Assembly (NCBI RefSeq): GCF_017051705.1
Contig: NZ_JAFIDJ010000002.1
Coordinates: 578,384-642,383 of the forward strand
Length of the DNA stretch: 64,000 nucleotides
Origin: Algoriphagus lutimaris
Lineage (GTDB): Bacteria; Bacteroidota; Bacteroidia; Cytophagales; Cyclobacteriaceae
Direction: 5' to 3'
Shown here: positions 1 to 64,000 of the stretch, piece by piece
How positions within the stretch are numbered: position 1 is the stretch's first letter
How the letters are laid out: each line of letters begins with the position of its first letter
Position numbers and translations under genes: made by a program
The notes under the pieces: model-generated
Database searches by the model: none
What the model was told of the DNA's origin: nothing
Seen by the model: only the letters and a program-made list of their open reading frames with translations

Positions 1-45
1 CTTCATTAAAATGCTAGATGGGCAAAACAAAACTATCCGCCCAAA

Positions 46-3000
46 CTATTCTTTCACCTCATTCCAACGTAATTTGATTTTCTCCAAACTCTCCTTTAAA
101 GAGTTTACTGCTTGAATGGTTTGTTGAGTGGGCTGAACATCCGCTGACTGAATCAGATTCATCATAAACAGAAACTTTTGCTGAAGGTCCACCAAAGTTT
201 CATCGGACGGATCTGTCTCACGAATACTCCCATATAGGATATCAGGATTTCCTGCCCTTCCAATACCTCTGAGTGTTAATTGCCTTTCACTTGGCTTGGA
301 ATAAGCATCTATCGCTTCAATAATCGCCTGCAATTCATGGTAACTGTCATAGCAAGTTTTGCTCAATTCCGTTTGCATTTGTAAGGCTTCCTCCGAAATA
401 GTTACCCGGGGATCCATTTTGATCGTTAATGGTTTTTCAAAGACCTCACCATCCACTGCCAATCGTACACGGTAAGTTCCAGGCCTCACAAAAGGTCCTT
501 GTGGTGCACTCGGCGTGTTTTTGTAAACTGCAGCAATTGAATACTCTCTCTTGGAACCTCTAGGAGCTTCATACTTTAAATCCCATATGAATCGATGGTG
601 TCCCTGAGAAACACCTACTTTTTCCTCTGGCCTGATCCAATAGGTAGGATGAGGCAAAGCAGTGCTGTCTATTTCTTCCGGTTCCTGATCACTTGAAAAG
701 GTTCTAATTAACTCCCCTTGTTCATCCAGAATTTCCAATTTTACTTGTTGAGCCGACTGATTGAGTTGATAATCCAAAATTGCTCCATCTGGAGGGTTTT
801 GACCGGTGGGCTCTTCAGGAGGAAGTGGTGTGTCCGAAAACATATTCCATCTTACCCGATAGCTATCAGAAGGGGAGTACAAATAAGCTGACCCTTCCTT
901 AGATTTTGCCAACTCTCTCAAGGGAGCTATGTTATCTAAAATCCAAGCAGATCGGCCATGTGTTCCAACGACTAGGTCATTTTCATGGATCACCAAATCT
1001 CGAATAGAGGTAGCTGGCATATTATTCCTAAGGGATTGCCAATATTCCCCATCATTTATTGAAAAATACACTTCCCGTTCTGTCCCAGCATATAATAACC
1101 CTTCTGTGACAGGATCTTCACGAACTACGTTCACGGGACCATTTGGATTCAGTCCATTCGTGATCAAATCCCAGGTTTCTCCACCATCCCTAGTCCGATA
1201 AATGTAAGGAACCATGTCATCCTTACGGATGGCATTAATGGCTAAATATGCGGTCTTTTCATCAAAATGACTTGCATCGATCTGGGATACCTTATCCCAA
1301 GAACTCATCGTAAGAGGAGTAACTTCTTTCCAGTCTTTGCCTCCATTGGTAGTCAAATGCACACGTCCATCATCGGTTCCCGCCCAAATGATATCTACAT
1401 TCAAAGGAGAAGGTCCAACGGCATAAATCACTCCCCTTCTTGCCATCGTTTCCATTTCAAGAGTCTTGTAATGGCCTACGCTAGATGGAACCTCCGGTTG
1501 CTCGTAGGTCAGGTCAGGACTTATGATTTCCCAGCTTTGACCTTCGTTGGTGGTTTTCCATAATACATTGGTGCCAAAAAGAAGCATCGAATCATCAGCA
1601 GGATGGAAAAGTAAAGGCATGGTCCTTACAAATCGGTAATCACCTGAACGCAAGGCTTCCGGAGCAACATTGGTAGATTGACCTGTCCGTTTATCAAAAC
1701 GCATCACACGCCCTCCATAAATAATATCAGGATTCTTTGGGTCAGGTGCTACGTAAGCATATTCATCCGCTCCCACTCCCATAAATTCTCTAAAACTAAT
1801 TTGTCCCCCATTTCCACGGCTGGCAACTCCGATGGCACCGCTTTCTTGCTGACCACCATAAACCCAATAAGGAAATGCATGATCGGTAGTGACATGATAA
1901 AGCTGGGTGGTAGGTTGGTTGTACCAAGAGCTCCAAGTTCGACCAGCATTCACAGTAATAACTGCCCCTTGGTCCGCCACAAAAAGCATGATGTCCGGAT
2001 TTATTGGGTTGATCCAGATTCTATGGTAATCATCACCTCCCGGTGCACCTTTCAGAGAAGACCAGGTTTTTCCACCATCAGCAGAGGTATAAGAGGCAAT
2101 ATTGGCTACATAGATTCGATTTGGATCTTTCGGGTGAACTTTAATTTCTGCAAAATCCCCTCCTCGACCCCAAAGCCTCCGATCTTGATGAATCAAAGAC
2201 CAGCTTTCTCCTCCGTCTACGCTTTTATAAATACCACCATTTTCCCGGGCATCTACGGTAGCAAACATAATACTGGAGTTACTTGGAGCAATACCTACCC
2301 CAATTCTACCTAAGCCTTGATCGGCTCCTGGTAGCCCTTTGGTAATCTTTCGCCAAGTTTCCCCTCCATCTGTACTTTTATATAGCCCACTATTGGGACC
2401 TGAAAAAGCTGCATTTTCCCAAGGGCCTTCCTGATGCTCCCACATATCTGCAAACAAAATTGCTGGATTATTGGGGTCAAATTCCACCTGAATTGCACCT
2501 GTATTCTCATTGATATAGAGCACTTTTTCCCAAGTCTCTCCACCATCTTCCGTCTTAAACACCCCTCTTTGTTCGTTTGGCCCATAAGGGTGACCTAATC
2601 CTGCGACAAAAACAATGTCAGGGTCAGTTGGATGCACGATTAATCTACCTACTTGCTGGATATCATTCAGTCCGATATGGATCCAAGTTTTTCCTCCATC
2701 TATACTTTTGAATATACCATCCCCTACTCCTAAATCAGGCCTGTGTAATCCTTCTCCACTACCAACATACAAAACCGAAGGATCGCTGGGAGCTACAGCA
2801 ATATCCCCAACCGAGCCTGTAGGAGCATCATCAAAAATGGGGTCCCAAGTCCTTCCATAATCATCCGTTTTCCAAACCCCTCCATTGTTGACTCCCATAA
2901 AAAAAACATTCGGTTGTGAAGGGATACCTACACCTCCTACTGTCCTGCTTGCCCTAAACGGCCCAATCATACGATAGTCAAGATTTTGATACTGAGAGGA

Positions 3001-3081
3001 AGGGACTTGTCCGTAAAGCGGGGGGAGAGAAAAAATAAGAATCCCTACTAATAGAAATCGGAGTTGTTGAAATTTAAACAT
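46..3081 (-). CDS. Secreted BNR/Asp-box (sortilin-like) beta-propeller protein
   Basis: About 1,011 residues from the ATG at 3081. The frame stays open to 3156, but the 3081 start places a typical signal peptide (MFKFQQLRFLL..., cleavage after LYGQ) at the N-terminus, so I prefer it. Roughly eleven Asp-box-type motifs (S/T-x-D-x-G-x-T-W, for example KSIDGGKTW, KTEDGGETW, RTRDGGETW) are spread over residues ~60-720 and predict one or two large beta-propellers, as in VPS10/sortilin and BNR glycosidase-like proteins. The C-terminal ~270 residues hold a beta-sandwich-like part (near FIWDLKYEAPRG and RPGTYRVRL) and a helical tail. This architecture is common and uncharacterised in Bacteroidota; I see no catalytic signature that allows a glycosidase call. 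It is likely exported to the periplasm or cell surface. It is transcribed divergently from the oxidase gene at 3447. No Shine-Dalgarno site is visible. Confidence 0.85.
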   Translation of the reverse strand: MFKFQQLRFLLVGILIFSLPPLYGQVPSSQYQNLDYRMIGPFRASRTVGGVGIPSQPNVFFMGVNNGGVWKTDDYGRTWDPIFDDAPTGSVGDIAVAPSDPSVLYVGSGEGLHRPDLGVGDGIFKSIDGGKTWIHIGLNDIQQVGRLIVHPTDPDIVFVAGLGHPYGPNEQRGVFKTEDGGETWEKVLYINENTGAIQVEFDPNNPAILFADMWEHQEGPWENAAFSGPNSGLYKSTDGGETWRKITKGLPGADQGLGRIGVGIAPSNSSIMFATVDARENGGIYKSVDGGESWSLIHQDRRLWGRGGDFAEIKVHPKDPNRIYVANIASYTSADGGKTWSSLKGAPGGDDYHRIWINPINPDIMLFVADQGAVITVNAGRTWSSWYNQPTTQLYHVTTDHAFPYWVYGGQQESGAIGVASRGNGGQISFREFMGVGADEYAYVAPDPKNPDIIYGGRVMRFDKRTGQSTNVAPEALRSGDYRFVRTMPLLFHPADDSMLLFGTNVLWKTTNEGQSWEIISPDLTYEQPEVPSSVGHYKTLEMETMARRGVIYAVGPSPLNVDIIWAGTDDGRVHLTTNGGKDWKEVTPLTMSSWDKVSQIDASHFDEKTAYLAINAIRKDDMVPYIYRTRDGGETWDLITNGLNPNGPVNVVREDPVTEGLLYAGTEREVYFSINDGEYWQSLRNNMPATSIRDLVIHENDLVVGTHGRSAWILDNIAPLRELAKSKEGSAYLYSPSDSYRVRWNMFSDTPLPPEEPTGQNPPDGAILDYQLNQSAQQVKLEILDEQGELIRTFSSDQEPEEIDSTALPHPTYWIRPEEKVGVSQGHHRFIWDLKYEAPRGSKREYSIAAVYKNTPSAPQGPFVRPGTYRVRLAVDGEVFEKPLTIKMDPRVTISEEALQMQTELSKTCYDSYHELQAIIEAIDAYSKPSERQLTLRGIGRAGNPDILYGSIRETDPSDETLVDLQQKFLFMMNLIQSADVQPTQQTIQAVNSLKESLEKIKLRWNEVKE

Positions 3082-3446
3082 TTGCGAAGATTGGTTTAAC
3101 CTATAATTAGTAAGAAAAAAACTATGCTGTAGAAAGCGAGCTACTAGCCTATCCAATAGAACGTCTTCCTTTTGTTAAAAATCTATTTCAAGATATTAAT
3201 ATATTTCAAACCTAATTCAGATTAATTCAATAAAAGAAAACTCATCTCCTATGGTCGGGAAGAACCTCATATTCAAATAAACTGGCTTTTAATTAATTAA
3301 ATAGTAAGTTGACCTATTTTTAAAATAGATAATTTCTATAATTTTTTTATTGAGCATTGGATAAAATCAAGACCCAAGCATTCATTAATTGATCTAAATT
3401 CTTACATTGAAACAATAACTTTTTTTTACCAATACTTAGTAAACTG
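3082..3446. other. Divergent AT-rich intergenic region
   Basis: This 365-bp stretch separates two divergent genes and should hold both promoters. It is AT-rich with several A/T runs. A 7-bp perfect inverted repeat (CTATTTT, one base, AAAATAG) lies at 3314-3328 upstream of the oxidase gene. I see no convincing coding sequence, RNA gene or terminator. Confidence 0.6.
3207..3214 (-). promoter_or_regulatory. Possible Bacteroidota -7 element for the BNR gene
   Basis: Read on the minus strand this is TAGGTTTG, matching the Bacteroidota sigma-ABfr -7 consensus TAnnTTTG. It would start transcription about 120 nt upstream of the ATG at 3081. The nearest upstream TTG (-33) is only 13 bp away, shorter than the usual ~19 bp spacing, so the call is weak. 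Confidence 0.3.
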
Positions 3447-4988
3447 ATGAGCCACCGATTGACACCTTTGCAAGAGAAAAAGGCCAAGTCCCTGAATTTT
3501 TTAAGGAGCAAAAAGGCTTCAAAAAAAATCCCTTCCAGCTATAAATTAGCATTGAACAAACTAGCCAAACTGGAAGAGCAACTTCATGGAAAAGTGGTTT
3601 ATCCATGGACCAAGGGGTACAATAAAGACCGACAGGAGTTTGATGATCTCTATCCGACTTATCCAAAACTAATTGTCTATTCACTTTCATTCACAGACAT
3701 TAGGGAATGTTTGGCTTTTGCAAAATCAGAAAATCTTCAGGTTGCTATTAGGTCAAGTGGGCATAGTTTGGCTTGTTTTTCTGTTTGTGATGGAATGGTG
3801 ATTGATTTGAGCCTGATGAAGTCTATCCATGTGGACATAGATCAATTAATAGCCAATGTAGAATCCGGAGCAAATTTCGGAGATCTCTATCCCAAGATCG
3901 AACAATATAACCTTCATACTCCTACAGGAGATTGTCCTACCGTATGCCCCTCAGGATTTATGATGGGAGGAGGTTATAGCATTACCTCTAGAATGTACGG
4001 AATGGGATGTGATAATGTAAAGGAGGTCACCGTAATGCTGGCTGATGGAAAAATCGTCGTCGCAAACGAAGAAAAAAATAAGGACTTGTTTTGGGCAATC
4101 AGAGGAGGGACCGGTGGAAATTTTGGAGTCTTATTAAATACAAAACTGAAGCTCCACCCACTTGAAACCATTTTTGGAGTTCAAATGAGATGGCCCATTG
4201 AGAAAGATCCTGCTGTTGCTGCCAAGGTCCTATTTACGATTCAAGAATCCTTTCTAAAACCTGGTAAACTCCCCCAGCTTGGGATTGAAACGATCATTTC
4301 AAGTAATGACAATAAGGAGAAAATGGTCTTTTTCTGTGCGACTTGGATAGGATCTGAAAAAGATTTCATGGATGCTTTAAAACCCTTATTGGATATCCCC
4401 GGATTTTCCATGGATTCCTATCAAGGAAAGTATTCCAAGGTCAACAACCTGGTTTTGGAAGGCACTCCTGATATACCTGAAGATGTAATGGCATTTAGCA
4501 GAAGTACCTATATCGATAAGCCATTAGGCTACGATCACTGGTATGATATTCTCAAATACTTCTACAAACATGCGCCAAATCAATACACCATGATTGACAT
4601 GGAAGCCTACGGGGGAAACGTAAGTTTAATTCCTGAAGACAACTGTGCATTTATTCATAGAAATGTCACCATGGATTTCTTTACAGAGGCTTTTTTCAAT
4701 AAAGAAACCCATGATAGAGGAGCTAGTGAAAAATGGGTCAATGATCTGTTTGAATTTATGAAACCCCTGGCAAGTGGTCGCTCCTATCAAAACTACCCAT
4801 ACAGAGGACAAGAAGATTTCAGAACTGCCTATTGGGGCAAGTATTACAACCAACTAGTTCAAATTAAGAAAAAGTACGATCCAGATAATTTCTTTTGGTA
4901 TCAACAATCCATAGGGCCTGATTTCATTGAGGACCCAGATCAAGTCACGTTATTCAAAAATTGCGCTATTGAATATGAAGCTTATTAA
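3447..4988 (+). CDS. FAD-dependent oxidase, PCMH/BBE family, bicovalent flavin type
   Basis: 513 residues. The N-terminal FAD-binding PCMH-type domain spans about residues 70-240: RSSGHSL carries His106 in the position that forms the 8-alpha-histidyl FAD bond, and GDCPTV followed by GFMMGGGY carries Cys163 where the 6-S-cysteinyl bond forms. Both present suggests bicovalent flavin, as in berberine-bridge-like and carbohydrate or secondary-metabolite oxidases. The C-terminus has a BBE domain (DPDNFFWYQQSIGP, about residues 478-492). No signal peptide is evident, so it is probably cytoplasmic. The substrate cannot be read from sequence. The stop codon overlaps the start of the adenylate cyclase gene by 14 bp, implying co-transcription, and a VioB-like gene lies two genes on. 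Family assignment is firm; physiological role is open. Confidence 0.85.
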   Translation: MSHRLTPLQEKKAKSLNFLRSKKASKKIPSSYKLALNKLAKLEEQLHGKVVYPWTKGYNKDRQEFDDLYPTYPKLIVYSLSFTDIRECLAFAKSENLQVAIRSSGHSLACFSVCDGMVIDLSLMKSIHVDIDQLIANVESGANFGDLYPKIEQYNLHTPTGDCPTVCPSGFMMGGGYSITSRMYGMGCDNVKEVTVMLADGKIVVANEEKNKDLFWAIRGGTGGNFGVLLNTKLKLHPLETIFGVQMRWPIEKDPAVAAKVLFTIQESFLKPGKLPQLGIETIISSNDNKEKMVFFCATWIGSEKDFMDALKPLLDIPGFSMDSYQGKYSKVNNLVLEGTPDIPEDVMAFSRSTYIDKPLGYDHWYDILKYFYKHAPNQYTMIDMEAYGGNVSLIPEDNCAFIHRNVTMDFFTEAFFNKETHDRGASEKWVNDLFEFMKPLASGRSYQNYPYRGQEDFRTAYWGKYYNQLVQIKKKYDPDNFFWYQQSIGPDFIEDPDQVTLFKNCAIEYEAY

Positions 4989-6918
4989 AACAGTATTGGG
5001 TCTTGTTTTATTCTTTAGTGCTATCAGTTCTTTGATAGCTCAATCTCTCATCAAAATTGGGGATAATGAAGGCGTGACTTTAGGTCCTCAGCTTGAATAC
5101 TATGTGGATTCCACTAATTCATTGACCATTGACGAAGTTCAGGATCTATCTTTTGAAAGGAGCAATGCCAAAATTCTAAACCTGGCAAACCTCAGTTTTA
5201 ATGCATGGGTCAGATTTGACATCGAAAGTCAAACGGAGGAGGAAATTTACCTAACATTAGACGATGCACTTCTTGAGGAAATTGTAGTGTATATCATTTC
5301 GGATGGAGGAGTCACCAACCATTTCGAGGGTAGCTTTCTCACTCCCTTTAAAAACAGACCCATTCAGTCAGAAAATTTCCAATTTAAATTACCGGTTACC
5401 CCCGGCACCAAGAGTTCTATTTATTTAAAAGTTCATAGTAAATTCCCTCTTCTTTTACCGATAGAAATCTCGACTTATAAAGTCTTCTCTCAAAATAATC
5501 AAGAACACAATTTGTTTTGGGGCCTTTATGCTGGCACCATCCTCTTCGCCTTCTTATATAACTTATTTGTTTACTTCTCAATAAGGGAAAGAAGATATCT
5601 ATATTACCTATTGTATATCCTGGGTTCGGTTATTTTTTACATGGGATTACAAGGTTATTCCTTCCAGTTTTTATGGCCAAACCATCCCATACTGAATATT
5701 AGATTGGGCTTCTTGATTTGTATTACCAATATCATTATCACGGTTTTTACGATGAATTTTCTTCGCATCACCAAGGAGCAAAAAGTCATCTATTATATTG
5801 GAATAAGCACCATCATTGCTTACGGGTTGATTTCCATCATGAACTTTACCCCTGCCTATCCTATAGGGCTGGGTTTATCGCAATTACTAAGCTTAATCAC
5901 TTGTATTTACTTTATTGTAGTCGCGATAATCAGCTACACCCGAGGAATTCAAAGCGCAAAATATTACCTCATTGGCTGGTCCATATTTCTGGTTCTGGTT
6001 GTTGTATATATTTTAACCATAAACGGAGTCATTTCAGGTAATTTTTTCACCACCCATTCCATCTTTATTGGTCATATGTCTGAGGTTCTGTTGTTGTCAT
6101 TCGCTTTAGCAGACCAGATCAATATTCTTAAAAAAGAGAATGAACTCAATCAGAAAAAGATCATCGCTCAATTAGAGGAAAATGAAAAGCTTCAATTAAA
6201 GGTCAATCTGGAATTGGAGGAAAAAGTCCATGAAAGAACTGCAGAGGTGGTAAGACAGAAAAATGAAGCAGAATATCAGCGACAAAGAAGTGATGAATTA
6301 CTTCTGAATATTTTACCTGCAGAAACTGCAGAAGAATTAAAAAATACGGGAAAAGCCAAAGCAAAACTAATTTCAGAAGTAACGGTAATTTTTGCTGACA
6401 TTCAGGACTTTACCCACCTGTCAGAAACCATGACCCCCTCCGATTTGGTCAAAGAAATTAACGAGTGTTTCTCCGCTTTTGATAAAATCATGGGCAAATA
6501 CAATGTAGAAAAAATAAAAACTATCGGAGATTCCTATATGGCAGCCGGTGGCTTACCTATTCCTAATCAAACTCATGCCAGGGACGTGGTCAATGCAGGG
6601 TTAGAAATTCAGGAATACCTGACTACCTACAAAAAACGAAAAATAGCAAATGGGGAATCTCCCTTTGAAATGAGAATTGGAATTCATACCGGACCCGTAG
6701 TAGCAGGTATCGTCGGGATAAAAAAGTTTGCCTATGACATTTGGGGAGATACCGTAAACCTAGCCAGTAGAATGGAAAGCTCAGGGGAAATTGGAAAAGT
6801 AAATATTTCTGAGGCTACCTATAACTACGTCAAGGAAGAATTTAAATGTACCTATCGAGGTAAAATCGAGGCTAAAAACAAAGGAATAATCGACATGTAC
6901 TTTGCCGAAAGATTATAA
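4975..6918 (+). CDS. 7TMR-DISM sensor with class III adenylate cyclase domain
   Basis: 647 residues from the ATG at 4975; the frame is open to 4927 but only this start gives a clean signal peptide (MKLIKTVLGLVLFF...LIAQ). Order: periplasmic DISMED2-like beta domain (~25-180), seven membrane helices (~185-390), coiled coil (~390-455), then a class III cyclase domain (~460-645). Catalytic residues are visible: metal-binding Asp475 (FADIQDF) and Asp519 (TIGDSYM), purine-specifying Lys515 and Asp588 (YDIWG), and transition-state Asn595 and Arg599 (NLASR). Lys plus Asp is the adenylate rather than guanylate pattern, so ATP to cAMP is predicted. The domain is expected in the cytoplasm, regulated by a periplasmic ligand through the 7TM unit. 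The 14-bp overlap with the oxidase gene upstream suggests translational coupling. Confidence 0.9.
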   Translation: MKLIKTVLGLVLFFSAISSLIAQSLIKIGDNEGVTLGPQLEYYVDSTNSLTIDEVQDLSFERSNAKILNLANLSFNAWVRFDIESQTEEEIYLTLDDALLEEIVVYIISDGGVTNHFEGSFLTPFKNRPIQSENFQFKLPVTPGTKSSIYLKVHSKFPLLLPIEISTYKVFSQNNQEHNLFWGLYAGTILFAFLYNLFVYFSIRERRYLYYLLYILGSVIFYMGLQGYSFQFLWPNHPILNIRLGFLICITNIIITVFTMNFLRITKEQKVIYYIGISTIIAYGLISIMNFTPAYPIGLGLSQLLSLITCIYFIVVAIISYTRGIQSAKYYLIGWSIFLVLVVVYILTINGVISGNFFTTHSIFIGHMSEVLLLSFALADQINILKKENELNQKKIIAQLEENEKLQLKVNLELEEKVHERTAEVVRQKNEAEYQRQRSDELLLNILPAETAEELKNTGKAKAKLISEVTVIFADIQDFTHLSETMTPSDLVKEINECFSAFDKIMGKYNVEKIKTIGDSYMAAGGLPIPNQTHARDVVNAGLEIQEYLTTYKKRKIANGESPFEMRIGIHTGPVVAGIVGIKKFAYDIWGDTVNLASRMESSGEIGKVNISEATYNYVKEEFKCTYRGKIEAKNKGIIDMYFAERL

Positions 6919-6954
6919 AACACCATGCATCACTAGTAAGAAACTTAAAATTTT

Positions 6955-9120
6955 ATGGGACTTTTTGACTTTCCAAGGATTCATTTTAGTGGGAAAATTG
7001 ACATCAATGTACCTACTATTAATAATTCTTATTATTTCCCTTTAACCATGTATGACCAAACAAGGTCGAAAGCTTTTTTGCCACCAAGGTTATACTTTTC
7101 TGATCCAATTATTCCTAAACAGGTACAATCAGCAATTGACCCCAAGATCATCCATGATGCTGACAATGGGTATTGGTACATGGAAATCGAGCCTATCGAT
7201 ACGATTGACAAACTCCGGAAATGGTGTAGAACTCCATTAGGCAAAGATCCCAAAGCAAAGGATGCAGCCTATAACCCTTATTATGAAGCGGCCGACAAAG
7301 ACTTGGGAAATGTGGAAGGAGCCGTCTTGATAGGAAATCCGCCGGGCTACTGGAATATGTATGGGGACATGAGCGTGAAAATGTTAGACACCAAAGTATC
7401 TGGTGTCCAAACCTATCAAGGAGGCAAAGTCAATACCTGGACAGAAAACAACCCTTCCCAAACCAAAGAAATTGGAGAATTACTCACATGTGCATTTAAC
7501 CTAGACACGAAGCCTGATAGTGGAATTAGTACTGCCGTGATTGCGGAAACCATCTCAAGCCAAAGTATTTATGCGAATATCTTTTGCTCTTCCGTCAATT
7601 TATTTAAAGAGACTGAACCAGATCAAGTATTTCTCCAAGGCAAACCCTTCCGATTTTCAGCAATGATTTATGGAAGTTGGCGGGTGGTCAATTGGCTTCC
7701 AGCCATGGCGGGCTCTGCCAGATGGGTTTCGAGCATTCCAATGGATTCCATCCCAGACTCAGAACAGAGTAAACTGATCTCATTTTTCGAATCTCAGAAT
7801 AATTATGATGGAAGGGCTTTAAAGGGAGTTTTCGTTTCATTTACCACCTTCGAGGTATTTGAAAACAGATATGATCCAGAACTCTATCAGCCCGAAAGAA
7901 TCATCAGGAACCCTGCCCAAGCCACTACGGTAGGAAGCATTTCCCCATGGTATGAAGATGATATGAAATCAGCCGTTTCGGGTAGAAATTTGATTGCATT
8001 GAATACCCAGCCCATTTTTATCAATACGGGTAACAATGCTGAGATCCCTGTTCAAATGACGCCTGCAATTGCCTCTCACCGTAAACTTTCTGAAACCTTA
8101 TCCATCTTCTCAGTGGACATGGGTAATAGCTGGCCGGAATTGATGGATCCTCCGTTTCAGGTTGACAAAGTTCAGCCAGCAAAGAGAGGGGAAGCAACCT
8201 TTGATACTTTGAACTTGGGCACATTAAGCTTTAGGACCGGACCGGATTCGTCTACAGAATTTGCATCCATTGAGGTTGACCCGATTAACAATCCCCTTTC
8301 CAAAGTATTTGGCCAGGGCTGTTTATTTGATTTTGTGATCACAGATCCAGCTACCATTGATACCATAGAAAACGAGTATATCTATGTGTATACCGTAAGT
8401 GAAGGCTCCGAAAAACTTATTTTAAAAGAGTCTACCTACATGATACTGACTGACGAAAAGGGTCTGTATGGGGAAGAAGGAGACGATCCGGACGAGGGCT
8501 ATATGTCTTTCTCAGAGCAGAAGCAACCTTGTAGATTAAGGATTTTCCAAAGAGGTAAACCGGTCGTTCAACCCATAGAGATTTATATTGCAGAATACAT
8601 TGTTCCGGAAGCCGCCAATGATCCACTAAAAGGACCTGATAATGTATGGACCCAACTGGTTGCTGACAAAGACATCGTCAATTTGGTATCCAATCAAATC
8701 AAAATTAAAAACACAGCGGTTTATTATTTTGTATACAAAGGTCAATATCCTGACGATGTAATCCCCACATTCACCACTTCCAATTATACCATCATGGACA
8801 CTGGAAGTTTTGCTACCCTGCGGGTTTATCCGAAGAAAGATTACGAAAAATACACCAATCCAAACCATCCGGAATATGCACCTCCAACTTTTGAAGTCAT
8901 GTACGAGGAGGTTTTCAAACTTTATGATGTGGTTTATCCCATTATGGCGGAAATCCATCCTTTCACGAAAGAAGCATGGGAGAATGGCATCATGGCTGGC
9001 TTGGTCAAACAACGTACAAATCCAAGCCTTTGGAATGACGTGCTATATATGGGAAGGTCCAGGGAGTTGAGCCAATCCCAAAGAGAATTGATTCTGGCTT
9101 GGGCTAAAAAGTATGAGTAA
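6955..9120 (+). CDS. VioB/RebD N-terminal-domain-like protein lacking the catalytic ferritin-like domain
   Basis: 721 residues, no signal peptide or membrane segment. The N-terminus has DFPRIHFSG (residues 5-13) followed by NVPTINNS, closely resembling the start of violacein enzyme VioB as I remember it (DFPRIHFRG then NAPTAN). The C-terminal ~70 residues (YDVVYPIMAE, then RSRELSQSQRELIL) resemble the middle of VioB, just before its ferritin-like domain. Here the protein stops, so it equals the non-catalytic half of VioB/RebD/StaD, with extra sequence in the middle. In those enzymes the C-terminal half is the part linked to coupling two indole-pyruvate imines; the N-terminal half has no well-defined role that I know. 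A stand-alone copy may be a scaffold or binding protein. It is 36 bp after the cyclase gene and 47 bp before the propeller gene. The comparison rests on memory, not alignment. Confidence 0.6.
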   Translation: MGLFDFPRIHFSGKIDINVPTINNSYYFPLTMYDQTRSKAFLPPRLYFSDPIIPKQVQSAIDPKIIHDADNGYWYMEIEPIDTIDKLRKWCRTPLGKDPKAKDAAYNPYYEAADKDLGNVEGAVLIGNPPGYWNMYGDMSVKMLDTKVSGVQTYQGGKVNTWTENNPSQTKEIGELLTCAFNLDTKPDSGISTAVIAETISSQSIYANIFCSSVNLFKETEPDQVFLQGKPFRFSAMIYGSWRVVNWLPAMAGSARWVSSIPMDSIPDSEQSKLISFFESQNNYDGRALKGVFVSFTTFEVFENRYDPELYQPERIIRNPAQATTVGSISPWYEDDMKSAVSGRNLIALNTQPIFINTGNNAEIPVQMTPAIASHRKLSETLSIFSVDMGNSWPELMDPPFQVDKVQPAKRGEATFDTLNLGTLSFRTGPDSSTEFASIEVDPINNPLSKVFGQGCLFDFVITDPATIDTIENEYIYVYTVSEGSEKLILKESTYMILTDEKGLYGEEGDDPDEGYMSFSEQKQPCRLRIFQRGKPVVQPIEIYIAEYIVPEAANDPLKGPDNVWTQLVADKDIVNLVSNQIKIKNTAVYYFVYKGQYPDDVIPTFTTSNYTIMDTGSFATLRVYPKKDYEKYTNPNHPEYAPPTFEVMYEEVFKLYDVVYPIMAEIHPFTKEAWENGIMAGLVKQRTNPSLWNDVLYMGRSRELSQSQRELILAWAKKYE

Positions 9121-9167
9121 TCCTTTGTTTTATATACCAAATTTTTCATCTATAAATCCTAAAGTTT

Positions 9168-10475
9168 ATGCATGCTGATTCTTTAGATTTCCCTTCCTTT
9201 TCCATACGGCTCGAGCCTTTGACCAAACCTGAAAAGATGCCCTTGATTCAATCTGGAGCTTGGGCAGTTTGGGAAAATAAATTAATAATTCTTGGGGGTA
9301 GAGATGAAGGTTTTCATGGCTTAAATCAATTACAAGACCCTTTCAAACAAAGCCGGGTCAATCAATCGATTTGGGCGATAGATTTAAGCAGTTTTGAATC
9401 TCTTGAATTAAAATTAGACCCCAAGAATCCTGAATGGGAACAGCTTTTCTCTTCCAACATGCAATTTGAACAAGATGGAAGCACCCTCTATATCGTAGGA
9501 GGATTTGGGGCCCGACATTCCACGGATAAACAAAGTGATGACACATTTGATACTTTAATTGCTTTCGACTTACCACAATTGTTGATCGAAATCGAGCAAC
9601 AAGGAGATCCTTCTAATGCCGTCGTGGCAAGAGCTTGTAGCCCTCATTTAAAAGTTACCGGAGGGGAATTATTGAAAATTGGAGACTTATTTTACCTCTG
9701 TTTCGGGCAATGCTTTGAGGGCGTATACGATCCCGGGAAATCTGGTCTTTACACAGGAGCCATCCGAGTATTTCAACTTATGGATCAAGAAATAACCTTA
9801 GTCCGGGAAATCAAACACGAAAGTCTACACCGAAGGGATTTAAATGCAGTAAAAATTTATCAAAATGAAAAAACCTTCCTAGCAGGACTTGGAGGAGTAT
9901 TTGATTCCAAAGGGAACGGGTATTATAATCCCGTTTATTACGACCCTAATATTGATGAATGTTCAGTTACCGTTGACCCTTTGAAACAGCTTACCAATCA
10001 GTACAATTGTGCCAAAGCAAGTATTTTTGATAAAGAGTCCAATAGCTGTATTACTGTTCTCTTAGGAGGCATTGGTCAAAATCAATACCATGTTTCTAGC
10101 AATTCATGGGAAAATGGAGATAGTGGCGCAAAAATTCCATTTGTGAAAAGCATTACCCAAATGATCTTTTCTAAAGGTAAGATGTATCAATACATTCAAA
10201 TACCTCCTCAAGATCCAGAAATGCCGGGACTTCTTGGCGCAAATTCCATATTCATCCCTGCTACAGCATTTAAAAATGATGATTCCATCATTGATTACAG
10301 CCTCTTAAATAATCAGGTATCGACTATTGGTCTTTTGTATGGAGGAATTGAAGCTCAAAGACCTACTTCCAGTACCATCTACCCAACTCGGGTTAACCAA
10401 GTTATTTACAAGGTTTTGCTGGAAAAAAATGAAGATAAAAGTTTTCAAACCCTTACAAAGAGCAGATTAGGGTAG
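9168..10475 (+). CDS. Kelch-like beta-propeller protein
   Basis: 435 residues without a signal peptide. Blade-like motifs of the kelch type recur about every 60-80 residues: LIILGGRDEG near residue 40, LYIVGGFGA near 106, FLAGLGGVF near 240, VLLGGIGQN near 300 and LLYGGIEA near 390, each a hydrophobic strand ending in Gly-Gly. A single propeller is likely. Kelch proteins include binding modules and some enzymes (galactose oxidase, sialate mutarotase); I see no feature that points to one of these. It follows the VioB-like gene by 47 bp and closes the four-gene run that starts at 3447, so a joint role with the oxidase or VioB-like protein is plausible but unproven. Confidence 0.6.
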   Translation: MHADSLDFPSFSIRLEPLTKPEKMPLIQSGAWAVWENKLIILGGRDEGFHGLNQLQDPFKQSRVNQSIWAIDLSSFESLELKLDPKNPEWEQLFSSNMQFEQDGSTLYIVGGFGARHSTDKQSDDTFDTLIAFDLPQLLIEIEQQGDPSNAVVARACSPHLKVTGGELLKIGDLFYLCFGQCFEGVYDPGKSGLYTGAIRVFQLMDQEITLVREIKHESLHRRDLNAVKIYQNEKTFLAGLGGVFDSKGNGYYNPVYYDPNIDECSVTVDPLKQLTNQYNCAKASIFDKESNSCITVLLGGIGQNQYHVSSNSWENGDSGAKIPFVKSITQMIFSKGKMYQYIQIPPQDPEMPGLLGANSIFIPATAFKNDDSIIDYSLLNNQVSTIGLLYGGIEAQRPTSSTIYPTRVNQVIYKVLLEKNEDKSFQTLTKSRLG

Positions 10476-10864
10476 ATTATTAAAATGAAAAATTAGTGAT
10501 ACTAGGGGACTAAAGATCAAACCATAAACATGTAGGAAGCAGATCGCCTCAAAATAAAAAGCATTTTTTAAGCGATAAATCAATTTTTTATGAAGTTATA
10601 TTCAATTTATTTCTTGCATTTGACTAAAAATCAACAAGTTCTTAGAGAGTATCATCATTTGATTTTGTAATTTGTTTAAACCAAACAAATTACCACCAAC
10701 TAGTTAGTAGAAACTAAGCTTTTGAAGGAGTTCAGACCGCTTTCTTTCAGGATTAAAGCTTGTATTAGTTTTTGAGTTTAGTAATTGATTTTTAGGTCAT
10801 CGGGTCATTTTTCTCAGATCTAAGACATCAGTTTCTACCAACTTGAATTTTAATTTTTAACAAA
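10476..10864. other. Regulatory intergenic region upstream of the kinase mega-cluster
   Basis: 389 bp, AT-rich, no coding potential. It contains a perfect 11-bp inverted repeat (10667-10693) and a looser pair: agttagtagaaact at 10702-10715 is the inverse of agtttctaccaact at 10830-10843 with one mismatch. It is the only long gap between the first operon and the 48-kb cluster, so the cluster's main promoter and control sites are expected here. No clear terminator for the upstream operon was found. Confidence 0.55.
10667..10693. promoter_or_regulatory. Perfect inverted repeat, candidate operator
   Basis: Arms GTAATTTGTTT and AAACAAATTAC are exact reverse complements separated by AAACC. The 27-bp site lies 172 bp upstream of the first kinase gene. 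There is no following T-run, so an intrinsic terminator is unlikely; the size and symmetry fit binding of a dimeric regulator. Function is inferred. Confidence 0.5.
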
Positions 10865-13800
10865 ATGAAGTTGAGTAAAATAGAAGCTTCTGAAATAGCT
10901 CAAGTTTATGAAACTTGGTTGAACAGTTATATTTCAGGAGATATAGAAACCTACGATTCCTATTTCGACGATGAATATCATTTTATCGGCTCTACAAATA
11001 ATGAGGAATATTTATCCCGCAAAGAGACTACTGATTTCTTTCGGAAAACAGCGGACCAACTAGCTGGAAAAACACAGCTTAGAAATAACGAGAAAACTTT
11101 TGAGCGACAAGGGGATATCGTATTCATTACACACTTTTTTGATGCCTATTTCTTAAGTGGTACTGAATGGACCTATTACGACCGTTTTCGATGTTCATCT
11201 GCCCTACACCATACTGAACGAGGATGGCTTTTTATTTACCAACATTTTTCAACTCCGGATAGTAATGCCGAAGAAGGAGAAACCATAGGATACGATCAGA
11301 TCAGTGCAGAAAACAAGGAACTCCGGGAAGCAATTAATCGGAGAACCATCGAATTGGAAAATAAAACAAAAGATCTGGAGATACAGAACTCTCTGGAGCG
11401 GATAAGAGCGATTGCTATGGGAATGAGCAAGCCTGAAGATCTTTTGGAAATCGCTGAAAGTATTTTCATAGAACTTAAAAAACATGGATTCGAATCGCTC
11501 CGAAATACCATGATCAATATTTATCAGGACCAGCATGAATCTTTCCTCAATTATGATTTTTCTCCGAGTTCTGGTAAAACACTTACAACCATCGACTACA
11601 AGAGTCACCCCATTACAGAAAATCTTATCAAGGAAACCCGAAGTTCAAAAGACGTATTCTCTGAGTTTCAGGTGAAAGGCAAAAAGCTTCAGGAATGGAG
11701 AAATTATAGGAAAGGAATGGGAGAAGCAGACGATCCAGCACTGGATACTACGACTGTTCTCAGCTATTATTTCTATTCCTTCGAAGATGGGTCAATTGGA
11801 ATTTCCACCTATGAACCCATCAACCAAAATCAATTAGCGGTAATCAAGCTATTCAAAAACACCTTTGAACTAACCTACAAGCGCTATTTGGATCTTCAAA
11901 ATGCCTTGGCTCAAGCACGTGAGTCACAAATTGAAGCTGCTTTGGAACGCCTCAGAGCCAGAAGTTTATCCATGCAAAAAAGTGATGAACTGGCAGAAGC
12001 ATCCATTCTTTTGGAAGAAGAAATCAGAAAATTGGGCATTGAAAATTGGGGCTGTGCTTTTCATATCTATGATGAGGAAACTACTGATGGGACTCCCTGG
12101 GATTTAGAATGGTTTACTTCTTTTGCTGGATTCCTTCCTTTTTATAAGACTCCTCGCGAAAATGTTTTCCTCAAATACTATGATGAAAGTAAAAAAGGTA
12201 ATCCCCTCTACATTCAAGAATTTGGTCCAGATGTCATCAAGGAGCATTACGATTACCTCAAATCTATACCTGTTTTAGGAGATGCCTTAACCGAATTACA
12301 TGATTCCGGAGTACCGCTTCCCGAAAGGCAAATTGACCATGTGGCATTTTTCAACCATGGCCATTTACTGTTTATCACCTATAAGCCTGTACCTGAATCT
12401 CATGACATCTTTATTCGATTTGCCAAGGTATTTAATCAGGCATACACCAGGTTTTTGGACTTAGAAAAAGCAGAATTACAGGCTAAGGAAGCAAAATTAG
12501 AATCTGCTCTGGAACGCATCAGAGGTCAGGTAGCCTCTATGAGAGAATCTACCGAGCTATTGGAAATCATGGTTTCCATGCGAAAAGAGTTTGTAAATCT
12601 TGGACATGAAGCCCATTATTTCTGGCACATGCGATGGCTTCCTGAATCCTATGAAAAAGCTATGACATCAGGGGACGGCACTCAGATTGGGATGGTCATG
12701 AGCTTGCCGAGACAGATTCATGGAGATATTCAGGCAGTAGCAGATTGGGAAAAAGGTTCTGACCCTCTTTTTGTACTCGCGATGGAAACAGAGGAAGCGG
12801 TTGACTATGTGCACAAAATGATCACCTGGGGAGATTTTGAAAAAGTAGATCCTCAGGCCCCAACGCTCGATGATATCCGTCATATAGGAGGATTGACTTT
12901 TGTGATGGCAAGAACCTCACATGGAGAGATCGGTTATAGTCTCCCTGGTTCTATACCTAATCCACCCAAAGAGGGTATGGACACGCTGATACGCTTTGCT
13001 AAAGTATTTGACTTAGCCTACCAACGCTTTGAGGATCTGAAAAAAGCAGAGCATCAAACCCGTGAAACCCAAGTTGAATTGGCTTTAGAGAGGGTTAGAA
13101 GCCGTAGCATGGCCATGCAGAAAAGTGAGGAGTTGAAAGAAGTCATTCAGGTGGTTTTCGACCAATTTGTCTCATTGGACATCCTAGTGGAGCATACCGG
13201 GTTTATTTTGGATTATAAAGACCGAGAAGATATGTTCATTTGGCTGGCTGATAAGAATGGCGTTCCCTCACAAATCACACTTCCTTACTTTGATTGTCCT
13301 CACTGGAACAGCTTTTTGGAGACCAAGAAAAATGGAGGCAACTTCTTCACCAACCTGCATACTTTCGAAGAGAAAAACAGATTTTATGAAGACCTCTTTG
13401 AGTGGATCCCAGATGCCGCAGAAGGTCTCCGGGAAATCTATTTGTCCTACCCTGGCTTAGCGATTTCTACGGTCTTGCTGGATAACATCGGGCTGTACAT
13501 CGAAAACTTTGAAAGTAAACCCTATACCCCCCAGGAAAATGCGATTCTCATGCGATTTGGGAAAGTTTTCCAACAGACTTACACACGTTTTCTCGATTTA
13601 AAACGAGCAGAAGCTCAGGCAAAAGAAGCACATATTGAATCTTCCTTAGAGAGAGTCCGAGCTCAAACCATGGCGATGCATAATAGCCAGGATATTGGGA
13701 AGTGTATTGTGATGATGTTTGAGGAACTCACCGCCTTAGGAGTAAATGAAAAAACCCGCTTTGGTATCGGGATCCTAAACCATGAAAACGAAAACAATCA

Positions 13801-16171
13801 GCTTTGGACCGCCTCCAAAATTGAAGAGGAATTCAAACTACATATTGGGCATTTGGAAATGTCTTGGCATCCTTTGTTGAAAAGTGCACGGAAGGCATGG
13901 AAGGAGCAGATCCCGCTCCATACTTATGTACTGGAGGGAGAAGACTTGCTCAATTATTACAAAATGCTAAACCAAGCTCCTGATTATAAAATCCAAATAC
14001 CACTAGAAAAACTTCCTACAAGAGAATTCCACTATGGTTTTGTCTTCGAACATGGGTTTTTCTATGCCTTTAGTCCTATCGAATTTCCGGCCGATATAAT
14101 CCAAATTATTCATCGTTTCAGTTCTCTTTTCGGTCAAACCTACCGACGGTATCTAGACCTAAAAAGAGCAGAAGCACAAGCCAGGGAGGCACAAATAAAT
14201 TTAGGCGTAGAACGGGTAAGGGCCAAGGCATTGGCCATGCATAATTCATCGCAGATCCTGGAGGTAGTTGATGTTTTGAAAAATGAGATGCTTGGCTTGG
14301 AAATTTCAGGGGTGGTTGCAGCAACGATTTATCTAAAAGAAGAAGAGGATTTTATCCGGATGTGGGACCTTACTTCTGTCCAAGATACAGCAGATGGTTT
14401 TCAGGTTACTTTGGACTTGAAATTCAATTTATCAGAAACCCATCCTGAGTTCTTTGTTCGAAAAATATGGAATAATATAGCAAAGTATTTTGTAGAAAAG
14501 CAGGATCCAAATGACATGGCCATCACGATCGATTGGCTGAAACAATATAATGCAGAGGAGGCGGATAATGTAGCTGAATTTTTATCAACCAACACTTTTG
14601 AATACTTACTCCATCCCACTGTAAAATTAGCAAATGGGAAAATGTCGGTTGACATTTTGAATACTTCTCCTCCGGCCGAAATGGAATCCATAATGGTGAA
14701 AATGGGAGCTGCTTTTGATCTAGCATATAAGCGATTCCAGGACTTACAGAAAGCAGAAGCTCAAGTAAGGGAAGCCAAAATTGAGGCCGCTTTGGAAAAA
14801 ATAAGATCCCGTACCATGGCCATGCAGCATAGTGATGAGCTTCCTGAGGCTGCAAATGTCTTATTCAATGAAGTAAGAAAATTGGGTATTCCCGCCTGGA
14901 GTTGCGGATATAATATTTTATCAGAGGACCTTGAGTCCTCCATGTGTTGGATGAGTAGTGAAAATGAAATTCAAACTCCTTTTCGGTTGCCGCTTACCGA
15001 ACATGAAAGTATGCTTCCTTGGCACCAGGCTATCGTGAATCAGGAAGAGTTTTTTGTTTACGAGCAAGGAGGTGAAGATTTGGTAGAGCACTACCGGTAT
15101 TTGGGCGAGCTTCCCGAGCTGAAGCCAGTTTTAGAACAATTTGATGCAGCAGGTATTTCCCTACCTACTTTCCAGGTGAATCATCTGGGATGCTTTACAC
15201 ATGGTTTTTTATTGTTCATTACCTACGAACGGGTACCTGAAGCCCATGGTATTTTCAAGCGATTTACCAAAGTTTTCGAGCAAACTTATACCCGTTTCCT
15301 TGACCTGCAACAAAAAGAGGAGCAGGGCAAAAAACTGATAGCAGAAAAACAAAGATTGGAACGGGCATTAAAGGATCTACAGGCTACCCAGGCTCAACTC
15401 ATCCAATCTGAAAAAATGGCCTCCCTCGGTGAACTTACCGCCGGGATAGCCCATGAGATTCAGAACCCTCTAAACTTTGTGAATAACTTCTCTGAAGTAA
15501 GCAGCGAAATGTTTGAGGAATTGATGGAGGAAATTGAAAATGGAGATATGGAAGAGGTGAAAGCTATTTCCGCAGATATCAAAGAGAACCTCAGCAAAAT
15601 TAATCATCACGGCAAGCGGGCTGATTCTATTGTGAAAAGCATGCTGGATCATAGTAGATCAAGCTCCGGTGAAAAAAATCCCACCGACTTCAATGCTTTG
15701 GCAGATGAGTTTTTACGCCTCTCCTATCATGGAATCCGTGCCAAAGACAAAAGTTTCAATTCAGAATTTAAGCTGGACTTAGACCCCAAGCTTCCGAAGG
15801 TAAATATCATCGCAAAAGATATGGGAAGAGTGATTTTGAACTTGGTAAACAATGCTTTCTATGCAGTCAATGAAAAAGCGAAATCGTCAAATGGGGAATA
15901 TCATCCCGAGGTGATATTAAGTAGTAAAAAGATTCTTTATGGAATCGAATTATCTGTAAAAGACAATGGGAATGGAATTCCGGAAACAGCAAAGGAAAAA
16001 ATCTTCCAGCCATTTTTTACTACCAAGCCAACTGGCTCAGGAACAGGCCTGGGATTGTCTTTGAGCTATGATATCGTCAAAGCTCATGGAGGGGATTTTA
16101 GAGTCAAAAGTGTAGTGGGAGAAGGAACGGAAATGACCCTCTTTTTACCAATAGACCCAGAAAACAAATGA
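10865..16171 (+). CDS. Giant soluble histidine kinase: NTF2-like domain plus 7 GAF-like modules
   Basis: 1,768 residues, no signal peptide or membrane helix. Residues ~1-140 form an NTF2/SnoaL-like cone domain ([12 protein letters not shown], then the aromatic [22 protein letters not shown] strand pair). Seven modules of ~190 residues follow, their signalling helices (LERxRxxxxxM) near residues 175, 359, 549, 740, 928, 1114 and 1308. Each module alternates helices and strands in a GAF-like order and ends in a K-V-F-x-x-x-Y-x-R-F-x-D-L helix. The kinase core starts near 1500: His1530 in [14 protein letters not shown]-box [11 protein letters not shown]1 DNGNGIP, F-box FQPFFTTKP and G2 GTGLGLSL. 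It lacks a receiver domain. Module 3 is closely related to module 3 of the kinase at 38243. First gene of the cluster; its stop overlaps the next ATG by four bases. GAF assignment is from predicted topology only. Confidence 0.85.
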
Positions 16172-19100
16172 AAACGGAGGCCCAATTAAAAGCGGAAATT
16201 GAAAGACTCCAGCGCTCGATGGAAAAGCAAGCAATAGAGTTGGAATCTAAAAATCGAGAGTTGGAGATTGAGGCTGCTTTGGAGCGAGTACGATCCAGGA
16301 CTATGGATATGCACCAAAGCAATGAATTATTGGACACAGCTAAAATTTTATTTCACCAGTTTCAAGAACTGGGCATTGGACTCCATGTTTGTGGTTTTGG
16401 TATTCCAGATAAAGATAAACCCACTGGAATACAATATTTATCAATTGGCGGCACTGAATTTCCGGAACCAGTTCCAATACGTTTTGATAAAGACCCCTAT
16501 TTAATGAAAGCATATGAAGACTGGAAACTGGGTAAAACACACTTAATCTTTGATATTCAGGGAGAAGAATTAGAAAACCACCTAGCTGGTAATGCAGACC
16601 AATTCAAAGATCTGGAAAGTGCAGATATCTTGGCAAAACAGGCTGCAAAATATTCAAAGGGTCAAGCACAACAACCTCAGCGTTTAGTAGTCCATCACGC
16701 TTTCTTTAAACATGGTATTTTGTTTTTAACCAATGACAGGCCGATTGAAAATATAGAAATACTCGTCAGGTTTGCCAAAGTATTCGACCAAACCTACACC
16801 CGCTTCCTAGACCTTCAAAAAGCCGAAGCGCAGGCTAGGGAAGCACAAATAGAAGCCGGATTAGAAAGAGTCCGTGCGGCCTCCATGGCCATGCATAAAA
16901 GTGAAGAACTAAGTCAGGTCGTTGCGGTCATTTATGAAGAAATAAATAGACTTGGTTTTACTGACTGGGGTTGCTCAATCATTATTTGTGATATCCAAGC
17001 AAGTGTCATGCGATACTGGTATGCTGAGACCAACATGCCACATTTAGAAGGTTTTTGTAATGTGCCATTGACTAACAAAATTGCTAAAAAGACATGGGAC
17101 TTATGGCAATCAGGTATTCCTCAATTTGATATTAACCTCCTTGGAAAGGAAAAAGAGGACTACACCTCCTTTATGCTAAATAATACCGACTATAATCAGA
17201 TGCTTCCTGAGGAGGTTAAGAAAGGCTGGCTTAAACCCAAGGATATTTACTTATCCTATTTCACATTGAAATTTGGAATGCTTGAGTTTGTGGATATAAA
17301 ACCACTTAACCGAGAAAATTACCCGGCCTACGAGCGTTTTGCTAAAGTCTTCGAACAAACCTATACCCGCTTCCTAGACCTTCAAAAAGCCGAAGCGCAA
17401 GCTAGGGAAGCACAAATAGAAGCCGGATTAGAAAGAGTCCGTGCGGCCTCCATGGCCATGCATAAAAGTGAAGAACTCGTTGACGTGGTTCGGGTGCTAG
17501 ATCGAGAACAAATCGCGCTAGGTATCGAATTTAATGGTTCACAAATCATCACCGACTTTTCAAATATTAACGAAGGTCTTAATAGTTGGTTCGCACGTGA
17601 AGGGCAAGGATACCTTAATAAATTCCATATTCCATTTTCTGAGGAGTACTTCAGGATTTTAACCCATCCAACGGAAGATGGTCTCCCGTTTTACACTGAA
17701 AAATATTCGAAAGAAGAAAAAAACAAGTTTTTCAGGTGGTTATTTAAGTATTCCGATTTTAAAATTATACCAAAGGAGAGACAGGAATTTGTGTATCAAA
17801 CACCTGGCTGGGTAAGAGCTGTCGTGCGATCAAAGAACTCTATCCTGGTACTTCAACGGTTCAGTCTCACTGAGTTCACAAAAGAAGAAGAGGAAATTTT
17901 TAAACGCTTCGGCAAAGTATTCGAACAAGCCTACACACGCTTCCTTGATCTAAAAAAGGCAGAAGCACAGGCTAGAGAGGCACAGATTGAAGTGGCATTA
18001 GAGCGGGTACGTGCTAGAACCATGGCAATGCATAAAAGTGATGAACTAACAGATACCGCTTCACAAATATATGTAGAGCTGGAATCCTTGGGTATAAAAC
18101 CACTTGCATTTGGGTTTAATATTTGGGTTTCAGGCAAACCTATTGCAGAAGCCTGGTCATGTGCAGGTTCGCCTGATATTATGTGGAAAATGAATGTTCC
18201 CCACAATATCGACCCCTACCTTAAAAAAATATATAAAGGGAAAAATTCAGGTGCAGATCTATTTTCAGAAACTGTCAAGGGGAAAGCCTTGAAAAAACAT
18301 TTTGAATACATGAAGACGATAATGAGTCAGGGAGAATTATCTGACGATTCATCTGACCTTTTGTTTCATTTACCGGAATCCATGTATATGAATGCAGCCT
18401 ATTTTAAACAAGGTTATTTGCTTTTGACGACCCTATTTAAAAATGAGGAAGTAAAATCAATACTGGTAAAATTTGCCAAAGTATTCGAACAGACTTACAC
18501 CCGCTTCCTTGATCTGCAAAAGGCAGAAGCGCAAACAAGGGAAGCGGAGATTGAGGCTGCATTGGAGCGAGTTAGATCTAGGTCAATGGCCATGCATCAA
18601 ACAAATGAATTGAATGAAGTATCAATGGTTCTTTATGAGGAATTGATAAAACTAGGATTTCAGTTTGTTTCTTGTGGGTTCGAAATTATTCTTGAAAAGG
18701 AGCAGATATTAAAAGTTTGGAATCATGATTTTAACCAAGGACAGTTATCGCATTTCCAAATGCCACTTAAAGGAGATAATACCCTTAAAATGCGTTATGA
18801 GGCATGGAAAGATAGAAAGGCAATATTTCTACAAGAACTGAAAGGCATTGCACTCAATGACCACCTTAGACTGGGTGCACCTGAAAATGTGAAGTATGAA
18901 GAAAATCTGATTTCCTTATTCAATTTTCCAGACCCAGCATATTTCTGCCTTGCGAATTTTTCAAAAGGTTGTCTCCATGTTATTGGAAATAGCCAAATCC
19001 AAATTAATCATCAGAAGATTCTTATTCGCTTCGCTACTGTATTCGAACAGGCTTACACTCGTTTCCTTGACCTCCAAAAAGCTGAAGCACAGGCAAGGGA

Positions 19101-22100
19101 AGCACAAATCGAGGCTGCTTTAGAAAGAGTCCGAAGCAGGACTATGGCCATGCAAAAAAGTGAGGAGCTTACAGAGGTAGCTGGGTTACTTTTCAATCAG
19201 GTGAGTAAAATGGGCATTAAAGTTTGGACTGCAGGTTTTAATGTATGGAGTAAAGACAATAACTATTATACTGACTATGTCACGAGTCCTCAGGGAGAAT
19301 TTATCAAACCCTATAAGCTAGATACGCAGCAGAATCCGGTTTTAAAAGAAATAAGTGATGCTCGGAAAAGTGGGGTCGACTATTTTATGCAATATGCTGA
19401 AGGGGAGGACCTTAAGCAGATGTATCTGACACTTACTCGATTTATGGACGAAAAACAATATGAAATCATGCTGAAGGAAGGAAATCATTTGCCATCCCAT
19501 CAGTATAACCATTTTGTATTTGGCCAAGAGGTAAGTTTGATGTTTGTTTTATTTGAAGCTGTACCAGAAGCACAGGAAATTTTCCGAAGATTTGGTCAGG
19601 TTTTCGAACAAACCTACACCCGTTTCCTAGATCTCCAAAAAGCGGAAACCCAGGCGAGAGAGGCGCAGATTGAAGTAGCTCTTGAAAAGATACGTAACCG
19701 AACACTTTTGATGAAAGACAGTGCTGAACTGAATGAAACAGTATCTGTCTTTTTTCAGCAGTTTGATTTATTAGAATTATTGCCAAAGGAAGCAAGAACC
19801 TATTTCAGCCATGTTGATACGAATACAGATACAGTTCAAGTCTGGATGACTCACGCAGATGGACGGGTCATGTCGGGAAGTCATTTTACACCATTGAACC
19901 AATCTGCACAATTAAAGGCATTTTACTCGAAATGGAAGAAAGACAGAGGAATAATTAATATCCGTATCTATCAGGAAGAAGAATTAGCAAACTATATGGC
20001 ATTCCTAGCTACCCTGCCCCACGTGGCTAAGGATGAAGATTATCAAAAACTATTTAAATCTCCGCCTGATCAAATTGTGATGACAGATGCCGGTTTTTTG
20101 CAAGGATTCCTCGGTATCATGAGTTTTGAACCTTTGAAAAAGGAAGCCCTTGAAATTCTTTCCCGTTTTGCCAAAGCATTCGAATTTACCTACACCCGCT
20201 TCCTTGACCTCCAAAAAGCCGAAGCCCAGGCAAGAGAAGCGGAGATAGAAGCCGGTTTAGAACGGGTTCGATCCGCTTCAATGGCCATGCATCGCAGTGA
20301 AGAGCTTGAGAAAGTGGTAGAGGTAACATTTCGTCAACTTCAAAATTTAAGACTTCCCATAGATGGTTGTCAATTAATCACCTTTGAAGATCAATCAAAG
20401 GACTTTCATTTTTGGTCAGCTACACCGGACATGATTTATCCGACTCGTTTGAATATCCCTTATTTTGACCATCCATTATTCTCAAATTTTTGGGAAGCTC
20501 GAGATAGAGGAGACACTTTCATAAGCTTTGATTTAACGAGGCAAGAAACCCTGGATTTTTATAATCACTTGTACGATAAAACAAATCTCGGAATATCTGT
20601 GACGAAAGAAAGGTGGGAAAGAATTCAATCCATAGAACATGGATTTAAAACCTCCTGGGGTATTCAGAAAAACACGGGTCTTTGGGTTTTCAATTTTACT
20701 AATCACCAATTCACAGAAGAAGAGAATTCATTAATTGATCGCTTCGCCAGAGTCTTCGAACAAACCTATACCCGTTTTCTAGATCTACAAAAAGCGGAAG
20801 TTCAAGCTAGAGAAGCGGAGATTGAGGCAGCCCTTGAGCGGGTCAGGTCTAAAGCCATGGCCATGCACAATACCAGTGATCTTGCAAATGCCAATAGTGT
20901 AGTCTTTAATGAATTAAATTCATTAGGAATCACTCCTTTGAGATCTGGGATAGGATTGATTGAGGCGGAAACTAAGCAGGGAACTATGTATGCCACAGTT
21001 CGATCTGATCAAGGGAACAATCTGCTATTAATTGGGGAAATATCTCTGCAGGGAAATGAAGTTTTAGAATCAATATTCGATCATTGGAATAAGAAGAAGA
21101 TCTATTGTCCAAAGCTAAATGGAAAGGAATTACAGCAATATTACGATCTTATTCTTGCAAGCTACGGTGACTTGCCGAAACCAAAATTTTCAAAAAATGA
21201 AGTACAATACGGGTACTTCCTCCCTTTCAAGCATGGTTGTTTTTATGCCTGGACTCAAGAACCATTTAGCGAGGATAAGCTAAAGACAATTCAGCGGTTT
21301 GTAAGCGTCATTGACCTAACCTACAATAGATACTTCGACCTTCAAAAAGCGGAAGCTCAGGCTAGAGAAGCTGAAATTCAATTAGCTTTAGAAAGAGTGC
21401 GTGCTCGAACTATGGCCATGCAGCGAAGTGATGAATTAAAAGAGGTGGTAGCGGAAGTATTTGAAAAACTTTCAGAGCTGGATTTTGGTCTGAAAAATGG
21501 GGCAGCAATAATTCATATTTTCAACGATGATTCAAAAGATCATATAGAATGGATTGCCGACCCTTCTCAAATTTTTCCCAAAGGCCTCGAAATGCCCTTT
21601 TTCGAAAATCCCTTACGTTCAGATATTTTTAATGCCTGGCAAAGCGGGTTAAACTATTACTCTAAAGAATATTCCAAAGAAATAAAAGATGATTTTTTTG
21701 CCTTTACCTTTCAACATACTGATTATAAGAATATTGACAAAAAAATAAAGGAGGTAATTCAAAAAACTGGAAAATACTCGTATACAATTGCTTTTGGAAA
21801 AAATACTGCCATAGGAATCCCTGATACAACAGGTAGATTATTTACAGCTCAGGAAGAAGAAATTTTAACTCGCTTTGCCAAGGTCTTCGAACAAACCTAT
21901 ACCCGCTTTCTTGACCTCCAAAAAGCGGAAGCACAGGCAAGGGAAGCACAGATTGAGGCGGCTTTGGAGCGAGTACGAAGCCAGTCAATGGCAATGCAAC
22001 ATTCCGGTGAACTGAATTTAATTCTTGCCAAGGTTTTTGAAGAATTAACCAATCTGGAATTACAGATGGAGCGTGCTGTGATATGGATTTATTATCCAGA

Positions 22101-23898
22101 AAACAAATCTGTTCGTTGGTGGGCAGCCAATCCAGAAGCAGAAAGTGGAACAGACAGCTTTTTAATTACCAATCAGGATCATCCGGTTTATCTGGAATAT
22201 TGGAAATGCTGGGAAGAAAAAAGGACAAAAAACCTTTACATTTTGGAGGGGGAAAACATGGTAAGCTGGTGCGATGTACTTTTCAATGAAATGGAATTGG
22301 GAAGACTACCCATGGAAGTACAAGAAGCAATGAGAGCTCCTGAAAAAGTCTATTTATACAATACGTTTAATGATTTTGGAGTCCTATTTCTTGCCTGCAT
22401 CGAACCTTTGTCTGATGACAAATTTTCTGTTCTGGAACGATTTGGAAAGGTATTCGATCAATCCTACACACGTTTCAAAGACATCAAACAAGCTGAAGCT
22501 CGTGAAAAGGAAGCAATCAAACAGTCTTCTTTAGATCGCGTCAGAGCAGAAATCGCCTCCATGCGAAAAACGGAAGATTTGCAACGGATTACCCCTTTGA
22601 TTTGGAGAGAGCTTTTGACACTAGGGGTTCCTTTCTTCCGATGCGGCTTAATGATTATAAATGAAAAAGAGGAAAAAGTCCATTTTTATTTATCTACTCC
22701 TGATGGGAAACCTTTAGCGGCCCTGAATTTAGATTATGAAAGTAATGAGGTCAGTTCCAACGGGGTAAAACATTGGAAAAAACAGCAGCCCTACATTGCC
22801 CATTGGAACAAAGAGGAGTTTTTAGCTTTTACTAATACCTTACTGGAACAACAGCAAATAGAAAATTCCATTACCTATCAGGGAGGCGAGGAACCACCGG
22901 AATCCTTAACCCTCCAATTTATTCCATTTCCCCAAGGAATGTTGTATGTGGGAAGTACAGCAGATTTAACTTCGGTTCAAATAGATCTGGTTCAAAATTT
23001 AGCAGACGCCTTTTCTGTTGCCTATGCCCGGTATGAAGATTTCAAGCAATTGGAGGATGCAAAATCCAAGATTGAGTATACCCTCAGCGAACTCAAATCC
23101 ACCCAAGCCCAACTGATCCAATCCGAAAAGATGGCCTCTCTTGGAGAGCTTACTGCAGGAATTGCCCATGAGATTCAAAACCCATTGAATTTTGTCAACA
23201 ACTTCTCGGAGGTCAGTGACGAGTTGGTCGATGAGATGAATGAGGAATTAGAAAATGGGGATATAGAAGAAGCGAAAGCAATCGGCAAAGACCTAAAAGA
23301 AAACTTAAGCAAGATCAACCTTCATGGAAAGCGTGCCGATGCTATCGTCAAAGGAATGCTGGAGCATAGTCGGGCAAATAAAGGCGAAAAAGCTCCAACA
23401 GATTTAAATGCTTTAGTCGATGAATTTGTGCGACTTTCCTTCCATGGACTTCGTGCAAAAGACAAGAGCTTTAATGCAGATTTCAAATTAGATCTTGACC
23501 CTAATTTGCCAAAAGTAAATTTAGTGGCTTCCGATATCGGTCGGGTAATTTTAAATCTAGTAAACAACGCTTTTTACGCAGTTCATGAAAAAGCTAAGAC
23601 TGTAAACGCAGACTCCGATTATAAACCAATCGTAACTGTAAGCAGCACCTACTCCCCCCTAGCAGGGGAGCAAGGGGGGGTCGTCGAGCTCTCCGTCCAA
23701 GACAACGGTCCTGGCATCCCCGACTCCATCAAAGAAAAAATCTTCCAGCCTTTCTTTACCACCAAGCCGACAGGGTCCGGAACAGGATTGGGATTATCAC
23801 TGAGCTATGATATTGTGAAGGCGCATGGAGGGGAAATAATTGTGAAATCATCTGCAGAAAAAGGAACAGTTTTCATTTTAACCCTACCTATCAAATGA
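16168..23898 (+). CDS. Giant soluble histidine kinase with 12 tandem GAF-like modules
   Basis: 2,576 residues, exceptionally long for a histidine kinase, with no membrane segment. It begins directly with a coiled coil (residues ~1-35) and lacks the NTF2-like domain of its siblings. Twelve helix-plus-globule modules follow, with LERVR-type helices near residues 35, 231, 420, 610, 798, 984, 1171, 1361, 1554, 1740, 1931 and 2121. Module 12 starts with SSLDRVRAEIASMR and is a close relative of module 5 in the kinase at 34063. The catalytic core starts near 2310 (His2334 in [44 protein letters not shown]). A G/C-rich repeat element lies in the loop between N-box and G1 box. It overlaps both neighbours by ATGA, so translation is probably coupled. 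No receiver domain. Ligands of the modules are unknown. Confidence 0.85.
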   Translation: MKTEAQLKAEIERLQRSMEKQAIELESKNRELEIEAALERVRSRTMDMHQSNELLDTAKILFHQFQELGIGLHVCGFGIPDKDKPTGIQYLSIGGTEFPEPVPIRFDKDPYLMKAYEDWKLGKTHLIFDIQGEELENHLAGNADQFKDLESADILAKQAAKYSKGQAQQPQRLVVHHAFFKHGILFLTNDRPIENIEILVRFAKVFDQTYTRFLDLQKAEAQAREAQIEAGLERVRAASMAMHKSEELSQVVAVIYEEINRLGFTDWGCSIIICDIQASVMRYWYAETNMPHLEGFCNVPLTNKIAKKTWDLWQSGIPQFDINLLGKEKEDYTSFMLNNTDYNQMLPEEVKKGWLKPKDIYLSYFTLKFGMLEFVDIKPLNRENYPAYERFAKVFEQTYTRFLDLQKAEAQAREAQIEAGLERVRAASMAMHKSEELVDVVRVLDREQIALGIEFNGSQIITDFSNINEGLNSWFAREGQGYLNKFHIPFSEEYFRILTHPTEDGLPFYTEKYSKEEKNKFFRWLFKYSDFKIIPKERQEFVYQTPGWVRAVVRSKNSILVLQRFSLTEFTKEEEEIFKRFGKVFEQAYTRFLDLKKAEAQAREAQIEVALERVRARTMAMHKSDELTDTASQIYVELESLGIKPLAFGFNIWVSGKPIAEAWSCAGSPDIMWKMNVPHNIDPYLKKIYKGKNSGADLFSETVKGKALKKHFEYMKTIMSQGELSDDSSDLLFHLPESMYMNAAYFKQGYLLLTTLFKNEEVKSILVKFAKVFEQTYTRFLDLQKAEAQTREAEIEAALERVRSRSMAMHQTNELNEVSMVLYEELIKLGFQFVSCGFEIILEKEQILKVWNHDFNQGQLSHFQMPLKGDNTLKMRYEAWKDRKAIFLQELKGIALNDHLRLGAPENVKYEENLISLFNFPDPAYFCLANFSKGCLHVIGNSQIQINHQKILIRFATVFEQAYTRFLDLQKAEAQAREAQIEAALERVRSRTMAMQKSEELTEVAGLLFNQVSKMGIKVWTAGFNVWSKDNNYYTDYVTSPQGEFIKPYKLDTQQNPVLKEISDARKSGVDYFMQYAEGEDLKQMYLTLTRFMDEKQYEIMLKEGNHLPSHQYNHFVFGQEVSLMFVLFEAVPEAQEIFRRFGQVFEQTYTRFLDLQKAETQAREAQIEVALEKIRNRTLLMKDSAELNETVSVFFQQFDLLELLPKEARTYFSHVDTNTDTVQVWMTHADGRVMSGSHFTPLNQSAQLKAFYSKWKKDRGIINIRIYQEEELANYMAFLATLPHVAKDEDYQKLFKSPPDQIVMTDAGFLQGFLGIMSFEPLKKEALEILSRFAKAFEFTYTRFLDLQKAEAQAREAEIEAGLERVRSASMAMHRSEELEKVVEVTFRQLQNLRLPIDGCQLITFEDQSKDFHFWSATPDMIYPTRLNIPYFDHPLFSNFWEARDRGDTFISFDLTRQETLDFYNHLYDKTNLGISVTKERWERIQSIEHGFKTSWGIQKNTGLWVFNFTNHQFTEEENSLIDRFARVFEQTYTRFLDLQKAEVQAREAEIEAALERVRSKAMAMHNTSDLANANSVVFNELNSLGITPLRSGIGLIEAETKQGTMYATVRSDQGNNLLLIGEISLQGNEVLESIFDHWNKKKIYCPKLNGKELQQYYDLILASYGDLPKPKFSKNEVQYGYFLPFKHGCFYAWTQEPFSEDKLKTIQRFVSVIDLTYNRYFDLQKAEAQAREAEIQLALERVRARTMAMQRSDELKEVVAEVFEKLSELDFGLKNGAAIIHIFNDDSKDHIEWIADPSQIFPKGLEMPFFENPLRSDIFNAWQSGLNYYSKEYSKEIKDDFFAFTFQHTDYKNIDKKIKEVIQKTGKYSYTIAFGKNTAIGIPDTTGRLFTAQEEEILTRFAKVFEQTYTRFLDLQKAEAQAREAQIEAALERVRSQSMAMQHSGELNLILAKVFEELTNLELQMERAVIWIYYPENKSVRWWAANPEAESGTDSFLITNQDHPVYLEYWKCWEEKRTKNLYILEGENMVSWCDVLFNEMELGRLPMEVQEAMRAPEKVYLYNTFNDFGVLFLACIEPLSDDKFSVLERFGKVFDQSYTRFKDIKQAEAREKEAIKQSSLDRVRAEIASMRKTEDLQRITPLIWRELLTLGVPFFRCGLMIINEKEEKVHFYLSTPDGKPLAALNLDYESNEVSSNGVKHWKKQQPYIAHWNKEEFLAFTNTLLEQQQIENSITYQGGEEPPESLTLQFIPFPQGMLYVGSTADLTSVQIDLVQNLADAFSVAYARYEDFKQLEDAKSKIEYTLSELKSTQAQLIQSEKMASLGELTAGIAHEIQNPLNFVNNFSEVSDELVDEMNEELENGDIEEAKAIGKDLKENLSKINLHGKRADAIVKGMLEHSRANKGEKAPTDLNALVDEFVRLSFHGLRAKDKSFNADFKLDLDPNLPKVNLVASDIGRVILNLVNNAFYAVHEKAKTVNADSDYKPIVTVSSTYSPLAGEQGGVVELSVQDNGPGIPDSIKEKIFQPFFTTKPTGSGTGLGLSLSYDIVKAHGGEIIVKSSAEKGTVFILTLPIK
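16798..16910 (+). repeat. Near-identical linker repeat, copy 1 (copy 2 at 17365-17477)
   Basis: Within the 2,576-aa kinase gene, 113 bp encoding the signalling helix between modules 1 and 2 recur at 17365-17477 with one mismatch, including 77 bp of perfect identity (16834-16910 and 17401-17477). The globular parts on either side are strongly diverged, so the identity is confined to the helix-coding part. Confidence 0.85.
23611..23760 (+). repeat. Gene-conversion-like patch shared with 25581-25730
   Basis: This 150-bp patch, from the N-box loop to the F-box of the kinase core, matches 25581-25730 in the next gene with seven substitutions and no gaps. The rest of the two kinase cores differ much more, for example in the segment after the H-box. 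Confidence 0.8.
23652..23680 (+). repeat. C-run/G-run palindromic repeat inside kinase gene
   Basis: A run of C, then AGCAGGGG, then a long G run form a hairpin-prone element read in frame as SPLAGEQGG. Sibling kinases without it have a shorter loop here. A copy sits at 25622-25649 and a modified copy at 55399-55449. Confidence 0.7.
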
Positions 23899-25877
23899 GG
23901 CTCCTTTTAATCATATCATTTTTTGTAGGCCTAGTTAACTCTAGTCAAAGTCAAGGATTTACTGAAGAATATCGAAACTTCGGAATATATAACGAGCTAA
24001 GAGCTGCCACGGAAGACACTACTAAAGTAAATGTTTATATACAACTATCTAACTTCCATAAGTTTAGCAGGCCCGATTCCGGTATTTTCTATGCCTCTAA
24101 AGCATTAGTCTTATCGCGATCTATCAATTTTGTTTTGGGAGAAGTAAAAGCTTTACACCAGTTAAGCCTCAGCTATCAAACCCTGGGTGACTTTACAAAG
24201 GCACTTCGAATATGCTCTGAAGGACTAAGAATTGGTGAGGATTTGAATGAAAATACCATGAAGGCCAAATTCATTATGAACCAAGGCAATAATAGCACAA
24301 TGCTAGGAAACTTCGAAGAAGCTATAAGGCTACTTCATACCGCCAATGATTTATTTCAAGAAGCAAATGATCAAAATTTCATTTCTATAAACCATTCATT
24401 ATTAGCTAGAGCATTCTTAGGAAACCAAAAAATAGATTCTGCATTTCATTATGGATATAAGTCAAAAGTTTTGGCAGAAGAGCTTCAAGTATCTTGGGTT
24501 TTGGTTCAACCCTATAATGAATTAGGAAAAGCTCATAGCCAAATTGGTAATTTCGATTCTGCCATCTATTATCTCAAAAAATCTTTCTCACAATTCCATT
24601 CAGAATCACAATCCGGCGAAGCTAGAATCCTTCTTGATATAGCAAAAGTTTTCAAAGTGAAAAATGAACTGGATTCAAGTCTTTACTATGCAATAGAGTC
24701 CTTGACTAAAGCAACTGAAAATATGCTATTTGTTGGAATGAAAGATGGGAGCAAATTTTTGGTAGAGTTTTATCAGGATTCAGACCCAAAGAAAGCTTTG
24801 GTTTATAGTAAACAAGCACTCTCTGCATCTGATAGTCTGGCGAAAATGCTGAATATGTCTGCATTCTCAGACTTTAACGATTACGATGAACAACAAAGAA
24901 AATATGAGTTAGAAGTCGCTAAAAAGGAGTATCAGTCGAAACTAAACCGAAATATTTTTCTGGGAAGTACTTTCACTTTTCTAATCATTGGCTTTTTTCT
25001 GATCAGAAATAACAGACAAAAGCAAAAAGCAAAAGTCCAAATTGAAGGAGCTTACAACCAACTCAAATCCACCCAAGCCCAGCTGATTCAGTCCGAAAAA
25101 ATGGCCAGTCTGGGTGAACTCACCGCAGGCATTGCGCATGAGATTCAGAATCCACTCAACTTCGTCAACAACTTTTCCGAGGTAAGCACAGAGCTAGTGG
25201 ATGAAATGAAAGAGGAGTTGGCAGCTGGCAGTGTACAGTTTGCAGTGGAGATCGCCGATGATCTCAAACAGAACTTAGAGAAAATCACCCTCCACGGCAA
25301 ACGGGCAGATGCCATCGTAAAGGGTATGCTCGAGCATAGCAAAAGAGGCTCAGGTCAGAAGCAACCTACTTATCTCAACGTGTTGGCAGATGAATTCCTT
25401 CGCTTGAGTTACCAATCCTTTTTAGCAAAAGAACCTGATTTCAAATGTGAATTAAAAACAGACCTAGCTCCTGATCTTCCACAGGTTTCGGTAATTCCTC
25501 AGGATATAGGTAAAGTTCTTCTCAACCTGATGAATAATGCTTTTTACGCCATTAATGAAAAGACAAAATTAGGAAAGACAGACTCCGATTATAAACCAAT
25601 CGTAACCGTAAGCAGCACTTACTCCCCCCTAGCAGGGGGGCAAGGGGGGTTCGTCGAGCTCTCCGTCCAAGACAACGGCTCTGGTATCCCCGACTCCATC
25701 AAAGAAAAAATCTTCCAGCCTTTCTTTACCTCCAAACCAACAGGTTCGGGGACAGGATTGGGATTGTCTTTGAGCTATGATATAGTGAAAGCACATGGAG
25801 GGGAGATAAGGGTAGAAAGCGAAGAAGGTGAGGGAACAACCTTTATAATTTCCTTACCTTTTAAAATCAATCAATAA
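23895..25877 (+). CDS. TPR-containing membrane histidine kinase
   Basis: 660 residues. A signal peptide (MRLLLIISFFVGLV...SQSQ) is followed by a helical periplasmic region (~30-330) with TPR-like repeats (for example ALHQLSLSYQTLGDFTKALRI, and NELGKAHSQIGNFDSAIYY). One membrane helix lies near 352-372 (NIFLGSTFTFLIIGFFLI). The cytoplasmic kinase core has His415 ([10 protein letters not shown]), N-box NLMNNAFYAI, G1 DNGSGIP, F-box FQPFFTSKP and G2 GTGLGLSL. No receiver domain. TPR-sensor kinases of this plan are frequent in Bacteroidota; what the TPRs bind is unknown. The start overlaps the preceding gene by ATGA and the next gene begins two bases after the stop. Confidence 0.88.
   Translation: MRLLLIISFFVGLVNSSQSQGFTEEYRNFGIYNELRAATEDTTKVNVYIQLSNFHKFSRPDSGIFYASKALVLSRSINFVLGEVKALHQLSLSYQTLGDFTKALRICSEGLRIGEDLNENTMKAKFIMNQGNNSTMLGNFEEAIRLLHTANDLFQEANDQNFISINHSLLARAFLGNQKIDSAFHYGYKSKVLAEELQVSWVLVQPYNELGKAHSQIGNFDSAIYYLKKSFSQFHSESQSGEARILLDIAKVFKVKNELDSSLYYAIESLTKATENMLFVGMKDGSKFLVEFYQDSDPKKALVYSKQALSASDSLAKMLNMSAFSDFNDYDEQQRKYELEVAKKEYQSKLNRNIFLGSTFTFLIIGFFLIRNNRQKQKAKVQIEGAYNQLKSTQAQLIQSEKMASLGELTAGIAHEIQNPLNFVNNFSEVSTELVDEMKEELAAGSVQFAVEIADDLKQNLEKITLHGKRADAIVKGMLEHSKRGSGQKQPTYLNVLADEFLRLSYQSFLAKEPDFKCELKTDLAPDLPQVSVIPQDIGKVLLNLMNNAFYAINEKTKLGKTDSDYKPIVTVSSTYSPLAGGQGGFVELSVQDNGSGIPDSIKEKIFQPFFTSKPTGSGTGLGLSLSYDIVKAHGGEIRVESEEGEGTTFIISLPFKINQ
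25622..25649 (+). repeat. C-run/G-run palindromic repeat, second copy
   Basis: Same element as at 23652-23680, two substitutions different, read in frame as SPLAGGQGG in the N-box to G1-box loop of the TPR kinase. Confidence 0.7.
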
Positions 25878-25879
25878 TC

Positions 25880-28800
25880 ATGATATCGAAAACGAAAACC
25901 ATACTATTTTTTTCTTGCCTTGCGGCCATTTTTACGGTATCCTGTAATGATGATAAAGTTCAAAAAGGCGCTCTTGACCCGACCTCGTTCCGAACGCCTA
26001 TAACCAAAGCATTTGAGTACACCGAAACCAAACCCATCGAATGGCAAGTTGTTGACCCGGATAGTATTGACCTTCCTCAAACATACCCGTTGGACATTGG
26101 CAAAATACCTTCTAAGCCCTTCAATATTAATGAGTTCAAACCTCTAAATTCTCCGATGGAAGAATCCCCCTTGGATTGGGACCCCAATGATCGGATTAAG
26201 CTGGAGTTTGACACCATTCCGGTTGAAAAGAAAATTTCCATCCTTCCTACGCCTGTTGTCAGCAAAATGAACCAACCAAGTGTTCTGACTGGAGTTTCTT
26301 CGGGGATATTACAACTTTCCATGAGTGAGGGGCTGCCCTCTAACGAAATCAGAAAAGTGCTTCAGAACGATGATGGGAGCTATTGGATTGCCACATTTGA
26401 CGGTGGACTGTGTTTGTATAACGGGAATGAGTTGTATACTTATGACTACAGAAACATCTGGGATATTGTATTAGATCAGGATGGTAAATTATGGGTGGCC
26501 ACGGGAAATAATGGGGTCTATGTACTAGATTTCAAAAATAGGACGCAAACCCATTTTCTGGCAACGCAGGTAATCCTTTCACTTCTTTGTGATCATCAAA
26601 ATCAAATATGGATGAACCATTGGCAAAATGCCTACTATGTCATGGATAGTGAAATGAAGCAGTTGCGACAAATTACCAATCCCGGCTTTGAAGGTGGGTT
26701 TCGGATAATGGAGGATCATAGAAACAATATTTGGCTCACTCATAATAGTGGTGGTCAAAATGTATTAAGCGTTATCGGGGAAGACCGTGAAGACTACGTA
26801 GAAATCTTGAATGATCGGGTTTCATATTTTTTTCAAGACTCAAATCACAGTATGTGGCTGGCCGCCGAAAAGGGTCCTATGGCCATTTCATTAGAAGAAA
26901 AAACAGCTGCTACCATTGACAATAAAAAGTGGGGTCTTGGGTGGCAAGTTTTATTTGAGGAAGATCGTCACGGAAGGTTATGGGTCATAAAAAATGATAC
27001 TATAGAGGTGCTCAGTAAAGATCGCAGGCAGATGAAAACAATTGTCACCAATAGTTCTGTAAGATGGGGAAATGCGATAAAAGATAACAGGGGCGTAATC
27101 TGGATTGGTATTACGGAAGGACTCCTTCTGTTGGATCCGGATGGACCTTTACCCGGGTTCCTGGACGAGTCTGATGGGCTGATCGATAGTGAAGTCAGGA
27201 GTTTGGAGGAAGACCATCGAGGGGATATCTGGCTAGGCACACCGGACGGCATCAATATTTATAGCCCTTCCAGCAAGACCCTCAAAGCGATCGATGATGC
27301 AACTCTACAAAACCCAAACTCAAGAAATATTTTTTTCATCAAAGAATTTGAAAAAGACAACTTATTCGTTGATGGAGATCAGCAGGGTTTTCTCATCATA
27401 AATCGCGAGGAAAAAGTACTCACCCAGTATCTTACAACGCAAAACATTGCAGAACGGATTTTCGGCGCCCTCAAAGACGAAGAGGGCTTCTATTGGTTAG
27501 CCACCGATAATGGACTCGCGGTATATAATCCGGTATCAAATGGATTAAAGATCATCCCAAAGGAGTCTCCCCAATTAGGTTCTGATCGGGTAAGCTGTAT
27601 TTTGGATGATGGATCAGGTCGTTACTGGCTGGGCACAAGCAATGGATTGGTTATCATAGATCCGGATAAAAATACCATCCAATATTTACGGGAACAGGAA
27701 GGGTTGGCCCATAACAACATCTGGCAAATCATACAGAGGGAAGATGGTACGTTGTGGGTGGCAACAGATGGTGGCATTTCGATTATAAATCCTGTCAGTC
27801 AAACCATCACCAATCTGGGGGAAGCAGAAGGAATCGTGCCGGAGACCGTGTACAACTTACAGGAAAAAGATAGTACTCTATACTTAGGAACGGTAGATGG
27901 TCTCCTGATGGTAAATCCTCCGGCTGATCTAAACACGCCCTGGAATTTCTTCAACTACAGCGCTGCTCAAGGTTTCCTCTCAAATGACTATAACCGAAGA
28001 GCAAGCTTACTTCTGGCTAACGGGCAACTTTGGTTTGGTACTGGGCCTAATTGGAAATTGACCATTCTGACACAAGACCCGGTGATTGACACCGTGCCAA
28101 GTCCGGTTTTCATCACCGGACTAACAATCATGGATGACAAACGATCTTTTGATCGTATGGCAGATTTACGGCCCCTTGTTGAGACGGGAGATACTCTGTG
28201 GTCCAGCGATGGCAATCAACTCTTCACCAAAAATACGCTGCCACAAGACTCAGGATATGTATTTGATAATCATATCCAATGGGACAGCCTTTCAAGTCCT
28301 TACAAATTGCCCATCGGGCTGCAACTGCCTTATGATCAAAATTATCTCCAGTTCAGTTTTGCCAATCTGAGTGTCTTGAACAGAGACAAAATCTCATTCA
28401 GATATATGCTGGCAGGCGCTGACGATCGCTGGATCTATGCAGGCCAGGAGCCTCAAAGCAAAAATTACTTTAATCTCCCACCCGGCGCCTATACCTTTCG
28501 TGTCGCAACCAGAGGAATCCAAGGCCAATGGGGTGTCCCTGCTGAATTCAGTTTTCGAATTTTTCCGCCCTGGTGGCAGACCTGGTGGGCTTACTTGGCT
28601 TATGCAATCCTAGCCTTCGGCGGTATCTGGGCAATCGTTCAATACCGGTCGAGACGGCTAAAGAAGGAAAACCGTTTGCTCGAAGAAAAAGTAACTCAAA
28701 GAACCGATGAACTTCGGGAGACCATCAGTAACCTTCAATCCACCCAAAGCCAACTCATCCAATCCGAAAAGATGGCCTCTCTAGGAGAGCTCACCGCGGG

Positions 28801-29545
28801 CATTGCCCATGAGATTCAAAACCCTTTGAATTTTGTCAACAACTTCTCGGAGGTCAGTGACGAGTTGGTTGATGAGATGAATGAGGAATTGGAGAAGGGG
28901 GGCATTGAAGAGGCAAAAGCTATTGGCAAAGACTTAAAAGAAAATCTCTCGAAAATAAATCACCATGGCAAACGTGCTGATACCATTGTGAAAGGAATGC
29001 TAGAGCATAGCCGAGCCAACAAAGGAGAGAAAACACCCACTGACTTAAATGCACTTGCCGACAAATATTTGCGGTTGAGTTACCACGGACTTCGGGCAAA
29101 AGACAAGTCTTTTAATGCTGACTTTGAGTTAAAACTTGACCCTAATTTGCCAAAGGTAAATGTAGTCGCTTCGGATATCGGTCGGGTAATTTTAAACCTG
29201 GTGAATAATGCTTTTTACGCGGTCCATGAAAAGGCAAAATCTACCCCCCAGCCCCCTGAAGGGGAAGAAGGCTACAAACCAGAAGTAATTGTCAAAACAA
29301 CGATGACCAAGTCCCCTTTAGGGGATTTAGGGGTAGAAATCTCCGTCCAAGACAACGGCTCCGGCATCCCCGAACACATCAAAGAAAAAATCTTCCAGCC
29401 ATTCTTTACGACTAAACCAACAGGTTCGGGGACAGGATTGGGATTATCCTTATCTTATGATATCGTAAAGGCGCATGGAGGGGAAATAAGAGTAGAAACA
29501 TCGATCAATTGGGGGACGAAGTTTATAATCAAATTAAGCACATGA
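25880..29545 (+). CDS. Two-component-propeller histidine kinase with possible lipoprotein signal
   Basis: 1,221 residues. The N-terminus ([11 protein letters not shown]...FTVSC) ends in a lipobox-like TVSC with Cys22 followed by NDD. About 100 residues of linker precede Reg_prop-type blades (~130-700; motifs such as [35 protein letters not shown]). A Y_Y_Y domain follows (~840-900, ending [11 protein letters not shown]), then one membrane helix (~905-925), a coiled coil, and the kinase core with His977 ([10 protein letters not shown]), [26 protein letters not shown] and GTGLGLSL. Unlike hybrid HTCS proteins it has neither receiver nor AraC domain. If both the lipid anchor and the membrane helix are real, the sensor is tethered to the inner membrane at both ends. 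Its stop overlaps the first FIST gene by ATGA. Two repeat elements lie in the ATPase loop. Confidence 0.87.
29244..29264 (+). repeat. C-rich/G-rich repeat element in kinase loop
   Basis: CCCCCAGCCCCCTGAAGGGG-type sequence, read in frame as PQPPEGEE between N-box and G1 box. The form resembles dispersed repeats I know from Bacteroidota genomes; a second, different element sits 46 bp downstream. Confidence 0.6.
29310..29333 (+). repeat. AGTCCCCTTTAGGGG-type repeat element in kinase loop
   Basis: Contains the palindrome TCCCCTTTAGGGGA followed by TTTAGGGG, read as SPLGDLG just before the G1 box. It is in frame and length-compatible with an active kinase. Confidence 0.6.
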
Positions 29546-30702
29546 AATCAAAATCCATCTACGGTAAATCTCCAGAGGACATCCAAAAGGCAATACAAGC
29601 CGCTATTGCTGACGATTTTACCCCTACCCTCGCTGTTGTTTTTATTTCTGTTAATCAGGACAGGCAAGCGGTAACCGAAATCCTTGCCCAATATGATATT
29701 GACGTTTTTGGAGCTACATCCTGTGGTGAGTTTGTCAATGGTCATCAAAGCAATGGTGAAATGGCCCTCCTCTTGATGGATTTGGCAAGGGATTCTTATT
29801 CCATTTTATTGAAGGAAATAGGAGTGCAAAGCATTCAGGAAGTAGCTAGGCAAGTGGCAAATTCCGCGCTTACCCAGTTTGTCAATCCTTCTATGATTGT
29901 TTGCAGTACCGGCGTAACACCGGGCTCTGAATTGTTTGACGGAATAACTCTAGTTCAAGAACTATCCGAAGCAATAGGACCGGAAAAGATCTTTTTTGGA
30001 GGCATGGCAGGTGACGATTTAACCTTAGCCGGAACGGCCGTTTTCACTAAAAACCAAGAAACAAATCATGGCCTGATAGTCTTGGTTTTTGATGCTAATA
30101 AAGTCTCTCTGAACGGTATGGCCATTACTGGCTGGAAACGTTTGGGAATTTCCAGGAAAGTGACCCGTAGCAAGGGTAAACTTCTGTATTCTATTGACGG
30201 AAAGCCAGCAGTGGACATGTACCTTAATTATCTGGGTAAGGGTAAAGAGGGTGAAAACCGGGAGTTCAATGTATTAAACGAGCTATCTTTCTATTACCCA
30301 TTTATTGTGGAGCGGAAAAGCAGCGATGATATTCTCATCAAATCTCCGATGAGTATTGATTATGAAGAAAATGCGCTCAACATGGATATGGAGATGGTTG
30401 AGGGTGAGAAGTTTTGGTTTTCGGTACCTCCGGATTTTGATATTGTTCAGGAGATCACTGATGAAGCAAGTAAAGTCAGGAATAATTTAGGCAAGGATGC
30501 AGACGCATTATTGGTATTTTCTTGTGCAGGTAGAGAACCGGCTCTCGGACCGCTTGTGACGATAGAAAACGAAGGATTGGCTGAGGTTTGGAACAGCCCT
30601 ATGGCTGGTTTCTTCACCTATGGTGAATTTGGTAGGGCAAAAAACAGCCCTCAAAACTTCCATTCTACGGCATGCTGCTGGGTGGCTTTGACAGAGAAAT
30701 GA
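29542..30702 (+). CDS. FIST-domain sensory protein 1
   Basis: 386 residues from the ATG at 29542, which overlaps the preceding stop by ATGA; the frame is open upstream but the paralogues support [14 protein letters not shown] as the start. FIST_N (~20-200) has the GGMAGDD motif near residue 153. FIST_C (~210-385) has VTRSKGKLLYSIDGKPAVDMYLNY-like sequence, FSCAGREPALGP and a C-terminal GFFTYGEFG. FIST is a ligand-binding sensory domain; the NO sensor NosP is a haem-binding member encoded beside kinases. No membrane helix, so cytoplasmic. It is the first of three tandem FIST paralogues ahead of a kinase with no sensor domain. Whether it binds haem, NO or amino acids cannot be read here. Confidence 0.85.
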   Translation: MKSKSIYGKSPEDIQKAIQAAIADDFTPTLAVVFISVNQDRQAVTEILAQYDIDVFGATSCGEFVNGHQSNGEMALLLMDLARDSYSILLKEIGVQSIQEVARQVANSALTQFVNPSMIVCSTGVTPGSELFDGITLVQELSEAIGPEKIFFGGMAGDDLTLAGTAVFTKNQETNHGLIVLVFDANKVSLNGMAITGWKRLGISRKVTRSKGKLLYSIDGKPAVDMYLNYLGKGKEGENREFNVLNELSFYYPFIVERKSSDDILIKSPMSIDYEENALNMDMEMVEGEKFWFSVPPDFDIVQEITDEASKVRNNLGKDADALLVFSCAGREPALGPLVTIENEGLAEVWNSPMAGFFTYGEFGRAKNSPQNFHSTACCWVALTEK

Positions 30703-30726
30703 GTTGACCAAAAATTTGTTGAAAAT

Positions 30727-31866
30727 ATGAAAGCAAAAACCATCAACGGAAAAACACCTACTGAAATACAAAAGGAATTAGATGAATGCATGAGCGAAGG
30801 TTTCATTCCAACCCTAGCCACCATCATTCTAACCAACAAGGAGGATGCTGAAGAGCTCCGTTCCATTTTTGGGAAACAGGGTATTGAGATCTTCGGAATC
30901 ACATCTCCGCAGAAATTTTCTGAAGATGGAATTACAGAAGCGGAAATCCTTGTCATGCTACTGGATATTAAACCTGACCATTTTAAAATAATATTGAACG
31001 AATACGAGGGGTCGTCTGCCTACGAAGCGGGGTATAATGCAGGGCTATCTGGAAAAACCGCTTTTGCGAATCCCGGCTTCATCATTTCACCATTGGATTT
31101 CAGAATTTCTTACGATGGGCTCATCCAAGGATTGACGGATGCCGCAGGTCAGGATATTTTGATCGCGGGCGGCGGTAGTGGTGATCCGGCTGACTTTACA
31201 GGAATCCTTTTCACCAATGATGTATCAAGTAAAGGAGGCTTGCTTGCACTCATTCTTGATCAGGACAAGGTTGCGATAAGCGGTCTGGCAGTTTCAGGCT
31301 GGAAGCCAGTAGGTACGATGAAAAAAATCACGAAAAGTGAAGGTTCCTGGGCTTTAACTATTGATCATGAACCTGCGATGCATGTCATTCAAAGATTCTT
31401 AGGGAAAGATATAGTAAGGGCGAATCCAGAAGGAAGTGGATTTATTCCTACAGACCTTGGCTATCCATTACAGTTTGAGAGGGCATCAGGAAATGCTATT
31501 ATGAAGCCTGCGCTGTTTTTTAATCCTACCGAACTATCCGTCATGATTGCAGGTGGTGTAAATGAAGGAGATCAATTCCGATTTTCCCTTCCACCGGATT
31601 TTGATGTGATTGACAAAGTAGTAGAAAGCACCAGGGTCAGTAAAAGAAAGGAGATGCCAGATGCCGATGTGTTGATGGTTTTTTCATGTATAGGAAGATT
31701 AGGGACTTTCGGTCCTTTGATTTCCACTGAGATAGAAGGGCTGGCATCCACTTGGGGTACACCCATGATTGGCTTTTTCTCCTTGGGTGAATTTGGAAAA
31801 TTGGATGAAGGCCGTTGCGAATTTCAGGGAACAACTGTAAGCTGGGTAGCATTGAAAGAGAAGTAA
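30727..31866 (+). CDS. FIST-domain sensory protein 2
   Basis: 379 residues, starting MKAKTINGKTPTEI, parallel to its neighbours. FIST_N and FIST_C are both present, with ITKSEGSWALTIDHEPAMHVIQ, FSCIGRLGTFGP and GFFSLGEFG. It is the most diverged of the three: the usual GG-x-AGDD loop is GGGSGDP and the FVSVNQDR-like strand is changed, so its ligand may differ or be lost. It lies 24 bp after FIST 1 and 23 bp before FIST 3. Cytoplasmic, no extra domain. Confidence 0.82.
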   Translation: MKAKTINGKTPTEIQKELDECMSEGFIPTLATIILTNKEDAEELRSIFGKQGIEIFGITSPQKFSEDGITEAEILVMLLDIKPDHFKIILNEYEGSSAYEAGYNAGLSGKTAFANPGFIISPLDFRISYDGLIQGLTDAAGQDILIAGGGSGDPADFTGILFTNDVSSKGGLLALILDQDKVAISGLAVSGWKPVGTMKKITKSEGSWALTIDHEPAMHVIQRFLGKDIVRANPEGSGFIPTDLGYPLQFERASGNAIMKPALFFNPTELSVMIAGGVNEGDQFRFSLPPDFDVIDKVVESTRVSKRKEMPDADVLMVFSCIGRLGTFGPLISTEIEGLASTWGTPMIGFFSLGEFGKLDEGRCEFQGTTVSWVALKEK

Positions 31867-31889
31867 TCTTATCAAAAAAAATTAAAAAA

Positions 31890-33029
31890 ATGAAAGCGAA
31901 ATCAATCAAAGGAAGATCTTCCGATGAAATTAAAGCAGCACTTACTGAAAGTATGGCTGATAGTTTTAAGCCCACACTGGCATTCGTTTTCCTGTCCGTT
32001 TCACAAGACCGCAAGGCCATTTGTAGCATACTTGACAAAGCAGGCATTGCCATTTTTGGATCTACCACCAATGGCGAGTTTATCGATGAAGAGACCGAAT
32101 CAGGCGCAGTTGCCATCCTTTTATTGGATATGAAAAAAGAATATTTCAAAATCCATTCGGCTGAATTTCATCAAAATAACTATCGGGACACATCCAAATC
32201 CATTGCCTCCAAAGCCAAAAAGGAATTTGGAAAAGTTGCTTTCCTCCTAGCGGTCAGCAATGCGGCAACTGATGGCGAGGAAGTGTTGCTGGGCCTTCAG
32301 GAAATCGCAGGTGAACAAGTCAATGCATTTGGTGGAGCTGCCGGTGATGATTTGGCCTTTAGTAAAACCTGGGTTTTTACAAACGGATGGGAAAGTGATC
32401 AAGGGATGGTTTGTTTAGCCTTAAATGAAGAAAAAGTATCAGTCAGTGGTATTGCTACCTGTGGCTGGAAAGCCATGGGAACGGAAAAAACGGTAACCAA
32501 AAGCGAAGGCAATCATGTGTTCACCATCGATAACGAACCAGCACTCGATATCACTACAAAATATGGGGGCCTTGAAAATATCACGCCCGAAAATAAAGAT
32601 GTATTGTTGGAACTTGCTGCCAATTTTCCTCTGCAATTGCAACGTGAAAAAGGTGACCCTGTCATGCGTCCTGGTCTAGTCGTAGATTGGTCTGACCATT
32701 CATTTTATACAAGTGGGTCTGTTCCACAAGGTTCAAAAATAAGGTTTTCCTTGCCACCCGACTGGGATGTGATGGAAAGGGTCGTGAAGGGAGTTCAAAA
32801 TCTGAAAGACACTGAAATGCCGGAGGCCGATGCCTTGGTGGTATTCAGTTGCGCTGGTAGAATACTTTCCTTTGGTCCTATGATGAATGCTGAGATTGAA
32901 GGGGTGAAGCAGGTTTGGAATGTCCCTATGGCTGGCATGTTTTCCTATGCAGAGTTGGGAAGAATGGCCGGTGGAAATTTGGAAATGCATAACCTAACTA
33001 CCTGTTGTGTGGCATTAAAGGAAAAATAA
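31890..33029 (+). CDS. FIST-domain sensory protein 3
   Basis: 379 residues from the ATG at 31890 (MKAKSIKGRSSDEI); the open frame extends to 31815 inside FIST 2, but the paralogue starts agree with 31890. FIST_N contains FGGAAGDDLAF near residue 150; FIST_C contains VTKSEGNHVFTIDNEPALDI, FSCAGRILSFGP and GMFSYAELG. It is closer to FIST 1 than to FIST 2. Its TAA stop is directly followed by the ATG of the soluble kinase, the tightest possible non-overlapping junction, which supports a functional pair. Confidence 0.85.
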   Translation: MKAKSIKGRSSDEIKAALTESMADSFKPTLAFVFLSVSQDRKAICSILDKAGIAIFGSTTNGEFIDEETESGAVAILLLDMKKEYFKIHSAEFHQNNYRDTSKSIASKAKKEFGKVAFLLAVSNAATDGEEVLLGLQEIAGEQVNAFGGAAGDDLAFSKTWVFTNGWESDQGMVCLALNEEKVSVSGIATCGWKAMGTEKTVTKSEGNHVFTIDNEPALDITTKYGGLENITPENKDVLLELAANFPLQLQREKGDPVMRPGLVVDWSDHSFYTSGSVPQGSKIRFSLPPDWDVMERVVKGVQNLKDTEMPEADALVVFSCAGRILSFGPMMNAEIEGVKQVWNVPMAGMFSYAELGRMAGGNLEMHNLTTCCVALKEK

Positions 33030-34082
33030 ATGAACATCCATCTCCAGCAAATTCTCGATACCCTACTCCAGCTTGATGCCATCTCTGATGAGCAAAAATC
33101 TTCATTATCTAAATCCCTGAAGGAAGCTGATAAAGAGCTGACCATTTTGGAATTCAAACTAGACCGAACTGAAAAAGTAAAACGAACCACCGCAATTCTA
33201 CTAGAGGAAACTATAGAGGAATTGGAACAGAAAAGAAAGGCTATAGAAGAAACCAATTCAGCACTTGAAAAATCATTGGAAGAACTCAAATCTACCCAGT
33301 CCCAATTGATCCAATCGGAAAAGATGGCTTCTCTCGGACAACTTACTGCTGGAATTGCCCATGAGATCCAGAACCCTCTAAATTTTGTGAATAACTTCTC
33401 TGATGTAAATCGGGAATTGATTGCAGAGCTTAAAGAAGAAATTGAAAAAGGTGATTTGGAAGAAGTGAAGTTAATCGCATCCGACATTGAGGCCAACGAG
33501 GAGAAAATCAATCATCACGGCAAACGGGCAGATGCAATAGTAAAAGGAATGCTCGAACACAGTCGAGCCAGCTCAGGCGAAAAAACCCACACCGACTTAA
33601 ATGCGCTGGCCGATGAGTTTGTCCGACTTTCCTACCATGGACTACGGGCAAAAGACAAAAGCTTCAACGCTGATTTCAAACTCGAGCTCGACACGAATTT
33701 ACCTAAAGTAAATGTGGTGGCTTCGGATATCGGACGTGTTTTATTAAACCTTATCAACAATGCATTTTATGCAGTAAACGAGAAAGCAAAGGAGAATTTG
33801 GAGGGGTATAAGCCTGAAGTAATTGTATCCACTAAAAAGACCAAAAATGGGGTAGAAATATCCGTCTCTGATAATGGTTCGGGCATCCCCGACTCCATTA
33901 AAGACAAAATCTTCCAACCATTCTTTACCACTAAGCCCACAGGTTCAGGAACTGGACTTGGATTATCCTTATCTTATGATATTGTGAAAGCGCATGGAGG
34001 GGAGTTGAAAGTAAATACACTTGAAGACGAAGGTTCTAACTTTATCATTCAACTGAACAAAAATGTTAACAATGGGATCTGA
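33030..34082 (+). CDS. Soluble histidine kinase without its own sensor, partner of FIST proteins
   Basis: 350 residues. Residues 1-90 are helical and coiled coil (SSLSKSLKEADKEL, then long E/K-rich helices); there is no globular sensor and no membrane helix. The kinase core has His111 ([10 protein letters not shown]), N-box NLINNAFYAV, G1 DNGSGIP, F-box FQPFFTTKP and G2 GTGLGLSL. It begins the base after the FIST 3 stop. NO-sensing FIST proteins such as NosP act on separate kinases, so the three FIST proteins are candidate detached sensors for this kinase (inference). No response regulator is adjacent. The stop overlaps the next gene by 20 bp. Confidence 0.88.
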   Translation: MNIHLQQILDTLLQLDAISDEQKSSLSKSLKEADKELTILEFKLDRTEKVKRTTAILLEETIEELEQKRKAIEETNSALEKSLEELKSTQSQLIQSEKMASLGQLTAGIAHEIQNPLNFVNNFSDVNRELIAELKEEIEKGDLEEVKLIASDIEANEEKINHHGKRADAIVKGMLEHSRASSGEKTHTDLNALADEFVRLSYHGLRAKDKSFNADFKLELDTNLPKVNVVASDIGRVLLNLINNAFYAVNEKAKENLEGYKPEVIVSTKKTKNGVEISVSDNGSGIPDSIKDKIFQPFFTTKPTGSGTGLGLSLSYDIVKAHGGELKVNTLEDEGSNFIIQLNKNVNNGI

Positions 34083-37000
34083 GAAAGAAAGGCTACTTGA
34101 AAAAAATTACGATCGCATTGCCAATGTGGGCTATTGTTTAATTCCTTATGAGGACTTACGTGACATCATCCATCCTAATGCAGTGGTTTTTGGTACCGCA
34201 AAGGATGAGCATCTTTTCACTTTTGAGCAAATAGATAAGTTATTTAAAGCCCAATATATTCAAATGAGTCAACTAGACTCGAAAATTGAGCGTAACCGGA
34301 TAGCTACTCACCTTTCTTTAGATGGCAACCATGCCATCATCATAGAGCTGGTAAATATGAATATGGCATCAGAGGATGTGACAATTCACCTCGAGCTAAG
34401 AACCAGTTGCTCTATGGAGTATATCGATGGGACATGGGTACTTACCCATTGGCATGCTTCTACTGCAGCAAATACAGAAAATGATCCTTGGCACTTAGAA
34501 GAGTGGCGAAGGGAGCGAGAAACTCTCCAGGATCTTGTGGACCAACAGACAGAAGAATTATTGTTGAAAAACCGAGAACTGGAGATCGAAACAGCCCTTG
34601 AACGTATCCGAGCTCGATCATTGGCCATGCAACATACCGATGAACTTAGCGAGGTGATCACATTAATTTTTAAGATACTTAATGAATTCAATATAGCAGT
34701 AAAGGACGGTGTAGCGCTTATTACTTTCGATGAAGGAAGCAAAGACCTGAATGAATGGATGGCCAACGCTGGTTTTGATTCAGCCATGAATTTCTATTTA
34801 CCTTATTTCGAGCATCCTGTTCTCTCCAACCTATGGGAAGCTAAAAACCTTGGCAAAAACTTTTTAACGCATAGATATTCATCAGAAGAAAGCAGGTCTT
34901 TCCATTCTCACATTTTTGAATATTCCGATTTTAAGCATACTCCTCAGGCGGTAAAAGAATATTGCCTTGCAGCAGAGACCTACGCTACATCCATTGCATT
35001 TCAAAAGAATACAGCCATTTTCATCAATGATTATTCAGGCACATCACTAACCCCGCCTGAAATTGACCTCTTAAAGAAATTTTCTAATGTCTTCGAACAA
35101 ACCTATACTCGCTTTCTAGATATCCAAAAAGCCGAAGCGCAGGCTAGGGAGTCGCAAATTGAAGCATCATTGGAGCGAGTTAGATCGCGAAGTTTGGCGA
35201 TGCATCATTCCTCAGAATTATCCTCTGTAGTTGATACCCTTCTCCAAGAATTTACCAATCTGGAATTCACACTTACTTTCTGCATCATCAACTTGATTGA
35301 TGAGCATGACAAGAGCAATACGGTATGGGCAGCCAATCCGGAAACGGGAAAAGATCCAGAATCCTATTACATGAAGTTTGAAGATTATCCTTTTCATCAT
35401 GCCATGTGGGAAGCATGGAAAGCTCAGAAAAAGAGATTTGTTTATACCATAGAAGGTGAAGAGAAAAAAATATATGATGAATACCTGTATTCAGAGACTG
35501 AATTCAGTCGCTTTCCGAAGCATGTCCAAGAAGCAAATAAAGGCCTTGATCGTTATGTTGCAGGCTTTACATTTTTTAAATATAGCGGACTCCAAACAGT
35601 TAGTGAGGGATATATATCTGAGGAAGATTTGGATATTCTCGAACGCTTCGGTAAAGTTTTCGAGCAAGCTTATACTCGGTTTCTAGACCTAAAAAAAGTA
35701 GAATCTCAGGCTCGAGAAGCACAGATAGAAGCGGCTTTAGAACGCGTTCGTTCGTCCTCTATGGCAATGCACAAAAGTGACGATCTTTTATTAGTAATAA
35801 AGGCAGTTCACGAACAAATCACCGAGCTTGGAATTAAAGTTGACGCCAGTAATTTTCAAACTTATATTGAAAATTCTCGAGATTTTTATTTGTGGGCAAT
35901 CACCAACACGCATTCTTATCAACAAAAACTGAGGATCACTTACATAGATTTTGGTATGACCAAAAAAATGTGGGATGCCTGGGAAAAGGGTGAATCATTT
36001 GTAGAAATACATTCCGATGCCGAAGAAATGCATAGCTGGTGGAATAAAGCATTTGAAGTCTCAGAGCTTAGTCATACACCACAACACCGAAGAGAAATTA
36101 TTCTATCTGCTCCTGGCTGGAATTCAATTGTAGCTAGGAGAAACACAGTTGGTTTACAACTACATCGTTACAATCTAGAAAGCTTCACTGACCAAGAAAA
36201 AGATATTCTAGAAAGACTAGCTACAGTATTCGAACAATCCTACACCCGTTTCCTTGACCTACAAAAAGCAGAAAGACAAGCTAGGGAGGCACAAATTGAA
36301 GCGGCCCTTGAAAGAATCAGATCACGCTCTATGGCCATGCATAAGACCAGTGAATTATCTGAAGTTATCCTAGTACTTTTTAAGCAATTTGAGCATTTAA
36401 ACTTGGTCGTTGATACATGCTACATCGATATCTTTGATGAAGATAACCAGGCATTCAATGTCTGGATTGGAGCTAGTACAGCAATCTATCCAAAGCAAGT
36501 AAAACTTCCTTACTGCGAGCATCCCATTCATCAGCTGAACAAAGAAGCGAGACAAAACGGTATTGAGTTCTTCACTTTTGATGAGGATAAAAGATCAAAG
36601 GAAAAATACTTTGAACACTTTTATCCCAATGCTCAAGGTATAGATGTCCCAAAAAGTCGAATGGAGTATATTGATAAGGGCTTAGGGATTTCTGGCTCTG
36701 CTGCACTGGGGAAGTACTCCGGTATTACGATGTTCAATTATCAAAAAATTATTTATTCCAAGGAAGAAAATGACATCCTCAAGCGAGTTAATATAGTCTT
36801 TCAACAGACCTACACCCGTTTCCTTGACCTTCAAAAAGCTGAAGCTCAAGCTCGGGAAGCGACCAAGCAATCTTCCCTAGATCGGGTTCGGGCTGAAATC
36901 GCCTCAATGCGAACTGCCAAAGACTTGGAGCGGATTACACCGCTAGTTTGGAAAGAATTAAGATCCTTGGGAGTTCCATTCTTCCGCTGTGGGGTGATGC

Positions 37001-38250
37001 TTGTCAATGAAGAAAAACAGAAGCTAGACTTCTACCTATCCAACCCAGAAGGAAAAGCTTTGGCCGCCCTGCATTTGGATTATGACAATTCAGAAATTAC
37101 CCGAAAGGGAGTGGATCATTGGAGGCAACAGGCCACCTACATTGAGCATTGGTCTGAAGAGCAATTCCTAACTTTTACGAAAAGTCTACTGCAGCAAGGG
37201 CAGATTTCGGACTTAAGCACCTATCAGGGTGGAGATAAGCCTCCCACTTCTCTAACTTTACAATTTGTCCCATTTGCACAGGGGATGGTCTATGTGGGCT
37301 CCGAAATTGATCTAAATGAGGAAGAATTGGACTTGGTTGCCGCTTTGGGAAGATCCCTTTCTGTGGCATATGCACGATATGAGGACTTTACCCGTCTGGA
37401 TGTTGCCAAGGCCAAAGCGGAACAAGCGTTAAAGGATCTGAAAGCAGCTCAGGAGCAATTGGTACAGCAGGAGAAACTCGCCAGCTTAGGGCAGCTCACA
37501 GCTGGAATTGCTCATGAAATTAAAAACCCATTGAATTTTGTCAACAACTTTTCTGATTTAAGCTCCGAACTGATTGAGGAGGTATTTGAGGAATTGGAAA
37601 ATATAGAGGATTCAATCTCAAAGGAAGAGATTATTGCAATCCTTGAGGATGTGCAAAGTAACCTAAAAAAGGTACATGAACACGGGACACGAGCAGATGG
37701 CATTGTCAAATCTATGCTACAACACAGCAGGGGCGGTGCAGGTAAAGTGGATAATATTCCGGTTAATGATTTGGTTCAAGAGTTTGTCAAACTATCCTTC
37801 CATGGTATGCGAGCCGGCAAAAACCCGATCAATGTAGACTTGGATTTTCAGCTGGATGAACAGGTTGGAGAGGTCGATTTGGTTATGGAAGATTTTTCGA
37901 GAGTGATTTTGAATATCGCTAACAACGCATTCGATGCCATGCGTGAAAAACTCAAAAATGAAGATCCCAATAGCTATTTACCAAAATTTACCGTCAAGAC
38001 GGAAAGGCATCCAAACGAAATACTGCTCACCTTCAAGGACAATGGACCCGGAATTCCCAAAAAGCTTCAAGACAAAATTCTCCAACCCTTTTTTACCACC
38101 AAAAAAGGTACGGAAGGTACCGGATTGGGACTAAGCATCACCCATGATATCATTAAGGCACATGGCGGTAAATTAAGCGTAGAAAGTGAAATTAATCAAA
38201 GTACTTCTTTCACTATAACAATACCTATAAGTCAATCAGTTGATGGATAA
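34063..38250 (+). CDS. Large soluble histidine kinase: NTF2-like domain plus 5 GAF-like modules
   Basis: 1,395 residues from the ATG at 34063; a second in-frame ATG at 34072 (MGSEKERLL) is equally possible. Residues ~1-140 are NTF2/SnoaL-like (LRDIIHPNAVVFGTAKDE, then SMEYIDGTWVLTHWHAS). Five ~190-residue modules follow, with helices near 176, 368, 557, 747 and 936; the last is the SSLDRVRAEIASMR type shared with module 12 of the 2,576-aa kinase. The core (His1151) belongs to a second subtype with QQEKLASLGQLTAG, AHEIKNPLNF, HEHGTRAD, N-box NIANNAFDAM, G1 DNGPGIP, F-box LQPFFTTKK and G2 GTGLGLSI. The F-box Lys-Lys-Gly differs from the Lys-Pro-Thr of most siblings. Cytoplasmic; no receiver domain. 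Confidence 0.85.
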   Translation: MLTMGSEKERLLEKNYDRIANVGYCLIPYEDLRDIIHPNAVVFGTAKDEHLFTFEQIDKLFKAQYIQMSQLDSKIERNRIATHLSLDGNHAIIIELVNMNMASEDVTIHLELRTSCSMEYIDGTWVLTHWHASTAANTENDPWHLEEWRRERETLQDLVDQQTEELLLKNRELEIETALERIRARSLAMQHTDELSEVITLIFKILNEFNIAVKDGVALITFDEGSKDLNEWMANAGFDSAMNFYLPYFEHPVLSNLWEAKNLGKNFLTHRYSSEESRSFHSHIFEYSDFKHTPQAVKEYCLAAETYATSIAFQKNTAIFINDYSGTSLTPPEIDLLKKFSNVFEQTYTRFLDIQKAEAQARESQIEASLERVRSRSLAMHHSSELSSVVDTLLQEFTNLEFTLTFCIINLIDEHDKSNTVWAANPETGKDPESYYMKFEDYPFHHAMWEAWKAQKKRFVYTIEGEEKKIYDEYLYSETEFSRFPKHVQEANKGLDRYVAGFTFFKYSGLQTVSEGYISEEDLDILERFGKVFEQAYTRFLDLKKVESQAREAQIEAALERVRSSSMAMHKSDDLLLVIKAVHEQITELGIKVDASNFQTYIENSRDFYLWAITNTHSYQQKLRITYIDFGMTKKMWDAWEKGESFVEIHSDAEEMHSWWNKAFEVSELSHTPQHRREIILSAPGWNSIVARRNTVGLQLHRYNLESFTDQEKDILERLATVFEQSYTRFLDLQKAERQAREAQIEAALERIRSRSMAMHKTSELSEVILVLFKQFEHLNLVVDTCYIDIFDEDNQAFNVWIGASTAIYPKQVKLPYCEHPIHQLNKEARQNGIEFFTFDEDKRSKEKYFEHFYPNAQGIDVPKSRMEYIDKGLGISGSAALGKYSGITMFNYQKIIYSKEENDILKRVNIVFQQTYTRFLDLQKAEAQAREATKQSSLDRVRAEIASMRTAKDLERITPLVWKELRSLGVPFFRCGVMLVNEEKQKLDFYLSNPEGKALAALHLDYDNSEITRKGVDHWRQQATYIEHWSEEQFLTFTKSLLQQGQISDLSTYQGGDKPPTSLTLQFVPFAQGMVYVGSEIDLNEEELDLVAALGRSLSVAYARYEDFTRLDVAKAKAEQALKDLKAAQEQLVQQEKLASLGQLTAGIAHEIKNPLNFVNNFSDLSSELIEEVFEELENIEDSISKEEIIAILEDVQSNLKKVHEHGTRADGIVKSMLQHSRGGAGKVDNIPVNDLVQEFVKLSFHGMRAGKNPINVDLDFQLDEQVGEVDLVMEDFSRVILNIANNAFDAMREKLKNEDPNSYLPKFTVKTERHPNEILLTFKDNGPGIPKKLQDKILQPFFTTKKGTEGTGLGLSITHDIIKAHGGKLSVESEINQSTSFTITIPISQSVDG

Positions 38251-41200
38251 AAATAAAAAACGCCAGCTGGAGGAAACCTACCAGAAGTTTATGTATGCCG
38301 GACTATCAGGATCCGAACCTAAAAATCTGGAGGAAATTATCGACCCAAAAATCGTGGGATTTGGCACTGCTCTAGACGAGAAAATCAGGGGTATCTCCGA
38401 GGTCAAAAAACTACTAGAAAACCAAAAAATCCAAAGCGAAGGGCTCACAATCTCCTGGACAAGAAACCCGGTAGATCAATATACTACCGCTGATGAAAAC
38501 ACCGCAATCATTGTAGATGAAGTCAAAGTATCCATCAATTCAGCCGATCAGGGAGTCGAAATAGACATGAGAATATCGAGTGTGCTCGAGTACCGCGAAA
38601 ACACTTGGAAGGTGATTCACTGGCATGGATCAAAACCTGAGGAGGTAGAAAGTGAAAAAGATACCTGGGGAGTAAAAATATACAAGCAACGAGCGGAGGA
38701 ATTGCAAAAGCTGGTGGATGAAAAAACCGCGGATCTACAAGAAAAAAACCGCAAGCTTGAGATTGAAACGGCTTTGGAACGGATACGAGCCAAAACGATG
38801 GCTATGGAAAAGAGCGACGAACTTGCACCGACCGCTTCTCTATTATTTCAACAATTAAAAGACTTAGGTATCAATACTTATAGTAGCGGTTTTACGATCT
38901 GGGACGAAAAACAAGACCAGCTTATTTCTTGGATGTGCAATGCTGATGGTTCGATGAACCCTCCATTCATCATGCCTATTGCTGATAATGAATGGCATGA
39001 ATACCAATTTGAATCATGGAAAAGAGGAGAGCATTTTTTGGTCAAAGACTTATCAGGGGATGAGTTGCAATCCTATTTCAAATATTTGCAATCCTTTCCT
39101 ATGCTTAGCCAAGCATTTCAAAAATCAATAGACGCAGGATATCCTATGCCAAAAAGGCAAATACATCACGTGGCTAATTTTGCATCTGGTAATCTATTAC
39201 TTATCACACTAGAACCTCTGCCTGAAGCGCATGGTTTATTCCGACGTTTTGCGAAGGTGTTCGAACAAACCTATACCAGATTCCTTGACCTTCAAAAAGC
39301 AGAGGAACAGGCAAAAGAAGCTCGTATTGAGGCTGCTCTGGAAAGAGTTAGATCAAGGACCATGGGAATGCAAAGAGCTGAGGAATTGGGAGAGGTGGCC
39401 CTCGTATTGTTTGACGAGTTAAAATCCCTTGTTGATAATCTTTGGACTTGTGGTTTTGTGCTTTGTGAAAAGGATCGCAGAGAGGACGAATGGTGGCTAA
39501 GTTTGGATAATGGATTAATCAAACCGTTTTACATTTCCAATGAAGGAGACTATGCTCATGAAAATCTCTACGAAGGATGGGAAAAGGGTGTGCCTTACCG
39601 AACGGTGACCCTAGAAGGAGAAAAACTAAAGGAGCACTACGACTGGCTCATGAAAATTCCCATTACCAAGCAAATTTTTCAAGATATGGAGGCTTCTGGC
39701 ATTGCACGACCAAAATGGCAACGCTTGCATGCTGCCTATTTCAAGACTGGGTATTTGGTGATGATCACTGAAGTTCCTTGTGAGGAAGAGCAAATATTTA
39801 AGCGTTTTGCTCAGGCATTCGATCTTACCTACACGAGGTTTCTTGATCTTACTAAGGCGGAGGCTCAAGCCAAAGAAGCAAAGTTAGAGCTTAGTCTAGA
39901 ACGGATCCGGGCTCAAGTTACCGCTATGAGACAGTCTGAGGAACTCTTTGACATTGTAGTCACAATGCGAAGGGAATTTATTCTTCTTGGACATGAGGCA
40001 GACTACTTCTGGCATATGAAATGGACTCCAGAAAGCTATGAAATGTCGATGACCTCTGAGGATGGTGAAAGAATAGGCATGATCATTTCAGTTCCAAAGT
40101 TTGTCCACGATGAGATTACACGACTTGCCGCTTGGGAAAAGAGTGACTCCCCCATCATTGCCTTAGATTTGAATGGGCAAAAGGCCTGGGATTACATCGA
40201 TAAGATGAATACTTATGGCAAATATGAACAAGCGGATCCTCATGCTCCTACAAAAGATGATATTATGGCTCTAGGAGGCCTTACTTTTGTCATCGCAAGA
40301 ACTACACATGGAGAGATCGGGTTTAGTCTTCCTGGACAAGTTCCTAATCCACCTTCAGAGTCTATCGAAACTTTGGTTCGCTTTGCAGGAGTATTTGACT
40401 TGGCATACAGACGATTTGAAGACTTACTCAACGCTGAAAAGCAAAACAGGAAAGCAAAAATTGAACTGGCATTGGAGCGTGTCAGAGCGAGGGCTATGGC
40501 CATGCAGGAACCTGAGGAATTGGTAGAGGTGGCAAATGTAATGCGGGAGGAAATGGGCCTTCTAGGAGTAGAGGAATTAGAGACTAGCTCCATTTACATC
40601 AATAAGAATTCTCAGGGAGATGCGGAATGTTGGTATTCTCTAAAAGATATCCGCGAAGGAAAAAAAACCTATGTAGCCGATCATTTCAATCTGAATTACA
40701 AAGATACCTGGGTGGGCCAGCAGATGCTATCTTTTTACCAAAGTGAGCAACCGGATACTTCTATCGTCATGAAAGGAACCAATCGCATAGAATGGATCAA
40801 CTATTGTTCGGAACAGTCTCCTGCGATCCAAGGGTATTATGGAAAAACCATCCCCGAACGCACTTATCATTTGACCAAATTTTCGAATGGTGCAATCGGA
40901 GCCGCTACCCCAGGTGAAATTTCCAGCGAAAGTTGGGACTTATTGCGGAGGGCAGCATTGGTCTTCTCATTAGCCTACTCCAGGTTCAAGGATCTCTCAC
41001 AAGCCAAAGAGGATTTAAAGCGGCTGAAAAAAGCAAAAGCTCGAGCCGAAAAAGCCCTCAAAGAATTAAAATCCACTCAGCAGCAACTTGTTCAACAAGA
41101 GAAATTAGCCTCTCTGGGTCAACTGACTGCTGGAATTGCTCATGAGATAAAAAACCCGTTGAACTTTGTCAATAATTTTTCAGATCTCAGTAGGGAACTG

Positions 41201-41866
41201 ATCGAGGAGGTATTTGAAGAATTAGAAAATCTGGAAGATTCGGATGGCAAAGAAGAAATCATTGCCATCCTGAATGATGTAAAAAGCAATCTTTTCAAAG
41301 TTCATGAACATGGTACCCGAGCAGATAGCATTGTCAAATCTATGCTACAACACAGCCGGGCTTCCGACGGTAAGCGGGAGGACAAAGCATTCAATGCATT
41401 GGTACAGGAGTTTGTGAACCTTTCCTTCCATGGAATGCGAGCAGGCAAAGCTCCTATCAATGTGGACATAGAATTCAAATTGGATCCTGAAGTAGGAGAA
41501 GTATCGCTAATCAGTGAAGATTTTTCGAGAGTAATTCTAAACCTATGCAATAATGGATTTGATGCTATGAGAGAAAAACTCAAAACCGTAGGAACGAATG
41601 ATTATCTACCCAAACTTACGGTGACCACTGGTCTACTGAAAGACAAAATCCATTTCTCCATTTCAGACAATGGTCCCGGAATCCCAAAAGAAATAAAGGA
41701 TAAAATTCTCCAGCCTTTTTTCACTACAAAAAAAGGAACCGAAGGCACTGGACTAGGACTCAGCATCACCCATGATATTATCAAAGCACATGGTGGAGAA
41801 TTACACTTAGAAACAAATGAACAAGTTGGAAGTGAGTTTATTATTCATCTACCCCTTAAAAAATGA
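38243..41866 (+). CDS. Large soluble histidine kinase: NTF2-like domain plus 4 GAF-like modules
   Basis: 1,207 residues from the ATG at 38243 (a TTG precedes it in frame at 38240). The start overlaps the upstream stop by 8 bp. Residues ~1-140 are NTF2/SnoaL-like, clearly related to the same region of the preceding kinase (VGFGTALDEK, then VLEYRENTWKVIHWHGS). Four modules follow with helices near 175, 363, 551 and 741; module 3 (LGHEADYFWHMKW, then GEIGFSLPGQVPNPP) is nearly the twin of module 3 in the 1,768-aa kinase. The core has His967 in AHEIKNPLNF, NLCNNGFDAM, DNGPGIP, LQPFFTTKK and GTGLGLSI, the same subtype as its upstream neighbour, so the pair probably arose by tandem duplication. The stop overlaps the first DUF6090 gene by ATGA. 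Confidence 0.85.
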   Translation: MDKNKKRQLEETYQKFMYAGLSGSEPKNLEEIIDPKIVGFGTALDEKIRGISEVKKLLENQKIQSEGLTISWTRNPVDQYTTADENTAIIVDEVKVSINSADQGVEIDMRISSVLEYRENTWKVIHWHGSKPEEVESEKDTWGVKIYKQRAEELQKLVDEKTADLQEKNRKLEIETALERIRAKTMAMEKSDELAPTASLLFQQLKDLGINTYSSGFTIWDEKQDQLISWMCNADGSMNPPFIMPIADNEWHEYQFESWKRGEHFLVKDLSGDELQSYFKYLQSFPMLSQAFQKSIDAGYPMPKRQIHHVANFASGNLLLITLEPLPEAHGLFRRFAKVFEQTYTRFLDLQKAEEQAKEARIEAALERVRSRTMGMQRAEELGEVALVLFDELKSLVDNLWTCGFVLCEKDRREDEWWLSLDNGLIKPFYISNEGDYAHENLYEGWEKGVPYRTVTLEGEKLKEHYDWLMKIPITKQIFQDMEASGIARPKWQRLHAAYFKTGYLVMITEVPCEEEQIFKRFAQAFDLTYTRFLDLTKAEAQAKEAKLELSLERIRAQVTAMRQSEELFDIVVTMRREFILLGHEADYFWHMKWTPESYEMSMTSEDGERIGMIISVPKFVHDEITRLAAWEKSDSPIIALDLNGQKAWDYIDKMNTYGKYEQADPHAPTKDDIMALGGLTFVIARTTHGEIGFSLPGQVPNPPSESIETLVRFAGVFDLAYRRFEDLLNAEKQNRKAKIELALERVRARAMAMQEPEELVEVANVMREEMGLLGVEELETSSIYINKNSQGDAECWYSLKDIREGKKTYVADHFNLNYKDTWVGQQMLSFYQSEQPDTSIVMKGTNRIEWINYCSEQSPAIQGYYGKTIPERTYHLTKFSNGAIGAATPGEISSESWDLLRRAALVFSLAYSRFKDLSQAKEDLKRLKKAKARAEKALKELKSTQQQLVQQEKLASLGQLTAGIAHEIKNPLNFVNNFSDLSRELIEEVFEELENLEDSDGKEEIIAILNDVKSNLFKVHEHGTRADSIVKSMLQHSRASDGKREDKAFNALVQEFVNLSFHGMRAGKAPINVDIEFKLDPEVGEVSLISEDFSRVILNLCNNGFDAMREKLKTVGTNDYLPKLTVTTGLLKDKIHFSISDNGPGIPKEIKDKILQPFFTTKKGTEGTGLGLSITHDIIKAHGGELHLETNEQVGSEFIIHLPLKK

Positions 41867-42621
41867 TCTCTTTCTTTCGAAAAATTCGCCAAAAACTCAT
41901 AAGCCACCTGCCTGCCGGCAAGGCAGGAAATCAGGTGACCCGATACTTCATCTATGCTTTGGGTGAGATATTTTTAGTGGTGATAGGAATCCTGATAGCG
42001 CTACAGGTCAATAACTGGAATCAGGAACGCTTAGAAAAGAGAAAATCCAAGGAATTCCACCAGCGTCTCAGCAATGATTTGGATCAGATCATTAGGTTCC
42101 TTGTAGGAATTGAGGAGTATTCCAGTTTAGTAGCTAACCAATTGGATGAGGCTGTGGAACTTTTAGAGTCCGGTAAATTCAACGATTCGAACAAGCAGAT
42201 ATTGGACTTTGCTTTTGGTAATTATTTTCGGCTTTCCCGCCACCTTCCCGAACTATCTGCCTATGAGGAAATGAAAAGCTCAGGGCAGTTGGGGTTGATA
42301 TATAATCTGGAGCTTCGAGAAGAGTTGAGCAAATACATCACCCAACAAAAACTGGTGAGCACCATCTACGAGGATCTAAACGAAAAGGTCAATCAAACTA
42401 CTTTCATGGATCCTTATTTAAAGTTTGAGGCTGGTGGAAGCGTAACCGAAAATGCTTTTAGCTATGATTTTTCAAAAATCCAACAAGATCGTGTCGTAAT
42501 TAACACCTTATCCAGATATGCTTTTCACTGGAAGTCCAAAAGTTCCTTTTCTAGAAGTCTTCAAAACCAAGCAACTCAGCTCCACGAATTGATTCAAAAA
42601 GAAATTGATACTTCCTTATGA
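41863..42621 (+). CDS. DUF6090 single-pass membrane protein, copy 1
   Basis: 252 residues. The N-terminus has the cassette shared by all ten copies: MISFFRKIRQKL, then ALGEIFLVVIGILIALQVNN-type membrane helix (residues ~32-55) and NWNQER, followed by a helical domain. A shared mid-protein motif, YEEMKSSGQLGLIYN, lies near residue 138. A seven-residue insert LPAGKAG splits the cassette before the membrane helix and is encoded by a palindromic repeat (41907-41927). DUF6090 has no known function; an inner-membrane protein with a short cytoplasmic N-terminus and a large domain outside is likely. Overlaps both neighbours by ATGA. Confidence 0.85.
   Translation: MISFFRKIRQKLISHLPAGKAGNQVTRYFIYALGEIFLVVIGILIALQVNNWNQERLEKRKSKEFHQRLSNDLDQIIRFLVGIEEYSSLVANQLDEAVELLESGKFNDSNKQILDFAFGNYFRLSRHLPELSAYEEMKSSGQLGLIYNLELREELSKYITQQKLVSTIYEDLNEKVNQTTFMDPYLKFEAGGSVTENAFSYDFSKIQQDRVVINTLSRYAFHWKSKSSFSRSLQNQATQLHELIQKEIDTSL
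41907..41927 (+). repeat. 21-bp palindromic repeat inserted in frame in a DUF6090 gene
   Basis: Starts CCTGCC, centre GCCGGC, ends GGCAGG. Comparison with the nine sibling genes shows that exactly seven codons (LPAGKAG) are extra, matching the 21-bp length. Flanking CACCTG and CAGGTG extend the symmetry. Confidence 0.8.
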
Positions 42622-43676
42622 TCTCTTTTTTCCGCAAAATCCGCCAAAAACTCTTCTCTCAGAATCGAATCACTCGATACCTCCTCTATGCCTTGGGGGA
42701 GATATTCTTGGTGGTAATTGGAATTTTGATTGCCCTTCAGGTGAATAACTGGAATGAGGAGAGAAACAATTTTAAAAAAACAGAGCAATTGTTAATCGAA
42801 ATACAGAAAGATCTGTCAAATGACTATTCTGAAATAGGCTACTCTTCAGATTTTTATCAATTGAAAGATTCGCTAGCTCTTTTATTTTTAAGTGATACGG
42901 TTTTCGATTTAAACCCGAACCATTTTACAAATAGATCTATTCAGAAAATAGGTAAAGGTTCATTCCCGGTCACTATTAGCAACCAGTCTTTTCGAAATCT
43001 AGATGATAATAGAGAGATCATTCCCGAGCAATTCAAAGAAATCGTAAGAAGTTTGGGCTTATTTTATACCGAAAGAATCTCACAATTTGAATCAGTCTCG
43101 GGTAATCTATTGACAATAGAAAAAAATTTAGATCAATATTTAGCTCAACAGCCTGGTTACATTGCCATGCAAAGAGATTCAATTACTCAAGAAAATCTAG
43201 AGTTTTATCTTCAAGATCCAATCTTCAAAAATTTTGTATTTAAATACCACCAAGCTATTGAAGAATACCAAGTGATCGGCTCTATCCTGCAAAACAAAGT
43301 AATAGCCATAAATCAAATTATTAACGAGATCCTTGTTTTCGAGAAAAACCAGTCCTTAGACCCTTTGCTTCAAATTACTTACACAAAAAAGGAATTAGAA
43401 GAGTACACTGGAAGCTATATTTCTAATTCGGGCTCCGATACCATCTATATCTTTGATTACCACGGTCTCTTAGCAGGAAGAAGCTCAGAGAATCGCGAGA
43501 TCTACGAAGAATTTTTTGTGTTAGAAAAAATTGGAGAAGATTCCGTAAGGAGTATCGGATTTGAGCAAGACCTAGCATATTTCATTAGAAATGAAGAGAG
43601 AGAAGTTGAGGCAATCAAAAATTATTGGTCAAATAGGGAAAGCTTTATTATTTCGAAAAAATTGAAAAACAAATGA
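42618..43676 (+). CDS. DUF6090 membrane protein, copy 2 (long form)
   Basis: 352 residues. The shared cassette (MISFFRKIRQKL, ALGEIFLVVIGILIAL, NNWNEER) is followed by a helical domain and then ~100 extra C-terminal residues that look beta-rich (YTGSYISNSGSDTIYIF, then SVRSIGFEQDLAYFIR). Only the copy at 44476 has a similar length. The mid-protein motif is SFRNLDDNREIIPEQF instead of the YEEMKSSG type. 104 bp of its cassette (42639-42742) are identical to 48480-48583. Overlaps both neighbours by ATGA. Confidence 0.82.
   Translation: MISFFRKIRQKLFSQNRITRYLLYALGEIFLVVIGILIALQVNNWNEERNNFKKTEQLLIEIQKDLSNDYSEIGYSSDFYQLKDSLALLFLSDTVFDLNPNHFTNRSIQKIGKGSFPVTISNQSFRNLDDNREIIPEQFKEIVRSLGLFYTERISQFESVSGNLLTIEKNLDQYLAQQPGYIAMQRDSITQENLEFYLQDPIFKNFVFKYHQAIEEYQVIGSILQNKVIAINQIINEILVFEKNQSLDPLLQITYTKKELEEYTGSYISNSGSDTIYIFDYHGLLAGRSSENREIYEEFFVLEKIGEDSVRSIGFEQDLAYFIRNEEREVEAIKNYWSNRESFIISKKLKNK
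42639..42742 (+). repeat. 104-bp perfect repeat of the DUF6090 cassette (other copy 48480-48583)
   Basis: Bases 42639-42742 and 48480-48583 are identical. Sequence on both sides, including the remainder of the two proteins, is diverged. The block encodes the cytoplasmic end and membrane helix of the DUF6090 proteins. Confidence 0.85.
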
Positions 43677-44464
43677 TCTCTTTCTTTCGCAAAATCCGTC
43701 AAAAACTCCTACAGCAAAATAGAGTCACTCGATATCTGGTCTATGCCCTTGGTGAGATATTCTTGGTAGTAGTTGGAATTTTGATTGCTCTTCAGGTCAA
43801 TAACTGGAATGAGGAGAGGAAAGATAGAAAAAGAGAAATCGATTACCTCTATAGGATTCTTTCGGAAATTGAAAGGGATAGTGCCAGCCTACACTCATCT
43901 ATTAATCTAACTTCAAATAAGGTTGAACAGGGTAAAAGACTTTTATCTTTAAATAAGTTAGATTCAAATTTAACTGATAGTGCCCAGTTTATTTGGGACA
44001 TCTTTTTGATAGGAAGAGGGGGTAGTTATTCTCCCTATATTCCTGCTTACCAAGAATTAGTTTCAACGGGTGATGAGGTAAATGTTATTCATAACAAAGC
44101 AATCATTGAACTATTAGAAAAGTATCTAAATCGTACAAATGGCTTGGAATCCTTTGTGTACAGGGAAGGAGAACAACGAAGAACCGAGTACAACCAATTT
44201 ATCCAGCGATACTTCTCCGCTTTAATCATGGATTCAATATGGGATTTAGGAAGGAAGGGGATTTCTGAAGAAGATATAGACCACTTTAAATCATTGGGAA
44301 TAGACATTGAAGGATTTAGGAATGATGCCAATGCAGGTTATCAGATTCGAAGTATGACTGCCCTTAATATGGAATTATCAAGACTATATCGGCAAAATAT
44401 GGAAAGCTATTCGGAGCCATTATTAGAGCAACTCAGAGATGAAATCAACTCGCTAGTAAAATAA
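43673..44464 (+). CDS. DUF6090 membrane protein, copy 3
   Basis: 263 residues with the shared cassette (MISFFRKIRQKLLQQNRVTRY, then ALGEIFLVVVGILIAL and NNWNEERK), one membrane helix near residues 25-47 and a helical C-terminal domain. The mid-protein motif is YQELVSTGDEVNVIHN near residue 128. Its start overlaps the previous stop by ATGA; the next gene begins 11 bp downstream. Function unknown. Confidence 0.83.
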   Translation: MISFFRKIRQKLLQQNRVTRYLVYALGEIFLVVVGILIALQVNNWNEERKDRKREIDYLYRILSEIERDSASLHSSINLTSNKVEQGKRLLSLNKLDSNLTDSAQFIWDIFLIGRGGSYSPYIPAYQELVSTGDEVNVIHNKAIIELLEKYLNRTNGLESFVYREGEQRRTEYNQFIQRYFSALIMDSIWDLGRKGISEEDIDHFKSLGIDIEGFRNDANAGYQIRSMTALNMELSRLYRQNMESYSEPLLEQLRDEINSLVK

Positions 44465-44475
44465 CTTGACAAGCT

Positions 44476-45534
44476 ATGATCTCCTTTTTTCGCAAAATCC
44501 GTCAGAATCTACTAAAACAAAATCGGGTGACCCGCTACTTGGTCTATGCTATAGGAGAAATCTTCTTAGTGGTTATCGGAATACTAATTGCCCTGCAAGT
44601 GAATAATTGGAATGAGGAGAGAAAAAATAAAAAGGAAGTCCGAGTAATTTTGAAAGAAATTCAACAAGACTTAATAAATGATTTAGACGAGTTTGAACTA
44701 GGGCTGAAATGGGCAGTAAATAGAGACACTCTTTGTCTTAAAACTCTTCGAGGAGAGCTTACAGTTGAGGATTACAGAAATCCAAAGCAAAGGTCCTTAT
44801 GGTATTTAGGCACCGAAGGCTACTTAATAAAGCTTAGTGATCGCTCTTTCCAAGTATTGGAGCAGGAAAAAGAAAAACTCCCCGATGAAAACCGAGAGCT
44901 TTTTGTTACCCTCAATTCACTCTATGTCGAAGATGAACACTACCTAGAGCAAGTATCAAAAGATTTGAATCTCACAACAACATCCTATTTTACATACCTA
45001 CATGATTCTAAACCCTGGATAGTAGATTTGAGTCAAGATAAGCCAAACGAACTTGCCTTTGATTACTTTCTGAATGACCCACTTCATAAACAGAAAATTG
45101 CACTTTATCATACTCACCTCCAAAACTATACAGCATATATACTTCGGATAAGAGACAAATCAGTGTTGAACTACATGATTATTCGAAATCTTTTGGGCGA
45201 CAGAAATGAACTTCCTCCTCAAATCAAAAAATTTATCCCCAATGATTCTAAACCTAGTCAAAACTATAAAGCCCGAGTTCGTGTAGTTACCGCAGATGGT
45301 GATTCCATTCAGTTTAGAATTTTTTCGAAATACGATTTGACCTTCTGGGAAAATTTGGATGTAGGAGGATTCCATTGGCGAAGTACCCTCTTGAATGAAA
45401 TCTCCCCAGACTCCTTGCAATGGGCTTTTGACCCTAGATTCACCATGAAAATTCAGCGTGATCAGTCGGGAATAATTACTGGTTTGCAAACCTATGACCT
45501 TGGAAAGCCAGATTATCAATTCAAAGCTTACTAG
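44476..45534 (+). CDS. DUF6090 membrane protein, copy 4 (long form)
   Basis: 352 residues, same length as copy 2. Cassette MISFFRKIRQNLLKQNRVTRY, membrane helix AIGEIFLVVIGILIAL, NNWNEERKN. Mid-motif SFQVLEQEKEKLPDEN matches that of copy 2, so the two form a subclass. The extra C-terminal part (VRVVTADGDSIQFRIFSKYD, then FDPRFTMKIQ) appears beta-stranded but is not obviously similar in sequence to that of copy 2. Three bases separate it from copy 5. Confidence 0.82.
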   Translation: MISFFRKIRQNLLKQNRVTRYLVYAIGEIFLVVIGILIALQVNNWNEERKNKKEVRVILKEIQQDLINDLDEFELGLKWAVNRDTLCLKTLRGELTVEDYRNPKQRSLWYLGTEGYLIKLSDRSFQVLEQEKEKLPDENRELFVTLNSLYVEDEHYLEQVSKDLNLTTTSYFTYLHDSKPWIVDLSQDKPNELAFDYFLNDPLHKQKIALYHTHLQNYTAYILRIRDKSVLNYMIIRNLLGDRNELPPQIKKFIPNDSKPSQNYKARVRVVTADGDSIQFRIFSKYDLTFWENLDVGGFHWRSTLLNEISPDSLQWAFDPRFTMKIQRDQSGIITGLQTYDLGKPDYQFKAY

Positions 45535-45537
45535 TCT

Positions 45538-46260
45538 ATGATCTCTTTCTTTCGCAAAATCCGTCAAAAACTCCTTCAACAAAATCGAATCACTCGATAC
45601 CTCCTCTATGCCATCGGTGAGATATTCTTGGTAGTAGTTGGAATTTTGATTGCTCTTCAGGTCAATAACTGGAATGAGGAAAGGAAATCAAATAATGTAT
45701 CCTCCCAAACTATTCAAAAATTGCAAGCAGAATTATCAGAGGTAAAAGCGGAAATTGAAAAAGCTATTGAGGTAAATGAAATGATTCTTTCCTGGGCTGA
45801 TACTTACCTACAATCTCCTTCTTACGTGGATTCACTAAAAGCTGAATACACACGTATTCTTCTAATGACCAGTTATGTATCGCTAAGAGTAGATTTGCCG
45901 GTATTAAATCAAGAATTAAGTTCAGACCAATTAATAAAAGAGGAGCCCGATCTCACAAATAAACTCAGATCCATAAAACTTGGGTATGAAGAAGCTAGCT
46001 CAATTCGTGATATATCTAGATCCCTATGGAATGAAAATGTTATCGGGTACTATTTCGATAATCAACTCTTAGTGTTATACAATGCTTTCCTAAGAGGTCA
46101 AGATTATAATAAAGATGAGGTCATTTCTCTGCTTTACGATGAAGAATTCAAAAATGTAGTAGCCTTGACCACTTTGTCGAATGCTCAATTAACCAGAAAA
46201 CTTAAAGAGCTTTTAGTCCATATTGATGAAACCCTTCAATTAATTGATCAGGGTTTGTAA
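45538..46260 (+). CDS. DUF6090 membrane protein, copy 5
   Basis: 240 residues with the shared cassette (MISFFRKIRQKLLQQNRITRY, AIGEIFLVVVGILIAL, NNWNEERK) and a helical C-terminal domain with the looser mid-motif LNQELSSDQLIKEEPD. About 65 bp around the membrane helix are nearly identical to copy 3. It ends the first block of five; a 67-bp gap without obvious signals precedes the 7TM kinase. Confidence 0.82.
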   Translation: MISFFRKIRQKLLQQNRITRYLLYAIGEIFLVVVGILIALQVNNWNEERKSNNVSSQTIQKLQAELSEVKAEIEKAIEVNEMILSWADTYLQSPSYVDSLKAEYTRILLMTSYVSLRVDLPVLNQELSSDQLIKEEPDLTNKLRSIKLGYEEASSIRDISRSLWNENVIGYYFDNQLLVLYNAFLRGQDYNKDEVISLLYDEEFKNVVALTTLSNAQLTRKLKELLVHIDETLQLIDQGL

Positions 46261-46327
46261 TGCTGCGAATATGTAGTCAAATCAGAAAAAACTCATTTGA
46301 AGATTAACTTATTGAAATTCAAGTTTT

Positions 46328-48454
46328 ATGATCGCATTATTGATAGGTATTCTAACCCTTTTACAGCCCCAACCGATTCTGATTGATACAGCTAGCAGCG
46401 TACCGGTACTTCACGATTCGCTAACGGTTCAGGACGGAGAGGTTCTTTCTCTGTCCGCCCTGGACGGATGGGAGTTTACTACAGATAATATTGAAGATTC
46501 GATGGTATCCGTACGATGGGTGAGGCTTGAGCAACCGGTATCCAATCAAGATGCTTTTCCCGATTCACTCTGGAATGGCTTTGGATATTTCCGTCTGAAA
46601 TTCAAGGTGGATTCAACGTTCAGTCACAAAGAAGCCTTTCTTCGATTTTCATCTTCTGAAAACACATCCGCAGAAATTTATTTAAATGACAAGTCGGTAC
46701 TAAAGATTGGAAATCCTTCAAGAGATAGGGAGAGCGAAGAAATTGTAGCACGATATGCTGGAATAGGACAGCCCGTTAATTTAATTCCCGGCGCTTCGTA
46801 TGTTCTAGTGGTAAAGAAGTCTTATCACCGCCATTCACTTTATAGGACATTGACTTTTCGAAGGTTTAGTAAGCCCTATTCCTTTTCACTCACTTTGGCA
46901 AGTCCGGATTATGTTCAAACCTATACTGACATTCAAAAAGTATCTATTTTGATAAATGGTATTTCGCTTTCAGTAATTTTTCTATTGTCTGTTCTTTATC
47001 TGATCCTTTACATAAAAGTAAAAGATCAGAAAGAAAATTTATGGCTGGTTCTTCTAATGGTGTCGATTGGTGGACTCGCTTTAAACTGGTTTCTCTATCA
47101 ATTTACTATTCATTCGTTTTGGGTGGGTCTTGGTTTAGATATCGTTTTCCAAGTAGTGCTGGGCTCACTGGCATTTACCCTTGTGCCTTTGGTAACGCAT
47201 AAATTATTAAAGGTTCAAGCTCATGTCTTTTGGAAAGCTTATGTCATTGTAGGAACCGTGTTACTTTATTTTGCTCCTGACAATAATGATTTTTATTTTT
47301 TCTTAATAGTATTTACATCACTGGCAGGCGGATTGAGCGCTATCTATAAGGCCTATATACAAGGAGTGAGCGATACGATCATCCCTGCTGTATCTATCCT
47401 GGGAGTACCTGTAGTTCTCATCTTGGCTTTTATTTTTGATTATTTTGGGTTTTTAGGGATGTATTTTGTTCCTGTATTAACACTATTACTTTATAACACA
47501 TTGCCGATTGGACTCTCCATATATCAGGGTAAAAAATTTCTAAGGCTCAATACAGAGATGGAGGATTTGGTAACAGAACGAACCAACCAACTCGAAATAG
47601 CAAACAAAAAGCTAGAAGAATCTCTTAGTGATTTAAAATCCACCCAAGCCCAACTGATCCAATCTGAAAAAATGGCGAGCCTCGGTGAGTTAACAGCCGG
47701 AATTGCCCATGAGATCCAAAACCCACTGAATTTTGTAAATAACTTTTCAGAGGTTTCCGAGGAGCTAGTCGATGAAATGAATGAGGAATTGGAGAAAGGA
47801 GACATTGAGGAGGCCAAGTTTATCGGTAAAGATCTTAAAGAAAACCTCTCCAAGATTAACCATCATGGGAAGCGCGCGGATGCCATAGTGAAGGGCATGC
47901 TTGAGCATAGCCGAACCAATAAAGGCGAAAAAGCTCCTACAGATTTAAATGCACTTGCTGATGAATTTGTACGACTCTCTTACCATGGCCTTCGAGCAAA
48001 AGACAAAGAATTCAATGCTGTCCCGATAGATATCGGGATCAAATTGGAACTTGACCCAGACTTACCAAAAGTGAATGTGGTAGCTTCAGATATTGGCCGA
48101 GTGATTTTGAATCTGGTCAATAATGCCTTTTACGCCTGTGCTGAGCGAAGTCGAATTACTGTAAATGAAAAAGCAAAATCTGACCCCCAGGATTACAAAC
48201 CCGAAGTCATTGTCAATTCAAAGCAGACCGAAAAAGGAATAGAGATCTCCATCCAAGACAATGGATCAGGCATCCCAGATTCAATTATAGAAAAGATTTT
48301 TCAACCCTTCTTCACTACTAAACCTACAGGGTCTGGAACGGGATTAGGTTTATCCTTATCTTATGATATTGTAAAGGCCCATGGAGGAGAATTGAGGGTC
48401 TGGAGCGAGGAAGGAAAGGGAACAAAATTTACCCTGCATATACCAATTTCATGA
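46328..48454 (+). CDS. Seven-TM (7TMR-DISM-like) histidine kinase
   Basis: 708 residues. An N-terminal signal segment is followed by a periplasmic jelly-roll-like domain (~30-195; FGYFRLKFKVDSTF, AEIYLNDKSVLKIG), then seven membrane helices (~205-400), a coiled coil (~405-440) and the kinase core with His461 ([10 protein letters not shown]), [26 protein letters not shown] and GTGLGLSL. The sensor plan is that of 7TMR-DISM proteins, like the cyclase at 4975 but with a kinase output. Two dispersed repeat elements are inserted in frame in the core (48021-48038 and 48137-48155). It lies between two blocks of five DUF6090 genes, which makes those proteins candidate partners (inference). No receiver domain. 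Confidence 0.87.
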   Translation: MIALLIGILTLLQPQPILIDTASSVPVLHDSLTVQDGEVLSLSALDGWEFTTDNIEDSMVSVRWVRLEQPVSNQDAFPDSLWNGFGYFRLKFKVDSTFSHKEAFLRFSSSENTSAEIYLNDKSVLKIGNPSRDRESEEIVARYAGIGQPVNLIPGASYVLVVKKSYHRHSLYRTLTFRRFSKPYSFSLTLASPDYVQTYTDIQKVSILINGISLSVIFLLSVLYLILYIKVKDQKENLWLVLLMVSIGGLALNWFLYQFTIHSFWVGLGLDIVFQVVLGSLAFTLVPLVTHKLLKVQAHVFWKAYVIVGTVLLYFAPDNNDFYFFLIVFTSLAGGLSAIYKAYIQGVSDTIIPAVSILGVPVVLILAFIFDYFGFLGMYFVPVLTLLLYNTLPIGLSIYQGKKFLRLNTEMEDLVTERTNQLEIANKKLEESLSDLKSTQAQLIQSEKMASLGELTAGIAHEIQNPLNFVNNFSEVSEELVDEMNEELEKGDIEEAKFIGKDLKENLSKINHHGKRADAIVKGMLEHSRTNKGEKAPTDLNALADEFVRLSYHGLRAKDKEFNAVPIDIGIKLELDPDLPKVNVVASDIGRVILNLVNNAFYACAERSRITVNEKAKSDPQDYKPEVIVNSKQTEKGIEISIQDNGSGIPDSIIEKIFQPFFTTKPTGSGTGLGLSLSYDIVKAHGGELRVWSEEGKGTKFTLHIPIS
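48021..48038 (+). repeat. Palindromic repeat TCCCGATAGATATCGGGA inserted in kinase core
   Basis: Perfect 8-bp arms around GA. The sibling sequence FNADFKLELDP becomes FNAVPIDIGIKLELDP, a net gain of five residues. Palindromes of this TCCCGATA...TATCGGGA form are, from general knowledge, widely dispersed in Bacteroidota genomes. Confidence 0.8.
48137..48155 (+). repeat. TGTGCTGAGCGAAGTCGAA repeat inserted next to the N-box
   Basis: Siblings read FYAVNEKAK; here FYA is followed by CAERSRIT before VNEKAK, a 24-bp in-frame gain. The core resembles a repeat I know to be common in Bacteroidota. A degraded copy sits at the same protein position at 58670-58688. Confidence 0.75.
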
Positions 48455-48458
48455 GAAT

Positions 48459-49160
48459 TTGATTTCATTTTTAAGACATATCCGCCAAAAACTCTTCTCT
48501 CAGAATCGAATCACTCGATACCTCCTCTATGCCTTGGGGGAGATATTCTTGGTGGTAATTGGAATTTTGATTGCCCTTCAGGTCAATAACTGGAATGAAA
48601 GTCAAAAGCAGAATCGAAAAAAAGATCAGGCTCTAACGATTATCATTTCTAACCTAGAATCAGACCTTGAAATCCTAAGCAACAATATTAAAAATGGAAA
48701 GAAGGCTATCCTATACTGGGATAATTTTGGAAGAAATGATAGTCTAAGCCCTCCTGAATTATTTTTTAATCGGCTCAGTAGGCCAGGAATAAGAGTAAGT
48801 GATACTGGGTATATCAAAGCATTGAATGAGGATGTTATTAATAATTTAGGAAACGAATCATTGAAATTAGCCCTTATCCAGTACTACGATTCTGATTACA
48901 AGTACTATGAACTAAATCAAGCCAGATTAGAAAAAGAGTATGAATTTGTAAGGGACAAAGCTTTGATTCTTTCTTCTGACATTTCCAGATTTCCTTCCCT
49001 TCAAATGCAAATCAAAAACCTGATGTCCAATCCATCTTTTGAAAAGGTATTGGAGTCCTACATAAGACAAGCCCAAAATCTGTTACCAATTATTGAGGAA
49101 CGGGCTAAACAATGTCAAACCCTAAAAGAATCCATTGAAACAGAACTAGAACGGAGATAA
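48459..49160 (+). CDS. DUF6090 membrane protein, copy 6 (TTG start)
   Basis: 233 residues. The family N-terminus (ISFLRHIRQKL) begins at a TTG codon, and no ATG occurs in frame at the equivalent place; the ATG at 48451 runs straight into a stop. So a TTG start four bases after the kinase stop is most likely. Cassette: ALGEIFLVVIGILIAL, NNWNES. C-terminal helical domain with YIKALNEDVINNLGN as the mid-motif. It shares 104 identical bases with copy 2. First of the second block of five. Confidence 0.78.
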   Translation: MISFLRHIRQKLFSQNRITRYLLYALGEIFLVVIGILIALQVNNWNESQKQNRKKDQALTIIISNLESDLEILSNNIKNGKKAILYWDNFGRNDSLSPPELFFNRLSRPGIRVSDTGYIKALNEDVINNLGNESLKLALIQYYDSDYKYYELNQARLEKEYEFVRDKALILSSDISRFPSLQMQIKNLMSNPSFEKVLESYIRQAQNLLPIIEERAKQCQTLKESIETELERR

Positions 49161-49184
49161 AACCCTAGCCAAAAATCAAGAACT

Positions 49185-49937
49185 ATGATTTCTTTCTTTA
49201 GAAAAATCCGTCAAAAACTCCTTCAACAAAATCGAGTCACTCGATACCTACTCTATGCATTGGGGGAGATTTTCTTGGTCGTCATCGGAATACTAATTGC
49301 CCTTCAGGTCAATAACTGGAATGAACAACGTAGGGCTGAACAGTACGAGACCATCCTATTAAAACAGATGCAAAACGCTCTGGATAATGATCTGTTTTTG
49401 ATCAACAACTTCTTTGAACCCAGAGTACAGCAGAATAAAGAAGGGGTAGATAGTCTGTTACAATATGTTCAAATGAATGAAATGCCTGACCAAGAAACTA
49501 TGAGGCGGTTAGTCGGCAAAATGTTAACCGACATCATATACAGATATGACTCTGGACCTTATGAAAATTTGAAATCAAATGGACTTGATATTATTAAGAA
49601 TGATTCCCTGAGAAATTATATTTCCAACTTATACGGTGTAGCACTGCCAAGCTATGCCCTGTTCATCAATGAATTCAAGGATGAACGTGAAGAGGAAATA
49701 AAGATCTATTTAAGGAAATTGATCAAAGATGAATTAACTGTGGATGAAGCCGGTAAACCCTATTTACGTGAAGTACCAAATTTCAATGATATCAGAGATG
49801 AGAACCTGTTAAGAGTGATCAATCTCCGCAGTTTTGTTTATAAAAATAACAGAGCAAGGCTTGTTGCTGTAATTAAATCCAACAGAAAAGGGGAAGCTAT
49901 GATTGCAAAAGAACTTAGATCAAGAATTAAGAACTGA
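49185..49937 (+). CDS. DUF6090 membrane protein, copy 7
   Basis: 250 residues with the shared cassette (MISFFRKIRQKLLQQNRVTRY, ALGEIFLVVIGILIAL, NNWNEQRR), a single membrane helix and a helical domain with the mid-motif YENLKSNGLDIIKNDSL near residue 125. The stop codon shares one base with the ATG of the next gene (TGATG), indicating coupled translation. Function unknown. Confidence 0.83.
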   Translation: MISFFRKIRQKLLQQNRVTRYLLYALGEIFLVVIGILIALQVNNWNEQRRAEQYETILLKQMQNALDNDLFLINNFFEPRVQQNKEGVDSLLQYVQMNEMPDQETMRRLVGKMLTDIIYRYDSGPYENLKSNGLDIIKNDSLRNYISNLYGVALPSYALFINEFKDEREEEIKIYLRKLIKDELTVDEAGKPYLREVPNFNDIRDENLLRVINLRSFVYKNNRARLVAVIKSNRKGEAMIAKELRSRIKN

Positions 49938-50650
49938 TGCTTAGATTCTTAAGACATATCCGAAAAAACCTTATGGAACAGGATAAAATTCGTTCCTATA
50001 TCCTCTATGCCATTGGTGAAATCACTTTGGTGGTAATTGGAATTTTGATTGCCCTTCAGGTCAACAACTGGAATGAAACCCGAAAGACCATGAAGAAAGA
50101 GCAAGCAAGCCTGAAAAAGATAGCTCAAAATCTTCAAGAGGACATTGATCTACTACAAGAAATAATCCACGAGGACTCCACAATTTATGAAAACCTGAGT
50201 AAGCTGTCCAATCAAATCATAGATGCTAACTCGGTCGATGACTTAGACCCCTCTAGTAGTGCCAGATTTCGGGTGCCATTGTTCTACCCCAATCAAAGTG
50301 CTTTTGAAAATCTGCTATCCTCAGGTCAGATTGAAATTATCCAAAATGACAGTCTGACCCAACGTCTACAGCTGTATTATAGATCCATAAAAATCATTCA
50401 AGAGGGCACAGATTTTTCTCTCAGAAATTATAGTCGTGACATCGAGAAGTTTTTCATGGAATTTGATCATGTTAGAGATCATCCAAAACTTAAAAAGAAA
50501 GCTATCGCAGCCTACCGGGAAGATCCATTTTTGCTAAATTCTCTGTATTACAAAAATGGACTGATTCTTCGTCAAATTTCGAATTATTCCAAGATCATGG
50601 TTGAAGCCCAAGGTATACTTGCTTTGATTGAAAATGAAATTTCATCTTAA
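49937..50650 (+). CDS. DUF6090 membrane protein, copy 8
   Basis: 237 residues. The N-terminus is more diverged (MLRFLRHIRKNLMEQDKIRSY), but the membrane helix and NNWNETRK follow the family. The mid-motif FENLLSSGQIEIIQNDSL closely parallels copy 7, so the two are probably a tandem duplication. It overlaps copy 7 by one base and ends 23 bp before copy 9. Confidence 0.82.
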   Translation: MLRFLRHIRKNLMEQDKIRSYILYAIGEITLVVIGILIALQVNNWNETRKTMKKEQASLKKIAQNLQEDIDLLQEIIHEDSTIYENLSKLSNQIIDANSVDDLDPSSSARFRVPLFYPNQSAFENLLSSGQIEIIQNDSLTQRLQLYYRSIKIIQEGTDFSLRNYSRDIEKFFMEFDHVRDHPKLKKKAIAAYREDPFLLNSLYYKNGLILRQISNYSKIMVEAQGILALIENEISS

Positions 50651-50673
50651 ACTCTGATCAAAACTCAAGAATC

Positions 50674-51408
50674 ATGATCTCAATCTTCCGCAAAATCCGC
50701 CAAAAACTCCTTCAACAAAATCGAATTACTCGGTATATGACTTATGCTGTAGGTGAAATCTTCCTGGTGACTATCGGGATCCTAATAGCATTGAGCATTA
50801 ATACTTGGAATGAGGATAGAAAAGAAAAGATTTATGAGCGAAAGATGCTATTGGAATTAATGGAAGATATGCAGTTGGACACTGCATTCATGCACTTACA
50901 ATTACGCCGCATAGAAAATTTTGAAAGAAGCCTTGTTGCTTTAGAAAAACCCCTTTTAAGTTGGGAAGAACTAAAAGATGTAGACCCACAATTATTCGGA
51001 GGAGTGTACTTCATCCAAAACACGAAAGCCTTAGAAACCATCAAATCTGGGAACGTCCAGATTCCATTTGATGACCAACTGAGAAAACAAATCAATTCCC
51101 ATTATCATAACTCCAGGTTTTATCTGGATTTAATAATCATGGAGGATAAAAATTTCAATGAATTTCGAAGCATCCCCATTCAAAAAGAATATTTCAAAGT
51201 GGAACGTAATGAAGATTCTGAAATCTTTGACTTAAAAATTTTCCCAATAGATTTTGAGAAGATGAAAAATTCGCAAGAATTTAAGGATTTTCTGTTACTC
51301 CGAAGATCGCGTGTCAATCGATGGAATTGGGCCTACAGAAAAGTTTATGACTCCACTTTGGAAAGTATGAAGTCGATTCAAGAATACCTCCAGCAAAAGA
51401 CCAATTAA
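50674..51408 (+). CDS. DUF6090 membrane protein, copy 9
   Basis: 244 residues. MISIFRKIRQKLLQQNRITRY starts the cassette, but the end of the membrane helix reads IALSINTWNED instead of the IALQVNNWNE found in the other copies, the only change at that otherwise invariant place. The mid-motif is LETIKSGNVQIPFDDQL. The C-terminal helical domain is not clearly similar to any single sibling. 14 bp separate it from copy 10. Confidence 0.82.
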   Translation: MISIFRKIRQKLLQQNRITRYMTYAVGEIFLVTIGILIALSINTWNEDRKEKIYERKMLLELMEDMQLDTAFMHLQLRRIENFERSLVALEKPLLSWEELKDVDPQLFGGVYFIQNTKALETIKSGNVQIPFDDQLRKQINSHYHNSRFYLDLIIMEDKNFNEFRSIPIQKEYFKVERNEDSEIFDLKIFPIDFEKMKNSQEFKDFLLLRRSRVNRWNWAYRKVYDSTLESMKSIQEYLQQKTN

Positions 51409-51422
51409 CTATTCAAAGAATC

Positions 51423-52184
51423 ATGCGAGTATTTAATTCCATGCGAAAACTTTTCCTCTTCGATAATAAAGTAGCTAAATACCTCAGTTATGCATTTGGG
51501 GAGATATTCTTGGTGGTTATTGGAATATTGATCGCCCTTCAGGTGAATAACTGGAATGAGGAAAACAAACTGAAGAAACAAAAAGTCATCCTCCTAGCAA
51601 GTCTAAAAACTGAATTTGAAGAAAACCAAAATAGACTGAATATTTTATTAAGCTTTATTAATCAAAGAGAAGCTTATGCAAGAAGCCTTTTAGGAATGCT
51701 GCAGCAAATTCCTACTCAAGTGGACAGTGTGGAAACGGTCTTCGCTTTGGAAAGAACGGGCTTTGTCCATTATTTTAACCCAACACTTCCTACCTATGAG
51801 GAAATGAAATCCTCAGGGACTTTAAGCCTTATCGATAATAAAGATCTGAAAAGGCGGATGGCTGATTACCAAACATTTCTCGAATACAGCTTCAGAATAG
51901 AAGATGGGAACAAGGGCCCCATTCAACAATTTTCCGAGCGTGTTTTGAAATACATGGATCCAGATTTTGGTGATGTAAACATCACGGATAATGAGTCAAG
52001 AAAATATACTTCTGTAAAATTTGATCTTGAGGCCATGTCAAATGATCCTGAAATTCAGTATCTTCTGAAAATTATTATCCAAAAGAGTGTTCTTGAAGCC
52101 GGATACAAGGAGCGTATCTTCAGACCGAGGTTAACAGGGATCATAGGTTTGATTGAAGAAGAAATAAACCAAACAGCGGAATAA
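51423..52184 (+). CDS. DUF6090 membrane protein, copy 10
   Basis: 253 residues. The first 20 residues (MRVFNSMRKLFLFDNKVAKY) differ from the common cassette, while AFGEIFLVVIGILIAL and NNWNEEN are conserved. The mid-motif YEEMKSSGTLSLIDNKDL closely matches that of copy 1, so copies 1 and 10, at the outer ends of the two blocks, are the best-matched pair in this domain. It is followed by a 92-bp gap before the next kinase gene. Confidence 0.82.
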   Translation: MRVFNSMRKLFLFDNKVAKYLSYAFGEIFLVVIGILIALQVNNWNEENKLKKQKVILLASLKTEFEENQNRLNILLSFINQREAYARSLLGMLQQIPTQVDSVETVFALERTGFVHYFNPTLPTYEEMKSSGTLSLIDNKDLKRRMADYQTFLEYSFRIEDGNKGPIQQFSERVLKYMDPDFGDVNITDNESRKYTSVKFDLEAMSNDPEIQYLLKIIIQKSVLEAGYKERIFRPRLTGIIGLIEEEINQTAE

Positions 52185-52276
52185 CAAACCTGAAAGCTTG
52201 TTTTTCCAACCTTCTTCATACAGGATTTAATCCCTGCCGTGGCTTTTTGACACATGTTATTTAGACAGTTTTTTTA

Positions 52277-55200
52277 ATGAAAAAGCTAATTCAAACCCCA
52301 TTTTTTTTATTGCTTCAGTTCTGCGGTTTGGCCATGATTTCTTTGGCTCTAAACGCTCAGAACATTTCTCAGAATGCAGTTTTCAACAACATCACATCAG
52401 ATGAGGGACTGCCAAGTACTTCAGTCACCGATGTGACTCAGGACACCTACGGGTTTATCTATCTGGGTACTTGGGAAGGAGTTTTCCAGTTTGATGGAAA
52501 AAATTATAAAAAGATTTTTTATGAAGGCCGATATGTAGAAGCAGATGAAAAGGGAGGGGTCTGGATAGAAGCCGGAGATGGGGATTTGATTTATTATGAC
52601 TCCAATAAAGATAGCCTTTCATTTTACCGGGATATTGATTTGAATAGGAGGTATGTCCAAGTCCTCTTGGGAAAGCAAGGTGAAGTATTTGCCTCCACCA
52701 CAAAAGGAATCATGAAGCTAGACCCGGAAACTCAAAAATTTATTTTAGAGCCTGGGCAGGAATCAGGTGAAGTATATAATCTTCAACTTGGGGATGACGG
52801 AAGAGTAAATTTTATTTTAGTTCAAAATGGGAAAGAGGCAAAAATGGGGAAACGGCATCCTGATGGGAAATTCCACTATGAACAATTTCCTTTAGATGAA
52901 AACACTATCAATAAAACATCCTTTGCCACATACCGCCAAACTGTCATTCTTCCTTACGGGAATTCAGGCACAGTTCTTTTAAATCCGATTGGATTGGCTA
53001 CACGGGAATCCGATACTGAACCTTGGACATTTAAAAAATTCAGTGAACCTGAACTATTGAAGGAAAAAGGCCTTGGGAGTGAAGCTTCTTATATAATTCA
53101 TGGTCCATTTATATGGCTCAACCAACGGAACGCGATCACCAAAATCAATTTAGAAACAGGGGAATCCTTAACCATCCATTCTGGCACGAATACCCACAAA
53201 GAACTACTTCCAATGTCCAGTGATCACGGATGCAAATTATATTTGGATCGACAAGGGGTCATATGGATCACTAGATTCGCCTATGGAATCAGCCTTTTAA
53301 ATACCCATCAATCTGATTTTGGCCTTTTACGGGATGAACAAGGAAAAACCATCCCAGATATCCTTTCTTCTTACGAACTGGAAGATGGATCTTTTTGGAT
53401 AGGTCAGCGGATTTCTATTGAAAGTGGACTCATTCATTTTGCTACAGATGGAAAGAACATTCTCCACAGAATTGGAGCTTCCCAGGATAATCCTCCTGCT
53501 GGTAAAACATTCGGGTCAGAATTATCGCATCCCTATCCTTGGGCAATCGCAGAGACTTCTGATTCTACACTTTGGGTAGGAACAGGCTCTCCCGGAGATC
53601 AAAATGGAGGACTCAATCGGATAGACCCAAAAACAGGTTTGATTACCCGGTATCGAAATAATCCAAAAGATTCAACCTCTTTAAGTAAAAATTGGATTTT
53701 TGGAATTCAAGTAGATGCTAGAGACAAACTTTGGATCAGTCATACCGATGGAATGGATTTTTTTGATCCTGAAATAGAAAAATTCACCTCTTTGGTCAAA
53801 GATTCTTCCAATTCCAGACCCCGAGGAGTATTGATTGATTCTCAGGAAAATCTTTTGGTCCAAAGAACTGAAGATGGAGGCTCTTGGATGTTGATCGACA
53901 CCAAATCTAAATCTGTAATTAAACAAGGTGCATTCTTCGGTGAATATTTAGGTTATTCAACATCTCGGCCGGTTCTTGATACTAAAGGAAGAGTCTGGAT
54001 TGCTACAGTTGATGGATTTGGCTATGCAGATGAGGAATACAATGGATTAAAATTCTGGCAGAGTTATGAAGAGTTTGGATTTCCAGACCTTGAAATCAGA
54101 GCCTTCAGCTATGATGAGGATGGGTACCTCTATTTTGGAACTTCAGATGGTATTTTTCAATATCTCCCAGAAACTGGCAAAACAGTAAGATTTGGTATTG
54201 AAAGAGGGCTTCAATCCAGTTCATTTAATTCCAAACTGAAAAATCGTGGCCCATCTGGAAAAATCTACTTTTCGGGAAATGGTGGGATGAATGTGTTTGA
54301 TCCCAGTGAACTTCAAACTAATCCGTATCCTCCACAAATCATTATTAGAGGAATAACCCTAGATGGGAAAAATTACCAAAACTATTTGGACTCCACAGAA
54401 AGGAAACCAAACCATACCATTTCTTCTCTGCTTATTCCTCCTGGAATCACCACTTTAAATATCAATTTTGCGGCCATTCACTTTGGGGGAAATGGAAATA
54501 ATAGTTCCCAATATCGACTCACGAACTTTGATGATACGTGGCAAGAGGCGAGTGGAAATGCTGTTTTTACCAACCTACCAGCAGGGGATTATACACTAGA
54601 ATTAAAATCTGTCAACCTAGATGGGATCTGGAGTGAAAGCCCTCTCCGGGTTTCAATCAAAGTATTACCTCCATGGTATCAAACCTGGTGGGCTTATCTC
54701 CTTTACTTGGTCTTATTTATGATTCTAGCATATTTATTTATCCAAGAGCAAAGAAAAAGGGCCGCTCGAATCGAACGCGAAAAATCCAAAGATCGTGAGC
54801 TAGCTCAAGCCAAAGAGATAGAAAAAGCCTACTCTGAACTCAAATCTACCCAGGCCCAACTAATTCAATCCGAAAAAATGGCTTCACTCGGAGAGCTGAC
54901 CGCAGGTATTGCTCATGAAATACAAAACCCCCTCAACTTTGTCAATAACTTCTCGGAAGTAAGTTCTGAAATGATAGATGAACTACAAGAAGAATTGCAA
55001 AATGGAGAGTTGGAAGAAGCCAAGCTCCTAGCTACCGAAATTAAAGGCAACCTAAACAAAATCACTCACCATGGGAAGCGAGCGGATTCTATTGTCAAAG
55101 GAATGCTTGAACATAGCCGATCCAAAAAAGGAGAAAAGGAACTTACCGACATTAATGCGCTAGTTGATGAATTTGTAAGGCTTTCTTACCATGGTTTACG

Positions 55201-55684
55201 TGCAAAAAATAAATCTTTCAATGCTGATTTTAAGCTAGACCTTGACCCCAATCTTCCTAAAGTAAATGTAGTGGCTTCTGATATCGGCCGAGTGATTTTG
55301 AACTTAGTAAACAATGCTTTTTATGCGGTTAACGAAAAGGCGAATTCAAAAAACACAGACCCTGATTATAAACCACTCGTAACTGTGAGCAGTATCTACT
55401 CCCCCCAAGCAGGGGGGCAGGGCCTTTCTCGAGATATCGGGAGGGGGGCCATTCAGATCTCCGTCAATGACAACGGCTCTGGCATACCGGACTCCATCAA
55501 AGAAAAAATCTTCCAACCTTTTTTTACTACTAAGCCGACAGGTTCTGGTACCGGGCTAGGATTGTCTCTAAGCTATGATATAGTGAAAGTACATGGAGGA
55601 GATTTACGTGTGAGAAGTGTGGATGAAGAGGGCACTGAAATGATCCTCTTATTACCAGTAACAGACCAAATAAAAAACGAATAA
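52277..55684 (+). CDS. Two-component-propeller (Reg_prop/Y_Y_Y) histidine kinase
   Basis: 1,135 residues. Signal peptide ([13 protein letters not shown]...ALNAQ), then a large periplasmic propeller (~30-700; motifs such as [36 protein letters not shown]), a Y_Y_Y domain (~735-800, ending [11 protein letters not shown]), one membrane helix (~805-825), a coiled coil and the kinase core: His880 ([10 protein letters not shown]), [34 protein letters not shown]. Neither receiver nor AraC domain follows, unlike typical polysaccharide-sensing HTCS proteins. A compound repeat lies in the N-box to G1 loop (55399-55449). The 92-bp upstream gap could carry an internal promoter, though I see no clear consensus. 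The next gene, 39 bp on, has the same architecture. Confidence 0.88.
55399..55449 (+). repeat. Compound repeat: palindrome nested in the C-run/G-run element
   Basis: The C-run/AGCAGGGGGG element seen at 23652 and 25622 is interrupted by a second palindrome-like piece (TTTCTCGAGATATCGGGAG, about 55424-55442). In frame it reads [17 protein letters not shown], longer than the loop of any sibling. Confidence 0.65.
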
Positions 55685-55723
55685 AGTGTTGACCTCAAAC
55701 ACCCAACCCTAATAGATGAAATT

Positions 55724-58700
55724 ATGAAAAAAGACTTTTTTAAATATCTAGTGCTCCCCAGTACGTTCTTCTTTAGTTTACTGGCTTTCAACTCCTATAG
55801 CCAAATAAACGCATCAAAGGGAGTACCTAGCTTCACTAATTATGTGGTAGGCGATGATAATTTTGCCGGTCAACAAATCTGGGATGTGAATCAAAATAAG
55901 GAAGGTTTCTTATTCGTTGGCACAAGTTCAGGTCTTCAAAAATTTGACGGTAAAAACTGGGAACTCCTTTCCTCTCCTACCACCGAATTCAATACCAATG
56001 TAAGGTCTACCTTACTTGCCTCAGATAGTACATTCTATTTCGGATCGCTCGGAGATTTTGGTATTGTCACCACTGATTCCACTGGAAAAACCATAGAAAC
56101 ATCACTCATTGAAGGATATCCTTCAGACCTGGTTTTCAATGATATCTGGTCGATTCGGGAAAGTCAGGGGAAAATTTACTTCCAAGCCAGAGAAGCAATT
56201 TTCATTTATACTCCAGCTTCGGAAAATCAGGGAAGCAATCTCAAAGTTTGGAAACCGGATACTGAATTTATGTATGGTTTTAGCCTAAATGATACCTATT
56301 ATGCCCATCAAATCAACCTGGGTTTGTTTAAGGAGCAAGGAGGATCATTGGAGTTAGTGCCAGGCAGCCAATTTCTGGGAGAGGATAGAGTACAAGTTCT
56401 ATTACCCTATCAAAACTCTGATGGGTTTCTGGTAGGCGCCTTTTCAGGAGGATTGTATCATTACGATGGTCAGGATTTCATTCCCTTCCCAACTGAAATT
56501 GACCCTCTTCTAAAGGATAGAAGTTTATACAAAGCACTCAGTCTTCCTGATGGCACCTATGCCCTTAGTGTATTGGGACATGGATTTTTTATCATCGATC
56601 AAGAGGGAAAAATAAAATCGGAGTTTAACACCAAAAATTCCATTACCGACCAAAGTGTCTATGCTTTTTTCCTGGACAATACTTCTAATTTATGGGTGGG
56701 TACAAACAGTGGGCTTTCAAAAATTGAAATTTTTTCACCGATTTCTAGATTTGATTCTGATCAATATGAAATAGGAAGTCCATTATCTCTTGGTGCCTAT
56801 GACGACAATTTATACATCGGAACATCAACTAATGTGCTGTACCTAGATAAGTCTGATGGGGTCGTCAAGCAAGTCGAGGGAATTCCCAATACCCAGGTAT
56901 TTGATCTTGTTCCAGATGTTAATCAGATGTTGAGCACTGGAGTTGGGGTATATTCAATTAGGGGAAAAACCTCCAAGATCATTCCAGGCACGGAGAGCTA
57001 CCAGACACTTAAAATAGTGATTTCGGAATTTCATCCAGGATACGTGTTTATTAGTGGAGGATTTGGTATTCAGGTATTCAAAAGAGAGAAGGGAATCAAT
57101 GGGGAGTATGATTATGAAAATATCGGCTCTATTTCCGGTGTGGAACGATCGATCTATAGCTTGGCCGAAAATCAGGAAGGTGAACTCTGGGGCGGTACCC
57201 AGGCAGGCGTACTATTCAGGATTGTTTTCCAAAAAACGGCATCTGGCAATCTAGATGTTCCCAACGCAAGGGTAACAGAAATCAGCGAAAAAGATGGGGT
57301 TAGAGGTTTATCAGGTCTTGCCGTAGGACCGATTGAGGGCAAAGTATATACTTCTGGTATCGATGGGTTCTATTTTTTCAATTCAAGTATCAATGAATTT
57401 GAGCGCGACCCGGTCTTCAGTTTCTCCGATGAAGTAGCCAACATCAACCTGGACACCTATGGCCTTGGAGTGGGAGAAACCGGCAATGTTTATTTGGACT
57501 TCAAAGGAGAAAAACGCTTGGCTGTACGGCAAGAAGATGGAAGCTTTCAGCTCCAATCCTATCCATTTAATTTAATAACAGCCAGTTCTGTTGCCTCAGG
57601 ATTTACAGAGCCTAGTGGGGTAATATGGTTTGGCACAGATGACGGGCTGATCAGGCTTGATCCCAATAAAGATTATAGAACAGACCATCCGCTTCCACTA
57701 TATTTCACTTCTGCATCGACGAGCGAGAATATTTTACCGATTAGCATGCAGTCCGGAGGATCAACTGTGGAAATTCCATATAAGGGCAATTCCATTAGTT
57801 TTAACTTTACTGCACCATTTTTTGTAAAAGAAAATCAGATTCGATATCAGACATTTTTAGAAGGGCTGGATGAAGAATGGTCTGACTGGACAGAAAATGT
57901 CTCAAGGGAATTCTCCAATCTCCCTTATGGATCGTACACCTTTCGAGTACGCGCAAAAAACACCTTTAACACCATCTCTAATGAGATCGCCTACCCCTTT
58001 GAAATACTTCCTCCTTGGTATGCCACTTGGTGGGCATTCCTCATTTACTTTATTGTCTTTGTCTTAATCGTCTATGGGCTGGTTAAATTCCAGACTAACA
58101 GGGTTTTGGCAAGAGAAAAAGTAAAAACACAGGAACGGGAATTAGCTCAGGCCAAAGAAATTGAAAAAGCATATAAAGAGCTCAAGGCTACACAGGCTCA
58201 GCTAATTCAATCCGAAAAAATGGCTTCTCTTGGAGAGCTCACAGCTGGAATTGCCCATGAAATTCAAAATCCTTTGAACTTCGTAAACAACTTTTCCGAC
58301 CTAAACCAAGAGCTCATCGATGAATTGGAAGATGAAATCGAAAAAGGAAACCTTCTTGAAGTAAAGCAAATCGCAGCTTCAATCAAGGAAAATGAGGCCA
58401 AAATCCAACAACATGGTAGACGTGCAGATCTAATTGTCAAAGGAATGCTTCAACATAGCAGAGCAAATTCTAGTGAGAAAAAGGAAACCGACCTCAATTC
58501 CCTTGCAGAAGAATTCCTGAAGCTTTCCTATCATGGACTCCGGGCAAAAGACAAGAGCTTTAATGCAAACTTCAAGCTTGAACTCGATCCTAATCTCCCA
58601 AAAGTGAAAGTTGTGGCTTCAGATATCGGAAGAGTAATTTTGAATTTGGTGAATAATGCTTTTTATGCCTGTGCAGAGCAAAGCCAAAGCAGCATCAATG

Positions 58701-59005
58701 GAAAAGCACAAACAGGTCCCGATGGCCTTCTTGACAATAAATACGAACCGGAAGTAATTGTCAGCTCGAAGCAGACTCAACATGGTATCGAACTCTCGGT
58801 GAAAGATAACGGCCCCGGCATTCCGGACTCCATCAAAGAAAAAATCTTTCAACCCTTCTATACCACCAAGCCCACTGGCTCCGGTACTGGACTTGGGTTA
58901 TCGCTAAGCTATGATATCGTAAGGGCGCACGGCGGAAAAATTAAAGTCATTTCGAAAAAAGGGGAAATGACCGAATTCATTATTTCTCTCCCTTTTTCTA
59001 TCTAG
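55724..59005 (+). CDS. Two-component-propeller (Reg_prop/Y_Y_Y) histidine kinase, last gene of the cluster
   Basis: 1,093 residues. Signal peptide (MKKDFFKYLVLPSTFFF...NSYSQ), periplasmic propeller (~30-680; GFLFVGTSSGLQ, NLWVGTNSGLSK, GVIWFGTDDGLI), Y_Y_Y domain (~690-765, ending LPPWYATWWAF), one membrane helix (~770-792), coiled coil, and kinase core with His845 ([10 protein letters not shown]), [26 protein letters not shown] (Tyr where the siblings have Phe) and GTGLGLSL. The coiled coil [14 protein letters not shown] matches that of the preceding kinase, so the two probably arose by duplication. A degenerate repeat insertion follows the N-box (58670-58688). No receiver or DNA-binding domain. 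A strong terminator follows 103 bp after the stop. Confidence 0.88.
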   Translation: MKKDFFKYLVLPSTFFFSLLAFNSYSQINASKGVPSFTNYVVGDDNFAGQQIWDVNQNKEGFLFVGTSSGLQKFDGKNWELLSSPTTEFNTNVRSTLLASDSTFYFGSLGDFGIVTTDSTGKTIETSLIEGYPSDLVFNDIWSIRESQGKIYFQAREAIFIYTPASENQGSNLKVWKPDTEFMYGFSLNDTYYAHQINLGLFKEQGGSLELVPGSQFLGEDRVQVLLPYQNSDGFLVGAFSGGLYHYDGQDFIPFPTEIDPLLKDRSLYKALSLPDGTYALSVLGHGFFIIDQEGKIKSEFNTKNSITDQSVYAFFLDNTSNLWVGTNSGLSKIEIFSPISRFDSDQYEIGSPLSLGAYDDNLYIGTSTNVLYLDKSDGVVKQVEGIPNTQVFDLVPDVNQMLSTGVGVYSIRGKTSKIIPGTESYQTLKIVISEFHPGYVFISGGFGIQVFKREKGINGEYDYENIGSISGVERSIYSLAENQEGELWGGTQAGVLFRIVFQKTASGNLDVPNARVTEISEKDGVRGLSGLAVGPIEGKVYTSGIDGFYFFNSSINEFERDPVFSFSDEVANINLDTYGLGVGETGNVYLDFKGEKRLAVRQEDGSFQLQSYPFNLITASSVASGFTEPSGVIWFGTDDGLIRLDPNKDYRTDHPLPLYFTSASTSENILPISMQSGGSTVEIPYKGNSISFNFTAPFFVKENQIRYQTFLEGLDEEWSDWTENVSREFSNLPYGSYTFRVRAKNTFNTISNEIAYPFEILPPWYATWWAFLIYFIVFVLIVYGLVKFQTNRVLAREKVKTQERELAQAKEIEKAYKELKATQAQLIQSEKMASLGELTAGIAHEIQNPLNFVNNFSDLNQELIDELEDEIEKGNLLEVKQIAASIKENEAKIQQHGRRADLIVKGMLQHSRANSSEKKETDLNSLAEEFLKLSYHGLRAKDKSFNANFKLELDPNLPKVKVVASDIGRVILNLVNNAFYACAEQSQSSINGKAQTGPDGLLDNKYEPEVIVSSKQTQHGIELSVKDNGPGIPDSIKEKIFQPFYTTKPTGSGTGLGLSLSYDIVRAHGGKIKVISKKGEMTEFIISLPFSI
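58670..58688 (+). repeat. Degenerate copy of the TGTGCTGAGCG repeat in the kinase core
   Basis: TGTGCAGAGCAAAGCCAAA matches the 19-bp element at 48137-48155 at 15 of 19 bases and sits at the same protein position (FYACAEQSQSS). It looks like an older insertion that has drifted. Confidence 0.6.
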
Positions 59006-59107
59006 TTCGAATAAAATGAAAAAAATCTTATTATCATTTAATCAAATTAAAAGAAGCAGTTTATCTCCTTAACTGTTTTATTAGCATATCTCATAGGTAG
59101 TAGCACC

Positions 59108-59143
59108 AACTTATTCCTTCAAGGCCCTTTGAAGGAATAAGTT
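59108..59143 (+). terminator. Rho-independent terminator of the kinase cluster
   Basis: A perfect 15-bp stem (AACTTATTCCTTCAA and its complement) with the loop GGCCCT, followed by a short T tract. It lies 103 bp after the last kinase stop and is the only strong hairpin terminator I found after the plus-strand cluster. Being nearly symmetric, it could act on both strands. Confidence 0.8.
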
Positions 59144-59504
59144 TTTGAATTCCAACATTTCAAAAAATCCTTTAATTGAGTTTTACTTTGTTAATTAGAA
59201 AAAATTCAATTTTAATATTGGTATTATTATATTTTTCTTGATTATGAAATGAATTATTAAAAAACTCTGACGCCATTCTCATTTAACTTTTTTATCCAAA
59301 AATCAGACGATATTTTACCAAATTATAAATCATTGATTTTTAATAATTTGAAAATATTTTTCATATTTTAGATATATATTTCATAGGAAATTTAATGTTT
59401 TTCACTTGTAGAAAAATGCTGTTTTTGACACTTTTTACTTGATTTCGGATTTTTCAAAAACACGGTCTACTTGACTATTTATTCTTTAAACTGAATGTAA
59501 TGTT
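59144..59504. other. Very AT-rich intergenic region upstream of the protease gene
   Basis: About 360 bp of strongly A/T-biased sequence with no coding potential. It must hold the protease promoter, but I find no full TAnnTTTG match; TACTTTG near 59184 and the TTGAC at 59471 are partial matches only. Confidence 0.5.
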
Positions 59505-62500
59505 ATGCAAAAATTACTGACGCTCGCAAAGGGGATAGTGATAGTTTTTTTACTTGCATCAAATTTTTCCAATGCCCAATCTGTCAAGTTGGAGCAAGGA
59601 CAAAATGGTGGAGTCGATAAAGAACCTACCAGTCCTGTAATTTGGTCAACAGGAAACTCCAACTCCGGAAATAGCCATTTTTTTGAAGGTCAATCCATAC
59701 CTTATCGTCTTACCATTTCCAAACTGAAGGCCGGAAATCATTCAGTAGAAATTGAATGGGATACTAAAAAGGACGAAAAAAATGCCATTGACTATATTAC
59801 CAACTTCAATAGAATCTGTGAGGAAGTAATTCCTGATCCAGGCACTCCCAGTTTTGCAGTAATTCCTGCGCCAGAAGGAACTCCCCAGCCTTTAACGAGT
59901 TTCAACCAACTTTCAGAAGACGAGCGGAAACTCGCCATATTTGGCGGAACGATAGAAGATGTTTCTTATACAATTCAGGAAACCAGTTCTTCCACTACGA
60001 TCACCCGCCTTCGTATTTCTTTTGTTGTAGAGGGAGACAATGGAGCTAATAATACTGCAGTCATTGCCTGGGGAGGCCATATTGCCAAAGCCCAGGATTG
60101 GGGAGAAGGTAATTCAGCGGCTAGTATCAATGGATCTCCTTACCATACCCGAGTTGTTTCCCTTGACGACAAATCCGTAGGAAGCCAAAGCAGTTCTGTA
60201 CAGGCTGCGACGGAAATTCTGGAATCCGTGACAGAATGCTTAATTGAAGGAGAAACTAACATTTGTGACGGATCCTTAGCTACTTATACTGCCCCCGAGG
60301 GAGGACTTTCCTATGCTTGGACGATCAGCGGGGAAGGAGAAATCAGTGCGGGTCAAGGAACTAATAGTATTACAGTCAATTGGGCTGGATCTGGAACAGT
60401 AGTCGTAGAAATAGAAAACGAAGGAACCTGTCTACCCATCCAATGCAGCTTAGATGTCACTTATACTACCCCTCCTACCCTCACTGTGTACGAGGCAGTA
60501 CTTTGTAGTACTGAAAATGGAGGCAATACTGCCATTGGAAACCTGTATGATTTTATCTCTGTAGATTTTGGAGAGGTATCTTTTGTGCGCAATCGACAAA
60601 CAATTGAAACCCCTGAAGAAATTTTGGTTACCGACGGAGATGTCATTGAAGTTTCTACCATCGGAAATTGTAGCAAAACAGAATCCTTCAGTATTACAGT
60701 CAATGACCGGCAGATTTTTGGAATTTGTAGCCAAGGAAAAGTCTACGAACTAATAGGTTCCGAATTGAGTGCTTTGAATGAAATATTCAATCAAGGGGAA
60801 ACGGTGGAATCCAATGAGGTATTCTACATCGATGGAGACGAGGTACTCATTGAAGTCATTTACTTCAAAGATCGCTTTGCCGAAGCAAAGACCATTCTGG
60901 AAAACTTAGGCTTTGTCACGCCTACCGAAGCGGAGCTAAAACAAGACCCTAACTCGCTGATCATTGCAGGATTTTTCCCAATTGCAAACTTGCTAGAATT
61001 AAATAAATATTTTGAAGTTCTGAACCACGTTCGGCCTGCTTTCCCCCCAGTAGCCAATAAGGGAGCGACAACTACACAAGGTGATCGGGTGATGCGTTCC
61101 AATTTAGTTAGAGCTGGATATACGCATTTTGAGGGAGATCAACCCATTGATGGTACAGGTATAAAAATAGGAGTCCTTTCTGACAGCTATGCTACCCGAA
61201 CAGATGCAGGGGTGAATACGTTGGAGACCGATATTTCAAACGGTGATTTACCTGAAAGCACCTATTTCTTGAGGGATCTTCCAAGTCGATTTGGAACAGG
61301 CACTGATGAAGGTCGTGCCATGATGCAGATCATATATGACATTGCTCCAGGAGCAGAATTAGCCTTCCGTACTGGTGTAGTTACTGCAGGAGATTTTGCC
61401 CAGGGAATACGGGATTTAGCAGCTGCAGGAAGTGATGTTTTGGTGGATGACATATCCTACATGACCGAACCTAGTTTTAGAGACGGTAAAGTAGCAAAAG
61501 CCATTAATGACGTCACAGCGGATGGAGTTTCCTATTTTACTTCTGCCGGCAATTTTGGTATCAAATCCTTTGAAGGGACCTTTAATCCAGTGATCGACCC
61601 CACTATTCAATTGCCGTTAAATAGTGGGACTTGGGAAGAACAAGGAAGAGTTCATCAGTTTAGTAATGGATCCACTACGCAATCCATTAATGTCTTCCCG
61701 GCAGAAAATGGGCCTGCAGTTTATATGATTTCATTACAGTGGGAAGACCCGCTATATTCTGTAGATCAGGTAGGAAGTTTATACGATCTGGACATTTATT
61801 TGAAAAACTTTGACGTGCCGCTCTTTGGCTTTAATAGGGATAATGCCAATGGAGACCCTTTTGAAATCCTTTCTTTTACCATCTCAGAGCCAACAACAAT
61901 TGACCTTTTGATTGCAAGGGAATGCGAGAGTTGCAACGACTTGGATTCCAACACAGGCATCAAATTTAAATATGTAGTTTATAGAGGCGAACTGGACCCG
62001 AATGATCAAAATGGCATCAATGCATCCACGGTAGTAGGTCATGCCAATTCGGAAGGGGCAATGACGGTAGGCGCCGTACTATATGCCAATACTGCAGTAT
62101 ATGGATTTGACCCAGCATTAGTACCTAGTGGAACAGAGCCCTTTACAGTGGCTTCCTTCTCCTCCCGAGGAGGAACCACCACCAATGGGGTGGTTCGGGC
62201 CAAACCGGATTTCACAGCTCCCAATGGGGTAAATACCACTGTCAATTTAGGAGCTCCCAATCTAGAGGATGATGATTTTCCAAATTTCTATGGTACTTCT
62301 GCCGCAGCTCCGCATGCAGCCGCTTTGGCTGCCCTCATCAAGCAAGCCCGACTCAAATATTACCCAGAAACTTCTCCTCCTAATTGGGAAGGTGAAGTAG
62401 GTTCCACCACACCTGAAGACATCCGGCGGGTACTCAAATCAACGGCACAAGACATGCATGATCCCGGAGAGGACTTTCTTTCCGGTGCTGGGATGGTTCG

Positions 62501-64000
62501 GGCAGATAAAGCTTTATTGACCTTAGCAACTCCTAATCCCAATAACATTGAATTGGTATATGAGGAAGGAATAACTCCTGGAGAGGTAGAGTTTCAATTG
62601 ATCATTCAGGGAACCAACCTCTATGAAGGTTCGAATGTGTACTTGAGAGAAGAACAATTAAACGCCGTCTATGGTGTGGATGAATTTGGTACCGGCTATT
62701 TGGAAGTGACGGTACCAACTTTTGAAGGAAACCCAGGGGTAACCGTTGTAAATAATTTCATTTCCGACAGTGAATTGGATGGGGGTACTGCCGGACCGGA
62801 ATATTTCTTTGATGTGGTTAAAAGAACCATAGCCATCCGGGCAGATGATCTATCCAAAAACTATGCACAGACAGTACCTGCTTTCGCAGCAAGCGTCTAT
62901 GAAAGAATTGATAATAATTGGGTGTTAAGTGAGCTGACATTGGAGGAAATAGGATTGACTTTAGATCCTGAAAACCCGGACCCTTCTTTACAATTATTGA
63001 CCTTATCCAGTACCATCACTGGTAATTTGGCCGAGGTAGGGACTTATATTATTACCGCTTCCCATCCTCAAACAACCTTTACCTATTCGGATTTTTTCAA
63101 TTATGTAGGAGTGCTTCAAGAAGATGGCTCCTTATTCTATGATGGAACAAATAATGATTTTGGAAATTATGGTCCAGGTATCATCACAGTGGAAACCTTA
63201 CCTATTACTATCAAGCCGAAGGACCTAGTAGATCAATTTGCCATTGAATATGGAGAGTCCATAGGAGATGCATTGGAGTTTGAAGTATTGATTGCAGATA
63301 GCCTGATAGGCCCAGAAAGCAACCCGAAAATCATCGATGTGGCCGGGTTGAAAAATAGCGTTCTTACCCAATATATGGAGGACTTGGAACTTGCCAAAAG
63401 AACGGGAGACAATAGCCTTCCATTGGGAATATTTAATGGAAGATCCATTATCAATAAGGAAAGCTTTGTCAACAAAAGTTTCATGGTCAGCGGACGTAGC
63501 ATTATTAATGGAAGAACAATCATCAACGGCAGATCCATCATCAATGGGCGAACCATTATAAATTCTGCATTTGATGTCCCTGCCAACTCCTTCTTAGATT
63601 ACCTAGAAGATCCTGAAAATCAAGATTTGCAAGCCGTCAGCATCAATGGAAGGACGATGATCAATGCTCGGACCATGATCAACGCCCGAAGTATGATCAA
63701 TGGAAGAACCATCATCAATGGACGGACCATTATCAATGCTAGAAGCATTATCAATGGAAGAACCATCATTAATTCTAGAACCATCATCAATAGTACAGGA
63801 GGTGAAGAAGAAGAGACAAACTTCAATAACCTGGTCATTTTTGGAGAAAAAGATCTAGAATTAGCTGAGGAAGGGGAAAATGCAGAAATCGGGAAATACT
63901 ATGACTTCGGCGCTGAAACGGGAGAAAATAACGATGATTTCAACTTGGAATTCTTCTCCATCACGATGGTAACTGGTACTGATGTAGGACCACAAGTAAT
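59505..64000 (+). CDS. Secreted subtilase/sedolisin-like protease with MBG domains and hexapeptide repeats (3' partial)
   Basis: The ATG at 59505 (MQKLLTLAKGIVIVFLL...SNAQ signal peptide) opens a frame that runs without a stop to the window end, 1,498 codons. Residues ~25-500 are an N-terminal region with Ig-like parts (AYTWTISGEGE-type PKD-like strand near 270). The protease domain (~520-985) has Asp560 (IGVLSDSY), Asn683 (SAGNFG) and Ser932 (YGTSAAAPH). The expected His in GHGT is absent; Glu602 in TDEGRAM stands there, as in sedolisin-like S53/S8 relatives. Two MBG-like domains follow (~1108, RADDLSKNYAQTVPAF; ~1232), then hexapeptide repeats (1330-1353 and 1382-1429). The C-terminus, where a T9SS sorting domain would be expected, is outside the window. 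It is separated from the kinase cluster by the terminator and is probably independent. Confidence 0.82.
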   Translation, partial: MQKLLTLAKGIVIVFLLASNFSNAQSVKLEQGQNGGVDKEPTSPVIWSTGNSNSGNSHFFEGQSIPYRLTISKLKAGNHSVEIEWDTKKDEKNAIDYITNFNRICEEVIPDPGTPSFAVIPAPEGTPQPLTSFNQLSEDERKLAIFGGTIEDVSYTIQETSSSTTITRLRISFVVEGDNGANNTAVIAWGGHIAKAQDWGEGNSAASINGSPYHTRVVSLDDKSVGSQSSSVQAATEILESVTECLIEGETNICDGSLATYTAPEGGLSYAWTISGEGEISAGQGTNSITVNWAGSGTVVVEIENEGTCLPIQCSLDVTYTTPPTLTVYEAVLCSTENGGNTAIGNLYDFISVDFGEVSFVRNRQTIETPEEILVTDGDVIEVSTIGNCSKTESFSITVNDRQIFGICSQGKVYELIGSELSALNEIFNQGETVESNEVFYIDGDEVLIEVIYFKDRFAEAKTILENLGFVTPTEAELKQDPNSLIIAGFFPIANLLELNKYFEVLNHVRPAFPPVANKGATTTQGDRVMRSNLVRAGYTHFEGDQPIDGTGIKIGVLSDSYATRTDAGVNTLETDISNGDLPESTYFLRDLPSRFGTGTDEGRAMMQIIYDIAPGAELAFRTGVVTAGDFAQGIRDLAAAGSDVLVDDISYMTEPSFRDGKVAKAINDVTADGVSYFTSAGNFGIKSFEGTFNPVIDPTIQLPLNSGTWEEQGRVHQFSNGSTTQSINVFPAENGPAVYMISLQWEDPLYSVDQVGSLYDLDIYLKNFDVPLFGFNRDNANGDPFEILSFTISEPTTIDLLIARECESCNDLDSNTGIKFKYVVYRGELDPNDQNGINASTVVGHANSEGAMTVGAVLYANTAVYGFDPALVPSGTEPFTVASFSSRGGTTTNGVVRAKPDFTAPNGVNTTVNLGAPNLEDDDFPNFYGTSAAAPHAAALAALIKQARLKYYPETSPPNWEGEVGSTTPEDIRRVLKSTAQDMHDPGEDFLSGAGMVRADKALLTLATPNPNNIELVYEEGITPGEVEFQLIIQGTNLYEGSNVYLREEQLNAVYGVDEFGTGYLEVTVPTFEGNPGVTVVNNFISDSELDGGTAGPEYFFDVVKRTIAIRADDLSKNYAQTVPAFAASVYERIDNNWVLSELTLEEIGLTLDPENPDPSLQLLTLSSTITGNLAEVGTYIITASHPQTTFTYSDFFNYVGVLQEDGSLFYDGTNNDFGNYGPGIITVETLPITIKPKDLVDQFAIEYGESIGDALEFEVLIADSLIGPESNPKIIDVAGLKNSVLTQYMEDLELAKRTGDNSLPLGIFNGRSIINKESFVNKSFMVSGRSIINGRTIINGRSIINGRTIINSAFDVPANSFLDYLEDPENQDLQAVSINGRTMINARTMINARSMINGRTIINGRTIINARSIINGRTIINSRTIINSTGGEEEETNFNNLVIFGEKDLELAEEGENAEIGKYYDFGAETGENNDDFNLEFFSITMVTGTDVGPQV
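63492..63563 (+). repeat. Hexapeptide (18-bp) repeat block 1, four units
   Basis: Four tandem units of the form G-R-[ST]-I-I-N in the protease gene. Codon use varies between units, so the protein pattern is better kept than the DNA. Confidence 0.85.
63648..63791 (+). repeat. Hexapeptide (18-bp) repeat block 2, eight units
   Basis: Eight tandem units of [GAS]-R-[ST]-[IM]-I-N, 144 bp with strict 18-bp phase, followed by an acidic stretch (STGGEEEE). The pattern I-N-x-x-[ST]-x fits the period of a left-handed beta-helix hexapeptide repeat. Confidence 0.85.

What the first reader, a model, noticed from the sequence alone, without database searches (positions are those of the whole stretch)
10865..59005. 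48-kb co-directional signalling cluster: ten histidine kinases, no response regulator
Twenty-three consecutive plus-strand genes, with start/stop overlaps or gaps of at most 92 bp, encode ten complete histidine kinases (H, N, G1, F and G2 boxes all seen), three FIST proteins and ten DUF6090 membrane proteins. No receiver, HPt or DNA-binding domain is present. Having ten kinase cores of nearly the same sequence with different sensors (stacked GAF-like, TPR, propeller, 7TM, FIST partner) suggests a many-to-one network or heterodimerising kinases. I know of no described system of this form.
Basis: partly seen in the sequence, partly recalled or inferred. Interest (0 to 1): 0.88.

Follow-up and report, generated by a model that had tools for sequence, protein, structure and literature searches.

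The report
Kinase array feeding one adenylate cyclase
A bacterial gene array of thirteen look-alike sensor kinases with very different sensors ends in a shared receiver protein and a receiver-controlled enzyme that probably makes cyclic AMP, so it looks like a many-inputs-to-one-switch circuit in which sensors can be exchanged while the shared connector stays fixed.

Summary
The 23 genes are there as described: ten histidine kinases, three FIST proteins, ten DUF6090 proteins, all on the plus strand, and no receiver inside the window. "No response regulator" is nonetheless an effect of the window's edge. The run continues with three more kinases of the same family. It ends, 9.7-11.1 kb past the window, in a stand-alone receiver and a receiver fused to a class III cyclase with adenylate-cyclase-type residues. 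The module [kinase]n - receiver - receiver-cyclase recurs across Bacteroidota: a receiver lies directly upstream of the receiver-cyclase in 52 of 60 full-length loci. In 40 genomes of the genus, kinases and receiver pair occur together in 28 and are both missing in 12. Each of the 28 has one receiver-cyclase (told by frame length) but 1-17 kinases. The phosphotransfer helix is almost invariant among paralogues although synonymous sites differ. In 9 of 65 cross-genome pairs of similar sensors the core is far less similar than the sensor; in the clearest cases the break lies just after that helix. Best reading: a many-to-one two-component network driving one probable cAMP cyclase, with exchangeable sensors. 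Phosphotransfer and cAMP synthesis are inferred, not shown.

The parts
10865..16171 (+). Histidine kinase: SnoaL-like domain, GAF-fold repeats, class A core
16168..23898 (+). Histidine kinase, 2576 aa: at least eleven GAF-fold repeat units by motif spacing, class A core
   Evidence: repeat fold
23895..25877 (+). Histidine kinase: TPR sensor, class A core
25880..29545 (+). Histidine kinase: Reg_prop/Y_Y_Y propeller sensor, class A core
29548..30702 (+). FIST protein 1 (FIST_N + FIST_C)
   Evidence: NosP model 41.9 bits against cut-off 450
30727..31866 (+). FIST protein 2
31890..33029 (+). FIST protein 3, directly upstream of the sensor-less kinase
33030..34082 (+). Sensor-less histidine kinase (350 aa), presumed FIST partner; class A core, which differs from that of its counterpart in G077
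34063..38250 (+). Histidine kinase: SnoaL-like domain, GAF-fold repeats, class B core
38240..41866 (+). Histidine kinase: SnoaL-like domain, GAF-fold repeats, class B core
41863..46260 (+). Five DUF6090 genes (41863, 42618, 43673, 44476, 45538): conserved N-terminal hydrophobic helix plus variable helical part
46328..48454 (+).
48459..52184 (+). Five DUF6090 genes (48459, 49185, 49937, 50674, 51423)
52277..55684 (+). Histidine kinase: propeller sensor, class A core
55724..59005 (+). Histidine kinase: propeller sensor, class A core. The run goes on outside the window: three kinases at G000:C8:644143-651988, receiver 652034-652429, receiver-cyclase 652426-653466 (window = C8:578384-642383)
   Evidence: continuation
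59108..59143 (+).
   Evidence: 18 terminator-like sites in the stretch against 13.4 expected; this one has the longest stem
4972..6918 (+). 7TMR-DISM class III cyclase upstream of the array; G077 has a cyclase at the same place; that it belongs to the circuit is only inferred

Best explanation
A many-to-one two-component network with a second-messenger output. Thirteen kinases of one family at this locus, and two more at a second locus, read different inputs through stacked GAF domains, TPRs, propellers, other N-terminal parts or FIST partner proteins. All present nearly the same phosphotransfer helix to a shared pair of receivers encoded at the end of the array. One is a stand-alone receiver (shuttle, buffer or phosphate sink). 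The other is a receiver that switches its fused class III cyclase, so the summed kinase/phosphatase balance sets a cyclic nucleotide, most likely cAMP. Shown by sequence: gene layout, domains, presence of the catalytic residues, co-occurrence, near-invariance of the helix, and 1-17 kinases per single receiver-cyclase within the genus. Inferred: phosphotransfer, cAMP as product, direction of control, role of the stand-alone receiver. The FIST proteins probably act on the sensor-less kinase as NosP does on NosK. DUF6090 proteins are neighbours of unknown role.
For: The array ends in receiver + receiver-cyclase on the same strand. Of 60 family genomes, 13 have the receiver-cyclase and 14 the kinase family: 13 of 13 against 1 of 47 (Fisher p 2.7e-12). 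Of 296 phylum genomes, 21 have a full-length receiver-cyclase (of 27 with any match at E<=1e-60); all 21 have the kinase family, against 36 of the other 275. In 40 genus genomes the same 28 have kinases and the receiver family, each with one receiver in a 347-364-aa frame (the receiver-cyclase; its cyclase part was read in six of them), with 1-17 kinases. A receiver lies directly upstream of the receiver-cyclase in 52 of 60 full-length loci and a kinase in 54 of 60 loci. The phosphotransfer helix is 97-98% identical among 15 own kinases while third codon positions at identical residues agree in only 39-46%. Only three receivers of the partner family are found in the genome, against 53 receiver hits in all. 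Six residues recalled as class III catalytic residues are invariant in 12 of 12 aligned copies and align with CyaB (3r5g).
Against: No biochemical data. The second locus pairs two kinases with a receiver of its own, so not all kinases need share one target. The kinase family also occurs without a full-length receiver-cyclase in 36 of 275 phylum genomes, 35 of them outside the class. The local kinase profile is lax: it also flags kinases in the other 20 loci of the scan, some outside Bacteroidota, mostly near other receivers. In 8 of 60 loci no receiver is directly upstream, two of these being at a contig end. Genome counts are not phylogenetically independent: the 12 genus genomes without the system are small (2.2-2.8 Mb) and 11 of them are under 90% complete.
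Confidence: 0.72

Rival explanations
1. Hub-and-sink: the stand-alone receiver is the main target of the array (as Spo0F is for KinA-E), and the receiver-cyclase is served mainly by the one or two kinases next to it, coupled to the rest only by competition for phosphate.
For: A stand-alone receiver is directly upstream of the receiver-cyclase in 52 of 60 loci; extra stand-alone receivers sit within or at an end of other kinase arrays (G001, G050, G026, G039, G053); Spo0F is among the best receiver matches in solved structures for the receiver-cyclase.
Against: Both receivers keep the acid pocket, phospho-Asp and Lys, and all kinases show nearly the same helix, so nothing in sequence separates two kinase classes by target.
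Confidence: 0.18
2. Insulated pathways: the array kinases use various other receivers among the genome's 53, and the receiver-cyclase belongs to the nearest kinases only.
For: Fifty other receiver hits exist; the family also occurs in genomes without a full-length receiver-cyclase.
Against: Phosphotransfer helix near-invariant across 144 kinases of 20 genomes, unlike five other own-genome kinases (mean identity 0.28 among them, 0.91 among the seven distinct family windows; a small control); joint presence and absence in 40 genus genomes.
Confidence: 0.08
3. A by-product of tandem duplication and domain shuffling with little shared function; many kinases are redundant or in decay.
For: Copy number varies widely (1-21 per genome); unlike-sensor kinases starting under 9 kb apart have more similar cores (59.6 against 55.4% identity).
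Against: All ten window kinases are open reading frames with both kinase domains; the helix is conserved in protein but not in silent positions; a block of the same order persists in another species.
Confidence: 0.05

Closest known systems
Bacillus sporulation phosphorelay, KinA-KinE onto Spo0F
   Same: Several kinases with different sensors converge on one receiver (passages of PMC12471899).
   Different: Here kinases and receivers form one gene array, with 13 kinases here and 19 in G001; no HPt hit in the proteins of the run that were scanned; the output is a cyclase; kinase number varies strongly between genomes.
NosP-NosK(NahK)-NosR nitric-oxide systems
   Same: FIST protein beside a sensor-less kinase; receiver with a nucleotide-signalling output (passages of PMC12570481; layout).
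   Different: FIST 1 scores 41.9 bits against a cut-off of 450 for the NosP model; output is a cyclase, not HD-GYP; FIST is one input among many.
Receiver-cyclase response regulators (receiver + class III cyclase)
   Same: Domain architecture Response_reg + Guanylate_cyc. That this is a known output class is recalled, not looked up.
   Different: Tied here to a kinase array and a stand-alone receiver as a conserved Bacteroidota module.

Membership tests
Two-component histidine kinase (HisKA/HATPase_c) | HisKA with phospho-His plus HATPase_c | tested here: met
   10 of 10 window kinases, HisKA below the cut-off in 2; His present in 144 of 144 aligned family cores
Receiver-cyclase response regulator | Receiver with phospho-Asp and class III cyclase domain with its catalytic residues | tested here: met
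   Pfam; residues invariant in 12 of 12 aligned copies; role of each residue recalled
Receiver-cyclase response regulator | Cyclase activity controlled by phosphorylation | not testable with these tools
   needs enzymology
Many-to-one two-component network | More kinases than receivers of one partner family, with one phosphotransfer interface | tested here: met
   15 kinases and 3 receivers of the family; near-invariant helix. Sequence level only
Many-to-one two-component network | Measured phosphotransfer from several kinases to one receiver | not testable with these tools
   needs biochemistry
NosP (NO-sensing FIST protein) | Passes the NCBIfam NosP equivalog cut-off (450 bits) | tested here: not met
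   41.9 bits for FIST 1; the other two were not scanned with it
NosP (NO-sensing FIST protein) | Binds heme and changes autophosphorylation of the partner kinase | not testable with these tools
   needs protein work
GAF domain (the stacked repeats) | GAF fold | tested here: met
Phosphorelay | HPt domain or hybrid kinase within the gene run | tested here: not met
   no such hit in the 23 proteins nor in the five kinase and receiver proteins that extend the run; the 2056-aa gene was not scanned and the rest of the genome was not searched for HPt

The most novel reading that the evidence does not exclude
A sensory 'bus' with plug-in sensors. The phosphotransfer helix is a fixed connector, and recombination just after it puts sensors, including ones nearly identical to genes of another genus, onto a different local kinase core. 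Bacteroidota can then add or drop inputs to one cAMP cyclase without evolving new specificity.
Probability: 0.42. Interest if true: 0.82.

Novelty: new variant of a known kind. Interest (0 to 1): 0.72.

Why it matters
Paralogous two-component systems are usually thought to diverge at their interface to stay insulated (recalled). Here up to about 20 paralogues seem held to one interface and one output while sensors vary freely. That gives a natural series (1 to 21 kinases for one receiver-cyclase) for testing how bacteria integrate many inputs. It also gives a way to find ligands of orphan sensors: all should report on one cyclase. It would place a cAMP-type messenger downstream of propeller and stacked-GAF kinases in Bacteroidota. 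The listings of my paper searches (open-licence papers, best 1-20 rows each) showed no account of that.

Tried and rejected
Rejected: 'no response regulator' for the system as a whole. Rejected: ten cores of one sequence (two subclasses). Rejected: recent gene conversion as the cause of the invariant helix, since third codon positions are not more alike there than on either side. Weakened: genome-wide concerted evolution of cores. Within-genome unlike-sensor pairs average 56.4% core identity (n=543) against 54.1% between genomes (1500 sampled of 7343); only the upper tail and near neighbours stand out (31 of 543 against 8 of 1500 at 75% or more; 59.6 against 55.4% for starts under 9 kb apart, 0 of 5000 shuffles). 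Six of 16 genomes show a within-minus-between difference under 1 point, three of these negative (G050, G093, G098). Sensor/core discordance is a minority: 9 of 65 cross-genome pairs with sensor identity of 60% or more; in 33 the core is 0-15 points lower, in 23 higher.

Led nowhere: Foldseek for DUF6090 gave no match at E<=0.001; the model is almost all helix, pLDDT 80.7. DUF6090 in the paper library: 0 papers. Paper searches showed no account of a kinase array with a receiver-cyclase, but searches listed only 10 of 2,201 and 12 of 337 papers. Only listings and abstract starts were seen, plus passages of PMC12471899 and PMC12570481. Covariation-based pairing was not tried, as the interface hardly varies. 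The host species was not identified. One search aligned P0001 with a one-base reference by mistake and was not used.

Limits of counts: one search examined 59 of the 80 loci; one search did the other 21, of which one (L150) holds a full-length receiver-cyclase with a receiver directly upstream, hence 60. Loci without a kinase: L090, L093, L116, L134 (the receiver-cyclase starts within 1 kb of the locus end), L121, L147. Loci without a receiver directly upstream: L090, L134 (contig end), L119, L126, L133, L140, L145, L147. 'Kinase family' means over 180 bits to a profile built from this window, which is lax outside Bacteroidota. Searches scored only up to 7-8 candidates per genome, and at most 43, so copy numbers there are lower bounds; my cut for 'full-length' left out six weaker matches (G312, G315, G327, G350, G359, G363). 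In one search receiver-cyclases were told by frame length.
Full report
WHAT IS THERE. The window is G000:C8:578384-642383 of a 4.72-Mb genome in 61 contigs. The 23 plus-strand genes at 10865-59005 exist as described, with spacings from -52 to +92 bp by the first possible start codons. Pfam finds HisKA and HATPase_c in all ten kinases (HisKA below cut-off in two), FIST_N and FIST_C in three proteins, and DUF6090 in ten (one just below cut-off). Eight cores are one subclass (62-83% identical to each other). The two GAF-type kinases at 34063-41866 are a second subclass (52-53% identical to a class A query core). No receiver hit is present in the 23 proteins.

THE MISSING REGULATORS. A core search of the whole genome gave 15 close relatives (E<=1e-45) and a sixteenth, more distant one (39% identical). 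The C8 run goes on after a terminator-like hairpin (59108-59143) and a 2056-aa gene. It then has a TPR kinase (644143-646281), a propeller kinase (646821-650519) and a 466-aa kinase (650588-651988). Directly after that come a 131-aa receiver (652034-652429) and a 346-aa receiver + class III cyclase (652426-653466), overlapping by 4 bp. They begin 9.7 and 10.0 kb past the window end. The second locus has kinase - kinase - receiver. Three receivers in the genome match the profile of this receiver family at E<=1e-30, the two at C8 and the one at C1; the genome has 53 receiver hits in all.

OUTPUT. In the receiver-cyclase, D176, K216, D220, D285, N294 and R298 are invariant in 12 of 12 aligned copies. 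They align with D, K, D, D, N and R of CyaB (3r5g; that this is the P. aeruginosa enzyme, and that this set marks an adenylate cyclase, is recalled). The receivers keep the acid pocket, the phospho-Asp and the Lys (8 of 8 aligned). The genome has nine class III cyclase hits and nine cNMP-binding-domain hits, so cyclic-nucleotide signalling is plausible. One of the cyclases is the 7TMR-DISM protein in this window (4972-6918).

CONSERVATION. Family level, 60 genomes, one per genus: receiver-cyclase in 13, kinase family in 14. All 13 with the receiver-cyclase have kinases, against 1 of 47 others, a partial hit in G008 (Fisher p 2.7e-12). Phylum level, 296 genomes: 27 have a match at E<=1e-60, 21 of them full-length (one each in 20 genomes, two in G219). 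All 21 have kinases, against 36 of the other 275; 35 of these 36 lie outside the class. Genus level, 40 genomes: kinases in 28, receiver family in the same 28, each with one receiver in a frame of 347-364 aa, which I take as the receiver-cyclase. The cyclase part was read in six of them (G000, G077, G085, G090, G093, G098). Summed over the tables, the 28 genomes hold 196 kinases and 71 receivers of the family, 28 of them receiver-cyclases (sums); kinases range from 1 to 17. The 12 genomes without the system are small (2.2-2.8 Mb) and 11 of them are under 90% complete, so these are not independent observations.

ANATOMY IN RELATIVES. G077 (same genus) keeps the order: genes of the same lengths as 6955-9120 and 9168-10475, two GAF kinases, three FIST genes with a sensor-less kinase, another GAF kinase, eight DUF6090 genes, three propeller kinases, a 2056-aa gene, a TPR kinase, a 1761-aa kinase, a propeller kinase, a 466-aa kinase, receiver, receiver-cyclase. 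G001 (another genus) has 19 kinases of the family on one strand between C55:31436 and 109220, then receiver and receiver-cyclase. In named genomes (Chitinophagaceae, Flavobacteriaceae, Cyclobacteriaceae, Dyadobacter, Mucilaginibacter and others) a receiver is directly upstream of the receiver-cyclase in 52 of 60 full-length loci, and at least one kinase lies in the locus in 54 of 60. Four of the six without a kinase have the receiver-cyclase within 1 kb of the locus end; two (L121, L147) are real misses. FIST directly upstream of a sensor-less kinase under 420 aa occurs in 10 genomes, once each; 23 FIST genes from 11 genomes were examined.

ONE INTERFACE, MANY SENSORS. Around the phospho-His (codons -10 to +13) the 15 own kinases are 97-98% identical in amino acids, yet third codon positions at identical residues agree in only 39-46%. 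So the helix is old and held by selection, not freshly copied. The same stretch is near-invariant in 144 kinases from 20 genomes, with His in all 144. As a small control, five other kinases found in own-genome loci share 0.28 identity over about this stretch, against 0.91 among the seven distinct family sequences.

SENSOR EXCHANGE. Among 65 cross-genome pairs with sensor identity of 60% or more, 9 have a core at least 15 points less similar than the sensor, 33 a core 0-15 points lower, and 23 a core higher. The sharpest case is G026_50930 and G093_163595, from different genera. Their sensors are 89% identical, but identity falls from 90% to 38% between two neighbouring 30-residue windows, just after the phosphotransfer helix. 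The core of G026_50930 resembles that of its neighbour G026_54295 (83%) rather than its sensor match (51%). Another case from two genera is G001_70223 and G050_434809: sensor 98%, core 76%. The FIST-partner kinase of this window has a 94% identical N-terminal part (96 residues) but only a 77% identical core in G077. In 72 of 126 kinases an own-genome core with an unlike sensor is closer than the core of the best sensor match elsewhere. Average effects are modest, and I did not rule out assembly artefacts in single cases.

SENSORS. A ~190-aa repeat is predicted with high confidence (pLDDT 94.0) and matches GAF domains, among them one with bound cAMP (5w10). A feedback of cAMP on these kinases is a guess with no further support. 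FIST protein 1: the only NCBIfam model reported is NosP, far below its cut-off.

MECHANISM AND RIVALS. I take the locus as a many-to-one network onto a receiver pair with cyclase output. Rivals are a hub-and-sink version in which the stand-alone receiver is the main target, insulated pathways, and functionless duplication. Against the known: like KinA-E onto Spo0F in convergence (PMC12471899, passages), like NosP-NosK in one sub-unit (PMC12570481, passages), but with an array of variable size and a cyclase output. The listings showed no account of it; they cover open-licence PubMed Central papers only and show the best rows only. Hence: new variant of a known kind.

Noticed in passing
G000:C8:544237-577104 (upstream of the window; L034, L031): 24 further DUF6090 hits in two tandem runs on the plus strand, parted by three minus-strand genes; 53 hits in the genome, none in 14 control genomes. 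Role unknown, no paper found.
   Followed up: partly
window 59505-64000, continuing to G000:C8:644058: 2056-aa protein with, by eye, a subtilase-like part and a tract of repeats of the type NGR[ST][IM]IN (not scanned against Pfam); G077 has a gene of the same length at the same place.
   Followed up: no
window 6955-9120: 721-aa protein with only a weak match to VioB (27.6 bits against cut-off 1250), followed by a 435-aa protein with a weak kelch match; genes of the same lengths stand beside the array in G077.
   Followed up: no
G001:C55:56686-58737 and 100911-104501 (L060, L062): Two cyclase-domain proteins sit inside the kinase array of another genus, one between two FIST genes, as if some sensors drive a cyclase directly.
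   Followed up: no
window 42618-43676 and 44476-45534: Two of the ten DUF6090 proteins are 352 aa long, about 100 more than the others, by a longer C-terminal part.
   Followed up: no
G099, G153, G347 (same phylum, other class): Kinase cores about as close as in the own class (E 1.6e-101 to 3.8e-105) but no receiver-cyclase match at E<=1e-60; they may use another output.
   Followed up: no
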